Positions 1 to 44,682 of a stretch of 44,682 nt of DNA are shown here, in pieces (the stretch's first letter is position 1; each line of letters starts with the position of its first letter). The position numbers and the translations under genes were made by a program. The stretch covers positions 1-44,682 of the forward strand of contig JANYFN010000237.1 in assembly GCA_025362675.1 (NCBI GenBank), read 5' to 3'. Origin of the DNA: Limisphaerales bacterium (lineage in GTDB: Bacteria; Verrucomicrobiota; Verrucomicrobiia; Limisphaerales; UBA11358). The notes below the pieces were generated by a model that ran no database searches, was not told where the DNA came from, and was given only the letters and a program-made list of their open reading frames with translations.

Positions 1-1
1 G

Positions 2-583
2 GGCGACTTCGGTGCGTTCAGCTTTTTCCCGTCGAAGAACCTCACCGTCCTCGGCGACGGCGGTTGCATCACGACGAACAAATTAGATTACGTCGAACGC
101 TTGAAAATGCTGCGCAACCACGGTCGCCAGGGAAAATACGACCACGAATTCACCGGCTACAACGTGCGCTTCAACGAAATCAACGCCGCGATTGGCCGCG
201 TGATGCTGAAACACCTCGACGGCTTCAACGAAAACCGCCGCAAGATCGCCGCGCGTTACGGCGAACGGCTCAAAGGCATCGTGCAGACGCCCATCGTCAA
301 AGACTGGGCCACACCGGTGTATCACATGTATGTCACCCGCTGCGAACGCCGCGATGATCTGCAAAAATTTCTCAAAGAGAAAAACATCGAGACGGGCGTG
401 CATTATCCGAAGCCGAACCACCTGCAACCGGCGGTCGTAGGTCTATTCCCCTACATTCCGAAATTGCCGCAGACAGAGAAGGCGGTGAAGGAAATCCTGT
501 CGCTGCCGATCCACGGTGAGATGGGCTTGGACGCGGCGGACAAAGTCTGCGACGCCATCGCGGAATTTTACGGGAAGAAATAA
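2..583 (+). CDS. DegT/DnrJ/EryC1/StrS-family sugar aminotransferase, 5' truncated by window edge
   Basis: Frame 2 is open from the first base: GDFGAFSFFPSKNLTVLGDGGCITTN (PLP-lysine motif SFFPSKNLT) ... YNVRFNEINAAIG ... GVHYPKPNHLQ, typical of the family. Confidence 0.93.
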   Translation, partial: GDFGAFSFFPSKNLTVLGDGGCITTNKLDYVERLKMLRNHGRQGKYDHEFTGYNVRFNEINAAIGRVMLKHLDGFNENRRKIAARYGERLKGIVQTPIVKDWATPVYHMYVTRCERRDDLQKFLKEKNIETGVHYPKPNHLQPAVVGLFPYIPKLPQTEKAVKEILSLPIHGEMGLDAADKVCDAIAEFYGKK

Positions 584-607
584 CTGCCAGCGGCAGTGGC
601 CAATTAC

Positions 608-643
608 AAAAAATCCTCGCTCGGAAACGGGCGGGGATTTTTT
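608..643. terminator. Intrinsic terminator hairpin, likely bidirectional, between DegT-type gene and class III aminotransferase
   Basis: AAAAAATCCTCGC (608-620) / GCGGGGATTTTTT (631-643), 13-bp stem with one wobble, A-run on one side and T-run on the other, between convergent genes. Confidence 0.8.
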
Positions 644-663
644 ATGGCTTCAGAATAAGTCCG

Positions 664-2031
664 CTAACGGTTCCCCAATTCGCCGAGAACTTTTTTTAGT
701 TCGGCCACCGCACATTTCAACTGCGCTTCGTTAATGGTGAGCGGCGGGGTGAAGCTGATGATGTTGCCGTGTTCGCCTTCCGGCAAAAAAATATAGCCGC
801 GATGAAGTAGTTTTTTGATCGCGGACAAAGCCAGTTCGGTGGCGGGTTTTCCGTCCGGCAAATTGATTTCAACAGCAGCCATCAAGCCGAGGCCGCGCGA
901 AGAAGTGATGAGTGATGAGTGATGAGTGATGAGCTGATTCAGTTCGCCCAACAAAAATTTCCCCAGTGCCGCGCTGCGTTCCGGCAATTTAAATTTTTTA
1001 AGCTCCGCAATTTGCGCCAACGCCATCGCGCACCCGACGGGATGGCCGAGAAACGTGCTGGTGTGAATCGCCTCGCCGTTCGAGGCCGGCCACGCGGCAT
1101 CCATCACATTCGCTCGGCCAACACAGGCGGAAAGTGGGAAGCCGCCGGTGAGCGCCTTGCCGAGGCAGATCAAATCCGGGATGGTTTTTGAGTGCTCGCA
1201 CGCAAACCATTTTCCCGTGCGACCAAAGCCGGTGTAAATTTCATCGAGAATCAAAAGTGCGCCAAACTCGTCACACAGTTTTCGGAGCAGCGGGAGAAAT
1301 TCTAGCGGCGGAATGTTAGTGCCGCCACGCGCTTGAATCGGTTCGACGAGAATCGCGCCGATTTTTTCGTGGCGGAAAATTTCACGGAGGCGGGCTTCGG
1401 TATTTTTGTAGGAGTCGAGGTGACGAGACTCTTTTTGTTTTTTTGATTTGAGACTCCGCACGTCGTCTCCTACAGGGAATGGCACGAAGCTACCGAACTC
1501 ACGAAGTTGCGTGCGGAACGGGCTGCGGAAATGTTCGCGGTGCGTGGCGTTGAGCGCGCCATAACCGAGGCCGTGATACGCGCCCTCGAAGGCAATGACG
1601 CCACGCTTGCCGGTGGCGAGCATTGCGGTTTTGAGCGCAGCTTCTACCGCCTCGAAACCGGAGCTGCCGAAAATAACTTTTCCCGTGATTCGTGATTCGT
1701 GATTCGTGACGCGTGACCAGCGCTCAAAAGTGAGCTCACTCAATTTTTTTGCGAGCTGCGCTTTGAGCGCGTGCGGATGCACATCGCCCATCGCGTGCAG
1801 GAGTTTCGCCATTTGCTTTTGCCCGGCGCGGACAACATTTTTATTGGCGTGTCCAGCAGCGGCGACGCCAAAAGCGGCGGTGAGATCTAAATACTTTCCC
1901 CCTTCCGCATCCCACACATGAACACCCTTGGCGCGCTCCCAAACAATCGGCCACGAGCCATCTGGTTCAGTGAAGGTGATGTTCCGTGATTCGTAATCAC
2001 GAAGCAGGGCAATGGTTTTTTGCGTTTTCAT
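664..2031 (-). CDS. Class III (ornithine/acetylornithine-type) PLP-dependent aminotransferase, carrying in-frame repeat insertions
   Basis: 455 aa; LLILDEIYTGFGRTGKWFACEH, GKALTGGFPLSACVG, SSGFEAVEAALKTA motifs. Confidence 0.88.
   Translation of the reverse strand: MKTQKTIALLRDYESRNITFTEPDGSWPIVWERAKGVHVWDAEGGKYLDLTAAFGVAAAGHANKNVVRAGQKQMAKLLHAMGDVHPHALKAQLAKKLSELTFERWSRVTNHESRITGKVIFGSSGFEAVEAALKTAMLATGKRGVIAFEGAYHGLGYGALNATHREHFRSPFRTQLREFGSFVPFPVGDDVRSLKSKKQKESRHLDSYKNTEARLREIFRHEKIGAILVEPIQARGGTNIPPLEFLPLLRKLCDEFGALLILDEIYTGFGRTGKWFACEHSKTIPDLICLGKALTGGFPLSACVGRANVMDAAWPASNGEAIHTSTFLGHPVGCAMALAQIAELKKFKLPERSAALGKFLLGELNQLITHHSSLITSSRGLGLMAAVEINLPDGKPATELALSAIKKLLHRGYIFLPEGEHGNIISFTPPLTINEAQLKCAVAELKKVLGELGNR
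905..932. repeat. Heptamer array, GTGATGA x4 (28 bp), inside aminotransferase ORF
   Basis: Four perfect tandem GTGATGA units; encodes the LITHHSSLITSS stretch on the minus strand. Confidence 0.9.
1408..1473. repeat. Palindromic element inside aminotransferase ORF
   Basis: Left arm GTAGGAGTCGAGGTGACGAGACTC (1408-1431), right arm GAGACTCCGCACGTCGTCTCCTAC (1450-1473); 19/24 complementary positions around a T-rich loop; ORF stays open across it (DDVRSLKSKKQKESRHLDSYKN). Confidence 0.75.
1684..1718. repeat. Heptamer array, CGTGATT x3 + CGTGACG + CGTGACC, inside aminotransferase ORF
   Basis: Five consecutive 7-bp units; encodes RVTNHESRIT on the minus strand. Confidence 0.9.
1985..2001. repeat. 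Short perfect inverted repeat built from the CGTGATT unit
   Basis: CGTGATT-CGT-AATCACG near the 5' end of the aminotransferase ORF. Confidence 0.5.
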
Positions 2032-2037
2032 TTTTAA

Positions 2038-2123
2038 CCACAGATGGACACAGATTCATACAGATGGAAAAAAATCCATCCGTTGCGAATCTGAATCTGT
2101 GTTTATCTGTGTTCAATCTGTGG
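2038..2123. repeat. Intergenic decamer-based inverted repeat (CACAGATnnn family), copy 1
   Basis: Terminal CCACAGAT (2038-2045) / ATCTGTGG (2116-2123); internal CACAGATGGA/CACAGATTCA/TACAGATGGA units on the left and inverted units on the right. Confidence 0.85.
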
Positions 2124-2125
2124 CT

Positions 2126-2869
2126 TCAAACTCCGCGTTGTTCCGGCGGCCAGATGATTTTGTGCTGCTGGATTTGGAAGCGCACGGGCAGGGCCCCGGC
2201 GATGATTTTTTCTGCCAAATCTTTTCGCGAAATCGGCGTGAGTCCGGCGGGAACGCGTTTCAGCACCTTGCTTTGTTGCTCTGGTGTGAGCGGATGCACC
2301 CACGAAAATAGCAGCGGACAAATGGTGGCCAGCGCGTGTTCTGCGATTTGTTTTTTCGCCCAGTCGTAGTCTTCCTGTGTGCTGATGACGAACTTGATTT
2401 CGTCCGTCGCCTTCAAATGTTTAATATTGGAAAATAAATTTTTTTCGACCTCGCCGCTGCCGGGGCATTTCAAATCCATGATGCGATGCACGCGCGGGTC
2501 GATTTTTGAAACGTCGTGCGCGCCGCTGGTTTCTATTAGCACGGTAAAACCTTCGTCGCACAACGCGTGCATGAGCGGCAGGGAGTTTCTTTGCAGCAGC
2601 GGCTCGCCACCGGTGAGTTCGACCAGCGGAAGTTTTGAATTTTTAATTTTTAATTTTGAATTTGAAAACGGTGCCGCCTGCCGTTTCACCTCCGCCAAAA
2701 TTTCCGCGAGCGTCTGCTTTTTACCTTCCGTGAAGGCATAGACGGTGTCGCAGAAGGAGCAGCGGAGATCGCAGCCGGTGAGCCGGATGAAGATGCACGG
2801 CAGTCCGGCAAAGGTGCTTTCCCCTTGCAGACTCAAATAGATTTCGTTGACGACGAGCGTGGCAGACAC
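2126..2869 (-). CDS. queE: 7-carboxy-7-deazaguanine synthase (radical SAM)
   Basis: MSATLVVNEIYLSLQGESTFAGLPCIFIRLTGCDLRCSFCDTVYAF ... LTGGEPLLQ. Confidence 0.93.
   Translation of the reverse strand: MSATLVVNEIYLSLQGESTFAGLPCIFIRLTGCDLRCSFCDTVYAFTEGKKQTLAEILAEVKRQAAPFSNSKLKIKNSKLPLVELTGGEPLLQRNSLPLMHALCDEGFTVLIETSGAHDVSKIDPRVHRIMDLKCPGSGEVEKNLFSNIKHLKATDEIKFVISTQEDYDWAKKQIAEHALATICPLLFSWVHPLTPEQQSKVLKRVPAGLTPISRKDLAEKIIAGALPVRFQIQQHKIIWPPEQRGV
2633..2660. repeat. Heptamer array (TTTTGAA, TTTTTAA, TTTTTAA, TTTTGAA; 28 bp) inside queE
   Basis: Four 7-bp units; minus-strand peptide NSKLKIKNSKL immediately before the LTGGEP motif. Confidence 0.9.
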
Positions 2870-2972
2870 GCAGGAAGTCTAACGTCTCCTAAAAAAAATG
2901 AAATGCGCTTCCGCACTGTCTGCGTTGGCTTTTTTGATTGAGTTGGATTATTTATACTGAGCAACTGCTACC

Positions 2973-4571
2973 ATGCTAAAACAATTTTTCCCCATCGCAG
3001 TGATCCTGACTTTTGAGCTGGTCATGCCCGCGGAGTCGCAGACGGAATTTCAGAACGCCATTGGCATCCCTGCTTTGCGCGCGGTAACTACCAACTTAAA
3101 CGGAGCGGGCATCCGCGTGGCGCAACCGGAAGCGAATCAGAACGGCGGTAATCCACCTTACGCCTTTGAAGTCAGTCCCGCCTACGTGGGCCAGCCGACA
3201 AATCTGTTCACTTACTATTCGCGGCTCGGTTCGGCGACAGGTTTCACCAATGGCGTTGGCGTCGAGTCATCGCATGGCGATTCCGTTGCCGGAATATTTT
3301 ATGGCGCGGCCTCCGGCACCGCGACGAACTTGGCGCATGTGGATAATTTTGATGCCGATTATTTTATTAACGCCTGCATCGTGAGCAACCTCGTTAGCTT
3401 CAATGCGGCGGTGGTGAACCAAAGTTTTGTGGATAGCGATACCAACAGCCAGTCGGCTTATGACGATGCTTACGACAATTATTCCTTGCAGCATAAAATA
3501 CTTTTTATCTCCGGTGCAGGTAATATCGGAATGACCGGCCCGCGCGTGCTGCCGCCGTCGACAAGTTACAATGGCATCAGCGTCAGCGCCTACTATGCCG
3601 GAACCAACTACGGCGGTATCGGACCGACACCCGCTGGCGGGAGGTGCAAGCCAGACCTGACCGGCTATTCACCATTCACCAGCACGAGCACGCCACTGGT
3701 CTCTGGCGCCGCCGCCCTATTAATGCAGGGTGCCTTGCGCGGCGACGGCGGGGCGGATACTAATTCAGCGGACGATTTTCGGACGATCAAAGCGCTCCTA
3801 CTCAACGGAGCGGTTAAGTTGATCGGCTGGACTAATTCCAGTTCCTCGCCGCTGGATGCCCGTCACGGCGCGGGTTTGTTGAATGTGTTCAACTCTTACG
3901 AACAACTCACCGGCGGTAAACAAGGCAGCATCATTTCCAATCTCGTGAGCACCGGCGCGGCACATCCGCCGACGGGAGCGAACGGCACCGTGACTGCCTT
4001 GAGCGGCTGGGATTTTCGGACGAACACCAGTAGCTCATCGCCCGGAAAAGATTCAATCCACCACTATTATTTCAATATAACGAATGCAAATTCATCGGTG
4101 AAATTCAGTGTCGCCGCCACCCTGGTTTGGAACCGCCAACTGAACCAACCCACTATCAACAACCTCAATCTATTTCTCTACAACACCGCGAACAGCAACC
4201 TCGTTTTGTGCAGCACCAGCCTCGTGGATAATGTCGAACATATTTACCAAAACAACTTGTCGCCCGGACGCTACGATTTGCAGGTGTGGAAAGCAGGCGG
4301 CAGCGGAATGGTCAGCGCGTCTGAGCCCTACGCGCTCGCGTGGCAGTTTGTATCAGCCCCGGCACTGACGATTTCTGGTGGCGCGAATCCCGCATTAACC
4401 TGGCCACTGTATCCGGCTGGATTTTTGATCGAGGCGCAAACGAATCTGTCCTCCGGAACTTGGAGCACGAATGGGTTTTCTACGCCCGACATCACGAATG
4501 GCTTGAACAGCATCCAGCTGAGCACGACGAATGCGGCGCAATTTTTCCGGCTGCGGTCGCCGAATTTTTGA
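2973..4571 (+). CDS. Secreted S8 (subtilisin-like) family protein with C-terminal beta-domain
   Basis: Signal-like N-terminus; SSHGDSVAGI (catalytic His region), SGAGNIG (oxyanion Asn region), STSTPLVSGAAALL (catalytic Ser region); C-terminus ...AAQFFRLRSPNF. Confidence 0.82.
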   Translation: MLKQFFPIAVILTFELVMPAESQTEFQNAIGIPALRAVTTNLNGAGIRVAQPEANQNGGNPPYAFEVSPAYVGQPTNLFTYYSRLGSATGFTNGVGVESSHGDSVAGIFYGAASGTATNLAHVDNFDADYFINACIVSNLVSFNAAVVNQSFVDSDTNSQSAYDDAYDNYSLQHKILFISGAGNIGMTGPRVLPPSTSYNGISVSAYYAGTNYGGIGPTPAGGRCKPDLTGYSPFTSTSTPLVSGAAALLMQGALRGDGGADTNSADDFRTIKALLLNGAVKLIGWTNSSSSPLDARHGAGLLNVFNSYEQLTGGKQGSIISNLVSTGAAHPPTGANGTVTALSGWDFRTNTSSSSPGKDSIHHYYFNITNANSSVKFSVAATLVWNRQLNQPTINNLNLFLYNTANSNLVLCSTSLVDNVEHIYQNNLSPGRYDLQVWKAGGSGMVSASEPYALAWQFVSAPALTISGGANPALTWPLYPAGFLIEAQTNLSSGTWSTNGFSTPDITNGLNSIQLSTTNAAQFFRLRSPNF

Positions 4572-5370
4572 CGTGGCCGAGTCCAAAGTATTTCCCGATT
4601 TTGTAGCTGGTAGAAATCGCGTCCGTGATAAAATTTTTTCCAATCTCCACCGCGTGCGGCAAAGCGTGGCCCAATGCCAGCGCAGCGCAGATCGCGGCGG
4701 AATAAGTGCAGCCGGTGCCGTGCGTGGAGACGCCGCGCACGAACGGCGCCGATAACAGTAATTCCGTCTCGCCGTCAAAAAAAACATCAATCGCTTCGCG
4801 GCAGTTTTTCAAATGGCCGCCTTTTACCAAAACGGCGCAGCCAAACCGTTGCTGAATCGTGCGGGCGGCGGTGCGTAAATCTTCCGGCGAGCGGATTTTT
4901 TGGTTGGCTAAAAATTCCGCTTCATCGAGGTTCGGCGTGACGAGGGTGGCGAGCGGCAGCAATTTTGCGCTTAGGATTTTTTCGGCGGAAGATTTTAACA
5001 ATCGCGCGCCGCTGGTGGAGACCAGCACGGGGTCAACCACGAGTTTTAAATTTTTACTTTTTATTTTTGAATTCTGGAAAAAATCCGCGACGGTCGAAAT
5101 GTTTGCTGCCGTGAACAACATTCCCGTTTTCACTGCCGTTGGTTTTAGTTCGGAAAACACCGCTTCCATTTGCTGGCGCAACATTTTGGGTGAGCAGGCT
5201 TCTACGGCGAGAACGTGGCGGGGATTTTGCGCGGTGAGACAGGCGATGGCGCTGGTGCCGTGGACGCCGAGTGCGGCAAAAGTTTTTAGGTCCGCTTGAA
5301 TTCCCGCGCCGCCGCCGCTATCGGAGCCGGCGATAGTCAGGGCCACGGGTAAAGTTTTTCGTTTTTTCAT
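4492..5370 (-). CDS. thiD: Hydroxymethylpyrimidine/phosphomethylpyrimidine kinase
   Basis: ALTIAGSDSGGGAGIQADLKTFAALGVHGTSAIACLTAQN ... VKGGHL ... STHGTGCTYSAAICAALALG. Confidence 0.94.
   Translation of the reverse strand: MKKRKTLPVALTIAGSDSGGGAGIQADLKTFAALGVHGTSAIACLTAQNPRHVLAVEACSPKMLRQQMEAVFSELKPTAVKTGMLFTAANISTVADFFQNSKIKSKNLKLVVDPVLVSTSGARLLKSSAEKILSAKLLPLATLVTPNLDEAEFLANQKIRSPEDLRTAARTIQQRFGCAVLVKGGHLKNCREAIDVFFDGETELLLSAPFVRGVSTHGTGCTYSAAICAALALGHALPHAVEIGKNFITDAISTSYKIGKYFGLGHVKNSATAAGKIAPHSSCSAGCCSSHS
5044..5071. repeat. Heptamer array (TTTTAAA, TTTTTAC, TTTTTAT, TTTTGAA; 28 bp) inside thiD
   Basis: Four 7-bp units; minus-strand peptide NSKIKSKNLKL just before VVDPVLV. Confidence 0.85.
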
Positions 5371-5383
5371 GGCACAGATGATT

Positions 5384-5878
5384 TCATTGTTGCGCGCAAA
5401 ATTCCAGCAGCGGCCCGCGCGTCTTGCGCATCAGGATTTCGTTCTGGCCGGCGACGAGAAAATTTTCCAGCTCGCCGGTTTTTTGGTAGCCGAGTTTTTT
5501 ATAAAATTTTTGTGCTCTCATGTTGAAGGACGAGACGCATAAAAAAACATTTTTGCTGCGCTGAAATATTTTTTCTTCCACGCCTTGCATGATCTTTTCT
5601 CCCAGACCGCGATTCTGAAATTCGGGAAACACGGCGAGGAGTTGAATGTAGCCGTCCAACGAGCCGCCGAGCTGCAAGATCACCACCCCGGCGATTTTTC
5701 CGGCTTGCTCGGCGACGAACACTTCGCGCTGCGGATTCGTCAGGTCTTGGAATAGTTTTTCCGCCAGAATACCCATCGTGCGCCACGGGCCGAAGGTCGC
5801 CAACCGCGCGGTGCAATCGCGCGCTTCGGCGTCGCCGCGCAGTGGCCGAAGGTGGAGTTCATTCATCCGATTGAGCAT
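5384..5878 (-). CDS. GNAT-family N-acetyltransferase
   Basis: C-terminal 164 aa of the 728-aa ORF: VAEQAGKIAGVVILQ ... YIQLLAVFPEFQNRGLGEKIMQ ... NMRAQKFYKKLGYQKTGELENF. The start is assigned at MLNRMNELHL because the upstream part is antisense to polX. Confidence 0.85.
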   Translation of the reverse strand: MLNRMNELHLRPLRGDAEARDCTARLATFGPWRTMGILAEKLFQDLTNPQREVFVAEQAGKIAGVVILQLGGSLDGYIQLLAVFPEFQNRGLGEKIMQGVEEKIFQRSKNVFLCVSSFNMRAQKFYKKLGYQKTGELENFLVAGQNEILMRKTRGPLLEFCAQQ

Positions 5879-5900
5879 GGCGACAAAAGTTGGGTCAGAC

Positions 5901-5921
5901 AACTTTGAACTTTGAACCCGG
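5901..5921. repeat. Short heptamer repeat (AACTTTG x2 + AACCCGG) between GNAT gene and polX
   Basis: AACTTTGAACTTTGAACCCGG in the divergent intergenic region. Confidence 0.5.
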
Positions 5922-5944
5922 CCGTTTGAATTTATATTTGGCGT

Positions 5945-7681
5945 ATGGATAAAGATAAAGTTGCCGAGACCCTCGTTGAGATTGGAACGCTGTTGGAATT
6001 GAAGGGCGAAAATCCTTTCAAGACGCGGGCTTATGGAAATGGCGCGCGAACGATCCAGGGTTTGACCGAGCCGCTGGAAAGAATTGTCGCCGAAAAACGG
6101 TTGGGCGAAATCAAGGGCATCGGCGCGGCGCTGGAACAAAAAATCACGGAGCTGGTTGAGACGGGGAAATTGAAATATTACGACGAGTTGAAAGCGTCGA
6201 TTCCGCCGGGACTGATCGAGATGCTCGATATTTCTGGTCTCGGTCCCAAAAAAATCCAGGCGATGCAGAAAAAACTGGGCGTGGATTCGATCGCGAAACT
6301 CGAAGCGGCGTGCCAGGCGGGCAAGGTGGCGGAACTCGACGGCTTCGGCGAAAAAACGCAGGCCAACATTTTGGAGGGCATCGAACTGAAGCGCACTTAC
6401 GCCAGCAAACACCGGCTTGGCGATGCGCTCGCGGTGGCGGAGCCGTTGCTGGAACAGTTGCGCGAGCACCCAGATGTGATCCGTTGTGGGACGGCGGGCA
6501 GCTTGCGACGGTTCAAGGAAATCATCGGTGACATTGATCTGCTGGCGTCGTCGAAACATGCGGCGGCGGTGATTGAGTTTTTTGTTTCGCAACCGGGCAT
6601 CGTAAAGGTGCTGGCCCAAGGTGAGACGAAGGCGAGCGTGATCACTGAGGGCGGCATCCAGTGCGATTTGCGCGTGGTGAGCGATGCTGAATTTCCCTTT
6701 GCGCTGGCCTATTTTACCGGGAGCAAGGAACACAATATCGTGATGCGGCAGCGGGCCATTCAGCATGGACTGCGGCTGAATGAATACGGCTTGTTCAAGT
6801 CGAAGGAAGAAACGCGCGATGCAAAATTGCTCGTGGCGTGCAAAACCGAAGAGGAGATTTTTCAGAAACTGGACTTGGCCTTTGTGCCGCCGGAGTTGCG
6901 CGAAGATCACGGAGAATTTGCGGCCGCCGAAAAAAACGATCTGCCGAAGTTGATCGAGTGGACGCAACTGAAAGGCGCGCCGCACAATCACTCGACGTGG
7001 AGCGATGGCAAAAACACTTTGCAAGAAATCGCGACTTACATGGAGGAGCTGGGCTTGGAATATTGGGCGATCACAGATCACTCGAAGGCGTCGTTTCAGG
7101 CGAACGGGTTGGATGCGAAACGGCTGCGCGAACAGATCGTTGAGATCAAAAAATTGAATGAAAAAATTGCCGGCCGCGGGAGTGAATTCAGGCTGTTGAC
7201 CGGGAGCGAGGTGGACATTTTGAAAGACCGTTTGGATTTCGACGACGACGTTTTGGCGGAGCTGGATGTCGTGGTCGCCAGTTTGCATGTTCCTTCGAGT
7301 GACGAAAATGAAAATACGAAACGACTGATCCGCGCGGCTGAAAATCCTTTTGTTCACACACTTGGTCACCTCACGGGGCGCCTGCTGCTGGAGCGCGAGC
7401 CATATCCGGTCAATGTTCATGCGGTCATCGACGCCTGCGCGGAAACGGGAACGTGGATTGAGCTGAATTGCAATCCGTGGCGGTTTGATCTGGACTGGCG
7501 GCACTGGTTCTACGCCAAGCGCAAAGGTGTGAAATGTGTCATCAATCCGGACGCGCATCGGAACGCGCACGCGGGATTTTTGCGGCTTGGCGCCGGCTTG
7601 GCGCGGAAGGGTTGGTTGACGGCGGGCGATGTCGTGAACACTTTACCGTTGGAGAAACTGCGGGCAGTGTTGAGGCGTTGA
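5945..7681 (+). CDS. polX: DNA polymerase/3'-5' exonuclease PolX (Pol X domain + PHP domain)
   Basis: HhH repeats (GIGAALEQKI, ISGLGPKKI), GTAGSLRRFKEIIGDIDLLASS polymerase motif, PHP domain APHNHSTWSDGKNTLQEIA ... ITDHSKA ... INPDAHR. Confidence 0.95.
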   Translation: MDKDKVAETLVEIGTLLELKGENPFKTRAYGNGARTIQGLTEPLERIVAEKRLGEIKGIGAALEQKITELVETGKLKYYDELKASIPPGLIEMLDISGLGPKKIQAMQKKLGVDSIAKLEAACQAGKVAELDGFGEKTQANILEGIELKRTYASKHRLGDALAVAEPLLEQLREHPDVIRCGTAGSLRRFKEIIGDIDLLASSKHAAAVIEFFVSQPGIVKVLAQGETKASVITEGGIQCDLRVVSDAEFPFALAYFTGSKEHNIVMRQRAIQHGLRLNEYGLFKSKEETRDAKLLVACKTEEEIFQKLDLAFVPPELREDHGEFAAAEKNDLPKLIEWTQLKGAPHNHSTWSDGKNTLQEIATYMEELGLEYWAITDHSKASFQANGLDAKRLREQIVEIKKLNEKIAGRGSEFRLLTGSEVDILKDRLDFDDDVLAELDVVVASLHVPSSDENENTKRLIRAAENPFVHTLGHLTGRLLLEREPYPVNVHAVIDACAETGTWIELNCNPWRFDLDWRHWFYAKRKGVKCVINPDAHRNAHAGFLRLGAGLARKGWLTAGDVVNTLPLEKLRAVLRR

Positions 7682-7732
7682 TGCTGTGGCCAGAAATGGA
7701 ATTAGCTTATGGAATTCGGCCCGAAAAAAGTT

Positions 7733-7762
7733 TTGACTGTTAGCTTGGGCAACTGATAGATT
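7733..7762 (+). promoter_or_regulatory. Possible sigma70-type promoter upstream of the exopolysaccharide gene set
   Basis: TTGACT - 18 nt - TAGATT, about 65 bp upstream of the ATG at 7827. Motif match only. Confidence 0.3.
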
Positions 7763-7826
7763 GCTCGGACGAATTGGTTACAAAGGCTTTTGAGCCCAAA
7801 AGTTAGAACTTAACTCCTGACGTTGC

Positions 7827-9107
7827 ATGAAAAAAATTATTGTCTCTGCCGGTTTGGTTGCCATCGGGGCGGCCGGAATACAAACAGCCATGGGGGCAAT
7901 GTCCGACGTTATTTCACCAAAGGCTTGGAGTGTGGGCGCTACTTTGCGCGGTTTTTATGATGACAATTACGCCATTGGCACCAAGAGCAAGGGCAGCGGC
8001 GGCTTCGAAGTTTCACCCAACATTCAAGTCAATGTTCCTTTCCGGCAGACCGACATTGGAATGCGCTATAATTACGGCGTTTATTACTACCAAGATCGTC
8101 AAGACATCGGCGTTAATCCAATTGACCAGTCCCACCAGCTAGAGCTTTGGCTTGATCATAAATTTAACACCCGCTGGCATCTAAATCTGACCGATTCGTT
8201 TGCCGTGGGTCAAGAGCCGGAGCTGTTACAGACCAGTTCATCCCAACCATTTCGCGTCGCTGGCGACAACATGGTCAATCACGCAAATATTTCCCTGGAA
8301 ACACAGTGGACAAAGAATTTTAACACCTCGGTGCATTATGGCAATACGCTGGTGGATTATGATAACCATGGTGGAAATGCAGTAACTCCCAGTTTGTCGG
8401 GCACGCTCGATCGCATTGAGCACAGCATGGGGATCAATTTTAATTGGGTGTTAGCGCCGGAGACGAGTGCGTTCATTGGCTACAACTTTGGCTTGGTTAA
8501 TTACACTGGCGGTGAGGATATTGCGTCCACGCTAGTGCCGACGCCTTTAATTTACCGAAGCGATTCCCGGGATAACATGACGCACACTGCGTTCTTGGGC
8601 GTAAAGAAGCAATTGACGCCAAACATGACCGGCAGCATCAGCGCGGGAGGCAATTACACGGATAATTATAATAATCCGCGCGAACACGACACCTCACTCT
8701 CTCCCTATGGTGATTTGAACCTTAGCTACACCTTCATTCCCGGAAGTTATGTTCAATTGGGTATCAGTCATGACATCAACTCTACAGATGTTGTTGCGCC
8801 TAACCAAACCACTGGAAAAATTACGCAGTATCAGCAAAGCACGGTGATTTATGCTGATTTGAATCACAAATTCACTTCCAAGCTGGCCGGCACGCTGATT
8901 GGCCGCTTTCAAAACTCACAATATCAGGGCGGACAGAACGACAGTCAGAACGACCAAAGTTACGGTGTGGGTGTAAATTTGCATTATCAAATCAATCAGC
9001 ACTTTTCTACTGAAGTCGGCTACAATTTTGACGATTTAATATCTGGGTTGGGCGGACGCTCCTACGAACGTAACCGGGTTTACCTTGGTGTAAGCGCCAG
9101 TTATTGA
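7827..9107 (+). CDS. Outer-membrane beta-barrel protein of exopolysaccharide export type
   Basis: Signal peptide (MKKIIVSAGLVAIGAAGIQTAMGA), alternating amphipathic strands, C-terminal ...RVYLGVSASY; adjacent to wzc/wza-like genes. Confidence 0.75.
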   Translation: MKKIIVSAGLVAIGAAGIQTAMGAMSDVISPKAWSVGATLRGFYDDNYAIGTKSKGSGGFEVSPNIQVNVPFRQTDIGMRYNYGVYYYQDRQDIGVNPIDQSHQLELWLDHKFNTRWHLNLTDSFAVGQEPELLQTSSSQPFRVAGDNMVNHANISLETQWTKNFNTSVHYGNTLVDYDNHGGNAVTPSLSGTLDRIEHSMGINFNWVLAPETSAFIGYNFGLVNYTGGEDIASTLVPTPLIYRSDSRDNMTHTAFLGVKKQLTPNMTGSISAGGNYTDNYNNPREHDTSLSPYGDLNLSYTFIPGSYVQLGISHDINSTDVVAPNQTTGKITQYQQSTVIYADLNHKFTSKLAGTLIGRFQNSQYQGGQNDSQNDQSYGVGVNLHYQINQHFSTEVGYNFDDLISGLGGRSYERNRVYLGVSASY

Positions 9108-9140
9108 AGTTTTTTTGCGACATTTTTTGAACGCAACTCG

Positions 9141-9177
9141 GGGGAGCCCGGTCTTAATCTGGCTCCCCTAATTTTTT
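9141..9177 (+). terminator. Hairpin plus T-rich tract between OM-barrel gene and BY-kinase gene (terminator/attenuator)
   Basis: GGGGAGCC (9141-9148) / GGCTCCCC (9161-9168) followed by TAATTTTTT. Confidence 0.75.
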
Positions 9178-9182
9178 AATCT

Positions 9183-11396
9183 ATGGATCAAATTACTTTT
9201 CCGAATCAGAATCAGCAGCCGATGGCGGCGGCACCGGAAGCTCGATTACACTTTCTTGATTACTGGCGCGTGATTCGCATCCGCAAAGCCATCATCATCA
9301 CGGTTTTCCTGATTACCGCCATTATTGCCACGGCGGTAACTTTCATTTTGCCGGAATCTTACGTCAGCACCTGCAAGCTCAAGATTGAAAACGAAGTAGC
9401 TGATGCCGGATTCGGTAGCTCGCCGACTCCCGCGCAAACGATGTATGACCCGTATTTCATTCAAACCACATTTGAGATCATCAATTCGCAATTGGTGTTA
9501 AGTAACGTTATCGCTACGTTGAATCTGAACGTGGAATGGGGAAAAAAATTCTTTAACGGTGAGACGCTTAAAACGACTGAGACGATGGAGATTTTGAAGG
9601 GTCGTATGGCGCTCTCCCCGGTAAAAAACACAAAACTTATCCAGATCTCGGTTTACAGCGATGACAAAAACGAGTGCGCCCGTATCGCTAACGCCGTTGC
9701 GGAGGCCTATAAAAATTATCGGTTCGACACCCGTGCTAGGTATCAAGGCAGCGGCTTGAAAGTATTGCAGGAAATGTATCTTGCGGAATCCAACCAGATT
9801 GAATTGGCGCAGAAAAACATTGAGGAATTGCGTGATAAATTAGGGATTCATGACGAAGTGTCAGTATCCTCGCCGACTCCGACCATTGATTCGGACATGA
9901 TGAAAAAGTATCACGATGAAATGCTTGAAGGTGAGCGGAGTTTCAAGGATCAACAGATGCAATTTGAGCAACTCACAGCCATTGGTAACACCAATGCGCC
10001 GATGTTGCGGGATGTATTGCCCACGATCGTTTCGGATGGGGCGCTTTCAGATCTCCTGAGTCAGTATCGCGAAGCTCAACGCAGTTTGACCTCCAAACGG
10101 GTTGATTATGGCACCAACAATATTGAGGTGCAACGTGTGGAAAAACTAATTGCTCAGTTGGACCAACAGATCACCGAACGCGTGGGCGGAACCATGAAGG
10201 GTTTGGAAACACAGGTCAGTGCTAAAAAGGCGTCCTTGGACTTGTTGAAGCAAAATGTCGAGGATGCCAAGGTCATGGATAAGTTAAATGCAGTCAAATA
10301 CCAGCCTTACTATGATGAAAAGCTGAAGAAGGAAGATTTGAAGCGGACACATGAATTGACCAACGCCAAAATTCTAGCAGAATCTTTAGACACAAAGATT
10401 CCCAGAACCCAGATGGTTCAGGTGACTGATCCAGCGGAGCCGGCCAAGACGCCGATCAAACCTAACAAGACTTTGAATATCGTCTTAGGTTTAATTTTTG
10501 GTCTGATCATGGGCATCGGTCTCGCATTCTTCATCGAGTATCTCGACACCAGCGTGAAGACGATTGACGATGTTGAGCGCACGTTCAATGCCCCGGTGCT
10601 GGGCGTCATTCCGCAAAACATTGGCTACCTTATTTCAGACGGCTCCGAGAGTAAGCACGCGGAGGCCTATCGCGTGTTGCGAACAAACCTGCTCTTCTCT
10701 CGGCGAGAGGAAAAATTTAATACGATCGTGGTGGTTAGCGCTGGTGCCGGTGAGGGGAAATCTACTACGACCATCAACTTGGCCACCGTTTTTGCGCAGG
10801 CCGGCAACCGCGTTTTGATTGTTGACTCCGATTTGCGTCGCCCAACCTTGCACAAAATTTTCAAGGTCTCCAATAACTTGGGATTGACCAATTATCTGTT
10901 GAAGCAAAACACAATTGCTGAAGTTGTGCAGACCACGCCGCTGGCGACCTTGGACTTCATGGCGAGCGGCAAATTGCCGAACAGCTCCATGGGTATTCTC
11001 GGTTCTTCGCAGATGAAAGAGATGATCAACGAACTGAAGCAACGTTACGATTTCATCTTCTTCGATTCGCCGCCGATTCTAGGTGTGAGCGATGCCTCGA
11101 TTCTCGCGAGTGAAGTGGACATGGTGATGCAGGTCATTCAATACCGCCGCTATCCGCAACTCATGACCATCCGCGCTAAGCAGATGATTGAAAAAGTCGG
11201 CGGCAACTTTGTTGGCATGGTGCTTAACAACATCAACATGTCGCAGGACGAAGGCTACTATTACTACAGCGGCTACTACCACGATTATTATTATTCCCGC
11301 AGCCCGGCGGAACAGGAGGCTGAGGCCAAGGGTTTGCCTGCCGCTGACAAAAAAGACGGCGGGGATACCGAGACGACAACTAAACAAAAACGTTGA
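9183..11396 (+). CDS. Polysaccharide biosynthesis tyrosine autokinase (Wzc/BY-kinase with Wzz domain)
   Basis: Wzz N-terminus, PNKTLNIVLGLIFGLIMGIGLAF TM, Walker A GAGEGKSTTTINLA, VDSDLRRPTLH, and a C-terminal Tyr cluster EGYYYYSGYYHDYYYS. Confidence 0.93.
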   Translation: MDQITFPNQNQQPMAAAPEARLHFLDYWRVIRIRKAIIITVFLITAIIATAVTFILPESYVSTCKLKIENEVADAGFGSSPTPAQTMYDPYFIQTTFEIINSQLVLSNVIATLNLNVEWGKKFFNGETLKTTETMEILKGRMALSPVKNTKLIQISVYSDDKNECARIANAVAEAYKNYRFDTRARYQGSGLKVLQEMYLAESNQIELAQKNIEELRDKLGIHDEVSVSSPTPTIDSDMMKKYHDEMLEGERSFKDQQMQFEQLTAIGNTNAPMLRDVLPTIVSDGALSDLLSQYREAQRSLTSKRVDYGTNNIEVQRVEKLIAQLDQQITERVGGTMKGLETQVSAKKASLDLLKQNVEDAKVMDKLNAVKYQPYYDEKLKKEDLKRTHELTNAKILAESLDTKIPRTQMVQVTDPAEPAKTPIKPNKTLNIVLGLIFGLIMGIGLAFFIEYLDTSVKTIDDVERTFNAPVLGVIPQNIGYLISDGSESKHAEAYRVLRTNLLFSRREEKFNTIVVVSAGAGEGKSTTTINLATVFAQAGNRVLIVDSDLRRPTLHKIFKVSNNLGLTNYLLKQNTIAEVVQTTPLATLDFMASGKLPNSSMGILGSSQMKEMINELKQRYDFIFFDSPPILGVSDASILASEVDMVMQVIQYRRYPQLMTIRAKQMIEKVGGNFVGMVLNNINMSQDEGYYYYSGYYHDYYYSRSPAEQEAEAKGLPAADKKDGGDTETTTKQKR

Positions 11397-11429
11397 TTTG
11401 GAGCAGTTTTCAGGAAGAATGAGCCGCCG

Positions 11430-12059
11430 ATGAAATTGAAATTTTCTCAAATGTTTTTAAAAGTCTGTCGTAATTTGATGTTCGCATTGCCGTTGCTGGC
11501 TCTGATGCTCGCGGGCTGCGCCACTAACGAATCCGCCGGGGTTTACGAGCCACCGACGGACGGTGAAAGTGGCCAAAATGGAGTCCCCCGGCTTCACATT
11601 GGCGATTCGGTGATTATCACGTTTGATGGTCCACCTAGCCCGATTACCCCTCATGAAGAAATCATCAAGGAAGACGGGAATATCACATTGCCAGACATCG
11701 GTCATGTAAAAGCCGCCGGTAAGACCAGTGGTGAATTGCAAGACTCCATTCACGACCGATATGTGCCGGGAATTTACACCCGGCTTACGGTCACGGTGAA
11801 GACAGGTGATCGAGTATTTTTCGTTCGTGGCGATGTCAAAGCGCCGGGTCGCCAGATTTACACCGGACCAATCACGTTGACCAAAGCAATCACTTCCGCC
11901 GGTGATTTCACTGACTTTTCCAACCGGCGCAACGTAGTCCTGACCCGCGCCAACGGCCAGCGTTATGTCATTGATTGCGTGAAAATTCTGGACGGCAAGA
12001 AACCTGATCCTGGCGTTTATCCTGGTGATCAGATTGAGGTCAAGCACAGCCGACTCTGA
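11430..12059 (+). CDS. Polysaccharide export lipoprotein, Wza/BexD family
   Basis: Lipobox LMLAGCATN; HIGDSVIITF ... GNITLPDIGHVKAAGKT ... FVRGDVKAPGRQIYTGPITLTKAI. Confidence 0.9.
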   Translation: MKLKFSQMFLKVCRNLMFALPLLALMLAGCATNESAGVYEPPTDGESGQNGVPRLHIGDSVIITFDGPPSPITPHEEIIKEDGNITLPDIGHVKAAGKTSGELQDSIHDRYVPGIYTRLTVTVKTGDRVFFVRGDVKAPGRQIYTGPITLTKAITSAGDFTDFSNRRNVVLTRANGQRYVIDCVKILDGKKPDPGVYPGDQIEVKHSRL

Positions 12060-12448
12060 TGGTTCAGCTTTGCATTATTTCCGGTAAGATGGCGGGCGAC
12101 AATTTGGTCGTCCGCCATTTTCCTTTTTCCATCGGCCGGGCAGCGGAAAACGATTTTTGCCTTGATGACGATGGTGTCTGGGACCAGCACCTCCGGCTGG
12201 GTTTTCAAAAAGGCGAAGGCTTCACGTTGCAAACGGTGAGCGACGCATTTGTGGCCATCAACGAGCAGCCCCAAACCCTTGCTCGCCTCCGTAATGGCGA
12301 CATCATCTCCTTCGGTTCATCCAAGATTCAATTCTGGCTTGCTCCGGTGGAACAAAAAAGTTTGCGGCTCCGGGAAATCGGAGTTTGGCTACTTTTAGCC
12401 GCCATCACCGGTGGGCAAATTTTTCTGCTTTTACATCTACTACGTTGA
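12059..12448 (+). CDS. FHA-domain protein with C-terminal transmembrane helix
   Basis: FSIGRAAENDFCLDDDGVWDQHLRLGF ... AINEQP..LRNGDIISFGSSKIQFWL; terminal hydrophobic segment; TGATG 1-bp overlap with the preceding gene. Confidence 0.8.
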   Translation: MVQLCIISGKMAGDNLVVRHFPFSIGRAAENDFCLDDDGVWDQHLRLGFQKGEGFTLQTVSDAFVAINEQPQTLARLRNGDIISFGSSKIQFWLAPVEQKSLRLREIGVWLLLAAITGGQIFLLLHLLR

Positions 12449-12473
12449 AAGAATCGCGGTTGGGGGCTAAAAA

Positions 12474-14021
12474 TTAATGCCGGAAATGGCGTGCCCCCGT
12501 GAAGGCCATGGCCATTCCACGCGCGTCGGCAGCCGCAATGACTTCGGCATCTTTCACCGAGCCGCCCGGCTGTATGGCGGCGGTGGCCCCGGCATCCGCT
12601 GCGGCTATGAGTCCGTCTGGAAACGGAAAGAATGCATCGCTGCAAACCACGCTGCCGAGCAGCGGCAATTTTGCTTCGCCCGCCTTCCAAACCGCGATGC
12701 GGCTGCTGTCCACGCGGCTCATTTGGCCGGCGCCCGTCCCGAGCGTGCGACCTTCGGCGACGTAAAGAATCGCATTTGATTTCAAGTGTTTTACCACGCG
12801 CCAGCCAAACAGCATCGCGCGCAATTCGGCTTCGGTCGGTTGCCGCTTTGTCACAATTTTCAAATCGGCAAGTGTCGTGATTTTCAAATCGCGTTGCTGC
12901 AACAGGAATGAATCTGCACCCACGCTACGAATATCCCATGGTTGCGACGCCAGCGGACTTTTCACAATTTGCAACAGCCGCAGATTTTTCTTCTTCTGCA
13001 AAATTTCCAGTGCCGCCGGTGAAAATTCCGGCGCGACAATGACCTCGCTGAATATTTCCGCGATGGCCGCTGCGCAATCAGCATCCAGTGTTTTGTTCAC
13101 CGCGATGATGCCGCCGAACGGTGCCTGCTTGTCCGTGGCGAACGCCTGGTCCCACGCCTCGCGCAACGTCGCGCCCTGGCCGACGCCGCACGGATTGGTG
13201 TGCTTCAGAATCGCCAGCGTCGGCGCTTCGTTTTGAAATTCCGCGATGAGCGCGGTCGCTGCCGTGAGATCTAAAATGTTGTTGTAAGAAAGTTCCTTGC
13301 CATGAAGTTGCTTGAAAAATTCGGAGAACTTGCCGTAAAGCGCGGCGGTCTGGTGCGGGTTTTCGCCGTAGCGCAACGGCTGTGCGAGCGGGGCGGAAAT
13401 CGTCAGCGACGCGGGCAGCGCATTTTTGTCGGCGGAAAATTCCTTTTGCAAATGCGTCGCAATCGCCGCATCGTAGGCCGCCGTGCGCGTAAACACTTTC
13501 GCACAAAGTTTCCGCCGCAATTCCAAAGTTGTTTTTCCATTTTCGGATATTTGTTTTGCGACTTCTGAGTAATCCGCCGGATCCACGATGACCGTCACGC
13601 TATCGTGATTTTTCGCCGCGCTGCGGAGCATTGAAGGCCCGCCGATGTCAATGTTTTCAATGGCATCGTGCAGTTTTACATCGGGCTTCGCGACGGTCGC
13701 CTCGAACGGATACAGATTCACCACGACGAGATCAATCGGCTGGATGGCGTGCTGTTTCACGGCGGCCTCATGTGCCGCGTTGCCGCGAATGTAGAGCAGC
13801 CCGCCATGCACGAGCGGGTGCAGCGTCTTCACGCGACCATCGAGCATTTCGGGAAAGCCGGTATGTTCGGAAATATCCCTCACCGCCAGGCCCGCGTCGC
13901 GCAGCGCCTTGGCGGTGCCGCCGGTGGAAATCAATTCCACGCCCGCTGCAACGAGCGTATGGGCAAAGGCTACGAGACCAGTCTTGTCGGAAACAGAGAG
14001 TAAAGCGCGTTGAATTTTCAC
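12474..14021 (-). CDS. purH: Bifunctional AICAR transformylase/IMP cyclohydrolase
   Basis: [36 protein letters not shown] ... [16 protein letters not shown] ... [14 protein letters not shown] ... [12 protein letters not shown]. Confidence 0.96.
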
Positions 14022-14113
14022 AAACTATAAAATCTCGTAAAAAGCACCCGGCGGCAAAATTATTTTACGGCGAAATGGTTTTTTTCTTCTGCGGTTTTGT
14101 TTAAAATCTTGGC

Positions 14114-15247
14114 GTGTCTCTTAAACTCGGCGATAAAATTAATTTGAACATTCACGACCTCGCGTTCGGCGGCGAAGGGGTGGGACGTGTCGAGGAATTT
14201 GTGGTGTTCGTGCCTTTCGTCATTACGGGCGAATTAGTCGAGGTAGAAATCACGGAGGTGAAAAAGAATTTCGCGCGGGCGAAGTTGCTGCGCATCGTCA
14301 CGCCCTCGCCGGAACGTGTGGACCCGAAGTGCAAATACTTCAGCATCTGCGGCGGCTGCCAGTATCAGCACATCGATTACGGGGCGCAATTGCGGATGAA
14401 GCACAAACAGATTTCGGATTTGTTCGAACGCGTGGGAAAAATTTCGGCGGAACGCATCGCGCCGGTCATCGGCTGCCCGCAGCCTTATGGCTATCGCAAC
14501 CGCATCATGATCCGCAGCCAGTGGAACGGCCCGGCGAAAAAACTGGAGATCGGCTTCATTCGCGCCGATAACAATTTCGTGGTGGACATAGACGAGTGCC
14601 AGATCGCGGAACCGCCGTTGAACGAACAGATCCAGCAAGTGCGAGCGAATCCGCCGCCGCGTGGAGGCTTGAAATTCGTCTTGCGGGTGCAGCCGGAAGG
14701 CTGGAGCGTGCCGAAGGATTCCTTTTTTCAGAACAATTTCTTCTTATTGCCGAAGCTCGTGGAGACCGTGAAGGGATTTTTGCAGGCGAGCGGTGCGCGG
14801 CATCTGATTGACCTTTATTGTGGCGTGGGATTTTTTGGAATCGAAGCCGCGAGTGCAGTGGAAAGTTTTGTCGGCGTGGAATACGACCAGATGGCGATCC
14901 GCGCGGCGCGCGAAAATGTTAAACTGCGCAACGTTACCAATGGCGAATTCATTTCAGCCAAGTCGGAGGAAGCGTTGCCGGAATTGCTGAAAAAATTTCC
15001 CGTGGATCAGACAACCGTGATTCTGGATCCGCCGCGCAAAGGTTGCTGGCCGTCGCTGTTGGAGTTATTGCGCGCGACGCGTCCGGCGCAGGTGATTTAC
15101 GTATCCTGTCATCCGGCGACCATGGCGCGGGATTTGAACGTATTGTGTGCGGATGGTGTCTTTGAATTGGTGCGGGTGCAGCCGCTGGATATGTTTCCCC
15201 AAACCCAACACGTCGAATGCGTGGCTGATTTGCGCCGTCGAAACTGA
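14114..15247 (+). CDS. 23S rRNA/tRNA (uracil-5-)-methyltransferase, RumA/RlmD/TrmA family
   Basis: GTG start; TRAM domain (DLAFGGEGVGRVEEFVVFVPF), Cys cluster CKYFSICGGCQYQH, DLYCGVGFFG, LDPPRKGC, YVSCHPAT. Confidence 0.93.
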   Translation: MSLKLGDKINLNIHDLAFGGEGVGRVEEFVVFVPFVITGELVEVEITEVKKNFARAKLLRIVTPSPERVDPKCKYFSICGGCQYQHIDYGAQLRMKHKQISDLFERVGKISAERIAPVIGCPQPYGYRNRIMIRSQWNGPAKKLEIGFIRADNNFVVDIDECQIAEPPLNEQIQQVRANPPPRGGLKFVLRVQPEGWSVPKDSFFQNNFFLLPKLVETVKGFLQASGARHLIDLYCGVGFFGIEAASAVESFVGVEYDQMAIRAARENVKLRNVTNGEFISAKSEEALPELLKKFPVDQTTVILDPPRKGCWPSLLELLRATRPAQVIYVSCHPATMARDLNVLCADGVFELVRVQPLDMFPQTQHVECVADLRRRN

Positions 15248-15289
15248 ACTTGCCAAATAGCAGTTCTTGCTTTGAACTAATGTAATCCA

Positions 15290-18247
15290 ATGTCTGACCA
15301 AATGATCAACGACCCGCGGAAAAACTTTGTGCCGCGTTTTCTGCCGTGGCTGCTTGGCGGGGCGATGTTCGCCGTCTATTGGTTCACACTGAACCACTGG
15401 GTTAGCCTATTGAACATGGCGAGTGTGGCACAGTTCACCGGCCTCACCTGGCAGCCACAAGTTTACAATCCCGTCGCATTTCTGGTGACCTTACCCATTC
15501 GCTGGCTCGCGCCGGCCAGTGTGCCGCTGGCATTGAATTTTTTCGCGGCTGTCTGCGCGGCACTGGCGTTGGTGGTATTAGCGCGGTGTGTGGCATTGCT
15601 GCCGCATGACCGGACGGAAACGGAACGGCAACGCGAGAAAAGCGATTTTGCGTTTCTAACTGGCTGGCAGGCTTGGTGCCCGCCGGTTTTTGCGGTCGTC
15701 GTTTGCGGTTTGCAACTCACCATGTGGCAGCACGCGACGAATTTCACAGGCGAGGCCGTGGACTTATTGATTTTCACCGTGGTGGTCTGGCAACTGTTAG
15801 AATATCGTTTGGACGAGCGCGAGGGCCGGCTAATGCTCGCGGTGTTCGTGTTCGGAGCGGGGATCACGGATAATTGGGCGATGGTTGCATTTGTGCCGCT
15901 TTTCTTAGCAGCGGTTATTTGGTTGAAAGGGTTGCAATTTTTCCACATCGGATTTCTCACACGCCTGTTTTCCAGAGGATTGCTTGGGTTACTATTTCTG
16001 GCGGTTATTCCGGTGATGGCCAAAGTCACTTCCAGTTATCCCCTCAGCCTCTGGGAATCGCTCCAGCCAAGTTTGAGTCTGGACTGGCGCGTGATCAAAG
16101 CGATCAAGGAAGCCGGCGTGCTGCACAATCTGGCGCTCACGGCTTTGACCTCACTGCTGCCGCTGCTGGCCATGGCGATCCGCTGGAGCGCGTCGTTCGG
16201 CGACAGCAGCCGCATCGGCATGGCATTGTCGAACCTGATGGTGCATGTGGTTTATGCGGCGATTTTCAGCGTCTGCGTTTGGATATCATTTAATCCGCCG
16301 TTCAGTCCGGATCACCTGATGAGTGCTCCTTGTTTGCCACTGTATTTTCTGGCCGCATTGGGCACTGGTTATTTTTGCGGCTATTTCCTTCTCGTCTTTG
16401 GTCGTAAGCCAGTGCTCAGTCGTCGGTCCGAAGTGCAACAGCCCTTACCGAATGCCATTCTCTGGCTTTGCCCCGCTGTCGTGGCATTCACTTTGGTTTC
16501 GGCCGCGATCACTTCCTGCGCTCTGGTTTACCGCAACAGCCCAATCATCCTCCGTCAAAACGGCGACGCATTTTATAAATTAGCCGACCTAGCGATTAAG
16601 AATTTGCCGGCCGAAGGTGCCATTCTGCTTTGCGATAGTGATGATCCCAGTCATGACGTGCCGATTCGCTCGTTTCTCATCCAGTCCATGCTCATTCGGC
16701 AGGGCCGGTTACAACATTTTCCGGTGGTGGACACGCAATCGCTCGGACTTTTTCCGTATCAGCGATTCTTGCACAGCCGTTTCCCTGAAAAAATTCCCGC
16801 CGCCGCCGATGAAAAAAGTTTGGGCGCCACCACGTTGCTGGCGGTTTATAACCTTATCGGCCAATTAATGAAGTCTAACAACGTATGCTACCTCAATCCT
16901 AGTTACGGTTATTACTTCGAGCAGTTGTATTTGGAACCGCATGGGATGAATTATCGGCTCAAGGGATTGCCGGAGGATACCTTGCTGCCGCCTCCGATGG
17001 ACAAGGAGCTCGTGGCGACCAACGAGAATTTTTGGATGGATGCCTCGGCGCAATTCTCCCCGGTAGAAAAAAACCTGGCCATTCAACAGTCCAACCTCGA
17101 TGGCTATAATATTTATTCCAAGGGCCTATTCGGTTGGATCCTGATGCATCTGCACGCGCAGCCGGAGCCGGATGCCAACGCCATTATGGCCGGCAAATTT
17201 TATTCGCGCAGCCTGAATTATTGGGGCGTCCAGCAGCAGCGCGCCAAGGCCTTGGACGCCGCGAAAATTCACTTTGAAAATGCTAAAAAAATTAACCCCG
17301 ATAATATCGCCGCTACCGTCAACCTGAAATTCAACGCCGCGCTCCACGCAGGTTCGACGGCTGGTGTGGAATTAACGGCGATTACTCCCGACCAGTTCGG
17401 CAAGTATCGCGGATGGAACGAAGTTTTGAACGCGAACGGACCCTTTGACGAACCTAGTTTCCTCTTTGAAAACGCGGCCATGCTGATGCAATCCGGCCTG
17501 ATGAAACAAGCGGTCGTGCCCTTCACCCGCGTTCGCGAGCTATTGCCGGATAATCTAGCCGCGCGTTTGTTTCTCGCCCAGATATACATCTTCACCAAAC
17601 CGCCGCAGCCCGAGCGTGCACTTGATGCGCTTAGTGAGCCGATGGCAAAGCCCGCAAAATTTTCCCTGAACGAGTCTAATTCCACCGAGATCAACATTCT
17701 CGCCGCCTCCGCGCATTTTCTTAAAAATGATACCGACCAAGCGATCGCGCTCATGGAAACCGAGGTCGCCCGCCATCCTAACGACGACACCTTGCTTACG
17801 GCCGCCACGCAGGCGTTTTTTATGCGGGGGCTTTACACCAATGCGCTCCACATTATCAACAGCAAGCTCGCCCGTTCGCCAGATGATCCCCAATGGCTCT
17901 TCGGCAAAGGCTTTGCCGCGCTTCAACTCAAGCAATATGACGAAGCTATCGCCGCGATGACACACGAAATGGAAATTACAACGAATGATCCGACCGCCCG
18001 CTTTAACCGTGCGCTGGCTTATCTACAAAGTGATCGCCTGCCCGAAGCACGCAAAGATTACGCTGAATTACAAACCACCTATACCAATTCCTTTCAAGTC
18101 GCTTACGGCCTGGCGGAAATAGCTTGGCGCACCCACGACACAAATGAGGCGGTCAAAAACTATAAGCTTTATCTTAACAACGCGCCGACCAATACCACCG
18201 AAGCGTCCAAGGTGCTGGAACGCCTGACGCAACTGCGTGGCAAATAA
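15290..18247 (+). CDS. DUF2723-type multi-pass membrane protein with C-terminal TPR region
   Basis: N-terminal DUF2723-like segment (YWFTLNHWVSLLN...FTGLTWQPQVYNPVAFLVTLPIRWLA), many TM helices, C-terminal TPR-like repeats. Confidence 0.8.
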   Translation: MSDQMINDPRKNFVPRFLPWLLGGAMFAVYWFTLNHWVSLLNMASVAQFTGLTWQPQVYNPVAFLVTLPIRWLAPASVPLALNFFAAVCAALALVVLARCVALLPHDRTETERQREKSDFAFLTGWQAWCPPVFAVVVCGLQLTMWQHATNFTGEAVDLLIFTVVVWQLLEYRLDEREGRLMLAVFVFGAGITDNWAMVAFVPLFLAAVIWLKGLQFFHIGFLTRLFSRGLLGLLFLAVIPVMAKVTSSYPLSLWESLQPSLSLDWRVIKAIKEAGVLHNLALTALTSLLPLLAMAIRWSASFGDSSRIGMALSNLMVHVVYAAIFSVCVWISFNPPFSPDHLMSAPCLPLYFLAALGTGYFCGYFLLVFGRKPVLSRRSEVQQPLPNAILWLCPAVVAFTLVSAAITSCALVYRNSPIILRQNGDAFYKLADLAIKNLPAEGAILLCDSDDPSHDVPIRSFLIQSMLIRQGRLQHFPVVDTQSLGLFPYQRFLHSRFPEKIPAAADEKSLGATTLLAVYNLIGQLMKSNNVCYLNPSYGYYFEQLYLEPHGMNYRLKGLPEDTLLPPPMDKELVATNENFWMDASAQFSPVEKNLAIQQSNLDGYNIYSKGLFGWILMHLHAQPEPDANAIMAGKFYSRSLNYWGVQQQRAKALDAAKIHFENAKKINPDNIAATVNLKFNAALHAGSTAGVELTAITPDQFGKYRGWNEVLNANGPFDEPSFLFENAAMLMQSGLMKQAVVPFTRVRELLPDNLAARLFLAQIYIFTKPPQPERALDALSEPMAKPAKFSLNESNSTEINILAASAHFLKNDTDQAIALMETEVARHPNDDTLLTAATQAFFMRGLYTNALHIINSKLARSPDDPQWLFGKGFAALQLKQYDEAIAAMTHEMEITTNDPTARFNRALAYLQSDRLPEARKDYAELQTTYTNSFQVAYGLAEIAWRTHDTNEAVKNYKLYLNNAPTNTTEASKVLERLTQLRGK

Positions 18248-18256
18248 CCTGACGCC

Positions 18257-19489
18257 ATGCGCGTCACCCATATCATCACCCGGCTCGTCATCGGCGGCGC
18301 GCAGGAAAACACCCTCGCCACGATTCGCGGGTTACGCGAAAAATCCGGCGTCGAAATTAATTTAATTTCCGGACCCACCATCGGTCCGGAAGGCTCGCTG
18401 GAAAACGAGGCGCGAAGTATTTTTACCGTCGCCGCCTCCCTCGCCCCTCGGAGGGGAGCGGGCCGGGGTGAGGGGTCAAATAACAGCCAATCCTTGATCA
18501 TCGTTCCCGAACTCGTCCGCCCCGTTCACCCGTTCAAAGATTTCATCGCGCTGCGAAAACTCGAAAAGATTCTACGCGAACAAAAGCCAGATTTGGTCCA
18601 CACCCACAGCGGCAAAGCGGGGATTCTCGGACGCCTCGCTGCCAAACGCGCGGGCGTGCCGATCGTCATCCACCACATCCACGGCCCGTCGTTTGGAAAT
18701 TTTCAAGGCGCACTCGCCAATAAAATTTTCACCACCGCCGAACGTCACGCCGCCCGCGTCACGGATCACTTTTTCTGTTCCGCCGCCGCGATGACTAAAC
18801 TCTATCTCGCGGCTGGAATCGGAAAAACCTCAATTTTCACGCGCATTTTCAGCGGTTTTAATTTAGAACCATTTCTTACCGCGACGAACGATTTGGCCTT
18901 GCGAAAAAAACTTGGTCTCGATGAAAAACATTTTGTCATCGGAAAAATTGGCCGCATTTTCAAACTCAAAGGCCACGCTGATCTGCTCGCCGCGTTCGCC
19001 AAAATTCTCCCCCAAGTTTCCCATGCGCGTTTGCTCTTTGTCGGCGATGGCTCGCTCCGCGGTGAAATTGAAAATCAAATCCGCGCTCTCGGCCTCGAGG
19101 GCAAAGTCATATTCACCGGCCTCGTCCCGCCCGGCGAAGTCGCGCGCTATGTCGGCATCATGGATTGTCTCGCGCATCTTTCCTACCGCGAGGCCCTGTC
19201 TCGCGCGCTCCCACAGGCGCTCGCCGCCGGCAAGCCCGTGGTCGCCTACGATTTCGATGGCGCGGATGAAGTCTGCCTCGAAAATGAAACCGGCTATGTC
19301 GTTCGCACCGGCGACACGGATGCAGCGGCGCAAAAAATTATTCAACTCGCCAAGAATTCTGAATTGCGGAAAATATTCGGCGAGCGTGGTCGGCACTTTG
19401 TCCGCGAAAATTTCCCTGTCGAAAAAATGGTAAATGATCAATACAGTATTTATCAGAAACTGGCCGCCGACCGCGGCCTCCGCGCGTGA
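18257..19489 (+). CDS. Glycosyltransferase family 4 (GT-B)
   Basis: RVTHIITRLVIGGAQENTL ... VHTHSGKAGILGRLAAKRAGVPIVIHHIHG ... SYREALSRALPQALAAGKPVVAYDFDGADEVC. Confidence 0.92.
   Translation: MRVTHIITRLVIGGAQENTLATIRGLREKSGVEINLISGPTIGPEGSLENEARSIFTVAASLAPRRGAGRGEGSNNSQSLIIVPELVRPVHPFKDFIALRKLEKILREQKPDLVHTHSGKAGILGRLAAKRAGVPIVIHHIHGPSFGNFQGALANKIFTTAERHAARVTDHFFCSAAAMTKLYLAAGIGKTSIFTRIFSGFNLEPFLTATNDLALRKKLGLDEKHFVIGKIGRIFKLKGHADLLAAFAKILPQVSHARLLFVGDGSLRGEIENQIRALGLEGKVIFTGLVPPGEVARYVGIMDCLAHLSYREALSRALPQALAAGKPVVAYDFDGADEVCLENETGYVVRTGDTDAAAQKIIQLAKNSELRKIFGERGRHFVRENFPVEKMVNDQYSIYQKLAADRGLRA
18438..18475. repeat. GC-rich palindromic element inside the GT4 gene
   Basis: CCCTCGCCCC...GGGGTGAGGG outer arms (9/10) and CCCCTC-G-GAGGGG inner stem; encodes ASLAPRRGAGRGEG within an otherwise regular GT4 N-domain. 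Confidence 0.75.
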
Positions 19490-20463
19490 CTTTCCCCTTC
19501 AATTTTTTTGCCGCCGCCTTTGTGGGTGCGTTCGTGACGACGTTCCTCGCGCTCCCGCTCTGGCGCAAATGGTGCCTGCGAACCAATCTGGTGGACGATC
19601 CCGGTCACCGCAAAATCCATAGCGTCCCGATTCCGCTCGCCGGTGGATTCGCGGTGCTGTCGGGGATTCTTCTGCCACTGGTCATTGGGGCCGTCGTTCT
19701 CAAACTGAAAATAATCAATGTTTCCAATGTGTTTGCGATTGCTCACGGCCTTGACCGCCGCGCCATCGAGCTCGCCGTCCTTGCGATTGGTGCCGTTGCG
19801 ATCACGCTACTCGGCTGGCTCGATGACAAACATGAATTGAAAGCCCTGCCAAAATTTGTCGGGCAGATTCTCATCGCCATCACTGTTGCTGCGGCGTGCA
19901 AACGCATCACGCTCTTTGTTCACAGCGACGTTTTCAGCTACGCCATCACCGTGCTGTGGCTGCTCGCCGTCATCAACGCCTTCAACTTCATAGACAATAT
20001 GAACGGCCTCTGCGCGGGCACCGGCGCCATCGGCGCATTTTTATTCGCGCTTATCGCGGCGGCGAACGGCGAATATCTTGTAGCCATCACCGGCTTCCTC
20101 ATGTGCGGCGCGCTCGTCGGATTTTTGCCGTGGAATTTTCCGAATGCCCGCGCGTTCCTCGGCGATGCGGGCAGCCATCTCGTCGGCTATCTTCTCGCCG
20201 TCATGGCGATTCTTCCGCACTTTTACACAAAACAAAATCCGCATCCGCTCGCGGTGCTGTCACCTCTGTTGATTCTAGCAATTCCATTAATAGATCTCGC
20301 GCAAGTCAGTTTGTTTCGCACGCTGAACAAAAAACCATTTTGGATTGGCGACACAAATCATCTTTCCCACCGCCTAACGCGCATTGGCCTGAACCGCACG
20401 AAAGCCGTGCTGCTGTTGTGGTTGCTGGCCGCTGTCATCGGCGCGTGTGCGTGCTGGCTGTGA
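19486..20463 (+). CDS. Undecaprenyl-phosphate GlcNAc-1-phosphate transferase-like (WecA/MraY family)
   Basis: GTG start overlapping upstream stop (GTGA); DDPGHRKIHSVPIPLAGG, GWLDDKHELKALPKFVGQI, NAFNFIDNMNGLCAG, FLGDAGSHLVGYLLA. Confidence 0.93.
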   Translation: MTFPFNFFAAAFVGAFVTTFLALPLWRKWCLRTNLVDDPGHRKIHSVPIPLAGGFAVLSGILLPLVIGAVVLKLKIINVSNVFAIAHGLDRRAIELAVLAIGAVAITLLGWLDDKHELKALPKFVGQILIAITVAAACKRITLFVHSDVFSYAITVLWLLAVINAFNFIDNMNGLCAGTGAIGAFLFALIAAANGEYLVAITGFLMCGALVGFLPWNFPNARAFLGDAGSHLVGYLLAVMAILPHFYTKQNPHPLAVLSPLLILAIPLIDLAQVSLFRTLNKKPFWIGDTNHLSHRLTRIGLNRTKAVLLLWLLAAVIGACACWL

Positions 20464-20473
20464 GTGGATTTGG

Positions 20474-20627
20474 GTGGCACAGGCTTCCAGCCTGTCGTTT
20501 CGGACGTCGCGCCCGAAACCGGCGTGACGGCCGCACTGGCTCTAGCAGCTAACGCAAATCCGCATTATCCATCGTCGGCAGAAATCCAGCGCGACGCCGG
20601 ATTTGACGGGCGCGGCACCCGTGCCAC
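20474..20627. repeat. Composite intergenic palindromic region
   Basis: Terminal GTGGCAC/GTGCCAC; internal perfect inverted repeats ACAGGCT-TCC-AGCCTGT and GTTTCGG (20497-20503)/CCGAAAC (20513-20519). Confidence 0.6.
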
Positions 20628-20641
20628 TGCTTCCGTTTTCG

Positions 20642-20668
20642 TTCGTGTCTTTCGCGCCTTTCGCGGTT
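20642..20668. repeat. 9-bp tandem array upstream of the YmdB-family gene
   Basis: TTCGTGTCT TTCGCGCCT TTCGCGGTT (3 x 9). Confidence 0.65.
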
Positions 20669-20679
20669 AAAATGTTCCA

Positions 20680-21462
20680 GTGAAAATTCTGTTCATTGGC
20701 GACATCGTGGGCGAACCCGGACGCACTGCGGTGCAGCGGCTTGTCCCGCAGTTGCGCGACGAGAACGGACTCGATTTCGTCATCGCTAACGGCGAGAACT
20801 CCGCTGGCGGCAATGGCATCACGCCCCAGATTGCGGGCGAACTTTTTTCGGCGGGCGTGGACGCGATCACCAGCGGCGATCATTTGTGGGATCAAAAAAG
20901 TGTTTCGGAATTGCTGTATAGCGAACCACGTTTTTTACGTCCGTTGAATTATCCGCCGGGTGTGCCTGGCCGCGGCGCGCATATTTATCAGGTTCGCAAT
21001 CTCCCGCCGATTGGCGTGATGAATGTGCAAGGTCGCGTGTTTATGGCACCGATGGAAAATCCTTTTACCACCGCCGAGATTGAGGTGAACCGGCTACGCG
21101 AAAAAACCAGAATTATTTTCGTCGATATTCACGCCGAGGCGACTTCGGAGAAAATCGCCTTCGCACGGTTTCTCGATGGCCGCGTCAGTGCGGTCGTCGG
21201 CACGCACACGCATGTCCAAACAGCGGATGAACAAATTCTCCCGAACGGCACGGCGTATCTGACCGATGCTGGTTTTACCGGCCCGCATGATGGCAGTCTC
21301 GGTCGAGAAATCGAACCTGTGATCAAACGTTTTGTGACCGGCATGCCGCAACGGTTTGAGGTCGCGCGGAACAAAATCATTTTGCACGGCGCGGTTATCC
21401 GCATTGACGATACCACGGGCAAGGCGACGAGCATCCAGCGGATTTCGCAGCCGATGGCGTAA
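20680..21462 (+). CDS. YmdB-family metallophosphoesterase (TIGR00282-type)
   Basis: GTG start; MKILFIGDIVGEPGRTAV ... VIANGENSAGGNGI ... GVDAITSGDHLWDQK ... VGTHTHVQTADEQILPNGTAYLTDAG. Confidence 0.94.
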   Translation: MKILFIGDIVGEPGRTAVQRLVPQLRDENGLDFVIANGENSAGGNGITPQIAGELFSAGVDAITSGDHLWDQKSVSELLYSEPRFLRPLNYPPGVPGRGAHIYQVRNLPPIGVMNVQGRVFMAPMENPFTTAEIEVNRLREKTRIIFVDIHAEATSEKIAFARFLDGRVSAVVGTHTHVQTADEQILPNGTAYLTDAGFTGPHDGSLGREIEPVIKRFVTGMPQRFEVARNKIILHGAVIRIDDTTGKATSIQRISQPMA

Positions 21463-21483
21463 ACGGAGCGCGGCCAAAAGGCT

Positions 21484-21786
21484 TCAGACCGTAGCCGTCT
21501 GTTCTTCCACGGCTTCCTTTTTCAATTCATCCAGCGAGCGGAAACGGCTGGCGGCGAAACCAGCTTCCACGCCGAGTTTGTTCGTGGGATTGTAGAGGCC
21601 CGTGAGCAAAATGGATTGCTCCAGCACGCGCCGCATATCCATGATGAGTTCGTCCGCGCGCACGCCCACGCGCGCGGCGCGCACGACGTAGATGCTGTCT
21701 TTGATCGGCAGTTGCAGATACAACTGCTTGACGGTGTCCGACCATTGGTCATCCACACAAACAACTTTTTGTCCGACGTTGAACAT
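21484..21786 (-). CDS. Small conserved-looking hypothetical protein (SH3-like KVVCVDD...YVVR start)
   Basis: 100-aa ORF MFNVGQKVVCVDDQWSDTVKQLYLQLPIKDSIYVVR...; plausible composition; no clear family. Confidence 0.6.
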   Translation of the reverse strand: MFNVGQKVVCVDDQWSDTVKQLYLQLPIKDSIYVVRAARVGVRADELIMDMRRVLEQSILLTGLYNPTNKLGVEAGFAASRFRSLDELKKEAVEEQTATV

Positions 21787-21870
21787 AATAAAAAAATTTA
21801 TGCGCTAAACTTCATCCGTCAAAGGATTTTTCTTGAGTCATTTTCCATAATGCCATAAGCAGCCGCAACC

Positions 21871-22395
21871 ATGAAAATGAAAATCGCCCTTGCGCTACCG
21901 ATTGTTGTTTGTGCAGCGATTGTTTGGTTTCTGATGCAAACGCAAAAACAATTGAGCGCTGAAAACGAATTGTTGCGGCGGCAAATCACACAATTGAACG
22001 ATCAAACCAATCAAATTTCTGCCGAAGATAAATTTCAACTTCGTGAATGGCACATGATAAACGCAATGAAAGAACTTTGCGTTGCGATGCGTTTATTTGC
22101 AGAAGATCACAACCGGCGATATGCAACTAATTTCAACGAGATTTCAATTGAGTTTGGACCTTCAGACAAAATAAATTTTGATTGGTTTGAATTTGTAAAT
22201 ATCAATCGAGTGGATGCGTCAACAACGAACGCAATTATATTTCGAGAACGACTTCCTCGTGTTGCTCCCAATGGCTGGTGGTATCGTATTTATGGTCTGG
22301 CCAATGGTGAGGTTCAATCAGTATTTGGCGATGAACATGGCGACGCGAAAAAATTCATCGAATACGAACACCAACACTCGCCGCCAAATCAATAA
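21871..22395 (+). CDS. Hypothetical membrane-anchored protein with short coiled coil
   Basis: N-terminal TM ([17 protein letters not shown]) then [23 protein letters not shown]; 174 aa. Confidence 0.65.
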
Positions 22396-24563
22396 GGCAG
22401 CGGGAATTTCGCCGTGAGATCGTGCACGCGGTCGCGGACTTTGTGTGCGGTCTCGATGTTTTTGATATCCATCAATACTTCGGAAATCATGTCAGCGATG
22501 GCGGCCATCTCGGGTTCCTTCATGCCGCGCGTGGTGCAAGCGGGTGAACCAAGGCGGATGCCGCTGGCCTGAAACGGTGAGCGCGTCTCGAACGGAATCG
22601 TGTTTTTATTCACGGTGATACCAGCCTCGTCCAGCGCGATCTGCGAATCTTTGCCGGTGATGCCTTTTGCGCCCACGTCCACTTGGCACAGATGGTTATC
22701 GGTGCCGCCGCTGATGAGGCGGTAGCCGTTACGCTTCATGCCTTCAGCCAAGGTCGCGCAGTTTTTCACGACCTGTTGCTGATACGCTTTAAAACTGGGC
22801 GACAACGCTTCGTGGAAGCAAATCGCTTTGCCGGCGATGACGTGTTCCAATGGACCACCTTGAATGCCGGGGAAAATATTGGAATCAATTTCCTTCGCAT
22901 ATTTCTCTCTCGTCAAAATCAAGCCGCCGCGCGGACCGCGCAAGGTTTTATGCGTCGTGGTCGTCACGAAATCCGCATGCGCCATCGGACTCGGATGAAT
23001 CCCCGCCGCGACGAGGCCGGCGATGTGCGCAATGTCCGCCAACAAATAAGCACCTACTTCGCGCGCGATCTCACCCATGCGCTGAAAATCAATCACGCGG
23101 GAATAAGCACTCGCGCCGATGGTGATCATCTTCGGCTTGTGTTCCCGCGCCATCGTCGCGATTTGATCGTAATCAATCCGCTCGGTTTCTTTGTTCACGC
23201 CGTAGTGGACGATCTCAAAAAATTTGCCGGAGAAATTCGCCTTGTTACCGTGCGTCAAATGTCCGCCGTGGCTCAGATCCATCGTGAGCATTTTGTCACC
23301 CGGTTTTAGGAACGCAAAATAAACGGCCATGTTCGCGCCGGAGCCGGAGTGCGGCTGCACGTTGGCGTGTTCGGCACCGAACAGTTTTTTCGCGCGATCA
23401 ATCGCCAATTGCTCAATGATATCAATGTTTTCGCAGCCACCATACCAGCGTTTTTTCGGATAACCTTCCGCGTATTTATTCGTCAGCACGGAGCCTTGCG
23501 TTTCCATCACAGCGGGGCTGGTGAAATTTTCGGACGCGATCAGCTCAATGTTTTCCTGCTGGCGCGTGCGCTCGCGTTCAATGGCGACAGCGACCTCGGG
23601 ATCTACATTCGCAATGCGGAGGTTGGCCGGAGCGAGCTTGGTGTCCATCTTGCGCACGCGGCGCTCGTGGCGACCGCCTTCAAACTTGGCCCCGAGGAAC
23701 GCATCAAGAATTTTTTTTGCGACATCTGGGGGCGTGGTTTTGCCGGCGAGGCAGAGGACATTGGCATCGTTGTGTTGACGGGTCATCGCGGCGGTGGCGG
23801 GATCGTTCACGAGGGCAGCACGGATGCCGCCGACTTTGTTCGCCGTGATGCATACGCCGATGCCGGTAGTGCAAATGAGCAGACCGAGTTCCGCGTGACC
23901 GGCGGCGACGGCCTTGGCGACGGCGAGCGCGAAGTCAGGATAGTCGCACGATTCCGTCGAGTTCGTGCCGTGATCCGCGATGCTCAAGCCGAGACTGCGG
24001 AGGTGCGCCTTGAGAATTTCTTTGAGTTCAAACCCGCCATGATCCGCGCCGAGGGCGACGTTGACCGGCCGGGTGGAGGATTCAGTCTCGTTCTTAGACA
24101 AAAAATTATTTTGTTCCATAAATTTAATAAGCGTAACGATGCCTTGCTCAATTTGGTCGCGGCATTCCACATAGGTCTGATACGGGCTACCGATGGGATC
24201 GCTGATGTCTTTCTCGTAAGTCTCCAGCGTGTCGTCAAATTCGCGCAGCAAAAAAGTTTTTTCCAACGCCGTTGGGTAGAGCAACAGGACGGTGTCCACA
24301 TGGCTGTGCGTCATGCCGAGGATCAAATCCGCCGAGCGCACCATATCGGCCGTGAGAGCATTACTGCGCTGCCGGGAAATATCGATCCCGATTTCCTTCA
24401 TCGCCGTGACGGAATGGTGCGTGGGCTCGTCGCCGTCAATCGCGCCCAGGCCGGCGGATAGAATGCGGAACTCGCCACGACCCTTGATGGCGTGACGGAA
24501 AAGTCCCTCGGCCATCGGGCTGCGACAGACGTTGCCGGTGCAAAGAAATAGAATTGTTTTCAT
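22389..24563 (-). CDS. Trifunctional fusion: LMW protein phosphatase - ribose-5-phosphate isomerase B - serine hydroxymethyltransferase
   Basis: One uninterrupted 724-codon ORF. aa 1-150 LMWP ([19 protein letters not shown]); aa 167-305 RpiB ([28 protein letters not shown]); aa 306-724 GlyA ([35 protein letters not shown]). Confidence 0.92.
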
Positions 24564-24720
24564 CCCAAACGTGAACGGAAAAGGTGATTGGCCGGAGGCA
24601 GAACGTCAATGCGAAACCGCAGGGCGGAACGGGCCACAACGGTGGAAACGGAGTTAGCAACCGCCGGTGAGGTAATTTGCTTTGGTTTCAATGTTTCGTC
24701 CGTTTGCGCCATTAAAAATT

Positions 24721-25392
24721 TCATCCCCGCGTCCGGTGTAATACCGCCAGCGCCTTCAGCAGATCCACCGCCCGGGCCAATGCGGGATCATGGACAACGG
24801 GTTGCGCGGGTGTAGCGCGGGGCGACCCAGAGTCTTCTTCCTCACCATCCTTCACACTTTTGCGGACGAGTTCCGCTTCACTCGTGTGGTCAACATAAAA
24901 CATCAAGTTCGTCGCGCCAGCTAAGGTGCCGGCACCGGTGGCCAGTGTGTTGGTGAAGGGGTTTTCCAGAAACCTTTTTTCATCCTCCGCGGCCAATGGC
25001 ACGCGGATATCCGCTGGAATCGCCGCCGCCGCATTTGTGCCGCAGGCGATCACTACTGCCCCGGCTGAATGGAGTTGCCCCGCCAGCGTCGCGGCCGCGC
25101 CTTGGGTCTGGCCGTCAACCAGGATGACGAGCGGCGATTTTTTTGCGGAAAAATAATCCAGCGCCGCCTGTGCACTGTCACCATTCGCGCCGCGCAGGTC
25201 GAGAATGGTGCCCGCCAGCTGATTGGTTGGTTCAGCGGCGTGAAGTTGGCCTGCAAAATTTTCGGTGACGCGGTTCGCCGAAACCCACAGCAGGTTGTTT
25301 TCTAAAACCGAAACGACCGGCACCGTGCCCGCCGCGTGACTGGCCGCCGCGAGACAGCCCATGGAAAAAAGTAAAACTGCGCAAAATTTCAT
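24721..25392 (-). CDS. Secreted hypothetical protein, possibly a degenerate S41-peptidase-like domain
   Basis: Start reassigned to MKFCAVLLFSMGCLAAASHAAG (signal peptide) within the 292-aa ORF; TILDLRGANGD...PLVILVDGQTQGAAATLAGQLHSAGAVVIACG. Confidence 0.7.
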   Translation of the reverse strand: MKFCAVLLFSMGCLAAASHAAGTVPVVSVLENNLLWVSANRVTENFAGQLHAAEPTNQLAGTILDLRGANGDSAQAALDYFSAKKSPLVILVDGQTQGAAATLAGQLHSAGAVVIACGTNAAAAIPADIRVPLAAEDEKRFLENPFTNTLATGAGTLAGATNLMFYVDHTSEAELVRKSVKDGEEEDSGSPRATPAQPVVHDPALARAVDLLKALAVLHRTRG

Positions 25393-25511
25393 CGGCCAAA
25401 AAATGCGCCACCTCGACCGGAAAGTAAAGGGGCTTGCGGGCAAACACTTTGTTTGAAAATGATTCGCCGGGTTGTAGTCAGCGGTTTTCCTCATTATAAT
25501 CAGCCCAATTT

Positions 25512-26675
25512 GTGAGCGCCCAAAAATCCGACAACGAGTTGTCCCCCATGCGGCTGGCCTTACGGCTGGCGCGGAAAGGTCTAGGCTCGACCTCGCCAAA
25601 TCCGACGGTGGGCGCGGTGCTGATGAAAAACGGAAAAATCATCGGGCGCGGTCGGACCGCGCCGGCCGGTGGCCCGCACGCAGAAATTGCCGCGCTGCGT
25701 GATGCGGCCAAGCGCAAAAACAATCCTCGCGGCGCGACTTTGTTTGTTACCCTAGAACCTTGTTGCACGCATGGCCGCACACCGCCGTGCACGGATGCGA
25801 TCATCGCCGCCGGTATAAAAAAAGTGGTGGTCGGCGCCACCGATCCGAATCCCCGGCACGCGGGCAAAGGCTTTCAGATTTTGCAGCGCGCGGGAATCGA
25901 GGTTGTGGTCGGCATTTTAAGCGATGAGTGCGCGCAGTTAAATGAGGTTTTTAATCACTGGATTGTCGCGCGCACGCCGTTAGTGACCGTCAAGGCGGCG
26001 ATGACATTGGATGGAAAAATTGCGACGGCTAGCGGCGAGTCAAAATGGATCACCGGCGAAAAGGCCCGTGAATATGGGATGAAATTGCGTCGCACCCGCG
26101 ATGCGATTCTTGTGGGCGTGAACACGGTGATCGTGGATGATCCGAGCCTGACGGCGAGAAGTCCGAAGCCCGAAGTCCGAAGCCGGAATAAAAACCTGAA
26201 GTTGCGGCGCATTATTTTGGATTCGCGGGCGCGCACGCCGTTGACGGCAAAAATTGTGAACGATGAATTTGCCGCGCTGACCACGATTGTAGTCAGTCGA
26301 AACGCACCCAAAAAACGCGTGGCAGAATTATCCAAGCGGGTGAATGTTCTGATTGCGCCGGTAGCCAATTCAAAATTCAAAATTAAAAATTCAAAACTCG
26401 ATTTGCGCTGGCTGCTGAAAAAACTTGGCTCGCAAAACGTCACCAGTCTGTTGGTCGAAGGCGGGGGCGAAGTGAACGCTTCCTTCTTGCTCGGCGGATT
26501 CGCCCAGCGCGTGGCATTTTTTTATGCGCCGAAAATTCTTGGTGGCCGCGACGCGCGCAAAGGCGTTGCCGGCGATGGTGCGAAACGATTGAGCGAAGTC
26601 GTGCAACTCGACGACATCCAGTGGCGCACGCTGGGCGAAGATTTGTTGCTCACAGCCAAAGTGGTTGCTGGTTGA
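25512..26675 (+). CDS. ribD: Bifunctional diaminohydroxyphosphoribosylaminopyrimidine deaminase / 5-amino-6-(5-phosphoribosylamino)uracil reductase
   Basis: GTG start; PNPTVGAVL, GGPHAEIAAL, TLEPCCTHGRTPPC, KAAMTLDGKIATASGESKWITG, SLLVEGGGEVNASFL. Confidence 0.95.
   Translation: MSAQKSDNELSPMRLALRLARKGLGSTSPNPTVGAVLMKNGKIIGRGRTAPAGGPHAEIAALRDAAKRKNNPRGATLFVTLEPCCTHGRTPPCTDAIIAAGIKKVVVGATDPNPRHAGKGFQILQRAGIEVVVGILSDECAQLNEVFNHWIVARTPLVTVKAAMTLDGKIATASGESKWITGEKAREYGMKLRRTRDAILVGVNTVIVDDPSLTARSPKPEVRSRNKNLKLRRIILDSRARTPLTAKIVNDEFAALTTIVVSRNAPKKRVAELSKRVNVLIAPVANSKFKIKNSKLDLRWLLKKLGSQNVTSLLVEGGGEVNASFLLGGFAQRVAFFYAPKILGGRDARKGVAGDGAKRLSEVVQLDDIQWRTLGEDLLLTAKVVAG
26158..26185. repeat. Heptamer array (GAAGTCC, GAAGCCC, GAAGTCC, GAAGCCG; 28 bp) inside ribD
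   Basis: Four 7-bp units; encodes SPKPEVRS after the VDDPSLTAR motif. Confidence 0.88.
26369..26396. repeat. Heptamer array (TTCAAAA, TTCAAAA, TTAAAAA, TTCAAAA; 28 bp) inside ribD
   Basis: Four 7-bp units; encodes NSKFKIKNSKL. Confidence 0.92.
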
Positions 26676-26698
26676 ACGTTGAAAGTTGCAGGTTGGAA
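26671..26698. repeat. Heptamer array (GTTGAAC, GTTGAAA, GTTGCAG, GTTGGAA) spanning the ribD stop codon
   Basis: Four 7-bp units; ribD TGA stop at 26673-26675 lies in unit 1. Confidence 0.8.
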
Positions 26699-26704
26699 AA
26701 ACTT

Positions 26705-26732
26705 GCAACCTGCAACCTGCAACCTGCAATCT
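26705..26732. repeat. Heptamer array (GCAACCT x3 + GCAATCT), inverted relative to 26671-26698
   Basis: Four 7-bp units; GTTGCAGGTTG (26685-26695) pairs perfectly with CAACCTGCAAC (26706-26716). Confidence 0.88.
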
Positions 26733-26738
26733 TGCTCC

Positions 26739-27347
26739 ATGTTTACCGGCATTGTCGAAGAAGCGGGCGTAGTTGAAAAAATCACGCCGACAAAAAAATC
26801 CATTTCTCTCATTGTGCGCGCGGGTGCGTTGGCGCGCGGGGTGAAACTCGGCGCGAGCGTGGCGGTGAACGGCTGTTGCCTGACGGTCGTGAAAATTTCC
26901 GCGCGCGGAACATTCAAATCACTTCATTTTGATGTGCTCCAGGAATCGTGGACGCGCACGAATCTGCAATTCGCGAAACCAGGTTCGCTGGTGAATCTCG
27001 AACGGCCGCTCCGCGCTGACGGCGAACTCGGAGGGCATTTTGTGACTGGCCACGTGGACGGCGTCGGTAAAATCGTTCGCTGGGAAAAATCTGGCGCGGA
27101 TCACGTGCTCGAAATCGCCGCGCCGCCCGACGTGTTGCGCTACATCGTCTTCAAAGGTTCCATCGCGGTGGACGGCATCAGCCTCACCGTGGCGGGCGTG
27201 AGTAAGAAAAGTTTTCGGCTATGGATCATCCCCCACACGTTTGAAGTCACGACCCTGCGCGAACGAAAAATTGGCGACGCGGTGAATCTGGAGGCGGATT
27301 TATTGGGCAAATATGTGGAGCGGTTTCTGGCGGCGCGAACCCGTTGA
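26739..27347 (+). CDS. ribE: Riboflavin synthase alpha subunit
   Basis: MFTGIVEEAGVVEKI ... VNGCCLTVV ... GGHFVTGHVDGVGKI ... VDGISLTVAGV; start taken at MFTGIVEE. Confidence 0.94.
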   Translation: MFTGIVEEAGVVEKITPTKKSISLIVRAGALARGVKLGASVAVNGCCLTVVKISARGTFKSLHFDVLQESWTRTNLQFAKPGSLVNLERPLRADGELGGHFVTGHVDGVGKIVRWEKSGADHVLEIAAPPDVLRYIVFKGSIAVDGISLTVAGVSKKSFRLWIIPHTFEVTTLRERKIGDAVNLEADLLGKYVERFLAARTR

Positions 27348-27424
27348 GGGCAAGTCTGTTTCATTGCTTGAAAATGTAACGCTAATGCCGCATAATCGTC
27401 ACCTAACTTGGACAGTCTATTTCC

Positions 27425-28186
27425 GTGAATATTACGAAAGATTCCGTTCGTCTGCTGGTCGGCTCCGCCGGTCAATATGCGATTCGTCTGGCCCGCTCCA
27501 CTGCAGAAGTGCGGGCGGCGCAGCAGTTGCGTTTTGAAGTTTTCAATCTCGAACTAAACGAGGGCTTGGAACAATCTTACGCCACCGGCTTGGATGAAGA
27601 TCCGTTCGACGCCGTGTGCGATCATTTGATTGTCGAGCAAGCTGCCACCGGCCACATCGTCGGCACATATCGTTTGCAGACCGGTGCGAGTGCGGCGAAA
27701 AATCTGGGCTACTATTGCGCGCAGGAATTTGAATTTTCCGTCTTTGAACCGTTACGGAATGAAATTGTTGAGCTCGGCCGCGCTTGTGTGCATCGCCAGC
27801 ATCGCAATCTCGTCGTGCTCGGCCTGCTGTGGAAAGGGATCGCGGATTATGCGACGGAACGCGGCGCGCGTTATCTCATCGGCTGTAGTTCCCTCACCTC
27901 GCAGAACCCGGCCGAGGGCGCCTCCGCTTATTCTGAGCTGTGCCGCAAAAATTTGGTGGCCGCACCGTTTCGCACCCAGCCGCTCGCGGCCTATGAATGT
28001 CCACTCGACCACGTGACGGGGGAAAAAATTCAGATTCCCAAACTCCTCCGCGCTTATCTCACCGTCGGCGCGAAAATCTGCGGCCCGCCCGCGCTGGACC
28101 GCCATTTCCAGACCATTGATTTTCTCACGCTGCTCGACATCGAATCGCTGACACCGCAGACGCGTGAACGGTTTTTCGGCCAGTAA
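27425..28186 (+). CDS. GNAT-like N-acyltransferase, OlsB type (ornithine-acyl-ACP acyltransferase-like)
   Basis: GTG start; AAQQLRFEVFNLELNEGL ... DEDPFDAVCDHLIV ... GTYRLQTG ... IVELGRACVHRQHRN ... LIGCSSL. Confidence 0.82.
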   Translation: MNITKDSVRLLVGSAGQYAIRLARSTAEVRAAQQLRFEVFNLELNEGLEQSYATGLDEDPFDAVCDHLIVEQAATGHIVGTYRLQTGASAAKNLGYYCAQEFEFSVFEPLRNEIVELGRACVHRQHRNLVVLGLLWKGIADYATERGARYLIGCSSLTSQNPAEGASAYSELCRKNLVAAPFRTQPLAAYECPLDHVTGEKIQIPKLLRAYLTVGAKICGPPALDRHFQTIDFLTLLDIESLTPQTRERFFGQ

Positions 28187-28201
28187 TTTCCCCTCGCCAA
28201 T

Positions 28202-28942
28202 TTGCTGATGACCTTGCGTGCCGCCGGAAAACTAGGTTGGTTCCTCCTGCAAGTCGCGGGCAATTGCGGTAATTATCTTTTCACCACGGCGTTCGTTCCC
28301 GCCAAAAATAAACGTCGCGCCCGCGCCGCGTGGATGCACCGGTGTGCGCGGCGACACCTGAAAATTTTCGGCTGCGTGCCAAAAATTTTCGGTGAAATTC
28401 CCGCGCGCGGCCTGCTCGTCTCGAATCATTTGAGCTACTTCGACATTTTGCTCATCGGCTCCGTGACGCCCGCCGTGTTTGTTTCCAAGGCGGATGTGCG
28501 CGGCTGGCCGCTGATTGGCTGGCTCACCAAATTGTCGGGAACGGTTTTCATCGAACGCGCACGTCGCTCGCACGTCGGCGCGGTGAACCGAGAAATTGAA
28601 TCCGCGCTCGCCGATGATTTGCTCGTCGTGGTTTTTCCGGAAGGCACGAGTTCCAATGGCGAAACTGTTTTGCCGTTTCGCTCCTCGTTGCTGGAACCGG
28701 TGTTGCGCGGCGGACAGGAAATTCATGTTTCGCGTATCCGCTACGAACTCACTGACGGCGATGCGGGCAACGAAGTTTGCTATTGGGGCGACCACTCTTT
28801 TTTCCCGCACCTGCTGAATCTCCTCGGTAACAAGTCGGTGCAAGCCCAACTCCGTTTCGGGTCTTTCCAGAGCCAGACCGACGACCGCAAAGAACTCGCT
28901 GCGCAACTCCACGCCGCCGTTGCCAGCCTTAAAGTTTCTTGA
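28202..28942 (+). CDS. 1-acylglycerol-3-phosphate acyltransferase-like (PlsC/OlsA family)
   Basis: HX4D motif NHLSYFD, FIERARRSHVGAVN, FPEGTSSNGETVLPFRSSLLEP. Start TTG 28202 or ATG 28208. Confidence 0.88.
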   Translation: MLMTLRAAGKLGWFLLQVAGNCGNYLFTTAFVPAKNKRRARAAWMHRCARRHLKIFGCVPKIFGEIPARGLLVSNHLSYFDILLIGSVTPAVFVSKADVRGWPLIGWLTKLSGTVFIERARRSHVGAVNREIESALADDLLVVVFPEGTSSNGETVLPFRSSLLEPVLRGGQEIHVSRIRYELTDGDAGNEVCYWGDHSFFPHLLNLLGNKSVQAQLRFGSFQSQTDDRKELAAQLHAAVASLKVS

Positions 28943-28998
28943 CGCCGTTTTACCTCTGGACTTTATCTGCGAGCGGGCGTATCTAGCTGCCAATCGCT

Positions 28999-29397
28999 AT
29001 GCATACCATGATTGTTCCAGTCGTTCTGGTGGGAATGTTTTCTCTGATCGTCATAATTTTCCTAGCGGCTGTAGCATTTCTTATCATTCATTCCGCTCGT
29101 TCCGCGCGCCGCAATAATTTTCCCCAGAGTCAATTTCCCGGCGGCGTGGGAGCCTTTGGAATGGTTGATCCAATTGTCCCTCCGCCGGTGATGATGGATG
29201 ACGGTGCGTCGGCAAATTCAATGCCCCACCCGGACGATCGGCACCCTGGCCATCACGGGCAAGATAGTCATCAAAGTCACGCGCCGGCACCAGATGCCGG
29301 GAGTTTTGGCGGCAGTCACCACGGCGGCGGTTTTGATTCCGGCGGTGGAAGTTTTAACGGCGGAGATTCCGGTGGCGGCGGCGGCCACAGTCATTAA
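28999..29397 (+). CDS. Small single-TM protein with His/Gly-rich tail
   Basis: TM VPVVLVGMFSLIVIIFLAAVAFLIIH; C-terminus HPDDRHPGHHGQDSHQSH...GGSHHGGGFDSGGGSFNGGDSGGGGGHSH. Confidence 0.65.
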   Translation: MHTMIVPVVLVGMFSLIVIIFLAAVAFLIIHSARSARRNNFPQSQFPGGVGAFGMVDPIVPPPVMMDDGASANSMPHPDDRHPGHHGQDSHQSHAPAPDAGSFGGSHHGGGFDSGGGSFNGGDSGGGGGHSH

Positions 29398-29448
29398 GTA
29401 AAGTAGGCCAAGCAGGTTTACGGCGGAATTTTTCCACGCGCTACAGCG

Positions 29449-29985
29449 TCACCACTTCACCGGCGTGGTCATTTTTTTGCCAAAGCGGTTGTTGTAATGA
29501 ATCTGCCGGTGTTGTTGGCCGTATTCGTAAACGAGTTTTGTGATCTTCACATCGTAGCAACAATACTCAGCAATTTCAGCGAGTTTGCCCTCCTTCCACC
29601 ACCGGATCGCCTGCAAACCTTCCGCCGTTTTTTCCACACCGAACGTCGCCGTCGCGATGGAATCGAGCGAGAGACGGTGACCAAGCGTTTCGTTCAGGAC
29701 TACGAGCATATCGAGCGTGGGAAGTTGCGTGAGATCAAACGACGTGTAACCGTGCAACACTTCGTAGTCGAAGCGCAAATGATTGAAGCCGACGATGAGA
29801 TCGGCGCGCTGCAAATCCTTGATGAGGTCGTCCACTTGTTTCTCCCCATAAATTTTATATTCGCCCGTGACACTGCTGCACGTCACGCCGATGCTCATGC
29901 CCATCTTGGAAATGTTGCCCCAGCCGCCGACTTCATCGGCGGACTTTTGCGTTTCCAGATCGAAATAGAGAATGTTTTTGGACAT
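29449..29985 (-). CDS. RNase H-like / DnaQ-type 3'-5' exonuclease domain protein
   Basis: NILYFDLETQKSADEVGGWGNISKMGMSIGVT ... IVGFNHLRFDYEVL ... DSIATATFG ... EYCCYDVKITKLVYEYG. Confidence 0.85.
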   Translation of the reverse strand: MSKNILYFDLETQKSADEVGGWGNISKMGMSIGVTCSSVTGEYKIYGEKQVDDLIKDLQRADLIVGFNHLRFDYEVLHGYTSFDLTQLPTLDMLVVLNETLGHRLSLDSIATATFGVEKTAEGLQAIRWWKEGKLAEIAEYCCYDVKITKLVYEYGQQHRQIHYNNRFGKKMTTPVKW

Positions 29986-29993
29986 GACATGAA

Positions 29994-30021
29994 TTTACGA
30001 TTTCTGATTTCTGATTGACGA
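29994..30021. repeat. Heptamer array (TTTACGA, TTTCTGA, TTTCTGA, TTGACGA; 28 bp), intergenic
   Basis: Four 7-bp units just upstream of the exonuclease gene start. Confidence 0.8.
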
Positions 30022-30078
30022 GCTTTTTCCAATCACTTTGGGCTTGGTCATATTCGGTTTTGGATTTAATAATTCCTC

Positions 30079-30654
30079 ATGGCTCTAACCCCTTCCACCA
30101 TGTTACCGCTCGGCACATTGGCGCCGGATTTTAAATTACCGGATACGACCGGAAAAATTGTCTCGCTGACTGACTTCCGGGACGCGAAAGCATTGGTCGT
30201 CATCTTTATGTGCAACCATTGTCCGTATGTCGTGCATATCCGCGACGGTCTGGCGCAGTTCGCGCGGGATTACGCGCCCAAAAATGTCGGCCTGGTGGGG
30301 ATCAACTCGAATGACGCGCAGAAATATCCCGCGGACAGTCCGGCAAAGATGAAAGATGAAGTGAAATCCGCCGGCTACATTTTTCCCTATCTCTACGACG
30401 AAACGCAAGCCGTGGCCAAAGCTTATCGCGCCGCCTGCACGCCAGATATTTTTCTATTCGATAAAAATCAGAAGCTAATCTATCGCGGCCAGTTCGATGG
30501 TAGTCGTCCGGGCAACAACATCGAGGTGACGGGAAAAGATTTGCGCGCCGCGCTCGCTGCCGTGCTCAACGGCCAGCCTGTTCCTGAAAAACAAATTGCG
30601 AGTATCGGCTGCAATATCAAGTGGAAACCCGGCCACGAGCCGGATTATTTTTGA
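30079..30654 (+). CDS. Thioredoxin-fold redoxin protein (AhpC/TSA-like)
   Basis: LGTLAPDFKLPDTTGKIVSLTDFRDAKALVVIFMCNHCPYVVHIRD; CxxC = CNHC. Confidence 0.9.
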   Translation: MALTPSTMLPLGTLAPDFKLPDTTGKIVSLTDFRDAKALVVIFMCNHCPYVVHIRDGLAQFARDYAPKNVGLVGINSNDAQKYPADSPAKMKDEVKSAGYIFPYLYDETQAVAKAYRAACTPDIFLFDKNQKLIYRGQFDGSRPGNNIEVTGKDLRAALAAVLNGQPVPEKQIASIGCNIKWKPGHEPDYF

Positions 30655-31221
30655 TCAGGCGCGGGGCAGCTTTTCTTCCACCATTTCGCAAAGCGCGTGA
30701 TACAACACTTTTTGGCCTTCTTGAATCCGCGCCGTCACCGTGCCGGGCACAATCAAATCCACCGTGGCAATACCTTTGGTGTAGCCGCCATCGCGACCGA
30801 GAAACGCGATGCTCTCCACGCCTTTGCGCTTCGCTTCTTCCAGCGCCCGCACGACATTCTTGGATTTGCCGCTGGTGGTGATGACGATGAGCACATCACC
30901 TTTTTCCGCGAGGCCCCAGATCTGACGCGCAAAAATTTCATCCGCATGATAGTCGTTGCAGACAGCGGTCATAAACTCGCCGTTCGCAGTCAGTGAAATC
31001 GCCGGATAGGGCCGACGTTCCTCGCGGAAGCGGCAGAGAAATTCCGTGGTCAAATGCGTGGCGTCGGAAGCGCTCCCGCCATTGCCGCAAGCCAGCAACT
31101 TGTGCCCCGACGTGAGGCTGCGCGTGAGAATCTCGGCGGCGCGCTTCAGCGGCTCCTCCAACGCGGACAGGTTGCGGAGCGTAGAAATGGAATCTTCGAT
31201 GGCGCGTTGCAAATGACTCAT
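30655..31221 (-). CDS. gmhA: SIS-domain sedoheptulose-7-phosphate isomerase-like
   Basis: HKLLACGNGGSASDATHLTTEFLCRF ... VLIVITTSGKSKNVVRALEEAKRKG. Confidence 0.88.
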   Translation of the reverse strand: MSHLQRAIEDSISTLRNLSALEEPLKRAAEILTRSLTSGHKLLACGNGGSASDATHLTTEFLCRFREERRPYPAISLTANGEFMTAVCNDYHADEIFARQIWGLAEKGDVLIVITTSGKSKNVVRALEEAKRKGVESIAFLGRDGGYTKGIATVDLIVPGTVTARIQEGQKVLYHALCEMVEEKLPRA

Positions 31222-31247
31222 ACAATCAATAAACCATAATCGGCAGA

Positions 31248-31271
31248 ATGAGGAAATGCTGAAATGCGGAA
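31248..31271. repeat. Octamer array (ATGAGGAA, ATGCTGAA, ATGCGGAA), intergenic
   Basis: Three 8-bp units between gmhA-like gene and zinc-ribbon gene. Confidence 0.55.
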
Positions 31272-31316
31272 ACAGTCGCGCTTGAGTTTTTTAGCCGGTG
31301 TCATAATTTGATTGCC

Positions 31317-31538
31317 ATGCCAATCTACGAATTTCATTGCGATCAATGCGCGCGCGACAGCGAAATCCTAGTCCGTTCCGCCGACTGGCAAGGGACGAAA
31401 TGTCCCCACTGTGGTTCGAGCAAGCTGGCTAAGAAATTTTCCACCTTCGCCTCAGCGGGGGTTGGAGTAAAAACGCCGACCAAAAAATTCGGCAACCGCG
31501 GGCATCGCTGTGGCGGCGGCGGGTGCGGCGGCCATTGA
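31317..31538 (+). CDS. FmdB-type zinc-ribbon protein
   Basis: MPIYEFHCDQCARDSEILVRSADWQGTKCPHCGSSKLAKKFSTFA; C-terminal CGGGGCGGH. Confidence 0.85.
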   Translation: MPIYEFHCDQCARDSEILVRSADWQGTKCPHCGSSKLAKKFSTFASAGVGVKTPTKKFGNRGHRCGGGGCGGH

Positions 31539-31540
31539 AT

Positions 31541-32221
31541 TTACCTTGGACACAATTCTTGGGCGGAAATCTGCGTGAGGTCGGCCACCGTCCAGTCAGC
31601 GTCGCAAGGTTTCAAGTCTTCCAACTTCGAGCCACCCGTCGCCACCGCGAGCGTTTTCGCGCCGATGAATTTTCCGCAACGCACGTCGAACGGCGTGTCG
31701 CCAAGAACGATGATTTCCTGCGGCTGCAAATCTTTTCCCAATACCCGGCGTCCGCGCTCCAAGGCCGCCACGGCAATGTGGTTGCGGTCTTCGTGATCAT
31801 CGGCAAAGCCACCGAACGCAAAAAAATCCCAAAGGCCGAACGCGCGTAATTTGATTTCCGCGCCGAGCTGAATATTGCCGGTGAGCAGGCCAAGCACCGG
31901 CGGCTCCGGCAGGGCTTGCAGGCTGCGGATGAGTTCAAATACACCGGGACACGCATGGCCGGTGCTTTGTGCGAGGATGTGGTCGAGCCAAAAAACGTAG
32001 CGGGCAAAAAACTGGCGGAAGTGCACGGGCGATTCATCGAGGCCGTGGATTTTGAAAAATTCGCGCACGAGGCTGACATCGGTGCGGCCGGCGAACTTCA
32101 TTTTCTCCGCGCCGTGATGCAGGTCAAATTCCGTGGCAAATGTTTTGGCGAACGCGCGCGTGCCGGCGTGCCCGGTGTGAACGAGCGTGCCGTCAATGTC
32201 GAAGAGAACGAGCCGAATCAT
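31541..32221 (-). CDS. HAD-superfamily hydrolase (phosphoglycolate phosphatase-like)
   Basis: MIRLVLFDIDGTLVHTGHAG ... VLGLLTGNIQLGAEIKL ... IIVLGDTPFDVRCG. Confidence 0.9.
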   Translation of the reverse strand: MIRLVLFDIDGTLVHTGHAGTRAFAKTFATEFDLHHGAEKMKFAGRTDVSLVREFFKIHGLDESPVHFRQFFARYVFWLDHILAQSTGHACPGVFELIRSLQALPEPPVLGLLTGNIQLGAEIKLRAFGLWDFFAFGGFADDHEDRNHIAVAALERGRRVLGKDLQPQEIIVLGDTPFDVRCGKFIGAKTLAVATGGSKLEDLKPCDADWTVADLTQISAQELCPR

Positions 32222-32299
32222 GCGCGCGAAAAATAGCAGAGCGCAAGACTTGTGCGAGTTTTTTAAGCCCGCTGCCGGGCTGCCGCCGCCCGGGCGAAA

Positions 32300-33667
32300 T
32301 CATTTGACCGTGAGCAGATAAAAACGGCGGGCGGCGGCGGAACTCACCACGTTCGTGGCGGTGAAAATAAAATTGCCGCCCGTCGCAATGTTAGTTGCCA
32401 CGCTGGTCCAATTCGTCAACCCCGTGGTGAGATCGGTGCTCATCAGGACGTTATAAACCGCGTTCGTCACACCGTTCGTGACGGCGAGCGTGAGGTTATT
32501 TCCGCTGAAACTGAAATTGCTGATGCGCGGAGCGGGCAGGGGAATCGTGAAGTCCGCCACCACCGGTAGATGGTCGCTGGCATTGGTGAGATCCAGGAAC
32601 AACTGTGCGGCGGCGATGAAGACCGGGCCGTTCGTCGCAAGCTTGTTGCTCAACGCCGTGTTGCCCGCGGCGGTGACATTGCCGAGGTAGGCGATGCTGC
32701 CGTTATTTCCAAAGACATGATACGTTCCGGAAATAAATTTCAATCCGCCCGCCGTTCCAAAATAAACATTCGTCGTCATCATTTGATAATCGTCGCGATA
32801 ATGAATGGCTGTCGGCGAAAAAGTTTTTACGTCCAGCACGGAGTTGCTATCCCAGACCAAATTCGTGTTGCCGGTCGGATTCACTGGATCAAGCGCCGGA
32901 TTCGATCCGGCGGTGGTAAGCGTGACATACATTGCTTCGGCGGCGACGCCGGTGTTGAAATCGCCGACGTAAAGAATCCGCGCCGTGGCCGACAGCGTGG
33001 CCGCATTATTGCGAATGATCTGGGCCTCGCCGTTGCGGTAACCCTCATTTGTCGTGCCCGTGCCGGATTTGAAATGGCTCACGTAAATGTAAAATGTGTT
33101 GGCCCCATTCGTCGCCACGCCAGCGGGCGCGAATTGATAGCGCATGACCTCACGGTATTCGCCGCTGGTGGAGCCGAGTTGGCTGGTGCCGCCCGGCGGA
33201 TCGACCGGCACGGAAGCGAGCAGTTGCACCGTGCGCGTGTTGAAGACGATGGCGTTGGGACCGTTGCCGCTGGCGGCGAAATTGCCGCTCTCGGTTGCCT
33301 GATAAGTGCTATTGGTGAACAGGCGCGGCCCGCCGTAAAACGCATTTAAAGCGTTGGCAATGGGCGAAACCGTCGCCGGATTGCTGGTCGTTTCCTGCAA
33401 AGCGAGGATGTCAATTGGTTGTGCGTTGCCGTTCAACAATTCTTCGCCGATACCTTCCAACACGCCGCCCGCCGCGTAATTATTGGGGTCGCCCGGCGGC
33501 GCGATCAACCCTGGCTGCGGCGCGGTGATGCCGTTGATATCCGCCCCGAGATTGTAAGTAACCATTCGCAAAATGCGTGTCTGAGCGGTCGCGGTCAGGG
33601 TAAAAATGCCCAGTGCGAAAAAAACCGGGAGCAGCGTGGCGCAGGGCTTGATTTTGAAGAGAATCAC
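32300..33667 (-). CDS. Secreted endonuclease/exonuclease/phosphatase-fold protein with C-terminal beta-domain
   Basis: Signal peptide; RMVTYNLGADING ... PIDILALQETTSNP ... YIYVSHFKSGTG ... RILYVGDFNTG ... NASDHLPVVADF. Confidence 0.85.
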   Translation of the reverse strand: MILFKIKPCATLLPVFFALGIFTLTATAQTRILRMVTYNLGADINGITAPQPGLIAPPGDPNNYAAGGVLEGIGEELLNGNAQPIDILALQETTSNPATVSPIANALNAFYGGPRLFTNSTYQATESGNFAASGNGPNAIVFNTRTVQLLASVPVDPPGGTSQLGSTSGEYREVMRYQFAPAGVATNGANTFYIYVSHFKSGTGTTNEGYRNGEAQIIRNNAATLSATARILYVGDFNTGVAAEAMYVTLTTAGSNPALDPVNPTGNTNLVWDSNSVLDVKTFSPTAIHYRDDYQMMTTNVYFGTAGGLKFISGTYHVFGNNGSIAYLGNVTAAGNTALSNKLATNGPVFIAAAQLFLDLTNASDHLPVVADFTIPLPAPRISNFSFSGNNLTLAVTNGVTNAVYNVLMSTDLTTGLTNWTSVATNIATGGNFIFTATNVVSSAAARRFYLLTVK

Positions 33668-33683
33668 AATGTTCAGTTTTTGA

Positions 33684-34364
33684 TCAACGCTGTTTATTAT
33701 AGCTTACCTGCGAGTATTTTTCAGCGGCCAAATGTTCTGCCCGTTGTTGTAAAACTAAGTCTGGCAACATTTTTGATGCGGCCCCACCAAATTTTTTTTT
33801 CGCGATGCCGCGCATGGCATTTTCAAAAGTTATTCGTTGCGGCGCAACCGTTGGCGGTTGCACTGAGCCTTGGATAAGCAAGCCGAACTTATTCCGTCGC
33901 TGCGCTGCGCCGGCAATTTTTTTGCCCTGCCACAGCAGGTCGAATTTTTCGTGGCCGACGAAGCATTGTCCCGGCAATGATTTCTTGCAGCACGGCGCAA
34001 GTTCCGTTTCGATTTTCAATTCCGCAAAGGCCAGTTGTAGCCATTCATGGATGCGTCGGTAACTTGCCTCCGCCTTGAGCGCGTGCCACTCGTGTCCGAC
34101 GGGGAAAGTGGCGCTATAAGTCCAGTCCGCATCATGCGGCACGATACCGCCGCCGGTGGGACGCCGGATGAGGGGACGCAACTGTGTCAGTTGCTCCACT
34201 TCGATAAACTTTTGGAAATAGCCGAACGTGGCTGCCGGCTGCGTCCAACTGTAGAAACGGAGCACCGGCACTTGCAGGCGCGGCATAGCTTCAAGCAAGG
34301 TTTCGTCCAACGCCATGTTGAGCGCGGCGGGGCAGGGGCCGGAGTTGAGTAACCACCAATTCAT
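33684..34364 (-). CDS. Lipoate-protein ligase A family (biotin/lipoate A/B ligase domain)
   Basis: MNWWLLNSGPCPAALNMALDETLLEA ... RFYSWTQPAATFGYFQ ... LIRRPTGGGIVPHDADWTYS ... GKKIAGAAQRRNKFGLLIQGSV. Confidence 0.88.
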   Translation of the reverse strand: MNWWLLNSGPCPAALNMALDETLLEAMPRLQVPVLRFYSWTQPAATFGYFQKFIEVEQLTQLRPLIRRPTGGGIVPHDADWTYSATFPVGHEWHALKAEASYRRIHEWLQLAFAELKIETELAPCCKKSLPGQCFVGHEKFDLLWQGKKIAGAAQRRNKFGLLIQGSVQPPTVAPQRITFENAMRGIAKKKFGGAASKMLPDLVLQQRAEHLAAEKYSQVSYNKQR

Positions 34365-34366
34365 TC

Positions 34367-34468
34367 GGCACAGATTCGCACAGATGAAACACAGATGGAA
34401 AAATTATCTTCGTGCCCACGGAATTTTGCCGGCGGCTTTAGCGGGGTTCCATCTGTGAAAATCTGCGG
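34367..34468. repeat. Intergenic decamer-based inverted repeat (CACAGATnnn family), copy 2
   Basis: GGCACAGATTCGCACAGATGAAACACAGATGGAA at left; GGTTCCATCTGTGAAAATCTGCGGCTA at right (inverted). Confidence 0.85.
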
Positions 34469-35128
34469 CTAAATTTTCTTGATGCCGATTTGCGGGCAGA
34501 GATTTTTTATTTCGCAATGGGCACAGTCCGGCGAGCGCGCGGGGCAGCGCCGCCGCCCGTGCCAGATCAGCCAGTGACTAAATAGCGTCCACTCGTTTTG
34601 CGGCACGAGCTTGATTAACTCCTGTTCCAGCTTTACCGCATCCGTGCCTTTGGCGATGCCTAAGCGGTTGCCGAGCCGCGTCACATGTGTGTCCACCACG
34701 ACACCGACGTTGATGTTAAAAGCATTTCCCAGCACGACATTCGCCGTCTTGCGCCCGACACCGGCAAGCGCGTGTAGTTCGTCCATCGAGCGCGGCACTT
34801 CGCCCCCGAATTTTTCTACGAGCGCGGCGCAACAGGCCTTGATATTTTTTGCTTTGTTGCGGAAAAACCCCGTGGTTTTTACCGCTTCCTCAAGGTCGGC
34901 CAGCGGCGCAGCGGCAAACTCCTTGGCGCTGCGATACTTTTTGAACAATTCCGCTGTGACGATGTTCACGCGCTTATCCGTGCATTGCGCGGAGAGAATG
35001 GTGGCGACGAGCAGTTGGAGCGGGTTCGAAAAATTTAATTCGCAATGGGCCTCGGGATAAACCCGCTTGAGCGCCGCAATAATTTTTTGCGTGCGTTCAA
35101 TTTTGGCGGCAAGGGTTTCGCGTGGCAT
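34469..35128 (-). CDS. nth: Endonuclease III
   Basis: LVATILSAQCTDKRVNIVTAELF ... LHALAGVGRKTANVVLGNAF ... VVDTHVTRLGNRLG ... 4Fe-4S cluster CPARSPDCAHCEIKNLC. Confidence 0.96.
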   Translation of the reverse strand: MPRETLAAKIERTQKIIAALKRVYPEAHCELNFSNPLQLLVATILSAQCTDKRVNIVTAELFKKYRSAKEFAAAPLADLEEAVKTTGFFRNKAKNIKACCAALVEKFGGEVPRSMDELHALAGVGRKTANVVLGNAFNINVGVVVDTHVTRLGNRLGIAKGTDAVKLEQELIKLVPQNEWTLFSHWLIWHGRRRCPARSPDCAHCEIKNLCPQIGIKKI

Positions 35129-35147
35129 CGAAATGATTTTCTCAAAT

Positions 35148-35189
35148 TTCAGAAAATAAAAAAGCCCGGACGCGTGAACGTCCGGGCTT
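35148..35189 (-). terminator. Intrinsic terminator for the 35204-35635 gene
   Basis: Perfect 11-bp stem AAGCCCGGACG (35162-35172) / CGTCCGGGCTT (35179-35189); minus-strand T-rich tail TTTTTTATTTTC. Confidence 0.9.
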
Positions 35190-35203
35190 GAATCAAAAAC
35201 TAA

Positions 35204-35635
35204 TTATTTCGGCAGAGCGATACCGTTGGCACCAGCGGCGTCTTTGACGGCATCCGTCGCGCCGCCCATGAGTTTCATGGCTTGAGCTTTGACTTCGTCC
35301 ACCATTTTCTGCTGTTCAGGAGAGAGCGTGACGCCGTCCAGCTTTTTCAACGCGTCCAACGCGCCTTGGTAATTCTTTTCGTCGATCGCCTTCTTGGCGG
35401 CGGCAACGGCTTCGCCGGCCGGGCCCATGGCGGAGGAAACGGCGTTGGTCATGGCGCCGGACACAGCGTCTTTCGCAGCGTCCATGCCTTTGCCAGCGGC
35501 GTCTTTGGTCGCGTCAACGGCTTTGCCGGCTGCGTCCGTTGCTTTTTCCATGGAATCTTTCGCCTTGTCGCAGGCGCTGAGTGAAATGGCGATGAGGCAA
35601 GCCGCCACGCCGCTAATAATGGAGTTGGTTTTCAT
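35204..35635 (-). CDS. Ala/Lys/Asp-rich lipoprotein with LEA-like repeats
   Basis: Lipobox AISLSACDKA; KDSMEKATDAAGKAVDATKDAAGKGMDAAKDAVSGAM. Start taken at MKTN. Confidence 0.8.
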   Translation of the reverse strand: MKTNSIISGVAACLIAISLSACDKAKDSMEKATDAAGKAVDATKDAAGKGMDAAKDAVSGAMTNAVSSAMGPAGEAVAAAKKAIDEKNYQGALDALKKLDGVTLSPEQQKMVDEVKAQAMKLMGGATDAVKDAAGANGIALPK

Positions 35636-35777
35636 GATATGGTTCAAACTACGGTTGGTTGTTCTTGTTGGTGTGCCGGCTCAAGCCGGCCCGGGAGACT
35701 TTCCCCTGAGCTGACTCTAATGAAATGGCTGATTGTGAGCAAGCGGCAAAGGTAAGGCTCGAATAACGTCAGGAAAA

Positions 35778-37016
35778 TCAAACCAGTTCTGATTCCTCAA
35801 TTTTTCCCTTCGGCTGGCTGCACGGTTTACCGTCAGCGGTTTCGGGATACTCAAAAACTTTTCCTTCGAAGTTGCGGATCAACACGCGGCCCGCGTTCCG
35901 GCACAAAACATATTCGGGGTTGATGGGAACTTTGCCACCGCCACCGGGCGCATCAATCACATACGTCGGCACCGCATAACCCGTGGTGTGACCGCGCAAT
36001 TTTTCCATGATCTCCAAACCCTTCGCCACGCTGGCGCGCAGGTGCGCGGAACCGGCGATGAGGTCACATTGGTAAATGTAATACGGCTTCACGCGGCACA
36101 TCAAAAGTTTTTGCACGAGCGCTTTCATCACGTCCACGCTGTCGTTGATGTGCTTGAGCAACACGCTTTGGTTGCCGAGCGGAATGCCGGCATCGGCAAG
36201 CCGGCCAAGCGCGTCACGCACTTCCGTTGTGAGTTCGCGCGGATGATTTGTATGCACGCTGATGAACAACGGATGAAACTGTTTGAGCATCGCGCAGAGT
36301 TCCGGCGTGATGCGTTGCGGCAGAAAAATCGGGATGCGCGTGCCGATGCGCAAGAATTCCACATGCGGAATGGCACGCAGGCGGCTCAATAAATTTTCCA
36401 ACTTCTCATCGCTCAACAACAGCGGATCGCCACCACTCAAGAGCACGTCGCGGATTTCCGGATGCGCGGCGATGTAGGCGATTTGCTTATCATATTCGGG
36501 ATGAAAGTCATAGCCGCTGGCATTGCTCACTAGCCGCGAACGCGTGCAGTAACGGCAATAACTCGCGCAGCGATCCGTCACCAAAAACAAAACACGGTCG
36601 GGATAACGATGCACCAATCCTGGCACCGGCGAATGGGAATCTTCGCCGCACGGGTCGCTCATCTCCCACGTGGCCGTGTGCGTCTCTTCAATGCGCGGAA
36701 CGACCTGACGCCGGATCGGACAGTTTTCACTCGCCGGATCAATCAGGTTGAAAAAATACGGGGTGATTCCCAGCGCGAGTTTTTGATTTGCGAGTTGCGC
36801 CCCCGCCAGTTCTTCCGGCGTCAAGGTTGGCAGAAATCTCTGCAACTGCTCCACCGTGGAGATCCGGTTCTTCATCTGCCAGCGCCAATCGTTCCAGTCT
36901 GTTTCCGGAACATTGTGCCAGTAACCACGTCCGGCCGTGGTGAATTGTTTTAGTGCGGACAACGAATTGCCCGCCGGCGGTTCCCCCGGTTCCTTGGATA
37001 AATTTTCAGCCTGCAT
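35778..37016 (-). CDS. kamA: KamA-family radical SAM lysine 2,3-aminomutase
   Basis: VHRYPDRVLFLVTDRCASYCRYCTRSRLV ... RDVLLSGGDPLLLSDEKLENLLSRLR ... HTTGYAVPTYVIDAPGGGGK. Confidence 0.93.
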   Translation of the reverse strand: MQAENLSKEPGEPPAGNSLSALKQFTTAGRGYWHNVPETDWNDWRWQMKNRISTVEQLQRFLPTLTPEELAGAQLANQKLALGITPYFFNLIDPASENCPIRRQVVPRIEETHTATWEMSDPCGEDSHSPVPGLVHRYPDRVLFLVTDRCASYCRYCTRSRLVSNASGYDFHPEYDKQIAYIAAHPEIRDVLLSGGDPLLLSDEKLENLLSRLRAIPHVEFLRIGTRIPIFLPQRITPELCAMLKQFHPLFISVHTNHPRELTTEVRDALGRLADAGIPLGNQSVLLKHINDSVDVMKALVQKLLMCRVKPYYIYQCDLIAGSAHLRASVAKGLEIMEKLRGHTTGYAVPTYVIDAPGGGGKVPINPEYVLCRNAGRVLIRNFEGKVFEYPETADGKPCSQPKGKIEESELV

Positions 37017-37068
37017 TTTTATGAGCGCAACATAATTGCGTTTCGTTCCCTGTCAAGTTGACCGCTGA

Positions 37069-38448
37069 TTACGGCTTTGCGCGGATGAGATTGAGGCGAA
37101 TGTTTTCAACGCGCAATTTTATTTCCAACTCCCGGCGGCGAGTATCCAGTCCATCAAGTCTTCTGATGGTTTCCGCCTTGCTAGCCTTGTGATACTTAGC
37201 CGCCGCGCCGGCTAGGTTGCCGGGTGGCAGGCTCTTGTTTTCACCTAAAAAATCGGCCAGCGCACTGCGGTAGCCTTCGGCCAGCGCCGCGAATTCCGGT
37301 GCGAAGCGAAACTTCGCAAGCTCGAAATCACGAAGTTTTACTGGCAAAACTGTCGCCTGCTGCGCCGCGTCAAAACTGCGGACGGCCGTCTGCAACGAAA
37401 TTTCCATGTGCTGCGGCAAAGCGTTGGAACTGGTGCGAATATCCACCGGCACGGCGAGCAACTCGTTCAGCCGTTGATAGCTGACGGCGGGCGTCCAGAC
37501 CGGCCCGGGATCGCGGGCGACATAGCTGACGACGCGAAGCGACCACCATTTTTCCACGTCCAGCGGGCGGGCAAAATTTTCTGAAAAACTCCTCAAAAAC
37601 GCCGTCTGCCAATTTTCGCAATCCGACAGTTGCGCCAGCATCCGGCGCAGTTTCGCCGGCCCATCTTTTAATCCCAGCAGCGAATGCACAAATAGCTGCG
37701 CGGTGGCGCGGTAGGCTCCGTTGTCGGCACCGGATAACTGTTCCGGCGATGGCCAGCTTAATTGCTCAAACGTCAAAGCATCGGTATTATGCAGCGTTTT
37801 GCAGGCTTCGGTGAGGACATCGCGCGCGCGTTCAGTCCGGTCAATGCGCGACTCGGAAACACCGTTTGGGGTTTTGCCCGGGGCCGCCAAAATCATCTTT
37901 TCACCTTCATCCGCAAGAATTTCCTGCGCGAGTCCATCCGCGAGCCAGGAAGGGATTTCCGCCGGTTTTTCCGGCGTGACCAGATGACGATTCGCATTTT
38001 CCAAAAGCAGCGCGGCGGTGAGGGCGCGAATCAAACGCGGGCGGATGGTCACATCCGGCAGTTCGACGCGGCAATTCCAGCGCTGTAAAAAAGGCTCGGC
38101 CACAATCACCGGTTCCTCCGCGAGAGAACTGGCCGGATGCAACGCAAGATGGATTTTTCCAGACCACGGTTCGCCGGGATTTTGATGCAGCGTGCGCGCT
38201 ATAGAATTTTTTACCCGCTCCGCCGAGACCGCGAGAAACGTTGGTTCCAGTCGAATAAAATCGGGATTGGCCGCAACGGCGGGATGATGCAGCAGCGGTG
38301 AAAAATCAGTAGCCGCCGTGACAAGAAATTGGCCCGAAACACTTTTCACCGAGGTCTCGGGTGAGAGTGTAAAAGATCCGGCCACCGCATTGGTGGCCAC
38401 AACCAATAAAACCGGGAAAAGCGCGCAAAACTGGCGCGAGAAATTCAT
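37069..38448 (-). CDS. Secreted hypothetical protein, possible degenerate peptidase-MA-like fold
   Basis: Signal peptide MNFSRQFCALFPVLLVVATNAVAG; ALTAALLLENANRH...EIPSWLADGLAQEIL; no HExxH. Confidence 0.75.
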   Translation of the reverse strand: MNFSRQFCALFPVLLVVATNAVAGSFTLSPETSVKSVSGQFLVTAATDFSPLLHHPAVAANPDFIRLEPTFLAVSAERVKNSIARTLHQNPGEPWSGKIHLALHPASSLAEEPVIVAEPFLQRWNCRVELPDVTIRPRLIRALTAALLLENANRHLVTPEKPAEIPSWLADGLAQEILADEGEKMILAAPGKTPNGVSESRIDRTERARDVLTEACKTLHNTDALTFEQLSWPSPEQLSGADNGAYRATAQLFVHSLLGLKDGPAKLRRMLAQLSDCENWQTAFLRSFSENFARPLDVEKWWSLRVVSYVARDPGPVWTPAVSYQRLNELLAVPVDIRTSSNALPQHMEISLQTAVRSFDAAQQATVLPVKLRDFELAKFRFAPEFAALAEGYRSALADFLGENKSLPPGNLAGAAAKYHKASKAETIRRLDGLDTRRRELEIKLRVENIRLNLIRAKP

Positions 38449-38753
38449 TTTGAGTCAGCCTTCGCAGCGGGTTTAGCCTCGGCTTTAACCTCGGCTTTCG
38501 CTGGCTTGGAATGGGTCGGCTCGTTTTTAGCCGCCGCCTTGTATTTGTCGCTGCGGTAATCGGTGATATAAAACCCATCGCCTTTAAACAGCAGGCCGGC
38601 CCCGGCCCCAATTTTTTTGGTCACCGCACCGCGTCCCCACTTCTTTTTTGGGCAAAGCTCTGCGGGACAAATTTTGAGCGGTGCGGCGGACATGGAGCGG
38701 ACGAGTTCAAACTCATGACCGCATTTTTCGCAGGCGTATTCGTAGGTGGGCAT
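38445..38753 (-). CDS. FmdB-type zinc-ribbon protein with Lys/Ala-rich tail
   Basis: MPTYEYACEKCGHEFELVRSMSAAPLKICPAELC; tail KPAKAEVKAEAKPAAKADSK; 4-bp overlap with downstream gene. Confidence 0.85.
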   Translation of the reverse strand: MPTYEYACEKCGHEFELVRSMSAAPLKICPAELCPKKKWGRGAVTKKIGAGAGLLFKGDGFYITDYRSDKYKAAAKNEPTHSKPAKAEVKAEAKPAAKADSK

Positions 38754-38788
38754 GGCGGTTCTTCGGCAAGTTACTTCCGCCGATCGGA

Positions 38789-39619
38789 TTACTTGCTCTT
38801 TGGATTGTTGCTCAAAGGCGGAATCACCTTTACGGAGCCGTCATTCCCGACCTCGACGTTGAGATTATAGTCCGGGGCAGAATTAACTTTGGGCGCAACG
38901 GTGTTCGTGCCGGTGCCGGTCCTGGTGGAGGGGCTGGCCACTGACTGGGCGGCGCTTTGCATCATCAAAAGTTCGGCACCTTTTTTGCCAACCGTCGGAT
39001 CTTTCATGGTCGCAATCCGATCGCTGATTATCTTCTCATCGCGCAATTTCCTGATCTGCGCGCGAACCTCAACCAGATTGTTGAACTTGCCTTCCAACTC
39101 AGTGCGGAGCGCGATTTGCTTCTGCAATTCTTTTTCTAAGTAAACGCGGTTTTTGGTTTCCTTGGACAGTCGGCGTTCCGTATCAGCGATCGTGGAATTC
39201 AGCTGCGCAATGGTATTGGTCAGTTCCTGCGCGTTTTGTTCGAGCGTTTTATTATGCCACTCTAAGTCGGTCATCTTGACGTGCAGATTCGTGATCTGGT
39301 TCTGTGCGATCGCGAGCAGCGCGCTGGTATTTTCCAGTGTGACTTCAATGTTGATCAGGTTGTTGGACAGTTGATCGATTTTTTCCTGGGCTACGGTGAG
39401 TTGCGAACGGGTCAAAGATAAATCATTGGTCAGATCGAGGTTCACTTGGCGCAGCTCGCTAATCTGTTCCGTGGCCACCACCACTTGATTGGAATAGCTG
39501 ACAATGGAGCTGACATCTTTCGTGTGCAGATCCTCGCTTTGTTGCTTGGTGGCAAACAAGGCAATAGCCAAACCTAATAGACCCAAAACCAATATAATGA
39601 TGGCAACTTTTGTTTTCAT
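38789..39619 (-). CDS. Membrane-anchored coiled-coil protein
   Basis: N-terminal TM VAIIILVLGLLGLAIALFAT; long heptad-rich region with N/Q-L repeats. Confidence 0.8.
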   Translation of the reverse strand: MKTKVAIIILVLGLLGLAIALFATKQQSEDLHTKDVSSIVSYSNQVVVATEQISELRQVNLDLTNDLSLTRSQLTVAQEKIDQLSNNLINIEVTLENTSALLAIAQNQITNLHVKMTDLEWHNKTLEQNAQELTNTIAQLNSTIADTERRLSKETKNRVYLEKELQKQIALRTELEGKFNNLVEVRAQIRKLRDEKIISDRIATMKDPTVGKKGAELLMMQSAAQSVASPSTRTGTGTNTVAPKVNSAPDYNLNVEVGNDGSVKVIPPLSNNPKSK

Positions 39620-39677
39620 ACCTAAGCAATCTTGCTACACCGCCGGATGGTTTGGCAAGCGTCTTGCGGCGGAAGCC

Positions 39678-40799
39678 TTATTTAGTCGCCGGCACGCTCG
39701 GCATTTGCATCGTGGCTGCGGCCTTAGCTTTTTCCTCAAGCACCTTCAGGCGTTCGTCCACGATTTGCACATCGTATTCGCTACGAAGTTTCAGGATATA
39801 ATCTGGGGCGGCTTCTTTGAGCTTGGCACCCACGAGTGCCTCTTTGATATCAGCGGCGCATTCGGCGTAGGGCACTTTCCGCGCCGCAGTCTTACCCAGT
39901 GATTTGATGATGTAGAAGCCGTAAGGCACCGTGATCACCTCGCTGACCTTGTCGGCGGATAACGCAAACGCAGCCGCTTCAAATTCCGGGGATGTGTTCT
40001 GTCCACCGCGATAAAGTTCGGGTATTTCACCGCCGTTATTTTTGGTGCCCGGGTCTTCGGAATACTGCGTCGCCAGCTTCTCAAAATCTTCACCCCCAAC
40101 GGCGCGCTTCTGCAAATCCTCCGCCTGCTTGCGTTTTGCGGCAATGGTGTTGGTCGGCAGCGGTGAAGGTGGGCGGGTGCTCGGATCCACCGTCAGCAAT
40201 AAAATATCGCGCAGGTGGACTTTTTCAGGCTCTTCAAACTTAGCGGGATTGGCCGTATAAAAATCTTTCGCGGCGTCATCTGTAATAGTGATTTTCAACT
40301 CGCGTTTGAGCGCCGCCATCGCCGTTGCTTCCTGAGTCGCCTTCGCGCGCAGTTCCGCTTCGGTAGTGTTCGCCGCTTTCAATTGCCGGGCGAAGGCTTC
40401 GGGCGTGGGGAAATTCTTCATCACCTTGGCGAATTGCGTATCGGAAACCGCTTTGCCCGCCGCGCGATCTTCATCATTCGCTTTTTGCAGCAACAGTTGG
40501 ATGGTCACGAGTTGGTTGACGATGGCCACTTCAAACTCCGGCGGCAGCGTCTGACCCTCGGCGGCGGCGCGCGTCTTCATGCCCGCCATCAGTTCATCCA
40601 CCTCGCTGCGTTTGATTTCAAACGCCTTCGATTTGACGACCACAGAATCGCCAAACAGGGCTTTCATCGCCTCGGTTGTGGAATTCGTCGCGACCGGCGC
40701 GGGCGCGGTGGCGGCGGCGGCGGAAATCGCGCTGGCAACCAGCGCGGAGGAAAGGAACAAGTTTAATTTCATTTTGGTCATTGGGACTTGGACGTTCAA
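39678..40799 (-). CDS. Parvulin-type peptidylprolyl isomerase (SurA/PpiC-like), periplasmic
   Basis: Signal-like N-terminus; EPEKVHLRDILLLTV ... FEKLATQYSEDPGTKNNGGEIPELYRGGQNTSPEFEAAAFALSADKVSEVITVPYGFYIIKSLGK. Start may be internal Met. Confidence 0.9.
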   Translation of the reverse strand: MNVQVPMTKMKLNLFLSSALVASAISAAAATAPAPVATNSTTEAMKALFGDSVVVKSKAFEIKRSEVDELMAGMKTRAAAEGQTLPPEFEVAIVNQLVTIQLLLQKANDEDRAAGKAVSDTQFAKVMKNFPTPEAFARQLKAANTTEAELRAKATQEATAMAALKRELKITITDDAAKDFYTANPAKFEEPEKVHLRDILLLTVDPSTRPPSPLPTNTIAAKRKQAEDLQKRAVGGEDFEKLATQYSEDPGTKNNGGEIPELYRGGQNTSPEFEAAAFALSADKVSEVITVPYGFYIIKSLGKTAARKVPYAECAADIKEALVGAKLKEAAPDYILKLRSEYDVQIVDERLKVLEEKAKAAATMQMPSVPATK

Positions 40800-40823
40800 A
40801 TTTAGTTTTAGTTCAAAACGGAT

Positions 40824-42422
40824 TTATAACTTTACTACTTTTACATTGCTGATGTCATGGTCTTTCTTCAATTCCTCCAGCATTGCCAACGGCGGCACGC
40901 TGTCCAGACTCAACACCGTCAGGGCCAATCCGCCGCAAGTATCGCGACTCAAACTCATGCTCGCGATGTTCACGCCGTGTTTCGCCAACAACGTGCCCAG
41001 CAAACCGACGATGCCCGGCTTATCGGCATTATTCAACATCAGCAACGTGCCCGTCACCGGAATTTCCACCGACTGGCTGAACAGCCGCACGATGCGCGGA
41101 TTGTTCGGCGAACCGAAGAACGTGCCGCCCGCCGAAACCAATTTCTTACCGCCGCTGAAAGCCTGCACATGCACCCACTCGTTGAACGTCACCGGCTCGT
41201 CCGATTTTTTTTCCTCGACGGTGATGCCGATGCTCTGCGCGACACTGCGAACATTGACGTTGTTGACATCCTTCAAATTGCTGGTCGATAAAAAGCCGCG
41301 AATGATCGCGCGCGACACCGGGTCAATGTTCGGCAACAACCGCGCATTGCCGCCGTAAGTAATATGTAATTTGTCCGCGCTCGCGGGCGTGAGTTGCGCC
41401 AGCAATTTGCCCAGCGCCTCGCCCAGCGGCAGATACGGCTTTACCTGTTCGTAAGTCTTCGCGTCGAGATACGGCAGGTTCACCGCGTTACGGACTTCAC
41501 CCGTGAGTAAATAGCCCGCGATGACTTCTGCCACTTCGATGCCGCATTTTTCCTGGGCCTCCTCCGTGCTCGCGCCCAAGTGCGGCGTGAGAATCAAATT
41601 CGCCTGCTTTCGATACGGATGCTCGGCGGGCAACGGTTCCACGGCGAAAACATCCAGTGCTGCGCCCGCAACTTTGTTAGATTCCAGCGCCGCGATCAAA
41701 TCCGCTTCGCAGATGATTTCGCCGCGCGCACAGTTCACGATCTTCACGCCGGGCTTCATCTTGGAAAACGCGGCGGCATTCAACATTTCCTTCGTCTCCT
41801 TCGTCACCGGCATGTGCACCGTGATGAAATCTGCTTCGCGATAAACATTATCTACTTCCGGCGCAAACTCCGCGCCGATGGCCTTCGCGCGATCTTCCGT
41901 GAGATACGGATCGTAGGCTACGACTCGCATTCCGAATGCGATCGCGCGCTTCGCTACTTCCGTGCCGATGCGGCCCATGCCCAAAACGCCGAGCGTTTTT
42001 CCGGCAAGTTCCACACCCTGAAATAATTTGCGATCCCATTTTCCGGCAATCATCGTCGCGTGCGCTTGTGGCACTTTACGCGCGAGCGAGAGCAACATCG
42101 TGAACGTCAACTCCGCCGTCGTGATGGTATTGCCGCCCGGCGTGTTCATCACCACCACGCCGTTTTGCGTCGAGGCTTCAATATCCACGTTGTCCACACC
42201 CACCCCGGCGCGACCGACCACGCGCAACTGTTTCGCCGCCGCGATGATGGCCTTCGTGACTTTCGTTTCGGAACGCACGACCAGCGCCGTCGCATCCGCG
42301 ACGAGTGGGATGAGTTCCGCCTCGGATAAACGTTTGGGCAGGACGACGACTTGAAATTCCGGACGTTGTTGCAGCAGGGCGATACCTTTAGGTGAAATGG
42401 GGTCGCAAATAATGATTTTCAT
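40824..42422 (-). CDS. serA: D-3-phosphoglycerate dehydrogenase
   Basis: LRVVGRAGVGVDNVDIEASTQNGVVVMNTPGGNT ... LGVLGMGRIGTEVAKRA ... NLILTPHLGASTEEAQ; C-terminal ACT domain. Confidence 0.96.
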   Translation of the reverse strand: MKIIICDPISPKGIALLQQRPEFQVVVLPKRLSEAELIPLVADATALVVRSETKVTKAIIAAAKQLRVVGRAGVGVDNVDIEASTQNGVVVMNTPGGNTITTAELTFTMLLSLARKVPQAHATMIAGKWDRKLFQGVELAGKTLGVLGMGRIGTEVAKRAIAFGMRVVAYDPYLTEDRAKAIGAEFAPEVDNVYREADFITVHMPVTKETKEMLNAAAFSKMKPGVKIVNCARGEIICEADLIAALESNKVAGAALDVFAVEPLPAEHPYRKQANLILTPHLGASTEEAQEKCGIEVAEVIAGYLLTGEVRNAVNLPYLDAKTYEQVKPYLPLGEALGKLLAQLTPASADKLHITYGGNARLLPNIDPVSRAIIRGFLSTSNLKDVNNVNVRSVAQSIGITVEEKKSDEPVTFNEWVHVQAFSGGKKLVSAGGTFFGSPNNPRIVRLFSQSVEIPVTGTLLMLNNADKPGIVGLLGTLLAKHGVNIASMSLSRDTCGGLALTVLSLDSVPPLAMLEELKKDHDISNVKVVKL

Positions 42423-42555
42423 ATTTAAAACAAAATGTCAAAACGGATGGGTAGTTTAGATTTTTGCAGGGCAATGGTCAAACAGCGAATCCCGATTTTT
42501 CCCTTTGTAAAATTCACTGTTCGCCGCCGGAGTTTGGTTTATCCTCAGTAGCAAG

Positions 42556-43992
42556 ATGAACAAGTTGCTACTGATAGATGATGAGGAGGACGTTCGGTAT
42601 TCGCTGGAACGGACACTCGCCTCGGAGGAAATCGAACTCGCGACCGCCGCCAGCGGCGAAGAGGGTTTGAAAGTCATTCCCAAGTTTAAGCCCGATCTCG
42701 TGCTGATGGACGTGCGCATGACCGGCATGACCGGCCTCGAAACGCTCCGCAAAATCCGCGCCACCGATCCCAAGCTGCTCGTCATTTTGATGACCGCCTA
42801 TGGCACCACGCAGACCGCCATCGAGGCGATGAAGCTCGGCGCTTACGATTATTTGCTCAAGCCGTTTGACATCGTCAAGCTCAAGGAAGTCATCAGCAAC
42901 GCCCTCAAAGCGGCGCGCGACATGAAGCAAGTCGTTTCCTACGAACCGCTCTTGCAGTCGGAAGATTACGAGCTCGGCGTCATCGGTCGCAGCGCGCCCA
43001 TGCAACAGGTTTTTAAACTCGTTGGACAGGTTTCTGCGACGGACGCCACCGCGCTCATCACCGGCGAAAGCGGCACCGGCAAGGAACTGGTCGCGCGCGC
43101 GATCTATCACCACAGCAATCGTAATGAGCAGCCGTTCATCGCCATCAATTGCGCGGCGATCCCGGAACAGCTTCTGGAAAGTGAACTGTTCGGCCACGAA
43201 CGCGGCGCCTTCACGGGCGCAACGGTGCAGCGCATCGGCAAGTTCGAGCAATGCAACAATGGCACCATTTTTCTCGATGAAATCGGCGACATGACGCCGG
43301 CGACGCAGACAAAAATTTTGCGCGTGCTGCAAAATGGAACGATTGAACGCGTCGGCGGCAACGCGTCCATGAAGGTCAACGTGCGCGTCATCGCCGCGAC
43401 CAACAAGCCGCTGGAAGCTGCCGTCGCCGCGAAACAATTTCGCGAAGATTTATTTTATCGCTTGAACGTCGTGCGCATTCATCTGCCGCCGTTGCGCGAA
43501 CGGCGCGATGATATTCCGTTGCTCGTGAATTATTTTCTCGAAAAGATCGCGCGCGAACATAGTAACAAACCCAAGTCCATCGCGAGTGCGGCGAGCAAGT
43601 TACTCGAAAAATATCACTGGCCCGGCAATGTCCGCGAACTGGAAAACGCCATGCGCCGCGCGCATGTCATGGCCAAGAGCAGTGCGATTTTGCCCGGCGA
43701 TCTGCCCCCGGAAGTGTCCGGAGGAACCGGGGGCGCGTCTCTGCCCTCCAGCGCGCCCGTCGAGGCGGGCGCGACCGATGCCGCCGCGCTTGCCCGGCAA
43801 TTGTTTCAATGGGCCAAGCGTGATCCGAAATTAAAAATCATTCCCGCCGTTGAGCGCGAACTTGTCATTCAGGCGCTGAAGGAAACCAACGATAATCAAG
43901 TGCATGCCGCGAAAATGCTGGGCATCACGCGCGCCACGCTCCGCAAGCGCATCGAGAAATTCGGCATCCAGCGCGAGCTGAGTGTGAAGTGA
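42556..43992 (+). CDS. Sigma-54-dependent response regulator, NtrC family
   Basis: REC domain (LLIDDEEDVRYSLERTL...LMDVRMTGMTG), AAA+ GESGTGKELVARAIYHHS, GAFTGA, Fis-type HTH NDNQVHAAKMLGITRATLRKRI. Confidence 0.95.
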   Translation: MNKLLLIDDEEDVRYSLERTLASEEIELATAASGEEGLKVIPKFKPDLVLMDVRMTGMTGLETLRKIRATDPKLLVILMTAYGTTQTAIEAMKLGAYDYLLKPFDIVKLKEVISNALKAARDMKQVVSYEPLLQSEDYELGVIGRSAPMQQVFKLVGQVSATDATALITGESGTGKELVARAIYHHSNRNEQPFIAINCAAIPEQLLESELFGHERGAFTGATVQRIGKFEQCNNGTIFLDEIGDMTPATQTKILRVLQNGTIERVGGNASMKVNVRVIAATNKPLEAAVAAKQFREDLFYRLNVVRIHLPPLRERRDDIPLLVNYFLEKIAREHSNKPKSIASAASKLLEKYHWPGNVRELENAMRRAHVMAKSSAILPGDLPPEVSGGTGGASLPSSAPVEAGATDAAALARQLFQWAKRDPKLKIIPAVERELVIQALKETNDNQVHAAKMLGITRATLRKRIEKFGIQRELSVK

Positions 43993-44024
43993 CCCCGCCC
44001 TGAGCGCACGTTTGTGGCGGGAAG

Positions 44025-44044
44025 GGCGGAGTTGCCGCTCCGCC
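44025..44044. repeat. Intergenic hairpin downstream of the NtrC-type gene
   Basis: GGCGGAG-TTGCCG-CTCCGCC perfect 7-bp stem; no strong T-tract. Confidence 0.5.
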
Positions 44045-44178
44045 TCATGTGTCTGGCTGCGCTCCCCGCCAGCGTCGCCACCCCAACGCACCAATTGTTA
44101 ATTTCGAAAAGGTCCCGCCCGCTGAATAAAAAAATCTTCGTGTTCATCGGCCGGTTTAGTGGTTAAATTTCCCTGCCC

Positions 44179-44682
44179 ATGAACGAGTGGAACATTCAAT
44201 CCCGCGCTCACGTCTGCGCAGCGTGCACGCAGCCATTTGCCGACCAACAGCCGTATCGCACGATTTTGTCCGACGAGGGAAAAGAACTGCGCCGCTCGGA
44301 CATCTGCGAGCCGTGCGCGCAAAAAGACGGCGATGCCCGCAGCCGCAATGGTTATATTTCACATTGGAACGGCACTTACGAAGCGCCGCCCGCGCATCCG
44401 GTCGAGGCGATCCAAAAGGAAACCGCCGAAACGGTTTTGCGCAAACTCATTACGCAAAACGATCCGCGTTACGCGCCCGCCGCTTACATTCTCGCCGTGA
44501 TGCTGGAGCGCAAACGCCTGTTGAAAGTGAAGGAACAATTTCAGCGCGACGGCCAGCGGATTTTTATTTACGAGCAGCCCAAGACCGGCGACATCTTCAC
44601 GATTGCCGATCCGAATCTGCGCCTCGATCAGCTCGAACAAGTCCAGCGCGACGTGGCGATGCTGCTGGAACCGGCGGCGAAT
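44179..44682 (+). CDS. Hypothetical protein with N-terminal CxxC...CxxC putative zinc-binding motif, 3' truncated
   Basis: MNEWNIQSRAHVCAACTQPFADQQPYRTILSDEGKELRRSDICEPCAQKDG...; open to the window end. Confidence 0.7.
   Translation, partial: MNEWNIQSRAHVCAACTQPFADQQPYRTILSDEGKELRRSDICEPCAQKDGDARSRNGYISHWNGTYEAPPAHPVEAIQKETAETVLRKLITQNDPRYAPAAYILAVMLERKRLLKVKEQFQRDGQRIFIYEQPKTGDIFTIADPNLRLDQLEQVQRDVAMLLEPAAN

Follow-up and report, generated by a model that had tools for sequence, protein, structure and literature searches.

Heptanucleotide arrays in and between genes of a Limisphaerales genus: probable 7-nt slippage bursts filtered by the reading frame

Heptamer arrays in the window

Why should short arrays of unrelated 7-nt units, mostly with about four copies, occur in and between the genes of one bacterium? 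The question was raised by an initial annotation of the window, the whole stretch of 44,682 nt analysed here, which described dispersed heptamer arrays of mostly exactly 4 x 7 = 28 bp. Tandem Repeats Finder reported period-7 repeats at 904-938, 1684-1709, 2633-2663, 26158-26188, 26367-26396, 26670-26695 and 26700-26729, plus a shorter one at 29999-30016. The window contained 5 to 6 arrays at period 7 (and its harmonic 14) compared with 0 to 0.1 under a fifth-order Markov null, and no other period between 2 and 20 stood out. In 790 kb sampled from further contigs of this genome we counted 9 strong period-7 arrays with 0 expected and 0 to 1 arrays for each other period, harmonic 14 excepted; 324 kb of a relative yielded 12 arrays with 0 expected. 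The Markov nulls thus reject chance. The arrays are real, as repeat calls and nulls confirm.

Most arrays of the window are intragenic. On the minus strand the class-III aminotransferase gene (664-2031) hosts two of them. Site AT1 (1684-1718, residues ~105-116) carries TCACGNN with a TCACGAA core; the array as such stood, yet of the five units initially counted only 3.7 are perfect and the remainder is degenerate. Site AT2 (904-938, residues ~366-376) holds 4.3-4.9 copies of CATCACT/AGTGATG. The radical SAM gene (2126-2869, minus strand) contains 4.4 copies of AATTCAA/AATTAAA at 2633-2663 on the same strand. In thiD (4492-5370, minus strand) a decayed array (AATTCAAAAATAAAAAGTAAAAATTTAAAA) lies at 5044-5071 of that strand, corresponding to residues ~100-110; the site, however, holds clear arrays in most relatives, among them AATCGGA, AATCCGC, AATCCAA and ACGCCGC. 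On the plus strand ribD (25512-26675) harbors 4.4 copies of GAAGYCC at 26158-26188 (site RibD1) and 4.3 copies of AATTCAA at 26367-26396 (site RibD2). Array sites were assigned to loops by alignments with PDB chains; an AlphaFold model of the aminotransferase with a mean pLDDT of 55 was set aside as a structural basis.

At the junction of ribD and the riboflavin synthase gene two plus-strand arrays of four copies each, GTTGNNN at 26671-26698 and GCAACCT at 26704-26732, form the left and right arms of an inverted pair, for which an RNA hairpin is predicted at -34.5 kcal/mol (z -4.3). The left arm, initially listed as an array in its own right, is degenerate and keeps its place as the inverted partner of 26705-26732. 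A weak short tract with 2.6 perfect units of GATTTCT at 29994-30021, to which no strand was assigned, lies in non-coding DNA flanked by a divergent RNase_H_2-like gene and a redoxin gene; its membership is uncertain and it is unconvincing on its own. Tract lengths in the window range from 25 to 35 bp (3.6-4.9 units). The figure of 4 x 7 = 28 bp therefore holds approximately, not exactly.

Copy number and the reading frame

In an unbiased sample of 1.09 Mb, taken without regard to arrays, 25 of 33 arrays were located in genes. Lag-7 runs in coding DNA (963 kb) comprised 5 of one unit, 10 of two and 13 of three or more, those in non-coding DNA (99 kb) 6, 3 and 1, respectively; the coding counts are blurred in that several two-unit-sized runs may be decayed arrays, and the non-coding sample is small. 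The contrast between one-unit and three-or-more-unit states had p=0.02 in the unbiased sample and p=5e-5 with all data. One-unit states were about 12-fold rarer in genes, whereas three-unit states were not depleted relative to non-coding DNA. Perfect in-gene arrays peaked at 32 bp with 15 cases, next to 3 at 31 bp, 3 at 33 bp and 1 at 34 bp. Perfect non-coding arrays had length peaks at 17-18 and 24-27 bp; non-coding arrays as a whole spanned 2.6 to 8.7 units, and expansions by one or two units predominated outside genes.

The 32-bp peak is read as an 11-bp seed plus 21 bp for fresh arrays. Four copies would be usual in genes because three added units (21 nt) are the smallest change that keeps the frame, which offers a simple and testable reason for the preference. 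The preference is present in genes and absent in non-coding DNA, and the near-constant copy number is best read as a frame filter (1+3 units, +21 nt) and not as a fixed cassette. The anticipated peak at four units in excess of the null was found, but only in genes.

We compared orthologues from about 40 species of one genus of uncultured Limisphaerales. Arrays of differing units occupied identical protein loops across the species, and at several sites empty alleles were exactly 7 codons (21 nt, three units) shorter. Occupied and empty alleles had 19 vs 12 codons in the aligned segment of RibD2, 37 vs 30 at the radical SAM site, and 13 vs 6 as well as 17 vs 10 at AT1. Length differences to array-free homologues peaked at 0 and +7 aa, with 84 pairs at +7 and 17 each at +6 and +8. 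At RibD2, the best-resolved site, taking 21 nt out of the G009 allele leaves a sequence that agrees with the empty one of the sister G020 at 32 of 36 positions; judged by these two sisters alone, the array expanded from sequence already present locally. Presence and absence of arrays carried no phylogenetic signal. Empty alleles were interspersed through the genus, and the segments are thus not simply ancestral. The alignments revealed empty sites, but no target-site duplication was recognised at the arrays or hairpins compared between close genomes.

Origin of the arrays

We consider it probable that the arrays are heptanucleotide bursts, i.e. local slippage by 7 nt that is filtered by the frame in genes. 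The strand newly made in replication or repair would slip back 7 nt, with a ~4-5 nt repeat spaced 7 nt apart and its 4-nt seed as putative primer, and the identical 7 nt would be copied several times, probably within one event. In non-coding DNA any number of added units would survive. In genes only +3 units (+21 nt, 7 codons) would hold the frame and leave a survivor of seed plus three units, that is about four units or ~32 bp. Insertions may be tolerated in few flexible loops per protein, and identical loops would be used recurrently because insertions survive only there. Loop arrays would then cycle through gain, decay, collapse and replacement by a different unit. This reading draws on direct observations, namely the excess of period 7, the step of 21 nt found at several sites, the peak at 32 bp, the contrast between coding and non-coding DNA, the local expansion in one sister pair and the rapid turnover of arrays; the lack of phylogenetic signal likewise speaks for it. 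The common generating mechanism proposed initially is thereby upheld as one 7-nt process that acts on many units in genes and intergenic DNA and has empty sites in relatives.

Some data point the other way. At AT2 relatives hold arrays of many other units at nearly constant length, ThiD likewise exchanges units while its length hardly changes, and its counterparts in other families are about 4 codons shorter, not 7; these comparisons would count against bursts. The units, 40 classes among 92 arrays and mostly A-rich, raise a further difficulty. Among 35 independent arrays there were 30 coincident unit pairs compared with 1.0 expected from random draws of local sequence and a maximum of 6 in 2000 such draws. 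Random sampling of local sequence does not account for the units, which form a small vocabulary common to unrelated loci. Within a genome, the units of different loci were more alike (2.24 mismatches) than after label shuffling (2.67), a statistic that ignores phylogeny. G003 and G024 carried unrelated units at two sites with flanks ~90% identical. Simple local slippage does not explain the shared vocabulary, these swaps or the presence of arrays without phylogenetic signal; vocabulary, within-genome likeness and swaps all appear to tell against bursts, and the vocabulary may reflect a trans-acting template.

The same observations favor the view that ready-made arrays were copied from a shared stock, by templated insertion or as a very small mobile element, with the frame filtering the survivors. 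Also on its side, 11 of 388 genomes from the phylum, representing 10 genera, contain TTCAGGT arrays while none contains the reversed string, and an imperfect 30-mer, AATTCAAAATTAAAAATTAAAAATTCAAAA, lies within the radical SAM gene and recurs identically in two more genes of G000 and in another species' thiD. A scan with AACTCAA was worthless as a control, its reversed pattern being the same array. The 30-mer was downgraded as proof of copying, since avoiding TAA stops in frame may force such a shared imperfect pattern. Moreover, the net step is 21 nt and not the whole array of 28-33 nt, the RibD2 array seems locally derived, and around the arrays of the loci compared neither shared flanks nor a flanking element were recognised. 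ABC-transporter loci of two close genomes had few arrays, and intergenic hairpins in only one genome. Copying from a stock, and with it the mobile or templated element proposed initially, is rather unlikely. We are more doubtful still of a dedicated, lineage-specific system that, in place of passive slippage, writes 7-nt repeats in trans from a small stock of shared templates, targets tolerant gene loops and intergenic hairpins and replaces earlier arrays.

Ordinary microsatellite slippage in single steps, combined with concerted evolution and possibly serving phase variation, would involve one-unit drift, transient out-of-frame states and reversions that homogenise units. The partial retention of phase and unit core per site (AAY... 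in ThiD, TCAA... in the radical SAM gene) fits, as does the abundance of heptamers, the most frequent long simple repeat class in many genomes according to later summaries (PMC4679880, PMC4692102). However, one-unit but not three-unit states are depleted in genes, close relatives exchange units outright, and the affected genes are housekeeping genes. Gradual concerted evolution as sole cause was set aside, since species whose flanks are ~90% identical carry entirely different arrays. We regard this explanation as improbable.

Selection for the encoded loop peptide (e.g. NSKLKIKNSK) or a bound protein is very improbable. Similar hydrophilic peptides do recur at several loops and identical sites are occupied in many species, but one site has wholly different peptides (NSKLKTKNLK, NRKSEIGNRK, NPQSAIRNPQ, TPHAARRTPP), and a protein-level cause was set aside; other species carry empty alleles, and a DNA period of 7 is not a property of proteins. 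Chance, low complexity or an assembly artefact might account for 29994-30021 taken alone, but is next to negligible for the whole set, given the nulls and the occupation of identical sites in many separate genome assemblies.

With bursts as the preferred reading, the orthologous loops form a natural record of repeated 7-nt events in empty, fresh and decayed alleles across the genus, and the reason for a favored 7-nt step in bacteria therefore becomes directly testable. The shared vocabulary is a separate puzzle.

Comparison with known repeats

Rickettsia palindromic elements are small in-frame insertions at tolerated protein positions, with longer palindromes and a conserved sequence. The in-frame +7-codon insertions at RibD2, AT1 and the radical SAM gene resemble them, but in-gene arrays are not palindromic and differ in their units: convergent inverted partners were found for 3 of 82 coding arrays versus 8 of 11 non-coding ones. 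Cyanobacterial STRRs consist of few fixed heptamers, unlike the diverse units described here. REPINs and MITE-like mobile hairpins, which a transposase disperses with defined ends or target duplication, were considered for the intergenic inverted pairs; hairpins occurred in one of two close genomes, and no target duplication was recognised there.

The long simple sequence repeats known from prokaryotes (Mrazek et al. 2007, summarised in PMC4679880 and PMC4692102) are dominated by period 7, for which a role of polymerase slippage has been suggested; in that survey, units of multiples of three prevailed in coding DNA. Our arrays share the dominance of period 7, the excess over statistical expectation and the variable copy number among relatives; in contrast, they occur in genes roughly in proportion to coding DNA and are apparently filtered to +21 nt. 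The GGGAATC/GGGGAYT repeats of Xanthomonas and Nostoc (Rehm et al. 2015, PMC4692102) are G-rich, belong to one unit class, are 89-93% intergenic in Xanthomonas and were interpreted as G-quadruplexes. Heptamers, four-unit preference, convergent inverted pairs and variation of length and sequence between relatives are common to both systems. Yet the arrays here fall into ~40 mostly not G-rich classes, the unit list of the 92 arrays lacks regular GGG tracts, and they lie mostly in genes. The frame filter does not explain the published preference in Xanthomonas and Nostoc, whose repeats are largely intergenic, but our arrays show that G-tracts are not required for a four-unit state.

TAACTGA repeats of Beggiatoaceae and cyanobacteria (MacGregor 2015, PMC4679880) are likewise short, dispersed and mostly of few copies, but have a single unit placed mostly just upstream of start codons, with few arrays in reading frames; neither unit nor placement recurs here. 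Borg tandem repeats (PLoS Biol 2023, PMC9879509) are similar in being fast-evolving, recent and independent arrays in and between genes that keep the frame, with partial repeats at the flanks and A enrichment. Their in-gene unit length is divisible by three; the present arrays instead keep to 7-nt units throughout and gain three of them. Taken together, heptanucleotide repeats were already known, whereas their in-gene, loop-specific, three-unit behavior appears to be new.

Abundance and location of the heptamer arrays

The draft genome that contains the window, as contig 212, comprises 306 contigs and 4.3 Mb, and its close relatives are metagenome-assembled genomes of the Limisphaerales/Verrucomicrobia subdivision 3. 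The heptamer tracts reported in the initial annotation were recovered by Tandem Repeats Finder. Arrays in the window, counted at each period from 2 to 30, were in excess of a 5th-order Markov null at period 7 and at the harmonic period 14, and at no other. Strong period-7 arrays numbered 9 in 790 kb of other contigs of the source genome and 12 in 324 kb of one relative with none expected in either, so that the excess anticipated in the initial annotation was present in all three samples and, in each, was confined to this period and its harmonic. The reading covered about 1.1 of the 4.3 Mb of this genome, and every genome compared was a draft assembly. With 33 arrays in 1.09 Mb of sampled DNA the density was about 1 per 33 kb, which makes the window unusually array-rich.

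Pfam scans placed the window arrays in genes for a class-III aminotransferase (sites AT2, 904-938, and AT1, 1684-1718), a radical SAM protein (2633-2663), thiD (5044-5071) and ribD (two sites, the second termed RibD2; 26158-26188, 26367-26396). One inverted array pair (arms 26671-26698 and 26704-26732) sits at the ribD/riboflavin synthase junction. In the unbiased sample, which was 88% coding according to the approximate calls of a purpose-made hexamer-based gene caller, 25 of 33 arrays were in genes, 3 lay across a gene end and 5 were intergenic. Aligned to PDB sequences, in-gene arrays tended toward gaps or variable stretches and are probably located in protein loops; a structure model was of too low quality for use.

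Adjoining thiD is a PolX-family DNA polymerase gene with a PHP domain (5945-7681). Upstream of it lies a short tract of AACTTTG (2.4 copies, 5901-5917), and at least three relatives have this tract at about the corresponding position (L190:3049, L194:2916, L205:2927). A single 724-aa reading frame (22389-24563) matches low-molecular-weight phosphatase, RpiB and serine hydroxymethyltransferase consecutively, an apparent triple fusion.

Array length inside and outside genes

Array-bearing genes were aligned to array-free homologues and the length difference was read at the array. Differences peaked at 0 and +7 residues, with 84 pairs at +7 and 17 each at +6 and +8, the pairs being non-independent and derived from about half a dozen sites. 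Empty alleles, i.e. orthologous sites without an array, were found in relatives by the alignment proposed initially, at RibD2 (19 codons occupied vs 12 empty), at the radical SAM site (37 vs 30) and at AT1 (13 vs 6 and 17 vs 10). With 21 nt taken out, the RibD2 array of genome G009 matched the empty allele found in the sister genome G020 at 32/36 positions. Thus the RibD2 unit there derives from local sequence.

In the unbiased sample, coding DNA (963 kb) held 5, 10 and 13 runs with one, two and at least three extra units; the corresponding numbers for non-coding DNA (99 kb) were 6, 3 and 1. The contrast between one and at least three extra units was significant in this sample (p=0.02) and in all data, including loci picked for bearing arrays (p=5e-5). 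Per kb, genes held about 12-fold fewer one-unit expansions than non-coding DNA but showed no depletion of three-unit expansions. Perfect in-gene arrays peaked sharply at 32 bp; perfect non-coding arrays, a small sample, peaked at 17-18 and 24-27 bp with a single one of 61 bp. The near-constant number of four copies noted initially is seen within genes and not outside them. Run counts and array lengths alike are consistent with 7n nt added to a seed of about 11 bp, in which a 4-nt repeat recurs at a spacing of 7 nt, n being 3 in genes. Three is the lowest number of added heptamers that keeps the reading frame, which would account for the predominance of four units. The three units may have been gained in a single event, since three-unit runs are not depleted and one- or two-unit intermediates would shift the frame.

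An inverted partner within 160 bp accompanied 8/11 non-coding arrays, 3/82 coding arrays (Fisher p=2e-7) and 0-1/60 controls. The pair at 26671-26732 has a predicted fold of -34.5 kcal/mol (z -4.3). In a comparison of two close genomes, array hairpins were present in one and absent from the other. A further hairpin separates the aminotransferase gene from the radical SAM gene (2039-2122); it consists of degenerate 10-11-nt repeats in inverted orientation (CACAGATGGACACAGATT... / AATCTGTGTTTATCTGTGTTCAATCTGTGG), and its arms are tandem with a period other than 7. Period-10 runs occur in non-coding DNA and hardly in coding DNA.

Turnover at orthologous sites

Searches in 40 genomes of the genus yielded many orthologous loci with arrays of differing units at the identical protein position. 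The same thiD codons carry AACTCAA, AATCGGA, AATCCGC, AATCCAA or ACGCCGC arrays, with peptides ranging from NSKLKTKNLK to TPHAARRTPP. AT2 is almost unchanged in length with CATCACT, CAGGTTT, AAAACTT, AAGTCCC, CATCCTC, AATTCCA and other units. The thiD loop segment has 37 residues in the genus and mostly 32-36 in 24 genomes from other families of the order, where in-gene arrays are rare.

Changes between occupied and empty states on the genus tree were as frequent as with shuffled labels (RibD2, 4 vs 4.5; AT1, 9 vs 8.1; radical SAM, 4 vs 3.9), the statistics being based on few sites. Most aligned stretches of genomes G003 and G024 were 85-94% identical and the thiD array 97%. Identity dropped to 35% at the radical SAM array and 41% at the AT1 array, both of which had differing units. 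Taken together, the data indicate fast gain, loss and replacement at a few tolerant loops.

Other insertions were seen at these genes. The thiD gene of G004 (G004:C88:14018-14842) matches in three pieces, interrupted at residues 102-106 and 189-190 by additional DNA, which suggests longer in-frame insertions. In-frame palindromic, non-heptameric insertions occur in tolerant loops, at AT1 in L184 (G030) and L166 (G005) and near ribD residue 132 in L161 (G025; GGCGAGACTCCGTCGAGCCC ... GGGCTCGACGGAGTCTCGCC), L148 (G028) and L154 (G033). They recall palindromic elements inserted in genes.

Unit vocabulary and known systems

The 35 independent arrays fell into 19 unit classes with 30 coincident pairs, while 1.0 was expected from random stop-free local heptamers. 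The units thus form a small vocabulary, which simple slippage would not explain. Within a genome, units from different loci were more alike than under shuffled genome labels, to which phylogenetic kinship may contribute. A TTCAGGT array was found in 11/388 genomes of the phylum, from 10 genera, its reversed string in 0/388; several TTCAGGT arrays far exceed four units. Shared units imply either that the process favours certain sequences or that arrays were copied from a common stock. The latter, templated insertion, is the main rival; we favor local bursts with a sequence preference.

The open-access papers searched held no description of heptamers limited to +21-nt steps in protein loops. Heptanucleotide repeats are reportedly the commonest long SSR class in many prokaryotes, and polymerase slippage has been suggested for them (Mrazek 2007, as cited in PMC4679880 and PMC4692102). 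In Xanthomonas and Nostoc, G-rich heptamers show a preference for four units, lie mostly between genes and are frequently arranged as convergent pairs (PMC4692102), and the TAACTGA arrays of Beggiatoaceae precede starts (PMC4679880). Borg repeats evolve fast and keep the frame (PMC9879509), yet their in-gene units are divisible by three, in contrast to the 7-nt unit of the Limisphaerales in-gene arrays.
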